DNA of 64,000 nt. Source: Pelomonas caseinilytica. GTDB taxonomy: Bacteria > Pseudomonadota > Gammaproteobacteria > Burkholderiales > Burkholderiaceae_C. Position numbers and translations under genes: made by a program. Below the pieces are notes generated by a model. It searched no databases. It worked only from the letters and a program-made list of their open reading frames with translations, and had not been told where the DNA came from. Below, piece by piece: positions 1 through 64,000 of the stretch. The stretch spans positions 62,001 to 126,000 of the forward strand of contig NZ_JAJTWT010000002.1 of the NCBI RefSeq assembly GCF_021353235.1. Reading direction: 5' to 3'. Every line of letters starts with the position of its first letter. The stretch's first letter is position 1.

Positions 1-5
1 GCTCC

Positions 6-44
6 AAAAGAAAAATGCGCCGAATCCGCGAGGATTCGGCGCAT
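6..44 (-). terminator. Rho-independent terminator of the tRNA cluster
   Basis: A perfect 13-bp stem (15-27 paired with 32-44, four-base loop) is followed, on the minus strand, by a U-rich run (complement of the A-rich bases 6-15). It lies just downstream of the last tRNA of the leftward cluster, where the transcript should end. Confidence 0.85.
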
Positions 45-54
45 TGTCATTTAT

Positions 55-131
55 TGGCGGAGTGGACGGGGCTCGAACCCGCGACCCCCGGCGTGACAGG
101 CCGGTATTCTAACCAACTGAACTACCACTCC
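55..131 (-). tRNA. tRNA-Asp (GTC), distal copy
   Basis: 77 nt with encoded 3' CCA. The 7-bp acceptor stem GGAGTGG/CCACTCC, T-loop GTTCGAG and anticodon loop CTGTCAC with anticodon GTC are all visible on the minus strand. It is the last gene of the leftward cluster and is identical, as far as I can read, to the copy at 500-576. Confidence 0.97.
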
Positions 132-216
132 GCGTGGGATGAATCGATACCGTCTCTCGACAATACCCAAGCCCATCAAACTCGCCCGTCTTGCGACGGG
201 ATTACCAAAACAGGTT

Positions 217-292
217 TGGCGTCCCCTAGGGGATTCGAACCCCTGTAATCACCGTGAAAGGGTGGTGTCCTAGGCCTCTAGACGAAGGGGAC
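217..292 (-). tRNA. tRNA-Glu (TTC), distal copy
   Basis: 76 nt with encoded CCA. The acceptor stem begins GTCCCCT, the anticodon loop is CTTTCAC (anticodon TTC) and the T-loop is GTTCGAA. It lies between tRNA-Ala and tRNA-Asp, and the same three-gene order recurs upstream. Confidence 0.97.
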
Positions 293-347
293 TCAATTCA
301 AACATTCAAACCGCGTGCCACTCAAAAGAACCCATGAGCGGGTATTT

Positions 348-423
<76 letters not shown>

Positions 424-440
424 GCCGTTTGAACGGTTTC

Positions 441-471
441 ACAAAAGCAAACGGCCAATAAATTGGCCGTT
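441..471 (-). terminator. Terminator-like hairpin between the two tRNA cassettes
   Basis: A 9-bp stem AACGGCCAA/TTGGCCGTT (450-458 with 463-471) is followed on the minus strand by a T-rich stretch (complement of 441-448). It sits right after the tRNA-Asp at 500-576, so the upstream cassette may end, or be partly attenuated, here before the second cassette. Confidence 0.6.
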
Positions 472-499
472 CTTTATCGGGCGGACCCGAAGGAATCCT

Positions 500-576
500 T
501 GGCGGAGTGGACGGGGCTCGAACCCGCGACCCCCGGCGTGACAGGCCGGTATTCTAACCAACTGAACTACCACTCC
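500..576 (-). tRNA. tRNA-Asp (GTC), proximal copy
   Basis: 77 nt, anticodon GTC, encoded CCA, same sequence as the tRNA at 55-131. It is the third gene of the promoter-proximal Ala-Glu-Asp cassette. Confidence 0.97.
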
Positions 577-628
577 GCGTGGGATGAATTCGATACCGTC
601 TTTCGACAATATCCAAGCTCATCAAACT

Positions 629-704
629 TGGCGTCCCCTAGGGGATTCGAACCCCTGTAATCACCGTGAAAGGGTGGTGTCCTAGGCCTCTAGACGAAGG
701 GGAC
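629..704 (-). tRNA. tRNA-Glu (TTC), proximal copy
   Basis: 76 nt, anticodon TTC, encoded CCA, same sequence as the tRNA at 217-292. The spacer to the neighbouring tRNA-Asp is partly conserved between the two cassettes. Confidence 0.97.
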
Positions 705-757
705 TAAACCTTCGCAACTTGAACCGCGCGCCACCCAAAAGACCCGGCAGGGTATTT

Positions 758-833
<76 letters not shown>

Positions 834-930
834 GTGTGCTCCCGTTTTGATTTGTACGCCGGACCGTTGCCGGCCTTCATACTCATCGCTTCGTTTGCAG
901 CGCTGTTCAAGCGAGACCAAGAGTATATGA

Positions 931-2343
931 CTAATTTCGGACGCTTTGCAAGCGATCCAGCACTTTTTTCTTGTCGAAGTGCTCGAGGACCGCGTCCAGA
1001 CTCGGCGTTTGGGCACGACCGCACACCAGCACGCGCACAGGCACGGCCAGTTGCGGCATCTTGAGACCCGTTGCGGCCAGGGTTTCCTTCAACGCCTGCT
1101 GGATGGCGGCCTTGTTCCAGTCCGGCAAGGCAGACAGGCGCTCGGCCAGTGCCGCCAAGGCCGGGCGCACCGCCTCGGTGACGTGGGCCGCCAGGTCTTC
1201 GGCGGACGGCGCGGCCGGCGCGAAGTACATCGCCAGCCAGTCGGCCAAGGCTGCCACCGTCGCGCAGCGGTCCTTGAACAGGCCGAGCTTGGGCAGGACC
1301 TCGCCGGAGGCCACCTTGATGCCCTTGCCCGTCAGTTGGGCGACCACCAGATCCGCTAGGCGGCCTTCGTCGATCTGCTTGACGTAGTGGCCATTGACCC
1401 AGTCGAGCTTGGCGGGGTCCCACTGGGCAGGGCTGCGGGACAGGTGGGACCCGTCGAACCACGCCACCATCTGTTCGGCGGTGAAGAGTTCCTCGTCGCC
1501 ATGGCTCCAGCCCAGTCGGGCCAGGTAGTTCAGCATGCCTTCGGGCAGGTAGCCGTTGGCGGCGTAGTCCATCACGCTGACCGCGCCGCGGCGCTTGGAC
1601 AGCTTGAGGCCGTCGTCGCCCAGGATGATGGGCAGGTGGCCGAACCGCGGCAGCGGCGCCTCCAGGGCGCGGAAGATGTTGATCTGCCAGGGCGTGTTGT
1701 TGACGTGCTCGTCGCCGCGGAAGACGTGGCTGATGCGCATGTCCCAGTCGTCCACGACGACGGCGAAGTTGTAGGTCGGCACGCCGTCCTGGCGAACGAT
1801 GATGAGGTCGTCGATTTCCTTGTTGGCGATGGTGATCGGCCCCTTCACGAGGTCGTCCCAGGTTACCTCGCCGTCGACGGGGTTGGCAAAGCGGATCACC
1901 GGCTTCACGCCCTCGGGCGGCGCCGGCAGTTGCCTGCCCGGCTCGGGACGCCAGCGGCGGTCGTAGAGCGTTTTCTCGCCACGCGCACGCTGGGCCTCGC
2001 GCATGGCCTCCAGTTCCTGCGGTGTCGCGTAGCAGCGGTAGGCCTTGCCCTCGGCGATCAATTGCTCGACCACCGCCTGATAACGATCCAGTCGCTGCAT
2101 CTGGTAGACGGGACCTTCGTCGTAGCTCAGGCCCAGCCAGTTCATGGCGGCAATGATCTGGTCGACCGAATCCTGGGTCGAGCGGGCGACGTCGGTGTCC
2201 TCGATGCGCAGCACGAACTCGCCGCCGTGATGGCGGGCATAAGCCCAGGAGTACAGGGCCGTGCGGGCCGTGCCAAGGTGGAGAAAGCCGGTCGGCGACG
2301 GCGCGATGCGCGTGCGGACCTTGTCGAAAGCGTTGGAACTCAT
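931..2343 (-). CDS. gltX: Glutamyl-tRNA synthetase
   Basis: 470 residues, the usual length of a bacterial class I GluRS. It charges tRNA-Glu in the cytoplasm. The HIGH-type ATP site appears as PSPTGFLHLGTA near residue 15 and the KMSKS-type loop as KLSKRRG near residue 250. The start is the ATG at 2341-2343 (MSSNAFDK), whose first base overlaps the metZ stop (TGATG). The open frame continues upstream into metZ, but that part is only a shadow. It is the last protein gene of the leftward block, and its substrate tRNAs lie immediately downstream. Confidence 0.97.
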   Translation of the reverse strand: MSSNAFDKVRTRIAPSPTGFLHLGTARTALYSWAYARHHGGEFVLRIEDTDVARSTQDSVDQIIAAMNWLGLSYDEGPVYQMQRLDRYQAVVEQLIAEGKAYRCYATPQELEAMREAQRARGEKTLYDRRWRPEPGRQLPAPPEGVKPVIRFANPVDGEVTWDDLVKGPITIANKEIDDLIIVRQDGVPTYNFAVVVDDWDMRISHVFRGDEHVNNTPWQINIFRALEAPLPRFGHLPIILGDDGLKLSKRRGAVSVMDYAANGYLPEGMLNYLARLGWSHGDEELFTAEQMVAWFDGSHLSRSPAQWDPAKLDWVNGHYVKQIDEGRLADLVVAQLTGKGIKVASGEVLPKLGLFKDRCATVAALADWLAMYFAPAAPSAEDLAAHVTEAVRPALAALAERLSALPDWNKAAIQQALKETLAATGLKMPQLAVPVRVLVCGRAQTPSLDAVLEHFDKKKVLDRLQSVRN

Positions 2344-3566
2344 CAGGTCTTCAAGGTGGAAAGGCCGCGGAGCAGGTCGTCGCAGATATCGTCGACATGC
2401 TCCAGGCCGACGGCCAGCCGGATCAGGCCCTGGCCGATGCCGGCCGCCTGGCGCTGCGCCTCGGTGAGGCGGCCGTGCGAGGTCGTCGCGGGGTGGGTGA
2501 TGATGGTCTTGGTATCGCCGAGATTGGTGGCGATGGAGACAACGCGCGTGCTGTCGATGACGTGGAAGGCGGCCTGGCGGGCCGCTTCGGGCGAGTCGGC
2601 CTTCAGCTCGAACGACAGTACCGCCCCGCCCTGCCCACTCTGCTGGCGCATGGCCAGTTCGTGCTGCGGATGGGAGGGCAGCGACGGGCAGTACACGCGG
2701 GCGACCTCCGGGCGCGCCTCCAGCCACCGCGCCACCGCCAGGGCCTGCTCGCTCTGGGCCTTCATGCGCAGCGAGAGCGTCTCGAGGCCCTTGAGCACCA
2801 CCCAGGCGTTGAAGGGCGCCAGCGTCATGCCCACGGTACGAAGGATGGGGCCAAAGACGTCGCGGATGAGGCGGTTGGGGCCGCACAGGGCGCCCGCCAT
2901 CACCCGGCCCTGCCCGTCCATGTACTTGGTGGCCGAGTGCATGACGATGTCGGCGCCCATCTCCGCCGGCCTCTGCAGCGCCGGGGTGGCATAGGTGTTG
3001 TCCACGGCGAGGATGGCGCCCGCGGCGTGGGCGATGTCGGCCAGCGCGCCGATGTCGCAGACCTCGGTCAGCGGATTGGTCGGGGTCTCTGCGAACAGCA
3101 GTCGGGTCGTCGGCCGCAGGGCGGCACGCCATTCAGCCAGGTCGGTCTGGGAGACAAAGCTGGTCTCGACACCGAACTTGCCGAACTCCTTGGCGAAGAG
3201 GTTGATCGTGGAGCCGAACACCGAGCGCGAGCACACCACATGGTCCCCCGCCTTCAGCACGCCCATGCCCAGCAGCAGGATGGCGCTCATGCCGGTCGAC
3301 GTGGCGATCGCGCCCTCGGTGCCCTCCAGCGCGGCCAGGCGCGCCTCCAGGCTGCGCACCGTCGGGTTGCTGGTGCGCGAGTAGGTGAAGTCCTCGGAGT
3401 TGGAGAACTTGCGCGCCGAGGTCTCGGCATCGGGCTGGACGTAGGCCGTCGTCAGGAACAGGGCCTCGGAGTTCTCGCCGTGCTGGCTGGGCGGCAGGGC
3501 CGTGCGCACCGCCAGGGTCTCGGGGCGCAGGCCGTCCGGCAGCGGGCGGTGGATGGAATCGCTCAT
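2343..3566 (-). CDS. metZ: O-succinylhomoserine sulfhydrylase
   Basis: 407-residue PLP enzyme of the Cys/Met metabolism family. It forms homocysteine from an activated homoserine and sulfide, by direct sulfhydrylation for methionine synthesis. The PLP lysine lies in SATKYMDGQGR around residue 215, and the phosphate-binding loop STGMSA and the YSRTSNPT segment are present. The gene sits 3 bp after purF and overlaps gltX by one base, as in many betaproteobacteria where purF-metZ are adjacent. Family members using O-acetylhomoserine look similar, so the acyl group is inferred from context. Confidence 0.9.
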   Translation of the reverse strand: MSDSIHRPLPDGLRPETLAVRTALPPSQHGENSEALFLTTAYVQPDAETSARKFSNSEDFTYSRTSNPTVRSLEARLAALEGTEGAIATSTGMSAILLLGMGVLKAGDHVVCSRSVFGSTINLFAKEFGKFGVETSFVSQTDLAEWRAALRPTTRLLFAETPTNPLTEVCDIGALADIAHAAGAILAVDNTYATPALQRPAEMGADIVMHSATKYMDGQGRVMAGALCGPNRLIRDVFGPILRTVGMTLAPFNAWVVLKGLETLSLRMKAQSEQALAVARWLEARPEVARVYCPSLPSHPQHELAMRQQSGQGGAVLSFELKADSPEAARQAAFHVIDSTRVVSIATNLGDTKTIITHPATTSHGRLTEAQRQAAGIGQGLIRLAVGLEHVDDICDDLLRGLSTLKT

Positions 3567-3569
3567 CCC

Positions 3570-5081
3570 TCAGCCCTCACTCGCGCTTTGCAGGGCCAGG
3601 CGGCTGCGGGCGGCACCGTCTTCCTCGTCGCCCTGGGACACGCGCTGTTCGCGGATGGCGGCAAAGTCGGCCAGGCTCACGTCGCCCGTCACGTAGTGGC
3701 CGTCGAAGCAACTGGCCTCGAAGCCGGCCAGGCCGGGCTTCAGGGCAGCCACGACGCGCTTCATGGCGTCGACGTCCTGGTAGATGAGCGCGTCGGCCCC
3801 GATGTACTGACGGATTTCTTCGACGGAGCGGCCATGGGCGATCAGTTCCTCCTGCGTCGGCATGTCGATGCCATAGACGTTGGGGAAGCGCACCGGCGGC
3901 GCCGCCGAGGCGAGGTAGACCTTGCGGGCCCCGGCATCGCGGGCCATCTGCACGATCTCCTTGGAGGTGGTGCCGCGGACGATGGAGTCGTCCACCAGCA
4001 GTACGTTGCGGTTCTTGAACTCCAGGCCGATGGCGTTGAGCTTCTGCCGAACGCTCTTCTTGCGCGCACCCTGCCCCGGCATGATGAAGGTGCGGCCGAC
4101 GTAGCGGTTCTTCACGAAGCCTTCGCGGTAGGGCTTGCCGATGCGGTGGGCCAGTTGCATGGCCGAGGGGCGGCTGCTCTCGGGGATGGGGATGACCACG
4201 TCGATGTCCGTCGGCGGCATGGTCGAGATGACGCGCTGGGCCAGGGTCTCGCCCATGTTGAGCCGGGCCTGGTAGACGGAGATGCCGTCCATGACCGAGT
4301 CCGGCCGGGCCAGGTAGACGAACTCGAACATGCAGGGGTTGAGCGTGGGCTGGTCGTTGCACTGCTCCGTGTGGAGCTTGCCGTCCATGTCCACGAAGAG
4401 CGCCTCGCCGGGGGCCACGTCGCGCTCGAGCTGGTGGCCGGTGCCTTCCAGCGCCACGCTTTCGCTGGCCACCATGAAGTCGCCGCTGGCGCTGCGGCCG
4501 AAGCACAGCGGCCGGATGCCGAAGGGGTCGCGGAAAGCCAGCAGCCCCCAGCCGGCGATGAGGGCCACGACCGCATAGCTGCCCTTGATGCGCTTCTGCA
4601 CGGCGCGCACGGCCGAGAAGATCTCCTTGGGCGTCAGCGGCAGGTCGCGCGCGGCCAGCTCCAACTCGTGGGCCAGCACGTTGATCAGCACCTCGGTGTC
4701 GCTCTCTGTGTTGATGTGGCGGCGGTCCACCTCGAAGAGCTCCTCCTTCAGCGCGTGCGCATTGGTGAGGTTGCCGTTGTGCACCAGCACGATGCCGAAC
4801 GGCGCGTTCACGTAGAAGGGCTGAGCCTCTTCCTCGCTGTAGGCGTTGCCTGCCGTGGGGTAGCGCACCTGGCCGAGGCCGATGTTGCCCGGCAGGGCCC
4901 GCATGTTGCGGGTGCGGAACACGTCGCGCACCATGCCGCGCGCCTTGTGCATGAAGCACTTCTGGCCCTGCATGGTGACGATGCCGGCCGCATCCTGGCC
5001 GCGGTGCTGCAGCAGCAGCAGGGCGTCGTAGATGAGCTGGTTGACGGGGGAAGCGGCAAGGGTGCCGACGATGCCACACAT
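3570..5081 (-). CDS. purF: Amidophosphoribosyltransferase
   Basis: 503 residues. It catalyses the first committed purine step, making phosphoribosylamine from PRPP and glutamine. The protein begins MCGIVG, so Cys2 becomes the N-terminal nucleophile of the glutaminase domain after Met removal; [10 protein letters not shown] follows. The C-terminal phosphoribosyltransferase motif [13 protein letters not shown] is near residue 360. The start ATG is fixed by the required Met-Cys. It lies 10 bp after cvpA, the classic cvpA-purF pair. Confidence 0.97.
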
Positions 5082-5091
5082 GGCGAAATCC

Positions 5092-5625
5092 TTAGTCTGT
5101 CGATGCCGCCTCAGATGGGGTCATCGAGCGGGAAACAAATCGGGCGACGGGCTCGGGCAACAGGGGCGCCACGTCGTGCAAAACGCTGGCCAGCACCGGT
5201 GCGGCCCGAGAGGCCCGCCACGGCGCCGACTCAGCCAGCGGCGAGGCGCCGATGACGAGCACCAGCAGCAGCGCGATGAAGATGCCGCGCAGCGCGCCGA
5301 AGCCGGCACCGCCCAGGCGGTCCAGCGGCGACAGCGGCGTGGCATGGATCAGCGCCTTGACCAGGCGCGAGGCCAGGCTCCAGACGATGAGCACGGCGAC
5401 GAAGGCCAGGGCGAGCGCCACGATGTGGACGACGGCGGGACCGAACTTGCCCTCCGGCAGCATGCCCTCGACCACCGGCGCGAGCGGCGGGGCTGCGAAA
5501 TACGCCACCACCCAGCCCGCCAGGGACATCACCTCGAACACCAGGCCGCGCCACAGGCCGATGCCGACGGAGATCAGCAACAGCACCGCCAGTGCGAGAT
5601 CGACCCAGCTCAGCGAGACGTCCAC
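5092..5625 (-). CDS. cvpA: CvpA family membrane protein
   Basis: 177 residues with four hydrophobic stretches, matching the CvpA/colicin V production family, an inner-membrane protein of uncertain function. The start codon is GTG ([10 protein letters not shown], with the first membrane helix directly after). It lies between a SPOR-domain gene 10 bp upstream and purF 10 bp downstream. This is the usual betaproteobacterial order folC-SPOR-cvpA-purF, so the genes probably share a transcript. Confidence 0.9.
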
Positions 5626-5635
5626 GGTACCCGGC

Positions 5636-6448
5636 TCACAGCGTCAGGATGGCGCCGGGCAGGCCGGCGCCCTTGAGCTTGGCCGCGGCCCGCTCGGCCT
5701 CGTCGCGGCTGGCAAAGGGCCCCAGCCGCACGCGCACCCGTCGGCCATCGGCCGTGTCCACCGCCTGGGCGTAGGTCTTGAGGCCCAGCTTTTCGACCTT
5801 GACGCGCACGTCCTGGGCCGTCTTGTTCTCGCCATAGGCGCCGACCTGGACGATGAAACGCGTGCCTCCCGCAGCCGCAGGGGTGGGCGTCTCCTTGCCC
5901 TCCAGCAGGGCTTGGGCGCGCGCGCCGTCGTTGGCGTGGGGCCTGGCCCGGTCGGCGGTCTTGTCGGCCGGCTTGTCCGCCACCTTCACGGGAGGCTTCT
6001 CGGCCGGCTTGTCCACCGGTCTCGCCGTCACGGGACGGTCGGTCGCGGGGGCCTTCTCCGCCACCTTGTCGGCGGCCTTCTCGACCGGTTTCTCGGCGAC
6101 CCGCTCGACCGGTGCCGGCGTGCTGGCCACCGGCTGGGGCGCCGTGACGGGCTCCGCTTGCGACAGCGGTTCGCGCGTGGGCACGGCCAAGGGCGGCGCG
6201 GTGTCCTTGCGGGGGATCTCGATGGGCAGGTCGACCGGAATCGGCCGGGGCTGGGTCTCGAAGATCAGCGGGAAGCCGACGACGCCGGCCGCCACCAGCA
6301 CGGCCGCGCCGATCAAGCGACGCCGGGCGCGCACGCGCAGCACCTGCACGTCGTCGGCGGCCGTGGCCTTGGCGCCGGACTTGGCCGATTTCTTGGGCGC
6401 CGCCGCGGCGGCGGCGTCATCGCGCTTGAGGAAGGAAAACAGGCCCAT
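5636..6448 (-). CDS. SPOR domain-containing cell division protein (DedD-like)
   Basis: 270 residues. The order is a short basic cytoplasmic N-terminus, one transmembrane helix around residues 44-66 (LIGAAVLVAAGVVGFPLIF), a long Pro/Lys/Glu/Ala-rich periplasmic linker with repeated KPAEK/KPVEK-like motifs, and a C-terminal SPOR domain from about residue 193 (RFIVQVGAYGENKTA to the end). SPOR domains bind denuded peptidoglycan at the septum. The gene sits between folC and cvpA, the place usually held by DedD-like proteins. Confidence 0.9.
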   Translation of the reverse strand: MGLFSFLKRDDAAAAAAPKKSAKSGAKATAADDVQVLRVRARRRLIGAAVLVAAGVVGFPLIFETQPRPIPVDLPIEIPRKDTAPPLAVPTREPLSQAEPVTAPQPVASTPAPVERVAEKPVEKAADKVAEKAPATDRPVTARPVDKPAEKPPVKVADKPADKTADRARPHANDGARAQALLEGKETPTPAAAGGTRFIVQVGAYGENKTAQDVRVKVEKLGLKTYAQAVDTADGRRVRVRLGPFASRDEAERAAAKLKGAGLPGAILTL

Positions 6449-6462
6449 CGGCGGCGGCTGGC

Positions 6463-7773
6463 TCAGTGGAGGGTGGGAGGCTCGGGCGCTGTGGCCCCGG
6501 CGGTCACGCGCGGGATGCCCTGCTGCAAGACGCCTCCCACGGTGTGGAAGGAACCGAAGACCAGGATTCTATCGGCCGCGGTCGCCCCGGCCGCCGCCGC
6601 GCGCAGGGCGTCCAGCGGCGTGGCATGGGTGTAGGTCGCGACGTCGGGAGGCGTCCTGAGGCCTGCGGCGAGGAAGGCCGCCTGCAATTCGTTGGCCGTC
6701 GCGGCCCGCGGCAGAGGCAGGTCGGTGAAATGCCAGACGTCCACCAGGGGCGCGATGCGGCCGAGGATGCCGGCGAGGTCCTTGTCCGCCATGGCGCCGA
6801 ACACGGCATGGGTGCGCGGGAAGAAGCCCATCTGGTCGAGGTTCTGCGCCAGCGCCGCCACGGCGTGCGGGTTGTGGGCCACGTCGAGCACGACGGCGGG
6901 CTGGCCGGCCAGCACCTGGAAGCGCCCGGGCAGTTCCACCAGCGCCAGGCCGGTGCGCACGGCCTGGGCGCTGATCGGCAGGCGGTCGGCCAGGGCCTCG
7001 AAGGCCGCGAGCACGCCCGCGGCGTTCAGCAACTGGTTGACGCCGCGAAGCGCCGGGTAGGCCAGGCCCGAATAGCGCTTGCTGCGGCCGACCCACTGCC
7101 ACTGCGTGCGGTCGCCGCTGAAGCTGAAGTCGCGCCCGAGCTGGCGCAGGTCGGCGTCGATCTCCTTCGCCCGCTCGGCCAGCGAGGCCGGCGGGACGGG
7201 GTCGCTCACGACCACCGGGTGGCCGGTGCGCATGATGCCGGCCTTCTCGCGGCCCACGCTCTCGCGATCTGGGCCGAGATATTCGGTGTGGTCCAGGTCG
7301 ATGCTGGTGATGACGGCGCAATCGGCGTCGATGACGTTGACGGCATCCAGCCGGCCGCCCAGGCCGACTTCGAGGATGACCAGGTCCAGCGCCTCGTGCT
7401 GCAGGCGCCGCATGATGGCCAGGGTGGTGAACTCGAAGTAGGTGAGCGTGACGTCGCCGCGCGCGGCCTCGACGGCCTCGAAGTGCGGCTCCAGGGACTC
7501 GGCGGCCACCGGCGCGCCGCCCACGCGGCAGCGCTCCTGGAAGTGCACGAGATGCGGCTTGATGTAGAGGCCCACGCGGTAGCCGGCATGCAGGGCGATG
7601 GACTCCAGCATGGCGCAGGTCGAGCCCTTGCCGTTGGTGCCGGCGACGACGATGGTCGGGCAGTCGAAGGCGATGGCGAGCCTGTCCTTCACCGCCTTGA
7701 CGCGGTCCAGCGTCATGTCGATGGTCTTGGGGTGCAGGCGCTCGCAGTGGGCGAGCCAGTCGTCAAGCGTCAT
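6463..7773 (-). CDS. folC: Bifunctional dihydrofolate synthase / folylpolyglutamate synthase
   Basis: 436 residues, Mur-ligase-like ATP-dependent enzyme that adds glutamate to dihydropteroate and to folates. The P-loop GTNGKGSTCAML lies near residue 46, followed by the Mg-binding and central-domain motifs (SIDLDHTEYLG, DVAHNPHA). The ATG at 7771-7773 (MTLDDWLAHCERL) is chosen over the in-frame TTG 18 bp upstream, because that TTG lies inside the T-rich tail of the accD terminator. It lies 14 bp upstream of the SPOR gene. Confidence 0.94.
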   Translation of the reverse strand: MTLDDWLAHCERLHPKTIDMTLDRVKAVKDRLAIAFDCPTIVVAGTNGKGSTCAMLESIALHAGYRVGLYIKPHLVHFQERCRVGGAPVAAESLEPHFEAVEAARGDVTLTYFEFTTLAIMRRLQHEALDLVILEVGLGGRLDAVNVIDADCAVITSIDLDHTEYLGPDRESVGREKAGIMRTGHPVVVSDPVPPASLAERAKEIDADLRQLGRDFSFSGDRTQWQWVGRSKRYSGLAYPALRGVNQLLNAAGVLAAFEALADRLPISAQAVRTGLALVELPGRFQVLAGQPAVVLDVAHNPHAVAALAQNLDQMGFFPRTHAVFGAMADKDLAGILGRIAPLVDVWHFTDLPLPRAATANELQAAFLAAGLRTPPDVATYTHATPLDALRAAAAGATAADRILVFGSFHTVGGVLQQGIPRVTAGATAPEPPTLH

Positions 7774-7782
7774 GGCGAGGTC

Positions 7783-7813
7783 CAAAAACAAAAGCCAGGC
7801 ACGGGGCCTGGCT
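7783..7813 (-). terminator. Rho-independent terminator after accD
   Basis: An 8-bp stem AGCCAGGC/GCCTGGCT (7793-7800 with 7806-7813, five-base loop) is followed on the minus strand by TTTTGTTTTT. It lies between the accD stop and the folC start, so the trp-accD transcript and the folC-purF transcript are probably at least partly separate. Confidence 0.85.
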
Positions 7814-7833
7814 CGCAGGTCGCAAACGCGCGG

Positions 7834-8706
7834 TCAGGCCACCGCATCGGCGCTCTGGCGCTGCAGCATGGCCAACTGGCGGGCAATGGTCTCGCGCAGC
7901 TGCCGGCGGTCGACGATCATGTCGATGGCGCCCTTCTCCATCAGGAATTCGGCCCGCTGGAAGCCGGCGGGCAGCTTCTCACGCACCGTGTTCTCGATGA
8001 CGCGCGGGCCGGCAAAGCCGATCAGCGCCTTGGGCTCGGCCAGCACGATGTCGCCGACGAAGGCGAAGCTGGCCGACACGCCGCCCATGGTCGGGTCCGT
8101 CAGGACGCTGATGTAGGGCAGCTTGGCCTTGGCCAGGCGGGTCAGCGAAGCATTGGTCTTGGCCATCTGCATCAGGCTCAGCAGGCCCTCCTGCATCCGC
8201 GCGCCGCCGGTGGCGGTGAAGCAGATGAAGGGCGTCTTCTGCTCGATGGCGGTCTCGACGCCGCGCACGAAGCGCTCACCGACGACCGAGCCCATGGAGC
8301 CGCCCATGAAGTCGAACTCGAAGCAGGCGGTCACCACCGGCACGCTCATGACGGCGCCGCCCATGACGATGAGCGCATCCGTCTCGCCCGTGGACTCCAG
8401 CGCTTCCTTCAGCCGGTCGGGGTACTTCTTGCTGTCCTTGAACTTGAGCGCATCGACCGGCAGCACCTCCTGGCCGATCTCGTAGCGGCCTTCGGGGTCG
8501 AGGAAGGCGTCCAGGCGGGCGCGCGCGCCGATGCGGTGGTGGTGCGAGCACTTGGGGCAGACGTTGATGTTCTGCTCGAGGTCGGTCTTGTAGAGCACCG
8601 TCTCGCAGCTCGGGCACTTGATCCACAGGCCCTCGGGCACCGTGCGGCGGTCCGCCGGATCGCCTTGCTGGATCTTGGGCGGCAGCAGTTTGTCGAGCCA
8701 ACTCAT
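7834..8706 (-). CDS. accD: Acetyl-CoA carboxylase carboxyltransferase subunit beta
   Basis: 290 residues, beta subunit of the carboxyltransferase that makes malonyl-CoA for fatty acid synthesis. The N-terminal C4 zinc ribbon (CPSC near residue 33 and CPKC near 52) distinguishes it from PccB-type proteins, and the crotonase-fold core carries GGARMQEG. The start ATG lies 2 bp after the trpA stop. The trpFBA-accD order is conserved in betaproteobacteria and suggests cotranscription. Confidence 0.97.
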
Positions 8707-8708
8707 GG

Positions 8709-9508
8709 TCAGTCCTTCTTGTCGAGTGCAGCGCGGATCTCTCGGATGAAGGCCGCGCCGGTCAGGGCGACATTATCCAGCGGCTGGCGCTCCAGCAATT
8801 CGACCAGCTTCGAGCCGATGACGACGGCGTCCGACACCTCGGCCACCGCGCGCGCCGTGGCGCCGTCCCGGATGCCGAAACCCACGCCCACCGGCACGCT
8901 GACGTGGCGCCGGATGCGCGGCACCATGGCCGCCACGGCCCCGGTGTCCAGGTGCCCCGCGCCCGTCACGCCCTTGAGCGAGACGTAGTAGACGTAGCCG
9001 CTGGCAAGCCGGCCGACCTGCTCCATCCGGGCCTCGGTGGACGTGGGTGCCAGCAGGAAGATGGCATCCATGCCCGCGGCACGCAGCCGGGCGGTGAACT
9101 CCTCGCACTCCTCGGGCGGGTAGTCGACAATGAGCACGCCGTCCACGCCGGCTTCGCTCGCATCCTTGACGAAGGCCTCCAGGCCGTAGTGCTCCACCGG
9201 GTTGGCGTAGCCCATCAGCACCAGGGGCGTGGTGTCGTTGCGGGCGCGGAACTCACGCACGTAGCCGAGCACCTTGCGCAGGCCGATGCCCTGCTTGAGC
9301 GCCCGCTCGCCGGCGCGCTGGATGACGGGGCCGTCGGCCATGGGGTCGGAGAACGGCACGCCGAGCTCGATGACGTCGGCACCCGCCTCGGCCATGGCCA
9401 GCAGCAGGTCGACGGTGGCCGCCGGATGCGGGTCGCCCGCGGTGACGAAGGGGATCAGCGCCTTGCGGCCGGCGGCCTTCAGGGCCTCGAAAGTGGTGGC
9501 GATGCGGC

Positions 9509-9512
<4 letters not shown>
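8709..9512 (-). CDS. trpA: Tryptophan synthase alpha subunit
   Basis: 267 residues, TIM barrel that cleaves indole-3-glycerol phosphate. The catalytic residues are visible: Glu49 in [11 protein letters not shown] and Asp60 in MADGP. The phosphate-binding glycine segments GVGFGIRD and VVIGSKLV are in the C-terminal half. The ATG at 9510-9512 overlaps the trpB stop in an ATGA, indicating translational coupling of the two subunits. The same frame stays open well upstream inside trpB, but that extension is a shadow. Confidence 0.97.
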
Positions 9513-10762
<1,250 letters not shown>

Positions 10763-10770
10763 GGTTTTTC

Positions 10771-11400
10771 CTAGCGGGTCAGTTCGGCGTCGGCGCGGCG
10801 CACCGCGCGGCAGAACTGGTGGATCAGGTCGGCGCTCTTGATGCCCTTGGACACCTCGACGCCGGAACTCACATCAACGGCCCAGGGCCGCACCCGTGCG
10901 ATGCCATCGGCTACGTTGGCAGCACTCAACCCACCAGACAAAACGAGGCGAGAGCTGACGTTTGGAGGAACGAGTGACCAATCGAAGACCTTGCCGCCGC
11001 CGCCATAACCTTCGACGGGAGCGTCGAGCAGGATGGCCTGGGCGTTGGAAAAACGAGAACCGAAGTCTACCAAGTCGAAACCGGGCGTCACGGCCGCGGC
11101 GCGCAGATAGGGCCGCTCGGTGCGATCACAGTCGGCTGGCGTCTCGTCGCCATGGAACTGCACGAGCATGTTGGGCAGGGCCTCGAGACCGGCCTGCAGC
11201 TCCGCATCGGTCGCATTGACGAAAAGGCCCACCGGCGTGACGAAGGGCGGCAGCAAGCGCGCCAGCACCCTCGCCCGCTGCGGCGTCACGAAGCGCGCGC
11301 TCTTGGCATAGAAGACGAAGCCGACGGCGTCGGCACCGGCCTCGACCGCCGCTTCCACGTGGGCTTCCTGGCTGAGGCCGCAGATCTTGATTCGGGTCAT
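10771..11400 (-). CDS. trpF: Phosphoribosylanthranilate isomerase
   Basis: 209 residues, TIM barrel for the Amadori rearrangement in tryptophan synthesis. The N-terminal MTRIKICGL contains the catalytic cysteine in KICG, and the acidic partner is in [11 protein letters not shown]. The ATG at 11398-11400 overlaps the truA stop as ATGA and matches the family N-terminus; the frame has an extra in-frame start three codons upstream that would run further into truA. Confidence 0.96.
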
Positions 11401-12179
11401 GGCAACCAATCGAGCGCGGCGACATGCCGCGGGATGTCCAGCTCGGCATCGTAGGTCGGGCCGAGGAAATACAGGCCGTCAGGGGCGAAGGTGGGCGCGG
11501 CCACCTTGCGGTCGCGGGCGGCCAGCACCTCGCTGACCCAGTCCGGCGAACGCGTGCCGCTGCCCACCGCGAGCAGGCAGCCCATCAGGTTGCGCACCAT
11601 GTGGTGCAGGAAGGCGCTGGCCTCGAACTCGAAGCGCCAGTAGGCGCCGCGCCGCTCGACGCGGATTTCGCGCAGCGTCTTGACCGGCGAGGCCGCCTGG
11701 CATTCGGCCGAGCGGAAGGAGGTGAAATCGTGCTCGCCGATCAGGCGCTCAGCCGCGGCTTCGAGCGCGGCCTGGTCCAGCGGCCGGAAGATCCAGCCGC
11801 ACTGGCCCGACTCGATGGCCGGCCGCACGGCCGATTCCAGCAGCAGATAGGCATAACGCCGGCCTCGGGCGGAGTTGCGGGCGTGGAAGGCGTCGCCGGG
11901 GAAGCGGCACCACTGGATGGCGATGTCAGGCGGCAGGTAGCGGTTGCTGCCGCGCACCCAGGAGAAGGGCTCGCGCTCGACCTCGGTGTCGAAGTGCACG
12001 ACCTGGTTGATGCCGTGCACGCCCGCGTCGGTGCGGCCGGCGCACAGGGTGCGGATGGGCCGGGCCGCGAAGGCGGACAGGCCTTTTTCGAGGGCGTCCT
12101 GCACCGTGCGGCCGCCGGGCTGGCTCTGCCAACCGTTGTAGCCGCCGCCGCGGTAGCTCACTCCCAATGCGACTCTCAT
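11397..12179 (-). CDS. truA: tRNA pseudouridine(38-40) synthase TruA
   Basis: 260 residues, isomerises uridines 38-40 in the tRNA anticodon arm. The catalytic aspartate is Asp51 in AGRTDAGVHG, and the N-terminal MRVALGVSYRGGGYNGWQ is the usual TruA opening. It is the first gene after the fimV terminator, so it probably has its own promoter close to 12180-12235, and it is translationally coupled to trpF. Confidence 0.97.
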   Translation of the reverse strand: MRVALGVSYRGGGYNGWQSQPGGRTVQDALEKGLSAFAARPIRTLCAGRTDAGVHGINQVVHFDTEVEREPFSWVRGSNRYLPPDIAIQWCRFPGDAFHARNSARGRRYAYLLLESAVRPAIESGQCGWIFRPLDQAALEAAAERLIGEHDFTSFRSAECQAASPVKTLREIRVERRGAYWRFEFEASAFLHHMVRNLMGCLLAVGSGTRSPDWVSEVLAARDRKVAAPTFAPDGLYFLGPTYDAELDIPRHVAALDWLP

Positions 12180-12186
12180 GGACTGT

Positions 12187-12215
12187 CAAGAAAAACGCCC
12201 GGCCAAGCCGGGCGT
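12187..12215 (-). terminator. Rho-independent terminator after fimV
   Basis: A perfect 9-bp stem ACGCCCGGC/GCCGGGCGT (12195-12203 with 12207-12215) with a three-base loop is followed on the minus strand by TTTTTCTT. It separates fimV from truA. Confidence 0.88.
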
Positions 12216-12234
12216 CAGAGTATCGCGGCAGAGC

Positions 12235-14781
12235 TCAGCGCAGCTCGTTGAGCATGGCCTGGGCACGATCCCGCAGCGAGCCGCTGGCGCGCTGGATCAG
12301 CTCCTGCAGCACTTCGCGGGCACCTTCCGTGTCGCCGATCTGGCGGAACTCGTCGGCGAGTTCCAACTGGCGCACCAGGGGGTCGCCGTCGTCGTCGCCC
12401 AGGGCCTCGAGGGCTTCGGCCAGCTTGTCGGGGTGGGTCTCGCCAGGCTGGGTCGGCTCGCCGAGGTCGAAGTCGAGGTCGGTCGAGGCCACGGCCGGCG
12501 CGGCGGGCGCGGGCGGCGGACTGACCGGCAGGCCGCCCATGCCGCTGAGGTCGAAGTCCAGGTTGGGCGCCGGAGGCGCCGTCCGCGTGCCACGGCTGGA
12601 GATGTCGAAGTCCATCGTCATCGGCGCACGCTCGGCCGAGGCGGGCATGGCCTGCGTCGCGGCCATGGCCGTCGGCGAGACGGGTTCGGGCGCATCCAGG
12701 TCCAGGTCCAGGGCGAGGTCGAAGCCGCTGACGGGGCCGGTGTCCGGGCCGCTGCGGGACAGGGCGTCGGTGCCGAGATGAGCCGCGGCGGCATGGGCGC
12801 CGCTGGGCACCGCGGTCTGCGGCAGCGTGCTGGCGTTCATGGGCTCGGGGCGCAGCTCCGGGCCGTCCTCGACGTGGGCGGGCGCGCCGCCCGGCTGGTA
12901 GAGGGGGTTGTCCGGATCGATGCCGCGGCCGAGTTCCTGGGCCTTGGACCAATCCTCGCCGCTGCCCTTGGTCTCCGCGTAGAGCTGGACGGCCAGCTGC
13001 TCGAAGCCCTTGGTGTCGCGGCGCTTGGCGTAGACCTCCAGCAGCTTGAGGCGGATGGCCAGGCGCGTCGGGTTTGCGCGCAGTGCTTCCTTCAGGATCT
13101 CCTCAGCCTGCAGGTCGCGGCCATAGGCGAGATAGACATCGGCCTCGGCGACCGGATCGACATCCCCGATGGCGTCGAGCTGGCTGAGCGAATAGCTCAT
13201 CGACGACTGGCCACTGGTCTGGGCGTCGCGCGTGTCCACCCGCTGGCCGCCCGTGCCGCCGAAGAAGGAATCGGGCTGCAGGCGGCTTTCGTGGAAGCCC
13301 GTCTCAGCCGCATGCGTCGGACGGCGCGAGCGCAGCCGGTACAGGCCGAAGCCGCCCAGCACTGCAACCAGCACCCCGGCCAGGGGCAGCACGATGGGGT
13401 TGTCGAGCAGCTGCTCGATGAAGCTCGGCGGTTCGGCGGCCGGCGGCGGCGCCAGCGGGGCGCTGGCGCGCGCCATGGGCCGCGAAGCCGCAGCGCTGGC
13501 CGCCGCCACCGGTGCAGAGGCCGCGGCCGAGGCCGCCTCGACCGCGGCGACGACCGGCGCGGGCACGGTCGGCGTCACCGGCGTGGATGCCGTCGACGCC
13601 GTGGAGGCCGCCTGCGCGCCGGGCTTGGCGGCGGTGGACAGGCGCTTGAGTTCCTCGACGTTGCGGGTCAGCTCCGCCACGCGGGCCGCGGCGTCCTTCT
13701 TCTCGGCTTCCTTCGAGACCTTGGCCTCCGCGGCGCTGGCCGAGGACGCCTTGCTCAGCGTCAGCTTGTCGGGCGTCGGCGCCGCCGCAGGCTTGCGGTC
13801 TTCGACGGCGGCCTGCACCTGCCCCTTGGACTGGCGCTCGCTCTCGTTGGATTGCAGCGTCGGCGCGGCGGAGGCGAGGCGCTGGCGGTAGGCGGAGAAA
13901 TCGGCGCTCTGGGCCAGGATGACCCGGCGGGCCTCGGCGGGCGGCACGGCGGCGAGCGTCTCGCTGCCAGGCACCTGCAGCACCGTGCCGGCCTTGACCC
14001 GGTTCATGTTGCCGTCGATGAAGGCGTCCGGGTTGTTGCGGAACAGGCCGACCAGCATCTGGTCGAGCGAGATGCCAGCGACCTGCGTGCGGGCCGCGAT
14101 CTTGGACAGCGAGTCGCCAGGGCGCACGGCGTACTCGGAGGCGGTCGCGACGGGCGGACGCACGGCCACCGGCGCTGGCGGCTTGGCCACCGCGACGGGC
14201 GCGGGCGCCGGGGTGGCGCTCCGGGGCAAAGCGGCCGTCACCGCAGGCGCCGGTGCAGGCACGGCCTCGGAGGACGCGGCTTGGCTTGGCGCCGGCGTGG
14301 CGGCAATGGCCGGCGGCGCCGTGATGACGGGAGCAGGCTTGGGCAGGCCCGGCGGATCGAACAGCAGCGTGTATTCGCGGACCAGCCTGCCGCTGGACCA
14401 GGTCAGCTCGAGGATGACGTCCACGAAGGGTTCCTGCACCGCCCGGTCGCTCAGGACGCGCAGCACGGTGCGGCCGTCGCGCTTGACGACCTGGACCTGG
14501 GTGGAGCTGAGCACCGGGTTGAAGTCGACACCGGTGGCGCGGTAGGCCTCCGCCGGCGCGACCCGAACCTTCAGCGTGGCGGCTTCTTCGGCCGACAGGC
14601 TGGTGACGTCGATCTCGGCGCGCATGGTCTCGCCGAGCGCCGACTGCACGTTCAGCTTGCCCAGGCCCAGCGCGTGCGCGCCGCCGCTGCTGGCCACGAG
14701 CAAGGCAGCAAGCGCCAGACGGTGGCGGGCGAAGCCGGTTGGGCGAACTCCCTCGGATGCGTCGCGGGTGTGGTCTTTCAA
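12235..14781 (-). CDS. fimV: FimV/HubP-like polar landmark protein
   Basis: About 848 residues. Visible in order: a signal-peptide-like hydrophobic N-terminus, the FimV N-terminal domain (LGLGKLNVQSALGE), a LysM peptidoglycan-binding module (YAVRPGDSLSKIA) near residue 215, an Ala/Pro-rich coiled region, one transmembrane helix (IVLPLAGVLVAVLGGFGLY), then an acidic cytoplasmic region with TPR-like helices and the conserved FimV C-terminus ending in a short helix pair. The family organises type IV pili and polar proteins. There is no ATG before the signal peptide. I chose the TTG at 14779-14781 because GGGGA precedes it; another TTG start at 14811 is possible. It lies between asd and truA, its usual place. 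Confidence 0.88.
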   Translation of the reverse strand: MKDHTRDASEGVRPTGFARHRLALAALLVASSGGAHALGLGKLNVQSALGETMRAEIDVTSLSAEEAATLKVRVAPAEAYRATGVDFNPVLSSTQVQVVKRDGRTVLRVLSDRAVQEPFVDVILELTWSSGRLVREYTLLFDPPGLPKPAPVITAPPAIAATPAPSQAASSEAVPAPAPAVTAALPRSATPAPAPVAVAKPPAPVAVRPPVATASEYAVRPGDSLSKIAARTQVAGISLDQMLVGLFRNNPDAFIDGNMNRVKAGTVLQVPGSETLAAVPPAEARRVILAQSADFSAYRQRLASAAPTLQSNESERQSKGQVQAAVEDRKPAAAPTPDKLTLSKASSASAAEAKVSKEAEKKDAAARVAELTRNVEELKRLSTAAKPGAQAASTASTASTPVTPTVPAPVVAAVEAASAAASAPVAAASAAASRPMARASAPLAPPPAAEPPSFIEQLLDNPIVLPLAGVLVAVLGGFGLYRLRSRRPTHAAETGFHESRLQPDSFFGGTGGQRVDTRDAQTSGQSSMSYSLSQLDAIGDVDPVAEADVYLAYGRDLQAEEILKEALRANPTRLAIRLKLLEVYAKRRDTKGFEQLAVQLYAETKGSGEDWSKAQELGRGIDPDNPLYQPGGAPAHVEDGPELRPEPMNASTLPQTAVPSGAHAAAAHLGTDALSRSGPDTGPVSGFDLALDLDLDAPEPVSPTAMAATQAMPASAERAPMTMDFDISSRGTRTAPPAPNLDFDLSGMGGLPVSPPPAPAAPAVASTDLDFDLGEPTQPGETHPDKLAEALEALGDDDGDPLVRQLELADEFRQIGDTEGAREVLQELIQRASGSLRDRAQAMLNELR

Positions 14782-15084
14782 GGCATTCCCCAAAGCAACA
14801 AGGCGGGGCAATGGGCCCCGCCTGTCTCGATCTTCAGCACGCGCTGCACGAACCGGATCTGCACGCTGGTTTGCACGTTATCGCCTGCGTCGAGTCTCGA
14901 ACTAAAAACACAACGGCATCAAGCATATACGCGGAAATGCTCACGCGATACCTGATGTGTCGCTTGGTTTCCATATCCAACCCGGGGTGAACCCTAGGTT
15001 CCACCGTAACAGACCGTAAGCAACCGCACCTTGCTGCAGCTGCGGGCCGGGCCCCGGCAAGGGGGCCCGAGCGCCAAGCCGCGC
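14782..15084. other. Intergenic region between asd and fimV
   Basis: About 300 bp without a convincing gene. It is less GC-rich around 14900-14990 and should hold the fimV promoter and any asd terminator, but I could not identify a confident -35/-10 pair or a U-tailed hairpin. Confidence 0.4.
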
Positions 15085-16206
15085 TCAGCGCTCCAGCAGG
15101 ATGCGCAGCATGCGACGCAACGGCTCCGCCGCACCCCAGAGCAACTGGTCGCCGATGGTGAAGGCGCCGAGGTACTCCGGCCCCATGGCCAGCTTGCGCA
15201 GCCGGCCGACGGGGATGGTCATCGTGCCAGTGACCGCCACGGGCGTCAGATCACGAATCGTCGCTTCCCGTGTATTCGGCACGACCTTCACCCAGTCGTT
15301 GTCGGCGGCGATCATGGCCTCGACGTCGGCCAGGGGCACGTCCTTCCTGAGCTTGAAGGTCAGCGCCTGGCTGTGGCAGCGCATGGCGCCCACGCGCACG
15401 CAGAAGCCGTCGACGGGGATGGCCTCGCCCGAGGCCTTGCCGAGGATCTTGTTGGTCTCGGCCATGCCCTTCCATTCCTCGCGGGACATGCCGTTGCCCA
15501 GGTCCTTGTCGATCCAGGGGATCAGCGAGCCGCCCAGCGGCACGCCGAAGTTGGCCGTCTCCTCAGCCGACAGCGAGCGCTGCTTGGCGATGACCTGGCG
15601 GTCGATCTCGAGGATGGCGCTCTTGGGGTCGTCGAGCAGCGACTTCACCGAGGCGTTCAGCGTGCCGTACTGCGTCAGCAGTTCGCGCATGTGCTGGGCG
15701 CCGCCGCCCGAGGCGGCCTGGTAGGTCTGGGTGGACATCCACTCCACCAGGCCGGCCTTGTAGAGCGCGCCCACACCCATCAGCATGCAGCTGACGGTGC
15801 AGTTGCCGCCGATCCAGTTCCGGCCGCCGTTGGCGAGGGCCTTGTCGATGACGGGGCGGTTGACGGGGTCGAGGATGATGACCGAGTCGTCGGTCATGCG
15901 CAGCGTGGAGGCCGCGTCGATCCAGTGGCCGTTCCAGCCCGCGGCGCGCAGCTTGGGGAAGACCTCGGTCGTGTAGTCGCCACCCTGGGCGGTGATGATG
16001 ATGTCGCAGCGCTTGAGCTGCTCGATGTCGAAGGCGTTCTGCAGCGTCTTCTCGTTGCGCGCCTGCGCCGGGGCGGCGCCGCCGGCATTGGAGGTCGAGA
16101 AGAACAGCGGCTCGATCAGGTCGAAATCGCGCTCGGCGGTCATGCGCTCCATGAGCACGGAGCCCACCATGCCGCGCCAGCCTACGAGGCCTACCAGGGT
16201 CGTCAT
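15085..16206 (-). CDS. asd: Aspartate-semialdehyde dehydrogenase
   Basis: 373 residues. It reduces aspartyl phosphate to the semialdehyde for lysine, threonine, methionine and diaminopimelate. The NADP-binding motif VGWRGMVGS is at the N-terminus and the catalytic cysteine lies in [11 protein letters not shown], as in the proteobacterial Asd group. Two ATGs follow each other at 16209 and 16206; an AAAGGA ribosome site lies nearer the ideal distance from 16206. It sits 93 bp after leuB in the conserved leuB-asd-fimV order. Confidence 0.95.
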
Positions 16207-16299
16207 CATCAATCCTTTCGTCTGTCGTTCACCAAACCCGTCTCACTTGAGGCCCCGGCTCGTTCGCCGGGTCTGGAGGGGGCGAGACGAGACGGAGCG

Positions 16300-17397
<1,098 letters not shown>

Positions 17398-17398
17398 G

Positions 17399-18046
17399 TC
17401 AGACGATTCGATGGTTGAGCCAGGGTTTGGCGGCGATGCGGGCGGCCTCGTAGGCGCGAATCTTGTCGGTGTGCTGCAGGGTCAGGCCGATCTCGTCGAG
17501 GCCGCCGATCAGGCATTCCTTGCGGAAGGGCTCGATGTCGAAGGGCAGTTCCGCCCCATCGGGCTTGACGACGACCTGGCGCGGCAGGTCGATGGTGAGC
17601 TGATAACCCGGGAACGCGTAGACCTCGTCGAAGAGCCGCGCGATGGCGCTCTCCGGCAGGACGATGGGCAGCAGCCCGTTCTTGAAGCAGTTGTTGAAGA
17701 AGATGTCGGCGAAGCTCGGCGCCAGGATGGCGCGGAAGCCGTATTGCTGCAGTGCCCAGGGCGCATGCTCGCGGCTGGAACCGCAGCCGAAGTTCTGCCG
17801 CGCGACGAGGATGCTGGCCCCCGCGTAGCGCGGCTGGTTCAGCACGAAGTCGGGGTTGGGCTTGCGGCTGGCGGGGTCCTGGCCGGGCTCGCCGCGGTCG
17901 AGGTAGCGCCACTCGTCGAAGAGGTTGGGCCCGAAGCCCGAGCGCTTGATCGACTTCAGGAACTGCTTGGGGATGATGGCGTCGGTATCGACGTTCTCGC
18001 GGTCCATGGGCGCGACGAGGCCCTGGTGGATGGTGAACTTGTCCAT
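17399..18046 (-). CDS. leuD: 3-isopropylmalate dehydratase small subunit
   Basis: 215 residues, swivelling domain of isopropylmalate isomerase. The motifs [12 protein letters not shown] near residue 20 and [15 protein letters not shown] near residue 75 are the family signatures. It lies one base from the stop of leuC and one base from leuB, so leuCDB is a single translational block. Some relatives have a small lipoprotein gene between leuC and leuD; there is no room for one here. Confidence 0.97.
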
Positions 18047-18047
18047 G

Positions 18048-19460
18048 TCAGGCCAACGTCCTCACGTCAACGAAGTGGCCGGTCATCGCCGCGGCGGCGG
18101 CCATGGCGGGGCTGACCAGGTGGGTGCGGCCACCGGCGCCCTGGCGGCCTTCGAAGTTGCGGTTGCTCGTGGAGGCGCAACGCTCGCCCGGCTCCAGCCG
18201 GTCGGCGTTCATCGCCAGGCACATGGAGCAGCCCGGCTCGCGCCACTCGAAGCCGGCGGCCTTGAAGACCTGGTCCAGGCCTTCGGCCTCGGCCTGGGCC
18301 TTGACGAGGCCGGAGCCCGGCACGACGAGGGCCAGCTTGATGTTGCGGGCGACACGGCCACCCACGCGGCGCACGACGGCCGCGGCCTCGCGCATGTCCT
18401 CGATGCGGCTGTTGGTGCAGGAGCCGATGAAGACTTTGTCGACGTGGATGTCGGCGATGGCCTTGTTGGGTTCCAGGGCCATGTAGGTCAGCGCGCGCTC
18501 GATGGCGCCGCGCTTGACGGCGTCCTTCTCCTTGTCGGGGTCGGGCACGCGGTCATCGATGGCGAGCACCATCTCGGGCGAGGTGCCCCAGGTCACCTGC
18601 GGGCGGATCCGGGCGGCGTCGATCTCGACGACCTTGTCGAAGTGGGCGCCGGGGTCGGAATGCAGGGTGCGCCAGTAGGCGACGGCCTGGTCCCACTCGA
18701 CGCCTTGCGGCGAGAAGGGGCGGCCCTTGACGTAGTTGATGGTGGTGTCGTCCACGCCGATGAGGCCCGCGCGGGCGCCGGCTTCGATGGCCATATTGCA
18801 GACCGTCATGCGGCCTTCCATGCTCAGCGCGCGGATGGCCGAGCCGGCGAACTCGATGGTGTAGCCCGTGCCGCCCGCGGTGCCGATCTTGCCGATGATG
18901 GCCAGCACGATGTCCTTGGCGCCGCAGCCCTTGGGCAGTTGCCCCTCGACCTTGACGAGCAGGTTCCTGGCCTTCTTGGCCGACAGCGTCTGCGTGGCCA
19001 GCACATGCTCGACCTCGCTGGTGCCGATGCCGTGGGCCAGTGCGCCGAAGGCGCCATGCGTCGACGTGTGGCTGTCACCGCAGACGACGGTCATGCCGGG
19101 GAGCGTCGCGCCCTGCTCCGGACCGATGACGTGCACGATGCCCTGGCGGCGGTCGTTCATCTTGAACTGCGTGATGCCGAAGCGGTCGCAGTTGGCGTCC
19201 AGCGTGTCGACCTGCAGCCTGGAGACCGGGTCGGCGATGCCGTGGCTGCGGTCGGTCGTCGGCACGTTGTGGTCGCTGACGGCCAGGTTGGCCGACAGCC
19301 GCCAGACCTTGCGGCCGGCCAGGTCCAGGCCTTCGAAGGCCTGGGGGCTGGTCACTTCGTGGACCAGGTGGCGGTCGATGTAGAGCAGGGCCGTGCCGTC
19401 TGGCTCGGTGTGCACGACATGCTCGTCCCAGAGCTTGTCGTAGAGAGTACGTGCAGTCAT
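18048..19460 (-). CDS. leuC: 3-isopropylmalate dehydratase large subunit
   Basis: 470 residues, aconitase-family large subunit. Three [4Fe-4S] cysteines are visible: one in [12 protein letters not shown] and two in [22 protein letters not shown] is also conserved. The ATG overlaps the stop of the upstream LysR gene as ATGA, an unusually tight link between a regulator and its likely target. Confidence 0.97.
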
Positions 19461-20350
19461 TGCTTGTCTCGGGGAATGAGGGTGTCCACGAAGCGTTGCA
19501 CCACGGTGGGCAGACGCTGCTGGCGCAGCACACCCAGGTAATAGTCGCGCTCGGCCCAGGGCTCTTCAAGCCGCAGGCAGCGCACGCCGAAGACGCGGGT
19601 GAAGCGCTCGGCCGGTTGTTCGGGCAGCACGGCCACGCCCAGGCCCGATTCGACGAGCTGGGCGATGCCGTCGAAGCCGCGCACCTGCAGCCGGGCGTTG
19701 AGCGTCTTGCCGCGGGCGGCGGCTTGCTCGCGCATCAGCTCCTGGGCGCTGGCGCCGGCATGCAGGCCGATGAGGTCGTAGGCCAGCAGGTCGTCGAAGC
19801 TGACGGATTCGCGGTTGGCCAGGGGGTGCTTGAGCGGCACCAGGGCCGCCAGGCGCCCGCGGGCGAAGACCCAGGTCTGCACGCGGTTGTCCAGCACGGG
19901 GGCGGTGAAGATGCCCACGTCCGCCCTGCCCTCCGCCACGGCGGCCTGCACCTCGGCGCTGGTCAGGTCTTCGAGGCTGATGCGGATCTGCGCGTGGGCC
20001 TGGGAGAACTCGACGAGATACGGCGGCAGGCACTCGGCGATGGCACTGGTGTTGGACGCGATGCGCAGATGCCCCTTGATGCCGCGCGAGAACTCCATGA
20101 CCTCGGTCTCGAGGGCGTAGAGCGAGGCATGCAGCGACCGAATGTGGCGCACCAGCGCCCGCCCGGCCTCGGTGGGCTCGACGCCGCGCGCGCGCCTCTC
20201 GAAGAGCTGCACGCCGAGCCGGCTTTCGAGGTCCGACAGGCGTTTGCTCGCCGCGGCCAGCGCCAGGTGCTCCTGGGCCGCGCCACGGGTGATCGAGCGC
20301 GTCTGCTCGATGGCCAGCACGAGGTTGAGGGTGGTGAGATCGTGGCGCAT
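19457..20350 (-). CDS. LysR-type transcriptional regulator upstream of leuC
   Basis: 297 residues. The N-terminal winged helix-turn-helix ([16 protein letters not shown], with [17 protein letters not shown] as recognition region) is followed by a LysR substrate-binding domain. The start at 20350 is supported by GGAGG eight bases upstream; the frame also opens at a TTG 51 bp earlier without such a site. It overlaps leuC by 4 bp and is probably cotranscribed with leuCDB. A role in leucine regulation is inferred only from this position. Confidence 0.9.
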
Positions 20351-20432
20351 GGTCGTCTTGCCTCCAGCATAGCCTTCGTGAAGAACGCAATTCTGCGCCA
20401 AAAAACGACGTTGATTTCGTCGAATACGAACT

Positions 20433-21767
20433 TCAATGCGGCATCGTGCCGCCCGCCTGGCTCAGCAAGCCCCGCAATGAATTGCGGCTGTGGGCGCCGA
20501 AATGGCCCAGCAACTCGGCCACCTGGCCTAGCAAGGCCTCGCGCTGCCCTTGCAGGTCCCGCGCCAGCTCCGGCCCGAACCGTGCCTCGTTCGCCGCGAA
20601 ATCCAAATTGGGGTCAGAGACAAATTTCGCCGGCGCGCCGACGACCACGGCGGCGTCGGTCGCCGGCCCTGCGGCAAAGGCTTCCGCCGCCACCACCTCC
20701 CGCACATAGGCCGGGCTCCAGGGCGGATAGCGGCCGTCACGCGCGGCGTCACGCAAGGCCAGCTCCAGCGGGCCGTCGCGACGCTGCCGGGCCGCATCGA
20801 TGATCCAGCGCGTCTGGAACTGCTCCAGCACGAAATGGCGGTTGCCCTGCAGCACGACGAGGCCTTGGCGGTCGGCCGGGGCCCCGAGTTGGGCCTTGAG
20901 GTTGACCCACATCATGCGGGCCAGCGTGGCGCCGGGCGCGGCGCTGGCGTGGTAAGGCTGGGTCAGGTCTTCCACGTGGTGCAGGGCCATGCCGGCGAAG
21001 CGCCAGCCCCAGTAAGCATGGCCCGTCTGCCAGGCCAGCACCGCCAGGCCCCCGTACTGCTGCACGCGCATTTCGGTGAAGGTGCGGGCGAAGTTCGGCG
21101 CCAGGGCATTGAAGATCGCTCCCTGGTGGAAGAAGCCCATGTGGAAAGGCGCCTGCGAGCCGATGGCCACGGCGGGATTGCCGAAGGGCTGCTTGCCGAA
21201 TCCGTAGTCCGGATGGCCGGGGTTGTCGTCGAAGAGGTTGAGGTCGTGGCCGTAGTCGGGCTCGTCGCAGGCCGAGGCCAGCACGGCCAGAGGCGCCACG
21301 GCTTCGCCCGGCTGCAGGGCGACGAAGCGCTGCGTGCTGCCCGCGGCAGGCCGGACCACGGTGACGACGGCGGCCTCCAGCGACGGTCGCGCGGGCGCGG
21401 CCTCGCGCGGGTCGGGCTGCAGGTACAGAGCCAGCCGCGATGACGGCGCCAGCCGAAGCGCGGCGATGAAGGCCGCACGCCGCTCGGCGTCGCTGCGCCT
21501 GGCGTCAGGCACGAAGCGCAGGGCCTCGGGCCGCGGCGCATGGTGCTGCAGGTGCTGCCGAGCCCAGGCCTCCTGGGCATCGAGCGTGCGGGCGATGGCG
21601 GCCTCCTGGTCGTGCAGGAAGTCGGCGAGGGGCTCGGCCTTCACCGGCGCGGCGCCGGCCACCTCCGGCATGCGCTCGAAGGCGCGGTAACACATGGGCG
21701 TGTGGTTGCCCCAGGCCTGCGCGAACAAGGGCAGCAGCAAGGCGGACAGGGCGAGGAGAAGGCGCAT
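20433..21767 (-). CDS. Secreted zinc-dependent phospholipase C / S1-P1 nuclease-like protein
   Basis: 444 residues. A signal peptide (RLLLALSALLLPLFAQA) ends just before WGNHTP, so the mature protein would start with Trp, as in S1/P1 nucleases and zinc phospholipases C, where the N-terminal Trp is a zinc ligand. HHVEDLTQPYHA near residue 215 matches the family helix carrying the His/Asp/His zinc ligands. Overall similarity is weak and the substrate cannot be told. It would act in the periplasm or outside the cell. The gene stands alone, 82 bp before the LysR start. Confidence 0.65.
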   Translation of the reverse strand: MRLLLALSALLLPLFAQAWGNHTPMCYRAFERMPEVAGAAPVKAEPLADFLHDQEAAIARTLDAQEAWARQHLQHHAPRPEALRFVPDARRSDAERRAAFIAALRLAPSSRLALYLQPDPREAAPARPSLEAAVVTVVRPAAGSTQRFVALQPGEAVAPLAVLASACDEPDYGHDLNLFDDNPGHPDYGFGKQPFGNPAVAIGSQAPFHMGFFHQGAIFNALAPNFARTFTEMRVQQYGGLAVLAWQTGHAYWGWRFAGMALHHVEDLTQPYHASAAPGATLARMMWVNLKAQLGAPADRQGLVVLQGNRHFVLEQFQTRWIIDAARQRRDGPLELALRDAARDGRYPPWSPAYVREVVAAEAFAAGPATDAAVVVGAPAKFVSDPNLDFAANEARFGPELARDLQGQREALLGQVAELLGHFGAHSRNSLRGLLSQAGGTMPH

Positions 21768-21925
21768 GGGCGACAGCAGCGGCAGCAGGAAGGGCCGTGA
21801 TTCTGGCGCGCGCCGGGCAAAGCCTTGCAACCGAATCGGCGAGCCCGCTTGTGGCCGCCCCGCCTTCCGGTGTGCCACGGGCCGGTGAGCCCAGCGCGGC
21901 ACGCGCAAGTTTTGCTGGACGCAGG

Positions 21926-22624
21926 TTACGAAGCGACGGGCCGTTGCAGAAGCGGCGATTGGGGAATCGGCGCTTCGCTGTCGGCGAACCGATGGGCCAC
22001 ACAAATGAACTGCTGGTAGCGCACGTCGTCGAAACGCCCCGACAGCAGGCGGTTGAGCAGGGCGATCTTCCACGGCAGCTCGGCGGCGTTGATGCCTTCG
22101 CAAGCCGTGAGCGCGAAGCCGCCGCGCTTGAAGAGGTCGGGCAGGCTCTGGCGCGTGAAGAAGCGCAAGTGGGTGCGGTCGAGGACGCCCGCCTCGGTGT
22201 AATCCCAGCGGCCACCGAGGAAGAGCGCATTCAAGGTCGGCCAATGCCGGATGTTGGGCAGTGAGGCCACCACGCAGCCGCCGGGGGCCAGGCGCTCGCA
22301 GACCCGCTTCAGCACGCTCCAGGGGTCGACCAGATGTTCGAGGACGTCATTGGCCACCATGCAATCGAAGGGAGCCTCGTCGCCCAGTTGATCCAGCGCC
22401 GCCTCGACGGGTGCCTGGATGAGGCGGTCGAAGACCGCGGCAGCCTTGCTCGCCGCGTCAGGAAAAGGCTCGACGCCCACCGCATACAGGCCCGGGCGCT
22501 CGGCCTTCAGGCCCGCCATGAACCGGCCTTCGGAGCAACCGATCTCCAGCACGCGCAGGCACTGCGCCGGGACGAAGGGGCGAACCTCCGGTCGAGACTG
22601 CTCGTAGTAGGTACGCGTGGCCAT
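21926..22624 (-). CDS. Class I SAM-dependent methyltransferase
   Basis: 232 residues. The SAM-binding motif I is VLEIGCSEGRFM near residue 25 and the later strand motif is FDCMVANDVLEHLVDP, as in the Methyltransf_11/23 group often found in glycan and cell-surface gene sets. The ATG at 22622-22624 (MATRTYYEQ) is preceded by AGGGGGG, so upstream in-frame starts are unlikely. Substrate unknown. It resembles in type, but is not a copy of, the methyltransferase at 47323-48006. Confidence 0.8.
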   Translation of the reverse strand: MATRTYYEQSRPEVRPFVPAQCLRVLEIGCSEGRFMAGLKAERPGLYAVGVEPFPDAASKAAAVFDRLIQAPVEAALDQLGDEAPFDCMVANDVLEHLVDPWSVLKRVCERLAPGGCVVASLPNIRHWPTLNALFLGGRWDYTEAGVLDRTHLRFFTRQSLPDLFKRGGFALTACEGINAAELPWKIALLNRLLSGRFDDVRYQQFICVAHRFADSEAPIPQSPLLQRPVAS

Positions 22625-22778
22625 CGTTCCCCCCTGAAGACCCCCGACGCCCGCTTGGGGCCGGAGTGAGCAACCCATGCCCGGCTTCGTGCGGGCTGGC
22701 AAGGGCCGCATCTTGCCTTGCAGGCTGGGTTTGCTCAATCCACCGGGTGTGGGAGGAAGCCCGGCTGGCGCAAGGGCC

Positions 22779-23257
22779 TCAGCCCGCTCGCGGGGCCAGG
22801 GCGGCGACCACCTCGGGCGGCGCCTGCACCAGCTCGATCAGCACGCCTTCCCCGCCGAACGGGAACTGCTCGTTGCCCTTGGGATGGACGAAGCAGATGT
22901 CATGGCCCGCGGCGCCGCGGCGGATGCCACCGGGCGCGAAGCGCAGGCCCCGCGATTCCAGCCAGGCGACGGCAGTGGGCAGGTCGTCCACCCACAGGCC
23001 GATGTGGTTGAGCGGCGTCGCGTGCACGGCCGGCTTCTTCTCGGGATCGAGCGGCTGCATGAGGTCCACCTCGACGGCATGGGCGCCCTGCCCCAGCGTG
23101 CAGATGTCCTCGTCGACGTTCTCCCGCTCGCTCCTGAAGTTGCCGGTCGCGGGCACGCCGAGCAGTTCGGTCCAGAGGTGGCGCAACCTGCCCTTGTCGA
23201 GGCCGCCGATGGCGATCTGCTGCAGGCCGAGGACCTTGAAGGGGCGCGTCGTGCTCA

Positions 23258-23258
<1 letters not shown>
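22779..23258 (-). CDS. VOC-family protein, probable methylmalonyl-CoA epimerase
   Basis: 159 residues with two VOC half-modules: [14 protein letters not shown] at the N-terminus and [15 protein letters not shown] in the second half. The end motif ([10 protein letters not shown] followed by [10 protein letters not shown]) resembles methylmalonyl-CoA epimerases, where the HP and the ELxQ residues sit at the metal site. Its ATG overlaps the pccA stop by one base, so it is the last gene of the propionyl-CoA operon, where an epimerase between carboxylase and mutase is needed. Only the fold is firm; the enzyme name is inferred from motif and context. Confidence 0.7.
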
Positions 23259-25303
<2,045 letters not shown>

Positions 25304-25311
25304 GGTCAATC

Positions 25312-26571
25312 TCACTCTGCAGTTATGGGTGGAAGCCGGCCCAGGAGGTCGCGCCGTGCGGCGGCGCGGATCGGCAATTCGGACAGAAGGCCCGGCAATT
25401 CGGTGAACACCTCGCGCCAATGCTCGATCAGCCGGCGCGCATCGGCGGGCTTGATGCCGCCCTGGGCCGCCGCGCGCATGAGGTCGTTTCGCCCGGGCGA
25501 GCGCCCTTCACCGGCAATGCTGGTGGTGTGCTCGCCGCCCGGACCGAAGGAAAAGGTCAGGTCGAAGGCCGGTGACAGCCGCCACTGGCCGGACGCGTCG
25601 CGCAAGAAGGCGAAGTTCTTGGCGTGGTCGTCGCGGTTGTGCGCCATCACGTTGAAGATGCAGCGCTCGAAGGCCTTCAGCGCCTCGCGATAGTCCCCCG
25701 TGAGGCGCTGGGTGGCCAGCACCAGCGTCGCGTAATCCAGCGTGGGCAGGCGGAAGTCGGCATCGAGCAGGCCGGCCAGGCTCAGAAGCGGCACTCGCGC
25801 TTCGCCGGCGGGCGTGCCTACGCGGTCGAAACGCCGCACCCCGAAGGCCGCATGGGGCTTGGGCAAGGCGAGATAGGCGGTGTCCGGCATCTCGATGCCG
25901 CCGCGCCGCGCAAGTTCGGCATAGGCCTGTTCGACGGCGCAGGCTTCGGCGCTCTCAGTGGGGGCCGGGAACTTCACGAGGATGGGTTCGCCCACCGCCC
26001 CGGGGCTGTCGGCCCACCACTGCCGGTCATGCCAGCGCAGCAGAGCCTTCGGGCGGGCCCCCTGTGCCGAACCGCCGAGACGGAAGAGGCGCTGCAGCTG
26101 ATCCCTGGGGCTGCGCAGCCCCTCGTCGGCCAGCACCGCCGCCGTGTCGAGTGCCAGTTGCTCCAGCGTGAGCGCCGGCCACGCCTCGGCGCCGCCGTCG
26201 TCGGCCGGCTCGAAGGCGAGCGCGCCGGGCGCCCGGTCTCCCACCATGGCCAGTCGGTCGAGCACGGAGACAGAACGCGGGTCCTGCCCTCGCCGGCGCA
26301 GCGCACGATCCATCAGCAGCAGGCCCCAGCCATCGGGCAGCGCATCGGCGATGAAGCCGGGCAGCCCCTGGCTGTGCGCAGGGCCGGTGAGCGCCGCCGC
26401 CTGCGCGCCCGCTCGCGGCAGCGGCGCTCGCAGCGGAGAAGCCTCGATACCGCGTGACACCGCCTCCGGAGAAAACTCGAACATCAGCCGCCCACCGACA
26501 TCGGCCAAGGTGCCCAGCAGCCGGCGCTCGCCCCATCCGAGGTCCAGCACGCGCAACTTGGCGAGCGTCAC
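25312..26571 (-). CDS. hipA: HipA-family serine/threonine kinase toxin
   Basis: About 419 residues, with the two-lobed HipA fold signature: an N-terminal subdomain, [15 protein letters not shown] around the ATP site, and the catalytic/metal segment [12 protein letters not shown] followed by [13 protein letters not shown]. coli HipA phosphorylates GltX; the target here is unknown. The GTG at 26569-26571 ([11 protein letters not shown]) is chosen because it overlaps the hipB stop as GTGA; the upstream part of the frame runs antiparallel to no real protein and lies inside hipB. It lies inside the pcc gene cluster. Confidence 0.88.
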
Positions 26572-26888
26572 TTGGCGGCTCCTGCGCTGCGGCGGCTGGC
26601 GCGACGTCGCACCGGGCCGCCTGCCGCCGCCTCGGCCTGGGCGATGCTGGTGACGGCCGGCAACTCGAACAACGCGCCCAGCCCGTCGGCGGCTTGAAGC
26701 GCCTGCGCGACGCGCACCACCAGTTCCAGGCTGCCCTGCCCTTGAGCCTCCAGCCGGCGCACCGCCGACAGCGAGCATCCCGCCCGCGCGGCGAGCTCGG
26801 CCTGGCCCAGGTTGCGCGCCAGGCGCAGCACGCGCAGGCGTCGCCCCAACTGGGCGCAGACGGCGGAGGCAGGCAACAAGTCGATCAT
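26568..26888 (-). CDS. hipB: HipB-like XRE antitoxin
   Basis: 106 residues with a Cro/CI-type helix-turn-helix (LARNLGQAELAARAGCSLSA) in the first half and a basic, Ala/Arg-rich tail. It precedes hipA with a 4-bp GTGA overlap. In HipBA systems, HipB binds operators over its own promoter and neutralises HipA. Two matching half-symmetric operators lie directly upstream at 26894-26948. Confidence 0.87.
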   Translation of the reverse strand: MIDLLPASAVCAQLGRRLRVLRLARNLGQAELAARAGCSLSAVRRLEAQGQGSLELVVRVAQALQAADGLGALFELPAVTSIAQAEAAAGGPVRRRASRRSAGAAK

Positions 26889-26893
26889 GAAAC

Positions 26894-26948
26894 GTTCAAA
26901 TATGAACTCTTAAGCCAAATTTTCGCATTCAACCGCTCAAATACGAAC
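26894..26948. promoter_or_regulatory. Paired operators upstream of hipBA
   Basis: Two 14-bp inverted-repeat sites, GTTCAAATATGAAC (26894-26907) and GCTCAAATACGAAC (26935-26948), share the GTTC-N6-GAAC architecture and lie 41 bp apart, about four helical turns. The stretch is AT-rich in a GC-rich background. Position immediately before hipB and the duplicated dyad fit autoregulation by HipB. Confidence 0.7.
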
Positions 26949-26969
26949 TTTTATTTGGCCGCACAAATT

Positions 26970-27260
26970 TCATTTAAATCTGTCGAGCAGCTTCCTGCGC
27001 TGCTCGGTGAAGTTCCACCACGGCTGGGCCGGCCCGCCGTTCATGAAGTCGTGCGCGGCCATGAAGGTATCGAGCACGCAGGGGTCGTGGCGCCGGCCCA
27101 TGGGGTCGCGCAGGCGGTCGTAGGTGGCCATCGGGTTCATGCGCTTCACGTCGGCAGGCGTCGTGATGCCCAGGCCCACCAGGTCGGCCGCCATGGCCTT
27201 GCCGATGTTGGGGATGTCGGTGAGCCGCTTCGCCTCGGCGGCACAGCTGGCCTTGCCCAT
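26970..27260 (-). CDS. Helix-hairpin-helix protein of the Cdd1 / pathogenicity-locus family
   Basis: 96 residues. The segment LTDIPNIGKAMAADL is a helix-hairpin-helix, followed by LGITTPADVKRMNP and the family-typical GRRHDPCVLDTFMAA, with the conserved His-Asp-Pro-Cys. The biochemical role of this family is not established; the HhH suggests nucleic-acid binding. The gene begins 5 bp after pccB and ends just before the hipBA operators, so it is the last gene before the toxin-antitoxin insertion point. Confidence 0.75.
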   Translation of the reverse strand: MGKASCAAEAKRLTDIPNIGKAMAADLVGLGITTPADVKRMNPMATYDRLRDPMGRRHDPCVLDTFMAAHDFMNGGPAQPWWNFTEQRRKLLDRFK

Positions 27261-27265
27261 GGCCT

Positions 27266-28798
<1,533 letters not shown>

Positions 28799-28810
28799 GG
28801 TGGTCGGCCT

Positions 28811-29200
28811 TCAGAACGGAAAGTTGATCTCGACGCCGTTGCCGGCGGGGTCTTGCAGGAAGAACTGGTGCTGGCCCGTCGTGGCCGAGCGCGATTCGCG
28901 GAAGGAGACGCCCTTGGCCGCCAGGTGAGCCGCCATGGCGGCGGGGTCGGTGCCGGCGAAGGCGGTGTGGTCGAAGGTGCTGGCGGCGGCCGGGTCGACG
29001 GGGCCGCGCCGCGGCTCGTGCGGCCCTTGCTCGGACAGGTGGACGATGGGCTGGCCGCCGGCATAGAGCCAGTAGCCCTGGCTCCCGAAGGCCGGCCGCG
29101 GGCCGACTTCGAGGCCGATGACGTCGCGGTAGAAGTCGCGCAGCGTGGCCAGCAGGTCGGACGGGGCGCGCAGGTTGATGTGGTGCAGGCCAGTGATCAT
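28811..29200 (-). CDS. VOC-family (glyoxalase/dioxygenase fold) protein
   Basis: 129 residues. [12 protein letters not shown] opens the first half and [11 protein letters not shown] closes the second; the metal ligand positions His (HHIN) and Glu (EINF) are present. The substrate cannot be deduced. It is translationally coupled (ATGA overlap at 29197-29200) behind meaB and lies 12 bp before pccB. It could be another accessory of acyl-CoA metabolism, but it is less epimerase-like than the protein at 22779-23258. Confidence 0.8.
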
Positions 29201-30189
29201 GAGGGGCTCCTGAGCTTGAAGGCCGCCAGCAACTGGCGGGCCGCGGTCGAGGCCGGCGTGCGGCCTTCGCGCACCGCCGCCGTGGCCGCCTCCAGGCGCG
29301 CGGCCATGCCGGGCTGGCCGACAAAGGCCTGGCGCAGGCCGGCCTGGATGCGCTCCCACATCCACGCCAGGGACTGCTCGCGCCGCCGCGCCGCCCAGGC
29401 GCCGCTGGCCACGCGCGAGTCGCGCTGCGCGGCGATGGCCTCCCACAGGGGCGCGATGCCGTCGGCCTTGAGGGCGCTGACCTGCAGCACGCGCTGCAGC
29501 GCATTCGGGTGGTCGCCCTGAGGTGTGCGGCCGCTGCCGAGCAGGCGCAGGGCCGAGGTGATCTGGGCCTGGGCGCGGGTGGCGGCAGCGGGGTCGAGGT
29601 CGGCCTTGTTGATGACGATGAGGTCGGCCAGCTCCATGACGCCCTTCTTGATGGCCTGCAGGTCGTCGCCGGCATTGGGCAGCTGCAGCAGCAGGTAGAG
29701 GTCGGTCATGCCGGCCACGGCCGTCTCGCTCTGGCCGACGCCCACGGTCTCGACGATGACCACGTCGTAGCCCGCCGCCTCGCACAGCAGCAGGGCCTCG
29801 CGCGTCTTCTCGGCCACGCCGCCCAGGGTGCCGCTGCTGGGGCTGGGCCGGATGAAGGCGCGCTCGTCCATGGAGAGCTTTTCCATGCGCGTCTTGTCGC
29901 CGAGGATGGCGCCGCCCGACAGCGTGCTGGACGGGTCCACCGCCAGCACCGCCACGCGGTGGCCGCGCTCGAGCAGGAAGCAGCCGAAGGCCTCGATGAA
30001 GGTGCTCTTGCCCACGCCCGGCACGCCGGAGATGCCCAGGCGCAGCGCGCGGCCGGTGGCGGGCATCAGCTCGGTGAGCAGTGCGTCGGCCTGCTCGCGG
30101 TGGTCGGCCCGCGTGGACTCGATCAGCGTGATCGCCTTGGCCAGCGCGCGGCGCTCGCCGGTCTTCAGCCGTTGGGCCAGCTCGCTCAC
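29197..30189 (-). CDS. meaB: MeaB/ArgK-type GTPase, methylmalonyl-CoA mutase chaperone
   Basis: 330 residues, G3E-type P-loop GTPase. Walker A is [12 protein letters not shown] near residue 57, followed by [28 protein letters not shown] (switch/G3 region) and the guanine-specificity NKAD. MeaB loads and protects the B12 cofactor of methylmalonyl-CoA mutase. The GTG at 30187-30189 ([11 protein letters not shown]) is used because it overlaps the preceding GNAT stop as GTGA; upstream in-frame codons belong to other frames of that gene. Confidence 0.93.
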
Positions 30190-30610
30190 GCGCCGGCCTC
30201 CCAGCGGTATTCGATGTCGACCTCCTGGTCGGCCACGACCCTGAACCCGTGGCGGCGGTAGAAGGCGTTGGCCCGGCTCTCGCGCAGGGCCGCCAGCGTG
30301 ATCGGCAGGCCGCGCGCCTGCAGCCCGGCGATCACCCAGGCGCCCAGGCCCCGGCCCTGCGCCTTGGGCCGCAGGTAGAGGTGGTGCAGGCGCAGCTCGC
30401 CGTCGCGCGGCTCCACCGTGAAATAGCCGACGCGCTCGCCGTCCACGACGAGGTGGTGCATCCACTCCGGACGGAACTGGCTCTTCAGCCGGGCGCGGGC
30501 CACGTCGGGGTTGAAGCGACCGAGCCGCTCCAGGCTTTCGCGCAGCGCTTCGATGCGCAGCGCCAGCATGGCCTCGAAATCCGCCTCGACGACGGGCGCG
30601 AGCGTGGGCG

Positions 30611-30614
<4 letters not shown>
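30186..30614 (-). CDS. GNAT-family N-acetyltransferase
   Basis: 142 residues. The acetyl-CoA pyrophosphate motif [14 protein letters not shown] (Q/R-x-x-G-x-G/A) and the later [12 protein letters not shown] are the GNAT hallmarks. The start is GTG at 30612-30614, overlapping the mutase stop as GTGA. It is interposed between the mutase and MeaB genes. The substrate is unknown. Confidence 0.82.
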
Positions 30615-32794
<2,180 letters not shown>

Positions 32795-32836
32795 CGAAAC
32801 TCTCCTGTAACTCGACCGCCATCATAGCCGGCCGTC

Positions 32837-32852
32837 ATTCATAATTATGAAT
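32837..32852. promoter_or_regulatory. Perfect palindromic operator between the mutase operon and gntR
   Basis: ATTCATAATTATGAAT is a perfect 16-bp dyad in the 93-bp divergent intergenic region. A TATGAT -10-like hexamer for the mutase operon (32821-32826, minus strand) lies at a distance that would put the dyad over the -35 region. FadR/FCD-type GntR regulators bind short AT-rich palindromes, so this is the likely site for the adjacent regulator. Confidence 0.7.
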
Positions 32853-32887
32853 ACAGTTTCGCTACACTGAGCTGACATTCCAGCCCC

Positions 32888-33547
32888 ATGCCAGATCAGA
32901 ACGCCACCGCCGCCCCCCTCGCCTCCACGGCCCTGTACGAACAGGTGGCCGACCGGCTGCGCCAGCGCATCCTCGCCCGGGAGCTGGAGCCGGGATCGTG
33001 GATCGACGAGCTCAAGCTCTGCGGCGAACTCGGCATCAGCCGCACTCCGCTGCGCGAAGCCCTCAAGGTGCTGGCCGCCGAAGGCCTGGTGACCATGAAG
33101 CTGCGACGCGGCGCCTACGTCACCGAGATGAGCGAGCGCGACGTGCGGGAGGCCTACCAGTTGCTCTCGCTGCTGGAGAGCGACGCGGCGGCCGAGGTCG
33201 CCGCGCGAGCCTCCGACGCCGAGCTGGCCGAGCTGGATGCGCTGCACCGGGAGCTGGAGGCCGCCCTGCCCGATCGCGATCGCTTCTTCGCCGCCAACGA
33301 GCGCTTTCACCTACGCGTGCTGGAGATCGACGGCAACCGCTGGCGGCTGCAGATCGTGGGCGACCTGCGCCGGCTGATGAAGCTCAACCGCCATCACTCG
33401 CTGTTCCGGGAGGGACGGCTGGCGGAATCGCTGGACGAGCACCGCGCCATCGTCGCTGCCCTGCTGGCGCGCGATGCGGCGGCCTGCCGCCAGCTCGTCA
33501 CCGCCCATTTTTGTAACGGACTGAGCGCCACCCAGCCGGCGCCGTGA
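32888..33547 (+). CDS. GntR-family regulator (FCD subfamily) of the propionyl-CoA operon
   Basis: 219 residues. N-terminal winged helix-turn-helix (ALYEQVADRLRQRILARELE; ELGISRTPLREALKVL) and a C-terminal all-helical FCD domain with the metal-site histidines in ERFHLRVLE and DEHRAIV. It is divergent from the mutase gene, the usual arrangement for a local repressor. The effector is probably a CoA ester or organic acid of the pathway, inferred from context only. Confidence 0.9.
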   Translation: MPDQNATAAPLASTALYEQVADRLRQRILARELEPGSWIDELKLCGELGISRTPLREALKVLAAEGLVTMKLRRGAYVTEMSERDVREAYQLLSLLESDAAAEVAARASDAELAELDALHRELEAALPDRDRFFAANERFHLRVLEIDGNRWRLQIVGDLRRLMKLNRHHSLFREGRLAESLDEHRAIVAALLARDAAACRQLVTAHFCNGLSATQPAP

Positions 33548-33904
33548 GGGATCGGGGGCAGCCGTGAACTGCCACCGAAAGCGGCTCTTTATCGAAGTGT
33601 GAAGTTGCCGGCGCCTCACTAGCATGGCCATCAGTGGGTAAACCACCCCCGGTTCAAGTGCCGGGCGGGATGCCCTTGGTTCCGTTTGGGCGCGATTCGA
33701 GAACTCTTACCTCAAGTCAAGCCCGCACGGCCCGATAACCGACTGAAGCTCAAAAAACCTTGGGTTACAGCCTTGGCCGCGTGCGGCATGGCCGTGCCCG
33801 GGCGAGAGAGAAGGCCCTCGGCGTCGGGGGCGGGTCCGATACGACGCGCGGCCGCTGCCTGAACCCAGTCAGCGGCCACCAGCACAACAGCAGGTGAAAA
33901 AACC
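33548..33904 (+). promoter_or_regulatory. Long leader upstream of the giant repeat-protein gene
   Basis: 357 bp without a gene. It contains several GC-rich stem-forming stretches, for example CCCGG...CCGGG at about 33650-33670 and GGGATGCCC just after, and ends with AGCAGGTG 9-16 bases before the start codon as a ribosome site. It must hold the promoter of the 10-kb gene. I see no convincing sigma-70 or sigma-54 pair. A structured regulatory leader is possible but unproven. Confidence 0.45.
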
Positions 33905-36900
33905 ATGGCAACCGTCATCCCGTTCATTCCCGTTTCGAAGATTCCCGGCCTGTCCACGACGACGATCCGGGACTTCACGACCGAAGACTGGGCGGCCTTC
34001 AGCACGGACCAGCTGATTGCGCTGACGACGGCCCAGGCCGCAGTCATCACGTCGACCGGGCTGTCCGTGCTGAACAGCGACCAGATCCGCGCCTTCCAGA
34101 CCGAGGACCTGCGCTCCATCACGACGAGTTCCCTCCAGGGCCTGACCTCGGACCAGGTCGGCGCCCTGACCACCGACCAGCTGCAGGGGATGAGCAGCGG
34201 CCAGGTGGCGGCGCTGTCGGGCAACCAGCTCAAGGGCTTCAACGCGGCCGACATGGTCGCCCTGACCTCTGGCCAGGTCAGCGCCCTGACGACGGCCCAG
34301 GTGTCCAGCCTCTCGACCGACCAGCTCTCGGCGCTCGAGAACGCCGACATGAAGTTCCTGTCGACGACGGCGCTGCGCTCCCTGTCCAACGCCCAGCTCG
34401 ACGGGCTGACCAGCGACCAGCTCCGCGCCCTGACCACCGGCCAGGTCGCCGCCCTGACCACCGCGCAGATCAACGGCCTGAACACCGACGACCTGAACGT
34501 CTTCACCACCGACCAGGTCGCCAAGCTGACGACCGGCCAGGTCGCCGCGCTGAGCGCCAACCAGGTCGGCCACCTGGCCACCGACAGCCTCAACGCCATG
34601 GGCTCGGCCCAGTTCAGCGTGCTGACCTCCGCCCAGGTCGGCGCCCTGACGACCGACCAGCTGTCCAAGATGGAGACGGCCGACCTGCGCGCCGTCACCA
34701 CCGGCGCCCTCGCCGGCCTGAGCTCCGACCAGGTCAACAGCCTGACCACCGACGAGGTGGCCAACCTCGGCACCAACCAGATCGCCGCCCTCTCGGCCAA
34801 CCAGGTCAAGGGTCTGACCGCCGGCGACATGACCGCCCTGTCGTCTGCCCAGGTGGCCGTGCTCGGCTCCGCCCAGGCCCAGGCCCTGAGCACCGACCAG
34901 CTCTCGGCCATCGACGCCGCCGACATGAAGGCGCTGAGCACGGTCGCTCTGCGTTCCCTGTCCAACGCCCAGCTCGACGGCCTGACCAGCGACCAGCTCC
35001 GCGCCCTGTCCACGGGTCAGATCAATGCCCTGACCACGGCGCAGATCAACAACCTGAATTCCGATGACCTGAACGTCCTGACGAGCGACCAGTTCGCCAA
35101 GCTCGGCACGGCCCAGGTCGCGGCGCTCAGCGCCAACCAGCTCAGCCACCTGGCCAGCGACAGCCTGAACGCGATGACGTCCGCGCAGTTCGGCGTCATG
35201 ACCTCCACCCAGATCGGCGCGCTGACGACCGACCAGCTCAGCAAGATGGAGACGGCCGACCTGCGCGCCGTCACCACCGGTGCCCTCGCCGGCCTGAGCT
35301 CCGACCAGATCAACAGCCTGACCACCGACGAGGTGGCCAACCTCGGCACCAACCAGATCGCCGCCCTGAGCGCCAACCAGGTCAAGGGCCTGACCGCCGG
35401 CGACATGACGGCTCTCGGCACCGCCCAGGTCGCCGTGCTGACCACCGCCCAGGTGCAGGCGCTCAACACCGACCAGCTCTCGGCCATCGACGCCGCCGAC
35501 ATGAAGGCGCTGTCCACCAACGCGCTGCGGGCGATGTCCAACGCCCAGCTCGACGGCCTGACCAGCGACCAACTGCGCGCCCTGAGCACCGGCCAGGTCA
35601 ATGCCCTGACCACCGCCCAGATCAACGGCCTGAACACCGACGACCTCAATGTGCTGACCAGCGACCAGTTCGCCAAGCTCAGCACCGGCCAGGTCGCGGC
35701 CCTCAGCGCCAACCAGCTCAGCCACCTGGCGACGGACAGCCTGAACGCCATGGGTTCGGCCCAGTTCGCGGCCCTGACCTCCACCCAGTTCGGCGCGCTG
35801 ACCACCGACCAGCTCAGCAAGATGGAGACGGCCGACCTGCGCGCCGTCACCACCGGCGCCATGGCCGGCCTGAGCTCCGACCAGATCAACGGCCTGACGA
35901 CCGACGAGGTCGCCAACCTGACGACGGCCCAGGTGGCCGCCCTCTCGGCCAACCAGGTCAAGGGCCTGACGGCCGGCGACATGACGGCCCTCGGCACCGC
36001 CCAGGTCGCCGTGCTGACCACCGCCCAGGTGCAAGCGCTGAGCACCGACCAGCTCTCCGCCATCGACAACGGCGACATGAAGGCCCTGAGCACGACGGCC
36101 CTGCGCGCCCTGTCCAATGCCCAGCTCGACGGCCTCACCAGCGACCAACTGCGCTCACTGACCTCAACCCAGGTCAACGCCTTGACCACGGCCCAGGTCA
36201 ACGCGATGAACACCGATGACCTGAACAGCTTCACCAGCGACCAGTTCAACAAGCTGTCCACCAGCCAGGTTGGCGCCCTGACCGCCAACCAGCTCAGCCA
36301 CCTCGCCACCGACAACCTCAACGCGATGGGCTCGGCCCAATTCGCGGCCCTGTCGTCCTCGCAGTTCGGCTCGCTCACGACCGACCAGCTCTCCAAGATG
36401 GAGACGGCCGACCTGCGCGCCGTCACCACCGGCGCCCTCGCCGGCCTCACCAGCGACCAGGTCAACAGCCTGACCACCGACGAGGTCGCCAACCTCGGCA
36501 CCGCCCAGGTGGCGGCCCTCTCCGCCAACCAGGTCAAGGGCCTGACGGCCGGCGACCTGTCGGCCCTGTCCTCGGCCCAAGTCGGCGTGCTGACCTCCGC
36601 CCAGGTCGCTGCGCTGTCGACCGACCAGATCGCCGCCATCGACGCCGCCGACATGAAGGCCTTGTCGACCGCGGCCATCCGTGCCCTGTCCGTGGCCCAG
36701 CTCGACGCGCTGACCAGCGACCAGCTGCGTGCCCTGACCAGCACCCAGCTCAACGCCATGACGACGGCACCCCAGATCGCCGGCATCACGACCGACGACC
36801 TCAACGTGCTGACGACGGACCAGATGGCCCGGCTGTCCACCGCCCAGGTCCAGGCCCTCACGGCCAGCCAGCTCGGCAACCTCGGCACCGACAACCTCAA

Positions 36901-39900
36901 CGCGCTGACCACCGGCCAGTTCGCGGTGCTGAGCTCCACCCAGCTCGGCGCGCTGACGACCGACCAGCTCTCCAAGCTCGAGACGGCCGACCTGCGCTCC
37001 GTGACGACGGGCGCCCTCTCGGCCCTGAGCTCGGACAAGATCAACGCCCTGACCAGCGATGAGGTCGCCGGCCTCACCACCGCCCAGGTGGCCTCGCTGT
37101 CGGCCAACCAGGTCAAGGGCCTGACGGCCGGCGACATGACGGCCCTGGGCACCGCCCAGGTCGGTGTGCTGACCACCGCCCAGGTCCAGGCCCTGAGCAC
37201 CGACCAACTCGTCGGCATTGAGACCGGCGACATGAAGTCGCTGTCCACCAATGCCCTGCGCGCCCTGTCCAACGCCCAGCTCGACGGTCTGACGAGCGAC
37301 CAGCTGCGCGCCCTGACGACCGGCCAGGTCAACGCCCTGACCACCGCCCAGATCAACGGCCTGAACACCGATGACCTGAACGTCCTCACGACCGACCAGT
37401 TCGCCAAGCTGGCCACCGGCCAGGTCGCGGCTTTGAGTGCCAACCAGCTCAGCCACCTGGCGACGGACAGCCTCAACGCCATGGGCTCGGCCCAGTTCGG
37501 CGTGCTGACCTCGACGCAGTTCGGCGCGCTGACCACCGATCAGCTCAGCAAGATGGAGACGGCCGACCTGCGCGCCGTCACCACCGGCGCCCTCGCCGGC
37601 CTGAGTTCCGATCAAGTCAACAGCCTGACCACCGACGAGGTCGCCAACCTGACGACGGCCCAGGTCGCCGCCCTGTCGGCCAACCAGGTCAAGGGCCTCA
37701 CCGCCGGCGACATGACGGCCCTCGGTACCGCCCAGGTCGCCGTGCTGACGAGCGCCCAGGTCCAAGCCCTGAGCACCGACCAGCTCTCCGCCATCGATGC
37801 CGGCGACATGAAGTCGCTGACCACGACCGCACTGCGGGCGATGTCCAACGCCCAGCTCGACGGTCTCACGAGCGACCAGCTGCGCGCCCTGTCAACCGGC
37901 CAGGTCAACGCGCTGACGACGGCGCAAATCAACGGCCTGAACACCGATGACCTGAACGTCCTCACGACCGACCAGTTCGCCAAGCTGGCCACCGGCCAGG
38001 TCGCGGCCCTCAGCGCCAACCAGCTGAGCCACCTCGCGACGGACAGCCTCAACGCCATGGGCTCGTCGCAGTTCGCGGTGCTGACCTCGACCCAGTTCGG
38101 CGCGCTGACCACCGACCAGCTCAGCAAGATGGAGACGGCTGACCTGCGTGCCGTCACCACGGGCGCCCTCGCCGGCCTCACCAGCGACCAGGTCAACAGC
38201 CTGACGACGGACGAGGTCGCCAACCTGACGACGGCTCAGGTCGCCGCCCTGTCGGCCAACCAGGTCAAGGGCCTGACGGCCGGCGACATGACCGCCCTGG
38301 GCACCGCCCAGGTCGCCGTGCTGACCACGGCCCAGGTCCAGGCGCTCAACACCGACCAGCTCTCGGCCATCGACGCCAGCGACATGAAGGCGCTGACGAC
38401 CAATGCGCTGCGGGCGATGTCCAACGCCCAGCTCGACGGCCTCACGAGCGATCAGCTCCGCGCCCTCTCCACCGGCCAGGTCAATGCGCTGACGACGGCA
38501 CAGATCAACGGCCTGAACACCGATGACCTGAACGTCCTCACGACCGACCAGTTCGCCAAGCTGGCCACCGGCCAGGTCGCCGCGCTCAGCGCCAACCAGC
38601 TCAGCCACCTGGCGACCGACAACCTCAACGCCATGGGCACCGCCCAGTTCGGCGTGCTGACCTCCACCCAGTTCGGCGCCCTGACGACCGACCAGCTCTC
38701 CAAGATGGAAACGGCCGACCTGCGTGCCGTGACCACCACGGCCATGGCGGGCCTGAGCTCCGACCAGATCAACAGCCTGACGACCGACGAAGTCGCCAAC
38801 CTCACCACCGCCCAAATCGCGAAGCTGTCGGCCGCCCAGGTCGCGGGCCTGACGGCCGGCGACATGACGGCCCTCGGCACCGCCCAGGTCGCCGTGCTGA
38901 CGAGCGCCCAGGCCCAAGCCTTGAGCACCGACCAGCTCTCGGCCATCGACGCCAGCGACATGAAGTCGCTGACCACGACCGCCCTGCGTGCCCTGTCCAA
39001 CGCCCAGCTCGACGGCCTCACCAGCGACCAGTTGCGTGCGCTGACGACCGGCCAGGTCAATGCCCTGACCACCGCCCAGATCAACGGCCTGAACACCGAT
39101 GACCTGAACGTGCTGACCAGCGACCAGTTCGCCAAGCTGGCCACCGGCCAGGTCGCCGCACTCAGCGCCAACCAGCTCAGCCACCTGGCGACCGACAACC
39201 TCAACGCCATGGGCACCGCCCAGTTCGCGGTGATGTCGTCCACCCAGTTCGGCGCGCTGACCACCGACCAGCTCAGCAAGATGGAGACGGCAGACCTGCG
39301 CGCCGTCACCACGGGCGCGATGGCGGGCCTCAGCTCCGACCAGATCAACGGCCTGACCACCGACGAGGTCGCCAACCTGACGACCGCCCAGGTCGCCACG
39401 CTGAGCGCCAACCAGGTCAAGGGCCTGACGGCCGGCGACATGACGGCTCTCGGTACCGCCCAGGTGGCCGTGCTGACCACGGCCCAGGTGCAGGCGCTCA
39501 ACACCGATCAGCTCTCCGCCATTGATGCCAGCGACATGAAGTCGCTGACGACCAATGCGCTGCGGGCGATGTCCAACGCCCAGCTCGACGGCCTCACGAG
39601 CGATCAGCTCCGCGCCCTCAGCACCGGCCAGGTCAACGCCCTGACGACGGCACAGATCAATGGCCTGAACACCGACGACCTGAACGTCCTCACGACCGAC
39701 CAGTTCGCCAAGCTGGCCACCGGCCAGGTCGCGGCCCTGAGCGCCACCCAGCTCAGCCACCTGGCGACGGACAGCCTGAACGCCATGGGCACGGCCCAGT
39801 TCGGCGTGCTGACCTCGACCCAGTTCGGCGCGCTGACGACCGACCAGCTCTCCAAGATGGAGACGGCCGACCTGCGCGCCGTCACGACCGGCGCCCTCGC

Positions 39901-42900
39901 CGGCCTGTCCAGCGACCAGGTCAACAGCCTCACCACCGACGAGGTGGCGGGCCTGGGCACCAACCAGGTCGCCGCGCTGAGCGCCAACCAGGTCAAGGGC
40001 CTGACGGCCGGCGACATGACGGCCCTGGGCACCGCCCAGGTCGCCGTACTGACCACCGCCCAGGTCCAGGCCCTGAGCACGGACCAGCTCTCGGCCATCG
40101 ACGCCAGCGACATGAAGGCGCTGACCACGACCGCGCTGCGGGCGATGTCCAACGCCCAGCTCGACGGCCTCACGAGCGACCAGCTCCGTGCCCTCTCCAC
40201 CGGCCAGGTCAACGCCCTGACCACCGCCCAGATCAACGGTCTGAACACCGATGACCTGAACGTCCTCACGAGCGACCAGTTCGCCAAGCTGGCCACCGGC
40301 CAGGTTGCCGCCCTGAGCGCCAACCAGCTCAGCCACCTGGCCACCGACAACCTCAACGCCATGGGCACCGCCCAGTTCGCGGTGATGTCGTCCACCCAGT
40401 TCGGCGCGCTGACCACCGACCAGCTCAGCAAGATGGAGACGGCCGACCTGCGCGCCGTCACCACGGGCGCGATGGCGGGCCTCAGCTCCGACCAGATCAA
40501 CGGCCTGACGACGGACGAGGTCGCCAACCTGACGACCGCCCAGGTCGCCACGCTGAGCGCCAACCAAGTCAAGGGTCTGACGGCCGGCGACATGACGGCC
40601 TTGGGCACCGCCCAGGTGGCCGTGCTGACGAGCGCCCAGGTCCAAGCCCTGAGCACCGACCAGCTCTCCGCCATCGACGCTGGCGACATGAAGTCGCTGA
40701 CCACGACCGCGCTGCGGGCGATGTCCAACGCCCAGCTCGACGGCCTCACGAGCGATCAGCTCCGCGCCCTCAGCACCGGCCAGGTCAACGCCCTGACGAC
40801 GGCCCAGATCAACGGCCTGAACACCGACGATCTGAACGTCCTCACGAGCGACCAGTTCGCCAAGCTCGCCACCGGCCAAGTCGCGGCCTTGAGCGCCAAC
40901 CAGCTCAGCCACCTGGCCACCGACAACCTCAACGCCATGGGCTCCGCCCAGTTCTCGGTGCTGACCTCGGCGCAGTTCGGCTCGCTGACCACTGACCAGC
41001 TCAGCAAGATGGAAACGGCCGACCTGCGCGCCGTGACCACCACGGCCATGGCCGGCCTGAGCTCCGACCAGATCAACGGCCTGACGACCGACGAGGTGGC
41101 CAACCTGACGACGGCCCAGGTCGCCGCGCTGAGCGCCAATCAGGTCAAGGGCCTGACGGCCGGCGACATGACGGCTCTCGGTACCGCCCAGGTCGCCGTG
41201 CTGACGAGCGCCCAGGCGCAAGCCCTGAGCACCGACCAGCTCTCGGCCATCGACGCCGGCGACATGAAGGCGCTCTCGACCACGGCCCTGCGCGCCCTGT
41301 CCAACGCCCAGCTCGACGGCCTGACGAGCGACCAGCTGCGCGCCCTGAGCACCGGCCAGGTCAACGCCCTGACGACGGCACAGATCAACGGCCTGAACAC
41401 CGATGATCTGAACGTCCTCACGACCGACCAGTTCGCCAAGCTGGCCACCGGCCAGGTCGCCGCCCTCAGCGCCAGCCAGCTCAGCCACCTGGCGACGGAC
41501 AGCCTCAACGCCATGGGCTCCTCGCAGTTCGGCGTGCTGACCTCGACCCAGTTCGGCGCGCTGACGACCGACCAGTTGTCGAAGATGGAAACGGCCGACC
41601 TGCGCGCCGTCACCACCGGCGCCCTCGCCGGCCTGTCCAGCGACCAGGTCAACAGCCTCACCACCGACGAGGTCGCCAACCTGACCACCGCCCAGGTCGC
41701 CGCCCTGTCGGCCAACCAGGTCAAGGGCCTCACCGCCGGCGACATGACGGCCCTGGGCTCGGCCCAGGTGGGCGTGCTGACGACGGCCCAGGTCCAGGCC
41801 CTGGGTACCGACCAGCTCGCGGCCATCGACGCGGCCGACATGAAGGCGCTGAGCACCAACGCCCTGCGCGCCCTGTCCAACGCCCAGCTCGACGGCCTCA
41901 CGAGCGACCAGCTCCGCGCCCTCAGCACCGGCCAGGTCAATGCCCTGACGACGGCCCAGATCAACGGTCTCAACACCGACGACCTGAACGTCCTCACGAC
42001 CGACCAGTTCGCCAAGCTGGCCACCGGCCAGGTCGCGGCCCTGAGCGCCAGCCAGCTCAGCCACCTCGCGACCGACAGCCTCAACGCCATGGGCTCCTCG
42101 CAGTTCGGCGTGCTGACCTCGACCCAGTTCGGCGCGCTGACGACCGACCAGTTGTCGAAGATGGAAACGGCCGACCTGCGCGCCGTCACCACCGGCGCCC
42201 TCGCCGGCCTGTCCAGCGACCAGGTCAACAGCCTGACGACGGACGAGGTCGCCAACCTGACGACGGCCCAGGTCGCCGCCCTGTCGGCCAACCAGGTCAA
42301 GGGCCTCACGGCCGGTGACATGACGGCCCTGGGCTCGGCCCAGGTCGGCACCCTCGGCTCGGCCCAGGTGCAGGCGCTGAGCACCGACCAGCTCTCGGCC
42401 ATCGACGCCGCCGACATGAAGGCGCTGTCTACCACCTCGCTGCGTGCCCTGTCCAACGCCCAGATCGACGGCCTCACCAGCGACCAGCTGCAGGCGCTGA
42501 CGACGGCGCAGGTCAACGCGCTGACGACGGCCCAGCTGTCGGCGATGAACACCGACGACCTCAACGCCTTCACGACCGACCAGTTCGCCAAGCTGGCCAC
42601 CGGCCAGGTCGCGGCCCTGACGGTGACCCAGATGGGCCATCTGGAGACCGATGACCTGAACGCCATGGGCAGCGCACAGTTCGCCGTGCTGAGCTCGACG
42701 CAGATCGGCGCCCTGGTGACCGACCAGCTCCACGCCCTGGAGACGGCCGACCTGCGCGCCGTCCAGGCTGCCTCGCTGGGCCTGCTCAGCTCCGACCAGA
42801 TCGCCTCGCTGACGACCGACCACGTCGCCGCGCTGACGACGGCCCAGGTGCAGGCGCTGTCGGCCGGCCAGATCCACGGCCTCTCCGCCGCGGACATGAC

Positions 42901-44230
42901 GGCCATGACGTCCGGCCAGGTCGCCGTGCTGACGACGGCCCAGGTCCAGGCCCTGTCGACCGACCAGATCTCGGCCATCGATTCCGATGACCTGCGCGGC
43001 CTGTCGACGGCCTCCATCCAGGCCATCACCGACGTGCAGCTCGGCGCGCTGACGACCGACCAGTTGACCGGCCTGGGAGGACGCGTCTCGGTGCTGACGA
43101 CCAGCCAGATCGCCCACCTGGCGACCGACGACCTGAACAGCTTCACCGCGTCGCAGTTCGCCGTCATGACCTCCAACCAGGTGCACGCCTTCACCAACGC
43201 CCAGGTGGCCGCGCTGGAGACCGACGACCTGCGCGCCCTGAACACGGCCAACATCGCCGCGATGACGAATGCGCAGGTCCAGGCCATCACGACCGACCAG
43301 TTCGTGACGCTGAAGGACACGCAGATCACCGCGCTGACGACGGCCCAGGCCGCGGCGCTGACGACGGATCAGGTCCACGCCTTCACGACCGACCAGATCC
43401 ACGGGCTGGAGACGCGCGACATCGCTGCGATGAGCATGAGCCAGCTCGACGCCCTGACCGGCTCGGCCATCGGCGAGATGACCTCGGCCCAGCTGAACGC
43501 CTACTTCGCGGTCACCCCGATCGCGCTGGACCTGGACGGCCATGGCGTCAACACGCTGTCCGCCTCCAACGGCGTCAACTTCGACCTGCTGGGCACCGGC
43601 CAGACCCACAAGGTCGGCTGGGTCGCCGGCGGCGACGGCTTGCTGGTGATGGACCGCAACCACGACGGCGTCATCAACAACGGCAACGAGCTGTTCGGCA
43701 TGGGCACCGTCCTGGCCAACGGCAAGCATGCCAAGGACGGCTACGTCGCCCTGGCCGAGCAGGACACCAACCACGACGGCAAGCTCGACCTGCACGACGC
43801 CAACTGGAAGGACCTCAAGGTCTGGGTGGACGGCAACCACGACGGCAAGACCGACGCGGGCGAGCTGAAGTCGCTGGAGGACCTGGGCATCGTCTCGATG
43901 GACCTCAACGCGACCAAGGGCGGTGGCACCGACAACGGCAACCTCGTGGGGCTGATCTCCAGCTACACGACGACCGACGGCGCCCAGCACCAGATGGCCG
44001 ACGTGTGGTTCACCAAGGACGTGCAGCCGCAGCAGCCCGAGCATGCCCACACGACGCCGGTCAGCCTGACCGACGTGCTCGCGGCACCGACGGCCCCGCT
44101 GCTGGCGGCCGAACATGTGGACCTGTCCAAGGCCGCGGCCCTGCACTCGCCCGACGCCCACCTCGCGGCCATCGACCGCAAGCTGGCCGAGGACGACGAG
44201 CAGCGCCGCAACAACGCCGGCTTGATCTGA
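33905..44230 (+). CDS. Giant octapeptide-repeat exoprotein with a C-terminal calcium-loop domain
   Basis: 3441 residues. Residues 1-19 are unique, with no signal peptide. Residues about 20 to 3200 consist almost entirely of octads of the form x-Q-V/L-x-x-L-T/S-T/S, about 400 of them, arranged in sixteen higher-order units of 24 octads. The chain is rich in Thr, Ser, Ala, Leu, Gln and Asp; I noticed no cysteine. The last ~240 residues hold a domain opening IALDLDGHGVNTL with three EF-hand-like loops (DRNHDGVINNGNE, DTNHDGKLD, DGNHDGKTDAGE), the kind seen at the end of type I secreted RTX-like proteins. It has no leader peptide, so export would be by a C-terminal signal. A type I system and a GT41 transferase lie at 53798-60767. 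Likely surface layer, sheath or adhesin; the fold of the octads is unknown. Similar Thr-Gln-rich repeats occur in some proteobacterial genomes under uninformative names. Confidence 0.85.
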   Translation: MATVIPFIPVSKIPGLSTTTIRDFTTEDWAAFSTDQLIALTTAQAAVITSTGLSVLNSDQIRAFQTEDLRSITTSSLQGLTSDQVGALTTDQLQGMSSGQVAALSGNQLKGFNAADMVALTSGQVSALTTAQVSSLSTDQLSALENADMKFLSTTALRSLSNAQLDGLTSDQLRALTTGQVAALTTAQINGLNTDDLNVFTTDQVAKLTTGQVAALSANQVGHLATDSLNAMGSAQFSVLTSAQVGALTTDQLSKMETADLRAVTTGALAGLSSDQVNSLTTDEVANLGTNQIAALSANQVKGLTAGDMTALSSAQVAVLGSAQAQALSTDQLSAIDAADMKALSTVALRSLSNAQLDGLTSDQLRALSTGQINALTTAQINNLNSDDLNVLTSDQFAKLGTAQVAALSANQLSHLASDSLNAMTSAQFGVMTSTQIGALTTDQLSKMETADLRAVTTGALAGLSSDQINSLTTDEVANLGTNQIAALSANQVKGLTAGDMTALGTAQVAVLTTAQVQALNTDQLSAIDAADMKALSTNALRAMSNAQLDGLTSDQLRALSTGQVNALTTAQINGLNTDDLNVLTSDQFAKLSTGQVAALSANQLSHLATDSLNAMGSAQFAALTSTQFGALTTDQLSKMETADLRAVTTGAMAGLSSDQINGLTTDEVANLTTAQVAALSANQVKGLTAGDMTALGTAQVAVLTTAQVQALSTDQLSAIDNGDMKALSTTALRALSNAQLDGLTSDQLRSLTSTQVNALTTAQVNAMNTDDLNSFTSDQFNKLSTSQVGALTANQLSHLATDNLNAMGSAQFAALSSSQFGSLTTDQLSKMETADLRAVTTGALAGLTSDQVNSLTTDEVANLGTAQVAALSANQVKGLTAGDLSALSSAQVGVLTSAQVAALSTDQIAAIDAADMKALSTAAIRALSVAQLDALTSDQLRALTSTQLNAMTTAPQIAGITTDDLNVLTTDQMARLSTAQVQALTASQLGNLGTDNLNALTTGQFAVLSSTQLGALTTDQLSKLETADLRSVTTGALSALSSDKINALTSDEVAGLTTAQVASLSANQVKGLTAGDMTALGTAQVGVLTTAQVQALSTDQLVGIETGDMKSLSTNALRALSNAQLDGLTSDQLRALTTGQVNALTTAQINGLNTDDLNVLTTDQFAKLATGQVAALSANQLSHLATDSLNAMGSAQFGVLTSTQFGALTTDQLSKMETADLRAVTTGALAGLSSDQVNSLTTDEVANLTTAQVAALSANQVKGLTAGDMTALGTAQVAVLTSAQVQALSTDQLSAIDAGDMKSLTTTALRAMSNAQLDGLTSDQLRALSTGQVNALTTAQINGLNTDDLNVLTTDQFAKLATGQVAALSANQLSHLATDSLNAMGSSQFAVLTSTQFGALTTDQLSKMETADLRAVTTGALAGLTSDQVNSLTTDEVANLTTAQVAALSANQVKGLTAGDMTALGTAQVAVLTTAQVQALNTDQLSAIDASDMKALTTNALRAMSNAQLDGLTSDQLRALSTGQVNALTTAQINGLNTDDLNVLTTDQFAKLATGQVAALSANQLSHLATDNLNAMGTAQFGVLTSTQFGALTTDQLSKMETADLRAVTTTAMAGLSSDQINSLTTDEVANLTTAQIAKLSAAQVAGLTAGDMTALGTAQVAVLTSAQAQALSTDQLSAIDASDMKSLTTTALRALSNAQLDGLTSDQLRALTTGQVNALTTAQINGLNTDDLNVLTSDQFAKLATGQVAALSANQLSHLATDNLNAMGTAQFAVMSSTQFGALTTDQLSKMETADLRAVTTGAMAGLSSDQINGLTTDEVANLTTAQVATLSANQVKGLTAGDMTALGTAQVAVLTTAQVQALNTDQLSAIDASDMKSLTTNALRAMSNAQLDGLTSDQLRALSTGQVNALTTAQINGLNTDDLNVLTTDQFAKLATGQVAALSATQLSHLATDSLNAMGTAQFGVLTSTQFGALTTDQLSKMETADLRAVTTGALAGLSSDQVNSLTTDEVAGLGTNQVAALSANQVKGLTAGDMTALGTAQVAVLTTAQVQALSTDQLSAIDASDMKALTTTALRAMSNAQLDGLTSDQLRALSTGQVNALTTAQINGLNTDDLNVLTSDQFAKLATGQVAALSANQLSHLATDNLNAMGTAQFAVMSSTQFGALTTDQLSKMETADLRAVTTGAMAGLSSDQINGLTTDEVANLTTAQVATLSANQVKGLTAGDMTALGTAQVAVLTSAQVQALSTDQLSAIDAGDMKSLTTTALRAMSNAQLDGLTSDQLRALSTGQVNALTTAQINGLNTDDLNVLTSDQFAKLATGQVAALSANQLSHLATDNLNAMGSAQFSVLTSAQFGSLTTDQLSKMETADLRAVTTTAMAGLSSDQINGLTTDEVANLTTAQVAALSANQVKGLTAGDMTALGTAQVAVLTSAQAQALSTDQLSAIDAGDMKALSTTALRALSNAQLDGLTSDQLRALSTGQVNALTTAQINGLNTDDLNVLTTDQFAKLATGQVAALSASQLSHLATDSLNAMGSSQFGVLTSTQFGALTTDQLSKMETADLRAVTTGALAGLSSDQVNSLTTDEVANLTTAQVAALSANQVKGLTAGDMTALGSAQVGVLTTAQVQALGTDQLAAIDAADMKALSTNALRALSNAQLDGLTSDQLRALSTGQVNALTTAQINGLNTDDLNVLTTDQFAKLATGQVAALSASQLSHLATDSLNAMGSSQFGVLTSTQFGALTTDQLSKMETADLRAVTTGALAGLSSDQVNSLTTDEVANLTTAQVAALSANQVKGLTAGDMTALGSAQVGTLGSAQVQALSTDQLSAIDAADMKALSTTSLRALSNAQIDGLTSDQLQALTTAQVNALTTAQLSAMNTDDLNAFTTDQFAKLATGQVAALTVTQMGHLETDDLNAMGSAQFAVLSSTQIGALVTDQLHALETADLRAVQAASLGLLSSDQIASLTTDHVAALTTAQVQALSAGQIHGLSAADMTAMTSGQVAVLTTAQVQALSTDQISAIDSDDLRGLSTASIQAITDVQLGALTTDQLTGLGGRVSVLTTSQIAHLATDDLNSFTASQFAVMTSNQVHAFTNAQVAALETDDLRALNTANIAAMTNAQVQAITTDQFVTLKDTQITALTTAQAAALTTDQVHAFTTDQIHGLETRDIAAMSMSQLDALTGSAIGEMTSAQLNAYFAVTPIALDLDGHGVNTLSASNGVNFDLLGTGQTHKVGWVAGGDGLLVMDRNHDGVINNGNELFGMGTVLANGKHAKDGYVALAEQDTNHDGKLDLHDANWKDLKVWVDGNHDGKTDAGELKSLEDLGIVSMDLNATKGGGTDNGNLVGLISSYTTTDGAQHQMADVWFTKDVQPQQPEHAHTTPVSLTDVLAAPTAPLLAAEHVDLSKAAALHSPDAHLAAIDRKLAEDDEQRRNNAGLI
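34085..43303 (+). repeat. Tandem array of 576-bp units (24 codon-octads each) inside the giant gene
   Basis: The anchor codon in DQLSKMET recurs at 34661, 35237, 35813, 36389, 36968, 37544, 38120, 38696, 39272, 39848, 40424, 41000, 41576, 42152 and 42728. All intervals are exactly 576 bp except one of 579, caused by a single extra codon (a Pro in TTAPQI near 36770). A diverged unit precedes at 34085 and the last unit decays after about 43070. Smaller 24-bp octads continue on both sides (about 33962 to 43506). Confidence 0.97.
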
Positions 44231-44239
44231 TCTCCTGAC

Positions 44240-44258
44240 GCACGGCCCGAGGCCGTGC
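44240..44258 (+). terminator. Hairpin directly after the giant gene
   Basis: GCACGGCC/GGCCGTGC forms a perfect 8-bp stem with a three-base loop nine bases after the stop codon. There is no U-run, so it may be a weak or Rho-assisted terminator, or an mRNA 3' end stabiliser. Confidence 0.4.
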
Positions 44259-44265
44259 CCCGTCC

Positions 44266-44529
44266 AGGAGTCTGCGCGGCAGAGCGTGGCACCCGCGCCG
44301 GGGCGAGTTGCGGGGCCAGGCCAGGCGCCGGCGAGGCGTGGGTCGGGACCCACAACGAGCCGGCAACGCCGCATGGCCCCGCAAATCGCCCCGGCCCTAA
44401 GGGTTGGGCCTGGCTGGGGCGCATGCGGCGTTGCTCGTCGTTGCGGGCACGAGCCCGCGGCCTCCTCGCGCCTTGCCTGCGCCCCAGCCAGGCCCAACGC
44501 GGGTGCCACGCTCTGCCGTGCAGACTCCT
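44266..44529. repeat. Inverted-repeat element with 32-bp ends (MITE-like)
   Basis: The ends 44266-44297 and 44498-44529 are inverted copies of 32 bp with one mismatch. Inside lie further inverted pairs, such as the perfect 20-bp pair at 44404-44423 and 44479-44498, and GCAACGCCGCAT/ATGCGGCGTTGC. No ORF of its own is credible. It occupies the gap between the giant gene and the convergent GSCFA gene. No target-site duplication is obvious. Confidence 0.75.
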
Positions 44530-44530
44530 A

Positions 44531-44556
44531 GCCCCGCCGGAGTGATCCGGCGGGGC
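44531..44556. terminator. Perfect GC hairpin, possible bidirectional terminator
   Basis: GCCCCGCCGG/CCGGCGGGGC, a perfect 10-bp stem with a six-base loop, lies between the inverted-repeat element and the GSCFA gene. No U-run follows on either strand. Confidence 0.4.
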
Positions 44557-44703
44557 CTGGCTTCATTGGGCGATGGTCAAGCTGGTCTGTGCCCGGCGTC
44601 GACGAGGGCATACGCCAGGCCGCGGATGAACCAGGCCGTTTCAGCCCATGCCGGCCAGGGAGGCCGGGCAGCGGAGCCGTGCGGAAGCGGGGTCAGGGCC
44701 GGT

Positions 44704-45756
44704 TCAGGGCCGGTCGTTCAGCAGTTCCTCGCACTCGACCTGGGCGGCCGCGGCGGCGCTGGCGGCGATGGCGGTGGGCGCCGCGGCTTCGGCCGGCTTG
44801 GCGCCAGCGTCGACGAAGGAGGCCGCGAACTGCCGCATCACGTGGTCCACGCCCCGGGGGGAGACCTCGCGCAGGTCGCCCTCCAGGTACTGCCCGAAGC
44901 TCTGGGCCGAGGCGATGATCTCGAAGGACGGAAAGTAGTCCACCTCGTCGTGGGCGTCGGCGAAGCGGCCGGCCACGGCGCGCAGCACCGCCTTGGAATA
45001 GGTCGACGCCACGAGGACGGGCTGGCCCGTGGCCGTGGCCACCAGCGGCACCGGCGAGACGGTGACGATCCAGCGCATGCCGGGGTTCACGCCGGCGACG
45101 AAGGCCCGCACCCATTCGAGGTCGGCCAGGATCTCCGGGTAGTCGAAGTTGACGAAGGCATGGCGGGCCGGGTCGAACTCGCCCGCCGCCGTGCCCGGGC
45201 AGACCGGGAAGACGATGCCGCTGCCCTGCTCCACCCAGGCCTCGGTGAGGCCGAGGGTGAAGACGAAGACGTCGCACTCGCTGAACAGCCGCCTCACCTG
45301 GGCCAGGTGCCAGGCCCGGTCGGCGCGCAGGTCGGCCAGCGAGTCGTAGCCGCCCGGCTGGATGCGCGGGCGCAGGCCATCGAAGAGGCGGGCGCCCTCG
45401 GCCAGCACCGGCGGGTCGCCCTCGCGCAGGCCGAAGGCGAACTCGACCAGTTGGCGCAGCTGGCGCACCGTGTAGACGTTGGCATAGCGGGCCGAGAACA
45501 CGCCGTACTGCAGCTCGCGCGCGCGCTCGGCGGTGAGGCCGGCGGGCGGCTGCTCCACCACCCAGTGGCTGAGGCCGAAGCCCTGCAGCCGCCGCGCCAT
45601 GTGCTGGGCGAAGCAGGAGCCGGCCGTGGCGATCTTCATCGCCGGGGTCAGCTTGAACTTGGTGCTGGGCTTGAAGTCGAGCTGCGTCCAGGCCTGGGCG
45701 CTGACGGTCTTGCGCCAGAAGGCCTGGGGCGGCATCTGCTCATAGGGATGCGACAT
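44704..45756 (-). CDS. GSCFA-domain protein
   Basis: 350 residues. The name-giving motif appears as TAGSCFAQHMAR near residue 47, followed by FTLGLTEAW and VASTYSKAVLR, all typical of the GSCFA family, an SGNH-hydrolase-related group of unknown substrate. The start ATG at 45754-45756 (MSHPYEQMPP) overlaps the end of the upstream gene by 17 bp, so the two are translated together. Its place among glycosyltransferases suggests an acyl transfer or removal on a glycan, which is inference. Confidence 0.8.
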   Translation of the reverse strand: MSHPYEQMPPQAFWRKTVSAQAWTQLDFKPSTKFKLTPAMKIATAGSCFAQHMARRLQGFGLSHWVVEQPPAGLTAERARELQYGVFSARYANVYTVRQLRQLVEFAFGLREGDPPVLAEGARLFDGLRPRIQPGGYDSLADLRADRAWHLAQVRRLFSECDVFVFTLGLTEAWVEQGSGIVFPVCPGTAAGEFDPARHAFVNFDYPEILADLEWVRAFVAGVNPGMRWIVTVSPVPLVATATGQPVLVASTYSKAVLRAVAGRFADAHDEVDYFPSFEIIASAQSFGQYLEGDLREVSPRGVDHVMRQFAASFVDAGAKPAEAAAPTAIAASAAAAAQVECEELLNDRP

Positions 45757-46552
45757 GAGCAAGCACCTCGCGGATCTGTTGGGCCAGCAGTTCGGCGTAG
45801 CGCTCGTTACCATGCAGGCAGCCGCGCGCGAATTCGGCCTTGAGGCCGCCGTGGTCGGTCAGCGCGCCGGCCGGCGGGGGGAGGCTGGCGATGCCCACCT
45901 GGGCCAGGCGCTGATTCAGGTCGGCGTACATCAGCTGGTATATGCGCTGGCGCATGGCGAAGGGCTTGATGCCGTGGACGGCGAACAGAGGGCCGAAGGC
46001 CTCGGGGTTGGCCTCGATGTGCTCGTGCGACTCCACCGGTGGCGGCGCGGGCACGTGGACGATGCAGGCACGCGGGAACTGCTGGCGCAGGACCAGGTGG
46101 GTCGTCCACAGCGGCTCGGCGATCTGGCGCACCCAGCCCAGGGCATCGGCGCGCGACATCCAGCGCCGCCCAGCTTCCATCCGGCCGTCGTCGCCGATGA
46201 AGTCCGCATGCGATGGGTCGTCCACCAGGGCTGCGACGGCAAACTCCTGGCCGCGCAGCAGCGAGAAGATGACCTCGGTCTCCGGCGGGATATGGGCCAG
46301 TACGCCCGTCAGCACCTCGGGGATGTAAAGCACCCCCTCCTTGAGCATCGGCGGCGGACCGGCCACCGGCGTGTTGTAGAGCACATGCTCGCCGCGCCAG
46401 CCCGTGGGGGGGCCGATGTCAATAGGCTCCCGGAAAGGCAGGCCGGTCGACCAGACCGAGCGGTACTTGGCCGAAGACACGGGCGCGATGTAACGGTCGA
46501 TCAGGCCGAAGAGATGCGAGCTGCCGATGGCGACGAAAAGCCTGGGCGTCAT
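45740..46552 (-). CDS. SGNH-like hypothetical protein paired with GSCFA
   Basis: 270 residues, not assigned to a named family with certainty. The N-terminus TPRLFVAIGSSHLFGLIDR has the strand-then-GSS/H pattern of SGNH-type proteins, and a strand VIFSLLRGQEFAV follows. The start at 46552 (MTPRLF) is preferred over an upstream in-frame start 60 bp earlier, because it puts the conserved strand at the N-terminus. It is divergent from the GT32 gene by 132 bp. Confidence 0.5.
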   Translation of the reverse strand: MTPRLFVAIGSSHLFGLIDRYIAPVSSAKYRSVWSTGLPFREPIDIGPPTGWRGEHVLYNTPVAGPPPMLKEGVLYIPEVLTGVLAHIPPETEVIFSLLRGQEFAVAALVDDPSHADFIGDDGRMEAGRRWMSRADALGWVRQIAEPLWTTHLVLRQQFPRACIVHVPAPPPVESHEHIEANPEAFGPLFAVHGIKPFAMRQRIYQLMYADLNQRLAQVGIASLPPPAGALTDHGGLKAEFARGCLHGNERYAELLAQQIREVLAHVASL

Positions 46553-46684
46553 GATGTTGCGGCAAGCATAGGCGAGGCTCGTCGCCCACACGGAGGGAAA
46601 AAGGGCGAACAATGAATCTCAGTTCCGGATTAGCGACGCCAGGCAGCGGCCGCATACTGCGACAGATAGGCTCAGGAGCGCACC

Positions 46685-47326
46685 ATGATCCCTAAGACCC
46701 TGCACATCATCTGGGTCGGCGACGAATCCAAGCGGCCAGACAACTGCATTGACACCTGGCGGGTCCACAACCCCGACTGGGAGCTCCGGATCTGGGGCAA
46801 TGCCGAGCTGATGTCCTACGGCTGGTACAACGCCGACCACATTCGCGCCATGTCAGGCCGCGAGCTCAACGGTGTGGCCGACATCATGCGCTGGGAAATC
46901 CTGTTCCGCGAGGGGGGCTTCGTCGTCGACGCGGACAGCATCTGCCGCCGCCCGCTGGAGCCCTGGCTGTTCGACTGCGAGGCCTGCGCCTGCTGGGAGA
47001 ACGAGATCATTCGTCCCGGCCTGATCGCCGCTGGTTATGTCGCCTCCGAGGCACAGAACCCCTTCTTCCGCCAGCTCATCCTGGATCTGAAGGAAAAGCC
47101 CACCGTCATCGACCGCATGGCCTGGCAGAGCGTCGGCCCGCTCTACCTGACCGAGGCCCATCGCAAATACCACTACATCGACCTGACGGTGTGGCCCAGC
47201 CACTTCTTCATCCCCCAGCACTACTCCGGCATCCGCTACAGCGGCAAGGGGCCTGTGTTCGCCGACCAGGAATGGGGCAGCACGCGCCGGAACTACGACG
47301 AGTTGCACACACGGAGCGTGGCATGA
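46685..47326 (+). CDS. Glycosyltransferase family 32-like sugar transferase
   Basis: 213 residues. IPKTLHIIWVGDES at the N-terminus, WRVHNPDWELRIW, DIMRWEILFREGGFVVDAD with a DxD motif, and the later short C-terminal region match the GT32 / capsular polysaccharide sugar-transferase group that uses nucleotide sugars in the cytoplasm. A good ribosome site (AGGAG) precedes the ATG. It overlaps the next gene by ATGA, forming a three-gene rightward operon. Confidence 0.85.
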   Translation: MIPKTLHIIWVGDESKRPDNCIDTWRVHNPDWELRIWGNAELMSYGWYNADHIRAMSGRELNGVADIMRWEILFREGGFVVDADSICRRPLEPWLFDCEACACWENEIIRPGLIAAGYVASEAQNPFFRQLILDLKEKPTVIDRMAWQSVGPLYLTEAHRKYHYIDLTVWPSHFFIPQHYSGIRYSGKGPVFADQEWGSTRRNYDELHTRSVA

Positions 47327-48006
47327 GCGAGATGACGGCTTCCCCAGAGACCGAGCGCGGCCCCAGGCCGGCCCTGTGCCAGCCCGAAGGGCTGCCGCCG
47401 GTGTCGGCCCTGGAGCGCGCCCACGCGCCCTATTTCGTGCAGCGTATCCCGGTCAGCCGCAACCTGATGGGCCACCCGCGCGTGCATGTGCTGCAGGAGA
47501 TGTGCCGCGGCAAGCGCGTGCTGCATGTGGGCTGCGTCGACTGGCCCATCACCGACCTGAACCGCTCCCTGCACCTGCAGCTCGACCAAGTCTGCCGGCT
47601 CGACGGCTTCGACATCCACGACGAAGCCTTCCCCCACATGCTGCCGCATCTGAAGGGCCGGCTGTTCTCGTCCTGGGATCAGGTCACCGACGATTACGAC
47701 CTAGTGCTGGTACCCGAGGTGCTGGAACATGTGCCCGACGTGAAAGGATTCCTGGAACAGATCGACCGCGTCGGCGCCAGGGAATACGTCATCACGGTGC
47801 CCGACGCCTTCAGCTGCTTTGCGCGCCACTTCGATTACCAGGCCGGCGCCGACACGTTCGTCGAGGTCATCCATCCCGACCACAACTGCTGGTACACGCC
47901 CTACACCCTGGCCAACGTCATCCACAAGTACACGACGCTGGATTTGCAGGGCATCTGGTTTTTCAACAACATCTCGCTGCTGGCCATCGCCCGCCGCAAG
48001 GCTTGA
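47323..48006 (+). CDS. SAM-dependent methyltransferase of the glycan operon
   Basis: 227 residues. The SAM-site strand VLHVGCVDWPITDL and the acidic strand DYDLVLVPEVLEHVPD fit a class I methyltransferase, although motif I is degenerate (GCVDWP instead of GxGxG). The ATG is coupled to the GT32 stop. In this setting it may methylate a sugar or the nascent glycan; unproven. Confidence 0.7.
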   Translation: MSEMTASPETERGPRPALCQPEGLPPVSALERAHAPYFVQRIPVSRNLMGHPRVHVLQEMCRGKRVLHVGCVDWPITDLNRSLHLQLDQVCRLDGFDIHDEAFPHMLPHLKGRLFSSWDQVTDDYDLVLVPEVLEHVPDVKGFLEQIDRVGAREYVITVPDAFSCFARHFDYQAGADTFVEVIHPDHNCWYTPYTLANVIHKYTTLDLQGIWFFNNISLLAIARRKA

Positions 48007-48013
48007 GATCGCG

Positions 48014-48805
48014 ATGCAGCCCTTTTTCTCCATCGTCATGGCCACCCACCACCGGCCGGCGACGCTGGCGCGGGCCCTCGCCTCGCTGCGAGCCCAGTCC
48101 TGCGCCGACTTCGAGATCCTGCTGGTGGCCGACGCCCTGGATGCCGAGACGGCCGCCGTCGTCGCCCGCGACCTCGGCCCTGCTGACAGCTTCGTCAAGC
48201 GCACCGGCCCGAGCGGCCCGGCGGCCAGCCGCAACCAGGGCCTGGCCCTGGCGCGCGGCGAGTGGGTCGTCTTCCTGGACGACGACGACAGCTTCGAGCC
48301 CCATCACCTCGCCACGCTCAAGCCCCACTGCGAGCGGCCCGGTGCCCAGGTGCTCTTCACCGACGTGACGGTCGTCACGGAGGACCGCGCGCAGCCGGGC
48401 ATCCCCGAGCTGGGCCGCCAGGCCGGCTCCTTCGCCGCGGCGGACGTGAGCACGCTGTGGGTCAAGAACTTCATTCCCCTGCACTGCCTGGCCTACCGGC
48501 GCAGCCTGCTGCAGGGCCTGTCCTTCGATGCCCACCTGGCCTCGCAGGAGGACTGGGACTGGCTGCTGGGCGTGTGTTCACGCGCCATGCCGGTCCACGT
48601 GGCCGGTGGCGGCGCGGTGATGCACAAGGACTACATCAACGCCGGTGCGCGGCGGGGGCAGCAGGAGGCGTCGAACAACACGACGGTGGTGCTGGACTTC
48701 CTGCACGTGTACCGGCGGTGGCCGGCGCCGACGGGGGCCTTGAAGGATGCGCGGGCGGGGTTGTTGAAGGGGGTGGGGTTGGCGTTGCCGGTGGAGTGGT
48801 TCTAA
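48014..48805 (+). CDS. Family 2 glycosyltransferase
   Basis: 263 residues with the GT-A fold signature FFSIVMATHHRPATL at the N-terminus, GPAASRNQGLALARGEWVVF and the metal-binding DDDDS that follows. The second half has QEDWDWLLG, typical of acceptor-site acidic residues in GT2 enzymes. It starts 7 bp after the methyltransferase stop and is the last gene of the rightward trio. Confidence 0.88.
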   Translation: MQPFFSIVMATHHRPATLARALASLRAQSCADFEILLVADALDAETAAVVARDLGPADSFVKRTGPSGPAASRNQGLALARGEWVVFLDDDDSFEPHHLATLKPHCERPGAQVLFTDVTVVTEDRAQPGIPELGRQAGSFAAADVSTLWVKNFIPLHCLAYRRSLLQGLSFDAHLASQEDWDWLLGVCSRAMPVHVAGGGAVMHKDYINAGARRGQQEASNNTTVVLDFLHVYRRWPAPTGALKDARAGLLKGVGLALPVEWF

Positions 48806-48844
48806 GGGGATGCTTTTGCCGGGAGCCCTGTGGCTCGTTGCACC

Positions 48845-49405
48845 GTGCCGGGAGTTCGCCCCGGCGGGCGACCTACTTTCTGGCCCGCCAGAAAGTAGGC
48901 AAAGAACGGCCCCTGCAAAACCGCCCACCCTGCGGGTGGGTTCCCTGCGATGCTCGAAGCCCGGGGCCGCGCCCAACTCGCTTCGTTCACTGCGTTCACT
49001 ACGCTCAGACAAAGGGGCGCGAAGTCAGTTGTTGAAGCGTGCTGCGCACGCGCCCCGGGCTTCTGCGCTTCTCGGCGGTTTAGAAGGGGAAGCCCCGAAC
49101 AGCCGAAACAGCCAACAGCCAAACGCGCCAGCCGGCTGGCGCCGGCTGTTCCTTCACTCCCCCTTTGAGCCCGCCGAGGAGCGCAGCACCTTGAGGCCGC
49201 GTGCGCAGCACGCTTCAAGTTCTGACTCCGCGCAACTGTTTGAGCGGAGCGTAGCGAAGCGAGTTTTGCGCGGGGCCTCGAGGTGCGAGCACCGCAGGGA
49301 ACCCCGCCGCGCAGCGGCGGGGCAGGCGGTTCGGGGGCGGTTTCTTTGCCTACTTTCTTGGGCGCCCAAGAAAGTAGGTCGCCCGCCGGGGCGAACTCCC
49401 GGCAC
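48845..49405. repeat. Imperfect palindrome of about 560 bp between convergent genes
   Basis: The outer arms are inverted copies (GTGCCGGGAGTTCGCCCC at 48845 against its complement ending at 49405), each carrying its own small dyad around CCTACTTTCT. The inner parts also match in inverted order, for example AAGCGTGCTGCGCACGCG near 49035 and its counterpart near 49200-49220, so both halves are diverged copies of one ~270-bp sequence meeting near 49125. No gene. The sequence type is a common intergenic repeat of Burkholderiales genomes, by memory and not by search. Confidence 0.8.
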
Positions 49406-49448
49406 CGGCCTCGCCATCAACCCCAAGCAACGCGGAGCGGAGAACCTT

Positions 49449-50120
49449 TCACTCCCCCCACTTCCCCAAATACCGCTTGTAGTTTTCCACCCAGGCATTC
49501 GACCCGAACCCGCCCTCGCTCTGGTGCGTGATCGCCACCGGCCACGTCGCCAGCCGCAACCCCGCCGCCCGGGCCGAGCGGCAGAAGTCCATGTCGTAGA
49601 AGTGGAAGTCGAAGCGCTCATCGAAGCCCACCTGCCGGGCGCGCAGCACGTCGCGCCGCGCCGCGAGCAGCACGCCGTCGAGCAGCTCGCACTCCGCCGG
49701 CACCGGGCCGAAGGCCGAGATCTGGCCGAAGGGCGACGGGCCGTGGGACACCACGCCGCTGAGGTTGGCACGCTCGTCCCACTCGAACTTGAGGCTGGGG
49801 AAGGCCCAGGACGGCTGGCCCGGGACGCGGCGCTTGTTGCCGGCCACGCCGATGACGTCGAAGGCATGCACCGCCGCCATGACGTGCTCGAAGAAGAAGA
49901 AGTCGTCCAGCCAGACGTCGTCGTGGATGAAGACCAGCACGGGCGAGGCGTCGGCCGCGGCGATGCGCTCGTTGTAGAGGGCCGGCAGGCCGCGACTGTT
50001 CTCGAAGAAGACGCGGGGCTTGAGCCGGTCGTCGTGGGCCATGCGGCGCAGGGACAGGCCCAGGGCCGAGCGGCCCCAGAACTCGTCGGCCGTCATCCGC
50101 GTGGCACAGACGAGATCCAT
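49449..50120 (-). CDS. Glycosyltransferase (GT2-like, DxD)
   Basis: 223 residues. FIHDDVWLDDFFFF contains the acidic metal motif, and LLDGVLLAARRDVL with FYDMDFCRSARAAG are typical of the C-terminal part of GT2/galactosyltransferase-like enzymes. It is short, lacking the first strand of a full GT2, but related short proteins exist. The ATG overlaps the stop of the next gene upstream by one base; it is the last gene of the secretion/glycosylation operon. Confidence 0.75.
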   Translation of the reverse strand: MDLVCATRMTADEFWGRSALGLSLRRMAHDDRLKPRVFFENSRGLPALYNERIAAADASPVLVFIHDDVWLDDFFFFEHVMAAVHAFDVIGVAGNKRRVPGQPSWAFPSLKFEWDERANLSGVVSHGPSPFGQISAFGPVPAECELLDGVLLAARRDVLRARQVGFDERFDFHFYDMDFCRSARAAGLRLATWPVAITHQSEGGFGSNAWVENYKRYLGKWGE

Positions 50121-51100
50121 CACGACGGCGCCCTCGCGACCGGCTCGGCCCCGCAGTAGGCATGCCAGGCAGCGACGTAGGCGGCCTCGGCGGCCTCCGA
50201 GTCGCCCAGCGACAGGGCCAACCGGGCCAGCTCGCACATCGGCGCGTCGCCGGCGTAGTGCTGCAGCACCAGCAGGCCCATGCGGCGGGCCACGTCGGTG
50301 CACTGCGCGGCGTTCAGGTGGCCCAGGCGCTTGCCCGCCACGGCCAGGGCGATCCAGGCCAGCAGGCCGAGCTTGAAGATGCGCCCGGTCGGCTGGGCGG
50401 TGTTCTGCTCGGGGCTGGTGCGGAAATAACCGAGGTGCTCGTTGATGAAGACGACCGGCGCCTGCTGGCTGGCGGCGAGGAAGGTGCCGATGTCCTCCAG
50501 CCCGGTGTAGGCCACGCCGCCGAGACGCGCGCCCAGCAGCACCTCGCGCATGCCGGCGCGCAGCGTGGCGTTGGACAGCTCGCCCAGCCAGTTGTTGACG
50601 CCGGGCACGGTCAGCGAGAACAGCAGGCCAGCGCTGATCGTGGCCATGCGCTGCATCTGCTCGGCCAGCGGCGCCGGGACGGGCAGGCTGGCGATCGGCT
50701 GCCCGGACTCCAGCGCCGTCCAGCGCCGGCTGACGGCGCAGCTCGCCTGCACGAGGCGGTGGGCGCGGGCATGCTGCTCGTAGAAGTGCGGGTAGGGGAT
50801 GTCGTCGTCGAGCTGCAGGTGGAAGAACTCTGTCTCTCCGCGGTAGAGCTGGAGCAGGTTCTTGAAGTTGGCCCAGGCGCCCTGGCGCGGGCCCGGCACG
50901 ACCTCGATGCTCAAGGCCGGGTAGGCGGCGCGGGTGGACGCATTGCCCAGCGCGGCGACGAAGGCCTGGTCGGGGCTGTCGTCCGAGAAGACGACGCGCG
51001 CCGGCGGCAGGGTCTGGCTCTGCAGCGCCAGCAGCAGCTCGCCCAGGTATTTGGGCTTGTAGGCCGGCACCAGGACGGTGACGTCGAAGCGTGCCGTCAT
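50120..51100 (-). CDS. Family 2 glycosyltransferase
   Basis: 326 residues. DVTVLVPAYKPKYLGELLLAL opens the GT-A fold, and the metal site is LQLDDDIPYPHFYEQH near residue 100. The ATG overlaps the stop of the GNAT gene as ATGA. The last ~100 residues are Ala/Leu-rich and helical. The sugar and acceptor are unknown. Confidence 0.85.
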   Translation of the reverse strand: MTARFDVTVLVPAYKPKYLGELLLALQSQTLPPARVVFSDDSPDQAFVAALGNASTRAAYPALSIEVVPGPRQGAWANFKNLLQLYRGETEFFHLQLDDDIPYPHFYEQHARAHRLVQASCAVSRRWTALESGQPIASLPVPAPLAEQMQRMATISAGLLFSLTVPGVNNWLGELSNATLRAGMREVLLGARLGGVAYTGLEDIGTFLAASQQAPVVFINEHLGYFRTSPEQNTAQPTGRIFKLGLLAWIALAVAGKRLGHLNAAQCTDVARRMGLLVLQHYAGDAPMCELARLALSLGDSEAAEAAYVAAWHAYCGAEPVARAPS

Positions 51101-51684
51101 GCCGCCGCTCCGTCGGGCGCGCGGGGCACGACGGTGATGCCGTCGGGCAGGTATTTGCGGTACTTGTCGAACGAGGCGCGGATGGCGTCCTCCGAGATCG
51201 AATAGAACAGGTCCTCGCCGGCCTGGCCGGTGCGCGTGGCGCCGAAGCGCTCGTGGAACTTCCAGACCGACTCGTTGCCCACGCGCACGCTGAAGTGCGA
51301 TGCCGTGAAGCCGAGCTGCAGCGCGTAGGCGTAGACCATCAGCGCCGACTCGACGGCGAAGCCGCTGGGCCGTCCGTCCGCCAGAATCCACGAGCCCCAG
51401 CTGAACGACGCCCCCTGCGGGTCGTAGAGGCGGACGGTGCCATGGCGCGTACCGTCGCGGTCCTCGATGATGAAGTAGACCTGGCTGTCGTCGCGCGCAT
51501 AGGCCTCCAGCCAGGCCCGCTGCGCGGCCACGTCGGGTGAGGTGGCCGAGAGGTAGCGGCCCTTGGCCGGGTCGGTGCGCAGGCCGACGATGAACTCGGC
51601 ATCGTCGGGCCGGGCGTCGCGCATCACGATGTGCTTGCCCAGCACGCGGGCGGGCTTGACGAGGGTGGGGGCGGGCGACGTCAT
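51097..51684 (-). CDS. GNAT-family acetyltransferase of the glycan operon
   Basis: 195 residues resembling ribosomal-protein/amino-sugar GNATs (Acetyltransf_3 group): IVMRDARPDDAEFIVGLRTD at the start, SWILADGRPSGFAVES, then NESVWKFHERFGATRTG near the end. It overlaps both neighbours (one base with the DegT gene, 4 bp with the GT2). PseH/WecD-like amino-sugar acetylation is the contextual guess. Confidence 0.7.
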   Translation of the reverse strand: MTSPAPTLVKPARVLGKHIVMRDARPDDAEFIVGLRTDPAKGRYLSATSPDVAAQRAWLEAYARDDSQVYFIIEDRDGTRHGTVRLYDPQGASFSWGSWILADGRPSGFAVESALMVYAYALQLGFTASHFSVRVGNESVWKFHERFGATRTGQAGEDLFYSISEDAIRASFDKYRKYLPDGITVVPRAPDGAAA

Positions 51685-52778
51685 CAGGCGTGGCGACGCA
51701 CGGCGTCGATGACGGTATCCACCTGGGCGTCCGTCATGCCCGGCCACAGCGGCAGGCTGAGCACCTCGCGGTGGATGGCCTCGGTGATGGGGAAGCGGCC
51801 TTCGCCCAGGCCCAGCTCGGCATAGGCCGGCTGGCGGTGCGGCGGCACGGGATAGTGGATGAGGGTGCCGACGCCCTCCTCGGCCAGCGCGCGCTGCAGC
51901 CGGTCGCGGTCGGGGTGGCGGATGACGAAGAGATGCCAGGCGGGCTCGGCCTGGGCGGGCACGTGGGGCAGGCCGACCGGCGCGCCGGCCAGGCCGTCCA
52001 GCAGCCGGGCGGCGATGCGGCGGCGCTCGGTGGTCAGGGTGTCGAGCTGCGGCAGCTTGGCGGACAGCACCGCCGCCTGCATCTCGTCCAGGCGAGAGTT
52101 CAGGCCCTTGACCTCGTTGTGGTACTTGACCCGCGAGCCGTAGTTGCGCAGCACGCGCACGCGCTCGGCCACGGCGGCATCGTCGGTCGTCAGGCCTCCG
52201 CCGTCGCCCATGGCGCCGAGGTTCTTGCCGGGGTAGAAGCTCCAGGCCGAGGCGTCCGCCAGGCTGCCGACGATGCGGCCGTTCCAGCGCGCGCCATGGG
52301 CCTGGGCGCAGTCGTCCAGCAACTTCAGGCCGTGCTGGCGGGCGATGGCGCCGATGGCGTCCATGTCGGCCGGCTGTCCGTACAGGTGCACGGGCAGGAT
52401 GGCGCGCGTGCGCGGCGTGACGGCGGCGGCGATGCGGGCCGGGTCGAGGTTGTAGGTGCGCGGGTCGGGCTCCACCGGCACGGGCGTCGCCCCGCACTGG
52501 CTGACGGCCAGCCAGGTGGCGATGTAGGTGTTGGCCGGCACGATGACCTCGTCGCCCTCCCCCACGCCGAGGGCGAGCAGGCCCAGGTGCAGCGCGTCCA
52601 GCCCGTTGCCCAGGCCGACGGCATGGCGGCTGCCACAGTAGGCTGCCCACTGCGCCTCGAAGGCTTCAAGCTCCTTGCCGAGGATGAACCAGCCACTGGC
52701 GGCCACGCGGGCCAGTGCGGTGTCGATGGCCTCGCGCGAGGCGGCGTAGGTGGGTTGGAGGTCGAGGAAGGGCAGCAT
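51684..52778 (-). CDS. DegT/DnrJ/EryC1 sugar aminotransferase (FdtB/QdtB-like)
   Basis: 364 residues, PLP-dependent. The PLP lysine is in [15 protein letters not shown] near residue 180, preceded by [11 protein letters not shown]. Strong FdtB/QdtB traits: the opening [11 protein letters not shown] and the position directly after a WxcM-type ketoisomerase. It would aminate C3 of a dTDP-3-keto-6-deoxyhexose. The one-base overlap with the ketoisomerase gene (TGATG) supports a shared pathway. Confidence 0.87.
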
Positions 52779-53734
52779 CAGGTGGGCGCCTTGCCGATGG
52801 CGGCGAGGAATTCGTCGTAGTCGCGGATGTAGTCGGCCGCGTCGTAGGTGTCCGAGGCCAGCACCAGCAGCACGGCGTCGGGCGAGAAGCGGTACTGGAT
52901 GCCCCAGACCATGGGCGGGATGTGCAAGCCCACCTTGGCGCTGTCCAGCCGCAGTTCGTCGCGGTGCCGGCCGTCGTCGAGCACGATGGTGCAGCTGCCC
53001 TTCACGCAGATGAGGAACTGGTGGCAGGCCTTGTGGGCGTGCTCGCCGCGCACCTCCTCGCTCGGCACGTCGTAGACGATGAAGAAGCGCTGCGGCGTGA
53101 ACGGCAGGTGGGCGTCGATCTCGCCGAAGCTCAGGGCCCCGCGCAGGTCGACGATCTTGGGCAGGGTATGCAGGCGCGCGCCGCGCGCCTGCAGCTCGGG
53201 CAGCTGCTCGCCCAGGCGCTGCGCCGAGATGGCGGTGCCGCCGACCTGCACCTCGGGCGTGTCCATGTAGCCGACGATGCGGGCCGGGTTGCCGGCCACG
53301 ATGGCCCGCGGCGGCACGTCGCGCGTGACGACGGCACCGTCGCTGACCAACGCCCCCGGGCCGATGGTGACGCCGGCCCGGATGGTGCAGTTGGCGCCGA
53401 TGCTGGCACCGGCGCGCACGCGGGTCTTGAGGTACTCGGGCGGCTTGCGCTTGCTGCGCGGCGCGGGGTCGTTGCTGAAGGCGGTGTTGGGGCCGACGAT
53501 GACGTCGTCTTCGAGCGTCACGCCGTCCCACAGGTGCACGCCGCTCTTGAGCGTGACCCGGTCGCCGAGGACGACTTCGTTCTCGATGAAGATGTGGTCG
53601 GCGAGGTTGCAGTCGGCCCCGATGCGGGCGCCAGGCAGCACGTGGACGAAGGCCCAGATGCGCGTGCCCGGCCCGATCTGCGTGGACTCCACGAGGGCGT
53701 GCGAGTGCACGAAAGCGCCGCTGCCAACCGTCAT
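52778..53734 (-). CDS. Fused acyltransferase / dTDP-sugar 3,4-ketoisomerase (WxcM-like)
   Basis: 318 residues with two domains. Residues ~1-160 form a left-handed beta-helix acyltransferase with hexapeptide repeats ([45 protein letters not shown]), as in FdtC/QdtC. Residues ~185-318 are a cupin of the FdtA/QdtA type ([18 protein letters not shown], with the paired histidines). Together with the aminotransferase this gives dTDP-3-acetamido-3,6-dideoxyhexose (Fuc3NAc or Qui3NAc). The ATG at 53734 has GGGAG upstream; an ATG 15 bp earlier lacks one. Confidence 0.88.
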
Positions 53735-53797
53735 CGATTCGTCTCCCATGCTGTGTCGGGTTTCAGTATGCCTCGGCCATGCCGCACGAGAGGGGCG

Positions 53798-55210
53798 TCA
53801 GCGCAAGGGTGTCGCGACGCCGCGGCCCATGCTCCAGATGAGGGCCACGATCTGCTGGGCGTCGAACATCGCATTCACATGGGCGACGCGCATGGAGTAG
53901 TAGTCGCCTTCGGCCGCCATCACGTCGAAGAGGGAGCGGCGGCCGAGCTGCTGCCACTGCTGCAGCGTGGAGGCGCGCACGCGGTCGCTGTTGCGCAGGA
54001 TGTCGACGATGCGGCGGGCGCGGTCCAGCGTCGAGGTGCCCACCTCGTGCATCTCCAGCAGGCGGTAGCGCTTGGCCTCGATGGCCTCGTCGCGCTGCAG
54101 CACGGTGGCGCGGTAGCGCTGCACGGCAGCGCTGGCCTGGGCCTGCGCGCCGGGCTGCAGGATGGGGATGGTGACCGAGACGCCGGCACCGATGTCCGTC
54201 GTGCGCGAGTCGCCGGGATGGGGCGTGCGCAGCATGGCGCTGGCGTTGCCGGTGAGGTTCACCGTGGGCTTCTGCCCGGCGATGACCGACTCCGCGAAGC
54301 TGCGCTGCGAGCGCGCCTGCGCCTCGGCCTGGGCGATGTCGGCGCCCATGAGGATGTCGGACTGCATCTGGTCGAGGTCGGGCAGCAGGGACAGCGTGGG
54401 CGTCATGCCGATGCTCGGCGGCAGCGGCTCGCCCACCAGGCGCTTCATGCGCACCTCGGTCTGGCGCAGGGCCGACATGGTCTGCTCCAGCGACAGGTCG
54501 GCCTGCTGTAGGCTCTTCTGCGCCTGCACCAGCTCGCTGGCGCGGCCCCGGTCGGCCTTGGTGATGATCTCCAGCGCATCGACCAGGCAGGCCATCTTGC
54601 GCACATATTGGGTGTAGACCTGGCCCTGCAGCACGTAGCGGCTGCGGTCCAGGGCCAGCGTGACGACGTTCAGCGACAGCTGCTCCTCGGCGCTGCGCTG
54701 GCCTTGCAGGGCGACCTCGGCGAGCTCCTTGCGCCATTCGGTCAGCTTGGCGATGCGGCCGAAGTCCCAGACGGGCATGCCGGCGCTGAGCGTGGCGGTG
54801 AACTGGCCGCCGCGCGCCACGTTGTTGCCGCCGATGGACTGGTTCACGCCATTGGCGCCGATGCTCAGCGTCGCCGTGGGCAGGCCCATGGCGCGCGTCT
54901 CCTCGAGGTCGAAGCGGGCGGCCTCGGCCAGCAGGCGCACGGCGCCCAGCGCCTTGCTGCGCGCCAGCGTCGCGTCGATGAGGGACTGCAGGGCGGCGCG
55001 CGGGTCGCCGCTGGTGGTCTCCAGGGCGCTCATGTCGCGGCCCAGGCGCGACAGGCCGGCATCTTCCTCGTTGCAGCGACCCTGGCTGGGCGCCGCCTCG
55101 GCCACGGGGGCGGGCGGCGGGGCTGCCTTGGGCGCGCGCGCCTGCGCGAGCGCGAGCGGGCCGAGGGCGGCCAGGGCGAAGACGACGAGGGGACGGATGG
55201 GGTACAGCAT
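53798..55210 (-). CDS. TolC-family outer membrane channel of the type I system
   Basis: 470 residues. A signal peptide (PLVVFALAALGPLALAQA) is followed by a Pro/Ala linker and two long-helix repeats typical of TolC-like proteins (for example LDRSRYVLQGQVYTQYV and RDEAIEAKRYRLLEMH). The ATG at 55208-55210 is used; an upstream TTG in the same frame is unlikely. The trimer would span outer membrane and periplasm. It lies 128 bp after the HlyD gene, the largest gap in this operon. Confidence 0.88.
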   Translation of the reverse strand: MLYPIRPLVVFALAALGPLALAQARAPKAAPPPAPVAEAAPSQGRCNEEDAGLSRLGRDMSALETTSGDPRAALQSLIDATLARSKALGAVRLLAEAARFDLEETRAMGLPTATLSIGANGVNQSIGGNNVARGGQFTATLSAGMPVWDFGRIAKLTEWRKELAEVALQGQRSAEEQLSLNVVTLALDRSRYVLQGQVYTQYVRKMACLVDALEIITKADRGRASELVQAQKSLQQADLSLEQTMSALRQTEVRMKRLVGEPLPPSIGMTPTLSLLPDLDQMQSDILMGADIAQAEAQARSQRSFAESVIAGQKPTVNLTGNASAMLRTPHPGDSRTTDIGAGVSVTIPILQPGAQAQASAAVQRYRATVLQRDEAIEAKRYRLLEMHEVGTSTLDRARRIVDILRNSDRVRASTLQQWQQLGRRSLFDVMAAEGDYYSMRVAHVNAMFDAQQIVALIWSMGRGVATPLR

Positions 55211-55338
55211 GGCCCCGTCACTAGACCATCCGAACCCCGCCTCCAAAGCCCCGAAAAGCGGGTCAGCGCCCGCCCTTGTTCAGTGTTGGGCCGGGCGCCA
55301 GGCCGCTCCCGAGCCGGCCCGGCGGGCGACGGGCGCTT

Positions 55339-56541
55339 TCACCGCTCGCGCAGCGCTTCCTGCGACTTCATCATCGGCCGCAGCAGGTAGCTCAGCACCG
55401 AGCGCTCGCCGGTCTTGATCTCGACGACCGAGGTCATGCCGGGGATGACCGGCAGGGGCTCGCCCTTGTACTTGAGGTTGTTGCGCTCGGCCGTGACGAC
55501 GACGCGGTAGTGGCCCTCGCCCGACTTGTCGCCTTCGGTGACGGCGTCGGGGCCGATGTAGGTCACCTTGCCCTCCAGGCCGCCGTAGGTATTGAAGTCG
55601 TAGCCGGCGAGCTTGATCTCGGCCTTCTGACCGAGGCGCACGAAGCCGATGTCCTTGGGCTTGATCCGGGCCTCGACCAGCACCTTGGGCCCGATGGGGG
55701 CGATCTCGAGGATGGGCGCGCCGCTGGCGACGACGCCGCCGATGGTGGCGGCCTTGACGGTCTTGACGACGCCATGCACCGGCGACTTCAGCACCGTGCG
55801 CGTCAGTGCGTCCTGGCGCACCACCATCTGCTCGTCGAGCTGGGCTAGCTCACTCTGCACGCGCACCAGTTCCTGGCTGGCTTCCTGGCGGTAACGCGAC
55901 AGCCGCTCGGCGCGCTGCTGCTGGATCTCGTTGACCTGGCGGTTCAGCCGCATGACCTCGACGTCGCTCATCAAGCCGTGGGAGGCCATGTCCTGGGCCA
56001 GCCTGAGTTCCTTGCTGATCATGCCCAGGCTGCGGTTGATGGCGGCCACCGACTCGTCGAGCAGGCGGCGGCGCGCCTCGAAGGATTCGGCCTCGCCCTG
56101 GGCGTAGCGGCCCTTGGGGTCGACGTCGGCCGGCCACTGGATGGCGCTGCGGCCGTTGGCCTCGGCGGTGAGCCGCGCTGCGGCGGCCTTCAGCGCCAGC
56201 AGCTTGGCCTGGCCTTCGGCCTGCTGGGCCTCGACGCGGGTGGGGTCGAGCGTGGCGAGTTCCTCGCCGGCCTGCACCTCCTGGCCCTCGCGCACCTTCA
56301 TCTCGCGCAGGATGCCGGCGTCCAGGCTGGCGATGACCTGCTCGCGGCCGTCGGGCACGATGCGGCCGTCGCTGCGGGTGATCTCGTCCACCTTGGCCAG
56401 CGCCGACCAGGCGACGGCCACGGCGACGACGGCGCACAGCAGGTACAGGGCCCAGGTCGCCCGCGGCAGCGGCTCGTCGATCTGGGCGGCATGGATGGCG
56501 CTGACGAACAGGCCTTCCTCGCGGGTCAGGGCCTTGCTCAT
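55339..56541 (-). CDS. HlyD-family membrane fusion protein
   Basis: 400 residues, the size of HlyD/LapC adaptors. One transmembrane helix around residues 30-48 (WALYLLCAVVAVAVAWSAL), a lipoyl half-motif (VKVREGQEVQAGEELATLD-like), a coiled-coil region (residues ~110-240), the second lipoyl half near SPVHGVVKTV and a C-terminal beta-barrel. It links the ABC exporter to the TolC-like channel. The ATG overlaps the ABC stop as ATGA. Confidence 0.93.
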   Translation of the reverse strand: MSKALTREEGLFVSAIHAAQIDEPLPRATWALYLLCAVVAVAVAWSALAKVDEITRSDGRIVPDGREQVIASLDAGILREMKVREGQEVQAGEELATLDPTRVEAQQAEGQAKLLALKAAAARLTAEANGRSAIQWPADVDPKGRYAQGEAESFEARRRLLDESVAAINRSLGMISKELRLAQDMASHGLMSDVEVMRLNRQVNEIQQQRAERLSRYRQEASQELVRVQSELAQLDEQMVVRQDALTRTVLKSPVHGVVKTVKAATIGGVVASGAPILEIAPIGPKVLVEARIKPKDIGFVRLGQKAEIKLAGYDFNTYGGLEGKVTYIGPDAVTEGDKSGEGHYRVVVTAERNNLKYKGEPLPVIPGMTSVVEIKTGERSVLSYLLRPMMKSQEALRER

Positions 56542-58910
56542 ACGGAGGCGGAGCGCTGCACGGGCTGGGCCGAGGGATGCAGGTGCACGCCCTCGCCGCC
56601 CGCAGCGTTGGGGGCGGCCGGGCGCACGCCGGACAGCGCCGCCAGCACCTGGTCGCGCGGGCCGTCCATGACGACACGGCCGCCGTCGACGACGACGATG
56701 CGCTGCACCAGCTCCAGCACCGCCGGCCGGTGGGTGACGACGACGAGGGTGGCCGAGCCGGCCGCGTCGCGCAGCTGGCGCAGGAAGGCCATCTCGCTTT
56801 GCGCGTCCATGGAGCTGGTGGGTTCGTCCATCAGCAGGATCTGCGGCTTGGTGACCAGGGCACGGGCCAGGGCGACGAGCTGGCGCTGGCCGCCGGACAG
56901 CAGCTGGCCCATCTCGCCGACGGGCAGGTCCCAGCCCATGGGATGGCCGGCGACGACGCGGTCCAGGCCGGTCAGCTTGGCCACTTCGACGAGGCGGCCG
57001 GCATCGAGGTGGGCACGGCCCATCAGCACGTTGTCGCGCAGCGTGCCGACGAACAGGCGCGGCTCCTGGCTGACGAAGCCCACCCGAGAGCGGAACTCGG
57101 CCGGGTCGACCTGGCGCAGGTCGATGCCGTCCACCTCGACCATGCCTTCGGTCGGCTGGTAGAGGCCGCCGAGCAGCCGCAGGATGGTGGACTTGCCGCT
57201 GCCGATGCGGCCGAGGATGGCCACGCGCTCGCCGGCCTCCAGGCGCAGCGTCACGTTGCGCAGCACCTTGGGCGCCGTGCCCTCGGCGGCGTGCTGGCCG
57301 GCGTGGGGCGCGGCGGCCGGGTAGGCGAAGCCCACGTCGTGCAGGCCGACCTTGCCGGTGATAGTGGACAGCGGCACGTAATTGCGGCTGCTGTCGCGCT
57401 CGACCGGCGCGTTCATCATCTGGTTGAGCGACAGCATGGCCGCGCGGGCGCCCTGGTAGCGGGTGGCCAGGCTGACGAGGCTGCCCAGCGGCGCGATGGC
57501 GCGGCTGGCGAACATCACCGAGCCGATCAGCGCGCCCGACGAGATCACGCCGTCGCGGATCAGGTAGACGCCCCAGACCAGCAGGATGAGGTTGACTGCC
57601 TGCTGCAGGGTGCTGGAGATGTTCATGCTCCAGCTCGACAGGGCGCGGGCAGTCAGCGCCGTGTCGGCCACGATGGCGGTGGTGTGCTCGTAGCGGCGCA
57701 GGAAGCGGCCCTCGGCGCCGGAGGTCTTGAGGTCTTCCAGGCCTTCGAGGGACTCGACCAGGGTGCCGTGCAGGTCGGCCGTCTCCTGCATGTTGGTGCG
57801 CATGGCGCGGCGCAGGGCGCCCTGGATGGCCCAGGACAGGCCCATGATGACCGGCGCGGCCAGCACCAGCACCCAGCCCAGCGGCCCGCCGATCACGAAG
57901 GTCATGCCGATGAAGATGACCAGGAAGGGCAGGTCCGACAGCGCCGACAGCGTGGCCGAGGTGAAGAACTCCCGCACCATCTCCACCTGCGCCAGGTAGT
58001 GGGCATAGGAGCCGGCCGAGGCGGGCTTGTGCTCCATGCGCACGCCCAGGGTCTGGCGGTAGAGCTTGGCGCCGATGACGAGGTCGGCCTTGCGGCCGGC
58101 CAGGTCGATGAGGTGGGAACGCAGCTGGCGGGCGAAGAGGTCGAACAGCAGGGCCACGCCGGCCCCGACGGCCAGGGTCCACAGCGTGACCATAGCCTGG
58201 TGGGGGATGACCTTGTCGTAGATGACGGAGGTGACCAGCCCCGACACCAGCATCAGCACATTGGACAGCAGCGCCGCCAGCATGGACGCCCGGTAGTAGG
58301 GCGTGAAGCGCTTGAGCGTGCCCCACAGCCAGTGCGAGGCCAGGCCCTTGTCGGCCAGCTTGAGCAGGGGCGTCTCGGTACGCGGCTTCTGGGCCGACTC
58401 CAGCGGCGAGACGGCCAGCATGAAGCCGCTGTACTCGGGCTCCAGTTCGGCCGTGGTGGCCGGCACGGCCGCCGCCTCGGGGCCGGGGAAGACCACCTCG
58501 TAGCGGCAGGCGCCCGGCGCCACGGCGGCGGGGTCGTCCAGGCGGCGCACCAGCACGCAGGCGTCGCCGCCGCCGAGCAGCAGCACGGCCGGCAGCAGCA
58601 GGCCGTGGATGTCGTCGATGCGCTTGCGCAGCAGGCCGGCGTTGTAGCCCGCCTCGCGCATGACGCGGATGGCGCCGTCGGGCGTCAGCAGCCCGTCGAC
58701 CGGCGCGCCGGCGCGCAGCGAATCGGGCGAGCGCGGCTTGCCATGGTGGGCGGTCAGCCAGGACAGGGCCTGCAGCAGCGGATCGCCGGCCGGCTGGCTG
58801 GTCAGGTTCTCCAGCGGGTCGGGCGGCGGCGGCGGCTCCCCGTTGGCGGCCAGGCGCAGGCCCGGCGCCTGAGGCTGGCCGTCGAAGAAGGGGTCGTGCT
58901 GGCGCGGCAT
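56538..58910 (-). CDS. Type I secretion ABC transporter (LapB/HlyB-like)
   Basis: 790 residues. An N-terminal C39-like domain (residues ~40-150) has no cysteine at the protease position, so it is a docking (CLD-type) rather than a cleaving domain. Six membrane helices follow (residues ~200-480), then the ATPase with Walker A GRIGSGKST, signature LSGGQRQ and Walker B ILLMDEPTSSMD. Such exporters move large unfolded proteins with C-terminal signals. The start ATG follows directly on the OGT stop codon. Confidence 0.94.
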   Translation of the reverse strand: MPRQHDPFFDGQPQAPGLRLAANGEPPPPPDPLENLTSQPAGDPLLQALSWLTAHHGKPRSPDSLRAGAPVDGLLTPDGAIRVMREAGYNAGLLRKRIDDIHGLLLPAVLLLGGGDACVLVRRLDDPAAVAPGACRYEVVFPGPEAAAVPATTAELEPEYSGFMLAVSPLESAQKPRTETPLLKLADKGLASHWLWGTLKRFTPYYRASMLAALLSNVLMLVSGLVTSVIYDKVIPHQAMVTLWTLAVGAGVALLFDLFARQLRSHLIDLAGRKADLVIGAKLYRQTLGVRMEHKPASAGSYAHYLAQVEMVREFFTSATLSALSDLPFLVIFIGMTFVIGGPLGWVLVLAAPVIMGLSWAIQGALRRAMRTNMQETADLHGTLVESLEGLEDLKTSGAEGRFLRRYEHTTAIVADTALTARALSSWSMNISSTLQQAVNLILLVWGVYLIRDGVISSGALIGSVMFASRAIAPLGSLVSLATRYQGARAAMLSLNQMMNAPVERDSSRNYVPLSTITGKVGLHDVGFAYPAAAPHAGQHAAEGTAPKVLRNVTLRLEAGERVAILGRIGSGKSTILRLLGGLYQPTEGMVEVDGIDLRQVDPAEFRSRVGFVSQEPRLFVGTLRDNVLMGRAHLDAGRLVEVAKLTGLDRVVAGHPMGWDLPVGEMGQLLSGGQRQLVALARALVTKPQILLMDEPTSSMDAQSEMAFLRQLRDAAGSATLVVVTHRPAVLELVQRIVVVDGGRVVMDGPRDQVLAALSGVRPAAPNAAGGEGVHLHPSAQPVQRSASV

Positions 58911-60767
58911 TTAGGCTCTGGCGCGGGCCTCGAGGGCCAGGCGCTCGAACTCGCGCTCTATATCGCGCACCGTGGCCGGAATGTCAAACAGCGGCGAAGC
59001 GCGGCCGTGCTCGGCCAGGTAGCGCTTGTAGGAGGCGATGCGGGCCGGCTGGTTGCCGAGCTGCACGGCGCGCTGCTCGTACTCCTCGAGGCTGGTCGTG
59101 ATCAGGTCGGGCAGGCCGACCGCCGTCAGCAGGCTGCCGGCCATGCGGGAGATGTAGGTGCGACCCGAGCGGGTGAGGATGGGCGTGCCCATCCAGAGGC
59201 AGTCGCTCGCCGTCGTGCCGGCGTTGTAGGGAAAGGTGTCGAGGAAGAGGTCGGCCAGCTGGAAGCGAGCCAGGTAGTCGGCCGGCTGGGCGCGCGGCGC
59301 GAACACCAGGCGCTCGGCGGCGACGCCCTCCTCGGCGGCGACGCGGGTCAGGTTGGCCTGGGCGAAGGGGTTGTCGGCCAGCAGCCACAACACGCTGCCC
59401 GGCACCTGGCGCAGGACGCGCATCCAGCAGCGCCAGACCGGCTCGCTCATCTTGTGGTTGTTGTTGAAGGCGCAGAAGACGAAGCCGTCTTCCGGCAGCC
59501 CGGCCTCGGTGCGCGTGGGCGCCGGGTTGGCGACGCGCTGGCGGTCGCTGACCTGGTAGCAGTGCGGCAGGTAGATGGGCTTCTCGGTGTGATACGGCAG
59601 GGACTCGGGCGGCATCACGTAGCGGTCTGCGATGATCCAGTCCTCCCCCGGGATGGCCGAGGTGGCCGGCAAGCCCAGGTAGCCCACCTGCACCGGCGCG
59701 CCGCGCCACGCCAGGATGCCGGGCCGGGCGCCGCTGGTCAGGCCCTGCAGGTCGACGAGGACGTCGATGCCGGCCTCGGCGATCATCTCCGCGGCGCGGC
59801 GGTCGTTCACGCCGTGCAGCGGGTGGTAGTGGTCGAAGCCGGCCTTGATGCGGGCACGCAACGGCGTGCCGTCCTCGCGGCTCCAGCTGAAGGCGTGGAC
59901 CTCGAACTTCTCGCGGTCGTGCAGCCCGTACAACTCGGCCGTCAGCAGGCCGACGGCGTGCATGTGCAGGTCACCGGAGAGGTAGCCGATGCGGATGCGG
60001 CCCTCGCGCTTGCGGCCCAGGTGCAGCGGCGGCTCGGTGACCTTGGCCACCTTCTCCAGCACGAAGCGCTGGGCGGTGAGCAGTTGCAGGGCGGGGTCGT
60101 CGCTCTCGTCGAGCATGCCCAGCAGCGAGGTGCTCATCAGCAGATGGTTGTGCGTCACCTCGCCGAAAGTCTCGTAGACGGGCCAGGCGCACTGCTTCTG
60201 GCGGATGTGCACGTAGTGCTGGGCGACGTCGCTCTGGCGCGGGTCCAGCTCCAGCGAGCGGCGCATCAGCGCCTCGGCCTCGTCGTAGCGCTTGAGCTGC
60301 TCCAGCAGCCGAGCGGCGTTGTTCAGGGCGTGCAGGCGCAGGCTCAGCGGGTCGGTGCCCACGCCCTCGGGCGCCTCGGCCTCGTAGACGCGGCGCCATT
60401 CGGCCAGGGCCTCTTCGGGGCGGTCCTGGTGCTCCAGCTGGTGGCCCAGGTTCAGCCGCGCCTGGGCGAAGTCCGGCGCCATGGACAGCGCCATGCGGTA
60501 GACGGTCTCGGCATCGCCGTGCCGGCGCTGCTCGCCCAGGATGGCGCCCCAGTTGAAGCAGGCCACATGGCGCAGCGGCGAGGCGGTCGCCGCCACCCAG
60601 GCCTGGTAGACCAGGCACGCGGCGTCGTGGGCGCCGGCCTGCTGCAGGCGCGAGGCCGCCTCCATGGCCTGCGGCAGGGGCCACTGCCCGCTGCGGGCCA
60701 GCGCCAGCCACTGCTCGACGAGGGCGAGCCCTTGGGGCTGGGTGGCGGGGGGCGCTGACATGTCCAT
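58911..60767 (-). CDS. TPR-containing O-GlcNAc-transferase-like protein (GT41)
   Basis: About 618 residues. N-terminal TPR-like helices (residues ~50-220, e.g. RLNLGHQLEHQDRPEEALAE) are followed by a GT41 catalytic part: IRIGYLSGDLHMHAVG, DVLVDLQGLTSGARPG, VQVGYLGLPATSAIPG, FNNNHKMSEPVWRCW and LFLDTFPYNAGTTASDCLW. Bacterial relatives such as HMW1C glycosylate adhesins in the cytoplasm. ATG 60767 is chosen; an in-frame TTG at 60806 is also possible. It is the first gene of the operon, abutting the ABC gene (TAAATG), so glycosylation and export are probably made together. Confidence 0.9.
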   Translation of the reverse strand: MDMSAPPATQPQGLALVEQWLALARSGQWPLPQAMEAASRLQQAGAHDAACLVYQAWVAATASPLRHVACFNWGAILGEQRRHGDAETVYRMALSMAPDFAQARLNLGHQLEHQDRPEEALAEWRRVYEAEAPEGVGTDPLSLRLHALNNAARLLEQLKRYDEAEALMRRSLELDPRQSDVAQHYVHIRQKQCAWPVYETFGEVTHNHLLMSTSLLGMLDESDDPALQLLTAQRFVLEKVAKVTEPPLHLGRKREGRIRIGYLSGDLHMHAVGLLTAELYGLHDREKFEVHAFSWSREDGTPLRARIKAGFDHYHPLHGVNDRRAAEMIAEAGIDVLVDLQGLTSGARPGILAWRGAPVQVGYLGLPATSAIPGEDWIIADRYVMPPESLPYHTEKPIYLPHCYQVSDRQRVANPAPTRTEAGLPEDGFVFCAFNNNHKMSEPVWRCWMRVLRQVPGSVLWLLADNPFAQANLTRVAAEEGVAAERLVFAPRAQPADYLARFQLADLFLDTFPYNAGTTASDCLWMGTPILTRSGRTYISRMAGSLLTAVGLPDLITTSLEEYEQRAVQLGNQPARIASYKRYLAEHGRASPLFDIPATVRDIEREFERLALEARARA

Positions 60768-60898
60768 GCGGCGGGCGGCTTGAGCGGATCGTCCAGCGAT
60801 TTTCAAGCCCCGGGCCGCCGCCGGGCCGGCCGAATAGGCCAGGGAATGCGCAGCATTTCCCGGCCGGGCCGGGTCAGACGTGGGGGTACGGCCTGCGC

Positions 60899-61408
60899 TC
60901 AGCCGCCCAGGTAGTCGGTCTTGCCCAGCGGCACGCCGGCATGGCGCAGCAGCGCGTAGGTCGTGGTGGCGTGGAAATAGAAGTTCGGCAGGGCGAAATG
61001 GCGCAGGTAGTCGATGCCGGAGAACTTCAGCGGGTCGCCGCTGCGGCGCGGGATGGTGATCTCGCGGCTCTCGGCGCCCTCGAAGGCGGCGGCAGGCACG
61101 GACAGCACGTAGTCGCGGGTCTTGCGGATGCGCTCGGCCAGTTCGTCCAGCGAGGCTTCGTTGTCCTCGTACTTGGGGACCTCCTGGCCCGCCAGCCGGG
61201 CCACGCAGCCCTTGGCGGCGTCGCTGGCGATCTGGATCTGCTTGGGGAAGGGCAGCATGTCGGGCGCCAGGCGCAGCGTCAGGTAGACGTCGGTCGAGAA
61301 CTTCTTGGCCTCGGCATGGGCCTTGGCGGCCTCGAGCCAGCGCAGCATGTTGTCGAGCATCCGCGCGAACACGGGGGCGCTCGCGGCGTGCATGGAGATG
61401 GGGGTCAT
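60899..61408 (-). CDS. DUF1993 family protein
   Basis: 169 residues, four-helix-bundle type protein of the DUF1993 family (typical MHAASAPVFARMLDNMLRWL opening, GxDYLRHFALPNFYFHATT near the end with conserved His). The ribosome site AAAGGAGG ahead of the ATG at 61406-61408 fixes the start; the longer frame upstream is not real. Function unknown; the fold resembles DinB-like metal-binding bundles. It is divergent from the hydroxyacid dehydrogenase. Confidence 0.9.
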   Translation of the reverse strand: MTPISMHAASAPVFARMLDNMLRWLEAAKAHAEAKKFSTDVYLTLRLAPDMLPFPKQIQIASDAAKGCVARLAGQEVPKYEDNEASLDELAERIRKTRDYVLSVPAAAFEGAESREITIPRRSGDPLKFSGIDYLRHFALPNFYFHATTTYALLRHAGVPLGKTDYLGG

Positions 61409-61571
61409 CGGGGTTGCCTCCTTTGGGGGAAACCGATGGTAGCCATCAGGCCAAAGGCTCATGGCGCCACGGGGCACAATGCCCCTCGAACATGCAACCC
61501 CCACGCTCTCTTCGTTCGCTGCACTCCACGGGGGCGCCGGCGCCCGTCGGACGGCCGAGCGGGCACTGGTC

Positions 61572-62579
61572 ATGAACGTCATCATCCTCGACGACTATCA
61601 GGATGCCGTGCGCAAACTGCGCTGCGCGGCCAAGCTGGAACCCCTCAACGCCAAGGTCTTCACCAACACCGTCAAGGGCATAGGCCAGCTCTCCGTGCGG
61701 CTGCGCGATGCCGAGGTGCTGGTGGCGATCCGCGAGCGCACCGCCTTCCCGCGGCAACTGCTCGAGAAGCTCCCCAAGCTCAAGCTGATCTCGCAGACGG
61801 GCCGGGTGGGCAGCCACATCGACATCGAGGCCTGCACGCGGCTGGGCATCGCGGTCGCCGAGGGCGTTGGCAGCCCGTTCGCGCCGGCCGAGCTGACCTG
61901 GGCGCTGATCATGGCGTCCATGCGCCGGCTGCCCCAGTACATCGGCAACCTCAAGCACGGAGCCTGGCAGCAGGCCGGGCTCAAGGCGGCGTCCATGCCG
62001 GCCAACTTCGGCGTGGGCATGGTGCTGCGCGGCAAGACGCTGGGCGTGTGGGGCTATGGCCGCATCGGCCAGCTCGTGGCCGGCTACGGGCGGGCCTTCG
62101 GCATGAAGGTGATGGTCTGGGGCAGCGAGGCCTCACGCCTGAAGGCCGAGGCCGACGGCCACGTCGCCGCGCCCAGCCGCGAAGCCTTCTTCGCCGAGGC
62201 CGACGTGCTGTCCGTGCACCTGCGGCTGTGCGACGCCACCCGCGGCATCGTCACCAGCGAGGACCTCGCCCACATGAAGCCGACCGCGCTGTTCGTCAAC
62301 ACCTCGCGGGCCGAACTGGTGACCGAAGGGGCCCTCGTCTCGGCCCTCAACCGCGGCCGGCCGGGCATGGCGGCCATCGACGTCTTCGAGAGCGAGCCCA
62401 TCCTGCAAGGCCACCCGCTGCTGCGCCTGGAGAACGCCGTCTGCACCCCGCACATCGGCTACGTCGAGCAGGACAGTTATGAGATCTACTTCGACGCCGC
62501 CTTCGACAACGTGCTGAACTTCATCCACCACGAGCCGACGAACATCGTCAACCCCGAGGCCTTGAAGGTCCTGCGTTGA
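61572..62579 (+). CDS. D-2-hydroxyacid dehydrogenase
   Basis: 335 residues, NAD-binding D-isomer-specific 2-hydroxyacid dehydrogenase. The Rossmann motif is LGVWGYGRIGQLVAGYGRAFG near residue 160. The catalytic Arg lies in NTSRAELV, Glu in IDVFESEP and His in CTPHIGYVEQ. The ATG at 61572 (MNVIILDDYQDAV) matches family starts. The substrate is unknown. Its stop overlaps the start of the first chromate-transporter gene (TTGA). Confidence 0.9.
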   Translation: MNVIILDDYQDAVRKLRCAAKLEPLNAKVFTNTVKGIGQLSVRLRDAEVLVAIRERTAFPRQLLEKLPKLKLISQTGRVGSHIDIEACTRLGIAVAEGVGSPFAPAELTWALIMASMRRLPQYIGNLKHGAWQQAGLKAASMPANFGVGMVLRGKTLGVWGYGRIGQLVAGYGRAFGMKVMVWGSEASRLKAEADGHVAAPSREAFFAEADVLSVHLRLCDATRGIVTSEDLAHMKPTALFVNTSRAELVTEGALVSALNRGRPGMAAIDVFESEPILQGHPLLRLENAVCTPHIGYVEQDSYEIYFDAAFDNVLNFIHHEPTNIVNPEALKVLR

Positions 62580-63124
62580 ACCGCCCCGAATCGCTGACCC
62601 AGCTCTTCGTCGCCTTCTCCCGCCTGGCGCTGCAGGGCTTCGGCGGCGTGCTGGCCGTGGCCCAGCGCGAGCTGGTGGAGCGGCTGCAGTGGATGAGCAA
62701 GGAAGAGTTCGTCGAGACCCTGGCCATCGCCCAGGTGCTGCCTGGGCCCAACGTGGTGAATCTGTCGATGATGATCGGCGACCGCTTCTTCGGCCTGCGC
62801 GGCGCCATCGCGGCGCTGGCCGGCATGCTGGTCGCGCCCGCCATCATCGTGCTGGCCCTGGCCGCCGCCTACGGCGAGCTGGCCCGCCACCCGGTCGCCG
62901 TGGACGCCCTGCGCGGCATGGGCGCCGTCTCGGCCGGCCTCATCCTGGCCACCGGCATCAAGCTGCTGCCGGCGCTCAAGAAGAGCCCGCTCGGCCGGCC
63001 GCTGGCCCTGGCCATGTCCCTGCTCGCCTTCGTGCTCATCGCCCTGCTGCGCTGGCCGCTGGTCTACGTGCTGGCCCTGCTCGGCGGCTGCGGCATGGCG
63101 GTCGCGTGGTGGAAATTGAAGTGA
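62576..63124 (+). CDS. chrA: Short-chain chromate transporter, first half-protein
   Basis: 182 residues, a single CHR domain with about five to six membrane helices. The family motif is FGGVLAVAQRELVERLQW near the N-terminus, followed by QVLPGPNVVNLS. Short-chain CHR proteins work as pairs of oppositely oriented halves. The start codon is TTG, overlapping the previous stop; there is no ATG nearby. The second half is at 63258. Confidence 0.85.
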   Translation: MNRPESLTQLFVAFSRLALQGFGGVLAVAQRELVERLQWMSKEEFVETLAIAQVLPGPNVVNLSMMIGDRFFGLRGAIAALAGMLVAPAIIVLALAAAYGELARHPVAVDALRGMGAVSAGLILATGIKLLPALKKSPLGRPLALAMSLLAFVLIALLRWPLVYVLALLGGCGMAVAWWKLK

Positions 63125-63133
63125 AAGACAAAG

Positions 63134-63208
63134 GCAACCACAGAGGCACGGAGCCACAGAGCCAACACAGAGGCTTCTTTCTCTGTGCCTCTGTGCCTCT
63201 GTGGTTGC
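63134..63208. repeat. Palindromic intergenic repeat (CACAGAGGCAC type)
   Basis: A perfect 16-bp inverted pair, GCAACCACAGAGGCAC (63134-63149) and GTGCCTCTGTGGTTGC (63193-63208), encloses further CACAGAG/CTCTGTG copies. Such elements recur between genes in many bacterial genomes. It falls between the two halves of the chrA pair and could act on their joint transcript. Confidence 0.8.
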
Positions 63209-63257
63209 ATTTCTCTTCTCGTGTAGTGCCGAGCGGAATCCGCCATGGACAACTGAC

Positions 63258-63800
63258 ATGAGCACGCCGCCCGACCTCGCCAGCCTCTTCCTGCACTTCC
63301 TGACGCTGTCGCTGCTGTCCATCGGCGGCGCGATCACGACGGTGCCGGAGATGCACCGCTACATCGTCGACCGCATGGGCTGGCTCAGCGACACGCAGTT
63401 CACCGCCTCCATCGCCCTGGCCCAGGCCGCGCCGGGGCCCAACATCCTCTTCGTGGCGGTGCTGGGCTACAACGTCGCCGGGCTGTCCGGCGCCGTCGCG
63501 TCCATGGCGGGCATCATGCTGCCGTCCACCGTGCTCACGCTGACCGCCACGCGCTGGGCACGGGCCAACCGCGAGCACCTCGGCGTGCGGGCCTTCTCGG
63601 CCGGCATGATGCCGCTGACGCTGGGCCTCATCATCGCCACCGGCTGGCTGCTCGCCCTGCCCTTCCTGCGCGTGGAGGCCCACCGCTGGGGCACGCTGGC
63701 CCTGATCGCCGTCACCGTGCTGCTGACGCTCAAGACCCGCCTCGGCCTGGTCTGGATGGTGCTGGCCGGCGGGGTACTGGGAGCGCTCGGCCTGGTCTGA
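63258..63800 (+). CDS. chrA: Short-chain chromate transporter, second half-protein
   Basis: 180 residues, a second CHR domain with its own family motif (SIGGAITTVPEMHRYIVDRMGW, here cut to its core IGGAITTVPEMHRY) and ALAQAAPGPNILFVA. The ATG at 63258 (MSTPPDLASLF) is used. It probably forms a heterodimer with the preceding protein to export chromate or a related oxyanion. Confidence 0.85.
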   Translation: MSTPPDLASLFLHFLTLSLLSIGGAITTVPEMHRYIVDRMGWLSDTQFTASIALAQAAPGPNILFVAVLGYNVAGLSGAVASMAGIMLPSTVLTLTATRWARANREHLGVRAFSAGMMPLTLGLIIATGWLLALPFLRVEAHRWGTLALIAVTVLLTLKTRLGLVWMVLAGGVLGALGLV

Positions 63801-63806
63801 CGACGC

Positions 63807-64000
63807 TCAGGCCGCCACCGATGCAGCGGCCGGCCGGAAAGCCGCGGGCGGCCGGCCGAGCAGGCGCAGGAAGGCACGCCGCATGCGCTCGGTGTTGCCG
63901 AAGCCGCACTCCACCGCGACGCGCAGCACCGAGGCCGCCCCGCCCTCCAGCGCCGCGCGCGCCGCCTCCACGCGCAGCCGCTCCACGGCCTCGGCCGGCG
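63807..64000 (-). CDS. AraC-family regulator, C-terminal end only
   Basis: The last ~64 codons of a leftward gene cut by the window edge. The translation VERLRVEAARAALEGG, VAVECGFGNTERMRRAF and GRPPAAFRP is the second helix-turn-helix of an AraC/GlxA-type activator. The stop TGA is at 63807-63809. The rest lies outside the window. Confidence 0.85.
   Translation of the reverse strand, partial: PAEAVERLRVEAARAALEGGAASVLRVAVECGFGNTERMRRAFLRLLGRPPAAFRPAAASVAA

Follow-up and report, generated by a model that had tools for sequence, protein, structure and literature searches.

The glycosyltransferases of SRRPs form a GtfA/GtfB pair, and HMW1C glycosylates in the cytoplasm of its cell. The SRRPs GspB and Fap1 are Ser/Thr-repeat surface proteins of Gram-positive bacteria, glycosylated intracellularly and served by a dedicated exporter (PMC5578698, PMC6973325, PMC7948813), HMW1C is a GT41-type enzyme that glycosylates the high-molecular-weight adhesin HMW1 (PMC3983070, PMC3012730), and FlmG of Caulobacter is a cytoplasmic protein of TPR and glycosyltransferase parts that acts on a filament protein and binds this substrate through its TPR domain (PMC7591256). 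The self-cleavage of FrpC, according to the published mechanism, proceeds via an anhydride of the Asp in an Asp-Pro bond (PMC7078468).

Here, we analyzed a 64,000-nucleotide stretch of Pelomonas caseinilytica DNA (the window), in which a giant octad-repeat protein is encoded near an operon for glycosylation and export (Table 1). Among the papers listed by a literature search, none was on this octad-GT41-exporter system. The locus probably encodes a dedicated O-glycosylation-and-export system, in which a cytoplasmic GT41 would decorate the octads and type I export would follow in this lineage.

Table 1 Features of the octad locus, in window positions.
Feature	Position	Strand	Remark
Giant octad (ALTTAQ repeat, PF20080) protein, 3441 aa	33905..44230	+	114 PF20080 stretches; period 8 inside 192-residue super-repeat
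FrpC-type calcium module, C-terminus, residues 3205-3372	43517..44020	+	Thr-Pro at start in place of Asp-Pro
C-terminal tail, short acidic stretch then Leu-Ile; candidate type I secretion signal	44021..44227	+	Common to Roseateles/Rubrivivax octad proteins
GSCFA-family protein	44704..45813	-	Adjoins octad gene
Protein without Pfam or NCBIfam match	45740..46612	-	Stays beside GSCFA in Pelomonas Root405
DXD sugar-transferase, PF04488	46685..47326	+	
Methyltransferase-like protein	47320..48006	+	Under Pfam cut-offs
GT2 glycosyltransferase	48014..48805	+	
Glycosyltransferase, PF13712	49449..50126	-	
Glycosyltransferase-like protein	50120..51100	-	No Pfam/NCBIfam match; GT-A look by eye
GNAT acetyltransferase	51097..51687	-	
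DegT/DnrJ/EryC1 aminotransferase	51684..52781	-	Accessory sugar pathway
Hexapeptide acyltransferase fused to FdtA 3,4-ketoisomerase (WxcM type)	52778..53749	-	Accessory sugar pathway
TolC/OEP-family outer-membrane channel	53798..55246	-	PF02321 60.6 bits, cut-off 22; under TIGR01844 cut-off
HlyD-family periplasmic adaptor	55339..56571	-	TIGR01843 313.4 bits, cut-off 208.65
Type I secretion ABC transporter, LssB type	56538..58910	-	TIGR03375 763.9 bits, cut-off 693.1
TPR + GT41 (OGT-type) glycosyltransferase, 618 aa	58911..60767	-	In octad-associated clade

The giant protein belongs to PF20080 (2227.6 bits, cut-off 26.4, E 0). As an earlier sequence-only reading had described, it is rich in Ser and Thr (22.5% of residues), and inspection by eye shows no signal peptide at its N-terminus. 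Self-identity peaks at lag 8 (0.285; lag 7, 0.079; lag 9, 0.101) and is 0.71 at lag 192, indicating that octads are arranged in a super-repeat of 24 octads. N-glycosylation at sequons was rejected, the giant protein having 10 Asn sequons in its 3441 residues. HeliScrew4 (PDB 9zem), presumably a designed protein judging from its name and regular sequence, aligns with some 100 residues of octad sequence (E 1e-16), and the putative octad fold is based on this similarity. In the library searched, no paper mentions ALTTAQ or PF20080, and none was found for HeliScrew; the Pfam entry provides a name for the repeat and nothing further. A tRNA-Thr placed inside the octad gene by ARAGORN was not backed by Rfam, and two long ORFs antisense to real genes (2205 aa, 37892-44509, minus strand; 56577-60758, plus strand) were taken as shadow ORFs.

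The operon genes named in the sequence-only reading are all present on the minus strand, in the order GT41, ABC, HlyD, OEP, WxcM type, DegT, GNAT, and two glycosyltransferases. Since the operon and the octad gene are convergent, they cannot share a transcript. The LapB-type assignment of the ABC transporter in that reading gave way to LssB type by NCBIfam (TIGR03375); the transporter, HlyD, and OEP make up an LssB-type type I secretion system, the channel scoring below the TIGR01844 cut-off. The fusion of FdtA ketoisomerase and hexapeptide acyltransferase, together with the DegT aminotransferase, identifies a WxcM-type pathway, which we take to be one for dTDP-amino sugars.

The TPR and GT41 gene (profile match E 2e-77) is of OGT type, combining the PF13844 profile with TPR repeats, and it is not an HMW1C-type N-glycosyltransferase by NCBIfam (NGTferase 18.4 bits vs a cut-off of 1000), sequons being rare in addition. 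Residues H269 and K438, presumably catalytic, align with XcOGT and are conserved without exception in the 16 clade GT41s compared; the enzyme is a putative O-glycosyltransferase acting on Ser/Thr. Octad-associated GT41s form a single clade apart from the other sampled GT41s, with support of 100/100 in a careful 55-row tree and SH-aLRT 100 in a quick 134-row tree, and again SH-aLRT 100 with nine GT41s of family f91 falling inside. Outside the clade lie the GT41s of G096, as well as those encoded close to octad genes in G131 and G187. Having some GT41 homologue is common in the host order (125 of 250 genomes at E 1e-40), and the comparison tree takes rows from only 26 of these 125 genomes. Replacement of His by Gly in the HTT motif was dropped as a link to the sugar donor: Gly occurs in 75 of 79 named GT41s with or without WxcM nearby, and as the scan pattern required H or G at this site, it is uninformative on donor choice.

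Overall, octad proteins were detected in 74 of 79 genomes carrying a clade GT41 (octad runs at 30 of the 79 named loci; PF20080 in 35 of another 36 genomes and in 9 of the 13 remaining), and the five without a visible octad protein are all MAG records. Because the 79 loci were chosen for similarity to the clade, their placement in it is no independent proof; the independent part of this evidence is the octad gene in those genomes. For comparison, PF20080 occurs in 11 of 250 genomes of the host order, and in only one (G131) of the 25 genomes, own genome left out, from which the 27 non-clade GT41 rows of the comparison came (74/79 vs 1/25, Fisher p 1e-17 without correction for relatedness). The sequence-only reading had named as counting against it an operon that is regularly found in genomes without octad proteins; when tested, this outcome did not occur. 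Octad and GT41 genes are frequently neighbours in several lineages, and this co-distribution and adjacency extend over several classes and records named as other phyla. In the scan of the order, ten genomes exceeded the PF20080 cut-off; six of them hold octad and GT41 genes on one contig, and in the remaining four the contig ends within the octad ORF. Hosts include strain-named isolates of Roseateles, Duganella, Massilia, and Pelomonas. In G618, G876, G905, and G945, octad arrays occur in the absence of any GT41, hence octads do not need the enzyme.

Within family f91, mean Ser/Thr frequency at octad position 3 was 75% in 11 genomes with GT41 vs 42% in 4 genomes without (p 0.0015, octads counted in one or two stretches per genome), a contrast that the rpoB tree reduces to two independent comparisons (sign test p 0.5) and that is not significant once relatedness is counted. 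Positions 2 and 4 showed no such difference (p 0.23 and 0.75), position 2 being high in Ser/Thr either way. G943, which the rpoB tree places within the GT41 genomes although its only GT41 is distant and unlinked, is likewise low at position 3 (38%). The octad protein G945a of a GT41-less genome has Ser/Thr at position 3 or 4 in 74% of octads, overlapping the GT41 group, and G245 reaches 89% at position 3 of 38 octads, with no GT41 found in its 91%-complete genome. These patterns bear on an alternative in which GT41 and octad genes are merely co-inherited in one surface island, the enzyme modifying another protein (e.g., flagellin, like FlmG) and octad Ser/Thr serving as helix caps. The high position-2 Ser/Thr regardless of GT41 would fit such a structural role, GT41-less arrays exist, and TPR-GT enzymes are described as flagellin O-glycosyltransferases (PMC7591256); however, the breadth of the co-distribution and adjacency, and a Ser/Thr change confined to position 3, make this alternative unlikely. 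The proposal that octad protein and GT41 belong together was supported by co-occurrence, neighbourhood, and the lower position-3 Ser/Thr without GT41.

The link to the exporter varies with lineage. In the Roseateles/Rubrivivax/Derxia group, GT41 is followed by ABC and HlyD at 22 of 23 named loci; at the 23rd, the contig stops in the GT41 gene. The exporter is constant among Roseateles/Rubrivivax relatives and not in all lineages: the ABC and HlyD pair was found at 31 of 79 clade-GT41 loci, went unseen in the available sequence of 48 (including 23 of the 47 loci that span at least 17 kb), and was not seen in the f91 and G618-order stretches. Both genes directly adjoin the octad gene in 6 of 7 f87 stretches. 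No such pair lies near other GT41s in three control stretches of 20, 11, and 20 kb, a small set of controls. The claim that the octad protein has its own type I exporter is partly supported: the link to GT41 is tight in the Roseateles/Rubrivivax lineage and some others, and not seen in the f91 and G618-order stretches. The amino-sugar pathway, likewise claimed as part of the system, is present in the window operon and is accessory: its genes occur at 13 of 79 loci and are missing from the same locus of Pelomonas Root405, and we rejected them as core.

The calcium-loop C-terminus was confirmed as a module of FrpC self-processing type (6sjw E 3e-32, 6sjx E 2e-31; 6sjw E 5e-34 in another search). 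An RTX nonapeptide C-terminus was rejected, as no Gly/Asp-rich RTX nonapeptides were seen by eye in the octad protein and no RTX family appeared among its Pfam/NCBIfam matches. In all 12 octad proteins of the Roseateles/Rubrivivax/Derxia group with a readable C-terminus, an acidic stretch is followed by Leu-Ile, Leu-Leu, or Trp-Ile. A type I secreted protein's calcium module, a tail common to the lineage that has the operon, and exporter genes beside the octad gene in f87 all argue against a second alternative, i.e., that the octad protein is a glycosylated intracellular or periplasmic scaffold and the type I system next to it has a different substrate. This alternative could account for the lack of a visible signal peptide, the loci without an exporter pair, and the absence of the calcium module from octad proteins of several lineages, yet we give it a low probability. 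A FrpC-like clip-and-link adhesin, whose module would self-cleave and cross-link the giant chain to neighbouring proteins, has the module's similarity in its favour but is highly improbable, and FrpC-type self-cleavage was rejected, given that the Asp before Pro is replaced at all 27 module starts found (Thr in 22, Ser in 5).

Taken together, the earlier interpretation is partly supported, and we favor the dedicated O-glycosylation-and-export system. Specifically, the TPR-GT41 would recognise the octad protein in the cytoplasm and add sugar to octad Ser/Thr, mainly at the second residue of each Ser/Thr pair (position 3), and perhaps at position 4 in some lineages. In this lineage, the LssB-type ABC/HlyD/OEP of the same operon would export the glycosylated chain, C-terminal end first. 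Outside the cell, presumably at its surface, the calcium module would fold and the octads may stack to give a long helical rod with a regular coat of sugar, or a mucin-like matrix. WxcM, DegT, GNAT, and the extra glycosyltransferases, outside the core, may vary the glycan. If true, PF20080, a repeat family for which we found no paper, would gain a role, as would a clade of bacterial OGT-like enzymes, and there would be a natural enzyme-substrate pair whose acceptor site is regular and predictable. Such a pair would make testable both the recognition of long substrates by TPR-OGT enzymes and the type I secretion of heavily glycosylated chains.

The pairing of an octad protein with a putatively dedicated enzyme and, in this lineage, an exporter suggests a mucin-like secreted glycoprotein of a kind not yet described. 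More tentatively, and at somewhat less than even chances, it may represent a widespread undescribed class of bacterial mucin and a Gram-negative counterpart of SRRP/accessory Sec. In this reading, a dedicated TPR-GT41 would glycosylate almost all octads of a giant helical protein, with hundreds of sugars per chain, type I secretion would export the product, and amino-sugar genes that differ between lineages would vary the coat. The likeness to SRRPs would be one of function only: the octad system has GT41 instead of GtfA/GtfB, type I instead of SecA2/SecY2, Gram-negative hosts, and an unrelated repeat. The window GT41 resembles FlmG in its TPR and glycosyltransferase make-up, whereas the FlmG substrate is flagellin and its export route the flagellar apparatus. 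HMW1 is N-linked at sequons and leaves by two-partner secretion, in contrast to the sequon-poor octad protein and its OGT-like enzyme. FrpC-module proteins share the C-terminal calcium module, but the octad protein has Thr/Ser-Pro for Asp-Pro and octads where RTX nonapeptides stand. Finally, HeliScrew4 offers a solved structure of eight-residue repeats like the octads, with mostly Pro at octad position 3.

Self-identity of the octad protein reaches 0.285 at lag 8, vs 0.079 and 0.101 at neighboring lags, and 0.71 at lag 192, indicating octads organized within a 24-octad super-repeat. The octads correspond to Pfam PF20080 (ALTTAQ repeat; 114 stretches in this protein) and have a match in HeliScrew4, a protein of solved structure (9zem, E 1e-16). 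A simple pattern assigned 89% of the frame to 383 octads, of which 72% carry Ser/Thr at position 2, 79% at position 3, and 96% at either. Separately, a very long ALTTAQ ORF of 9542 residues, followed by GT41, ABC, and HlyD genes, was observed in another genome of the order (G180:C16, L071-L073).

Features of the window (G000:C12:62001-126000, within a 6-Mb genome)
Feature	Position	Strand	Remark
Octad gene	33905-44230	+	3441 residues
FrpC self-processing module	residues 3205-3372		match in octad protein
tRNA-Thr (ARAGORN)	35866-35959	-	antisense inside octad gene; repetitive DNA, no Rfam support, probably false call
Very long open frame	37892-44509	-	antisense to octad gene; taken for shadow ORF in high-GC periodic DNA
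Very long open frame	56577-60758	+	antisense to GT41/ABC genes; taken for shadow ORF in high-GC periodic DNA
tRNA Asp-Glu-Ala cluster	55-833		two tandem copies, equal covariance scores

Next, we evaluated the co-distribution of octads and GT41. While GT41 homologues per se are widespread (found at E 1e-40 in 125 of the order's 250 genomes), PF20080 was detected in only 11 of the 250, 10 of them above cut-off. A GT41 gene lay 0.4-15 kb from the octad gene on one contig in six of these 10 (G000, G058, G129, G131, G180, G187), and the octad ORF ran past the contig end in the other four (G096, G166, G193, G245). In a second order, that of G618, PF20080 occurred in 10 of 199 genomes; GT41 directly adjoined the octad gene in six of the seven repeat-rich ones (G632, G679, G682, G743, G744, G788), and no GT41 was found in the seventh, G618, nor in G729, G755, and G797 (1-2 repeats each). 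A phylum scan yielded PF20080 in 28 of 398 genomes, 27 of which were searched for GT41 along with G193 and G245. Matches were obtained for 19 of these 29, i.e., all 16 genomes of family f87, G598, G579, and, distantly, G193; the 10 without a match were G618, G245, three genomes of family f91 (4-5 matches), and five others whose matches were weak (1-5). GT41 was ≤6 kb from the octad gene in all seven f87 stretches fetched, and adjoined it in G598 and G579. Two f87 genomes displayed an expansion of GT41 matches (26 in G289, 23 in G348), and the control genome, Caulobacter vibrioides, matched both PF20080 and PF13844.

The association was also recovered starting from GT41. In a 55-row tree, 18 GT41s from octad genomes formed one clade (support 100/100), outside of which fell ten rows from octad genomes (GT41s of G131, G187, and G096, and a second f87 type) and all 27 comparison rows, i.e., the best loci of 25 order-scan genomes, a second G218 copy, and the second GT41 of the window's own genome. 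Scanning named genomes with the clade alignment returned at least 79 best-scoring loci, and among the matches listed 79 of 79 joined the clade in a quick tree; among them, the GT41 closest to that of the window is from Pelomonas sp. Root405 (86%). Octad runs were found within 30 of these 79 listed loci, and PF20080 in 35 of 36 and 9 of 13 of the remaining 49 genomes. Hence, the co-occurrence anticipated by the sequence-only reading was upheld by comparative genomics: 74 of 79 clade genomes among the matches listed encode octad proteins, vs 1 of the 25 comparison genomes (G131). The five listed genomes in which PF20080 was not found (L198, L201, L216, L227, L238) are all MAG records. Some of the 79 listed matches are labelled Thermodesulfobacteriota, Acidobacteriota, Verrucomicrobiota, or Chlorobiota, although MAG names may be wrong. 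At the OGT HTT motif (near residue 515 of the window GT41), half of the clade carries GTT and half HTT; GTT was read in 75 of the 79 listed named rows, with four unread.

Family f91 allows a natural comparison bearing on whether octads are the acceptors. PF20080 was found in 19 of 121 f91 genomes, 11 of which have GT41 adjoining the octad gene; all nine of these GT41s placed in the tree joined the clade, with a second GT41 of G863 outside it. Four octad genomes had no GT41 match (G618, G876, G905, G945), and the sole GT41 of G943 is distant and unlinked. G880, G912, and G927, also lacking a GT41 match, were left out of the comparison because they gave 2-6 PF20080 matches each and the pattern detected no octad ORF in the G880 stretch. 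Based on octads read in at most two stretches per genome rather than in every octad gene, position-3 Ser/Thr averaged 75% with GT41 vs 42% without (Mann-Whitney p 0.0015), with complete separation of genome values, while no difference was seen at position 2 (82 vs 77, p 0.23) or 4 (22 vs 20, p 0.75). Leaving positions 2-4 free in the pattern did not change this result. However, GT41-less genomes fall outside the clade of GT41 genomes in an rpoB tree, so that only two independent contrasts exist: this deep split, and G943 (38% at position 3), nested inside that clade. Both run in the expected direction, yet far from significance. Two counter-cases were also observed, namely the G945a octad protein (GT41-less genome, 74% Ser/Thr at position 3 or 4) and G245 (89% at position 3, no GT41 found in the genome). 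Across the octad ORFs collected (≥30 octads), Ser/Thr at position 3 or 4 ranged from 65 to 100%, except in G618, the lowest, at 41%.

The dedicated type I exporter in the sequence-only reading held for some lineages only. Among the matches listed, GT41 was followed by ABC and HlyD in 22 of 23 named Roseateles/Rubrivivax/Derxia loci, the 23rd contig stopping within the GT41 gene, and an OEP gene was present in 17 of the 22; in this group, the distance between GT41 and the octad gene is 10-16 kb in G798, G807, and G826, ~21 kb in G811, and ~500 kb in G806. ABC and HlyD also directly adjoined the octad gene in 6 of 7 f87 stretches. Among all listed matches, the pair occurred within the sequence around 31 of 79 loci, and 24 of 47 when restricted to loci ≥17 kb. 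No such pair was found in f91 and G618-order stretches, which counts against a general exporter link. In the 12 Roseateles/Rubrivivax octad proteins with a readable C-terminus, a short acidic stretch precedes a terminal Leu-Ile, Leu-Leu, or Trp-Ile. By eye, no other listed C-terminus shows this ending (L204, outside these 12, terminates in Leu-Leu, and many are cut by contig ends). We infer from the shared ending a candidate type I signal; common descent would also explain it.

In the window, the operon and the octad gene converge, the operon occupying the minus strand and encoding GT41+TPR, LssB-type ABC, HlyD, an OEP channel, hexapeptide+FdtA (WxcM), DegT, GNAT, and two glycosyltransferase-like proteins, with gaps of -34 to +92 bases (using the starts chosen here). 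Between the two lie three plus-strand genes (DXD sugar-transferase, methyltransferase-like, GT2), a GSCFA gene, and one without assignment. The amino-sugar pathway, initially counted as a system component, was not retained as such: among the matches listed, WxcM and DegT (45% or more) occurred in 13 of 79 loci (four Roseateles group, nine Oxalobacteraceae), and WxcM, DegT, GNAT, and the first glycosyltransferase-like gene had no match in the same locus of Pelomonas Root405 or in G058. These genes are an accessory glycan module.

The octad protein C-terminus differs from FrpC. In FrpC, the Asp-Pro bond at the module start is the cleavage site (PMC7078468), whereas the 27 module starts found in a set of 80 octad ORFs all carry Thr (22) or Ser (5) ahead of Pro. 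This replacement points to retention of the module as a calcium-folding end that lacks FrpC cleavage chemistry or uses a different one.

Taken together, the most economical reading is that a dedicated TPR-GT41 enzyme would O-glycosylate the octads in the cytoplasm before the protein is exported. No paper on an octad/GT41 system was found in a literature search that covered few subscription journals and no bioRxiv preprints. The proposed system would work similarly to SRRP/accessory Sec (PMC5578698, PMC6973325, PMC7948813) and to FlmG, whose TPR domain binds its substrate flagellin (PMC7591256). Since its exporter and substrate are different, we assign it to neither.
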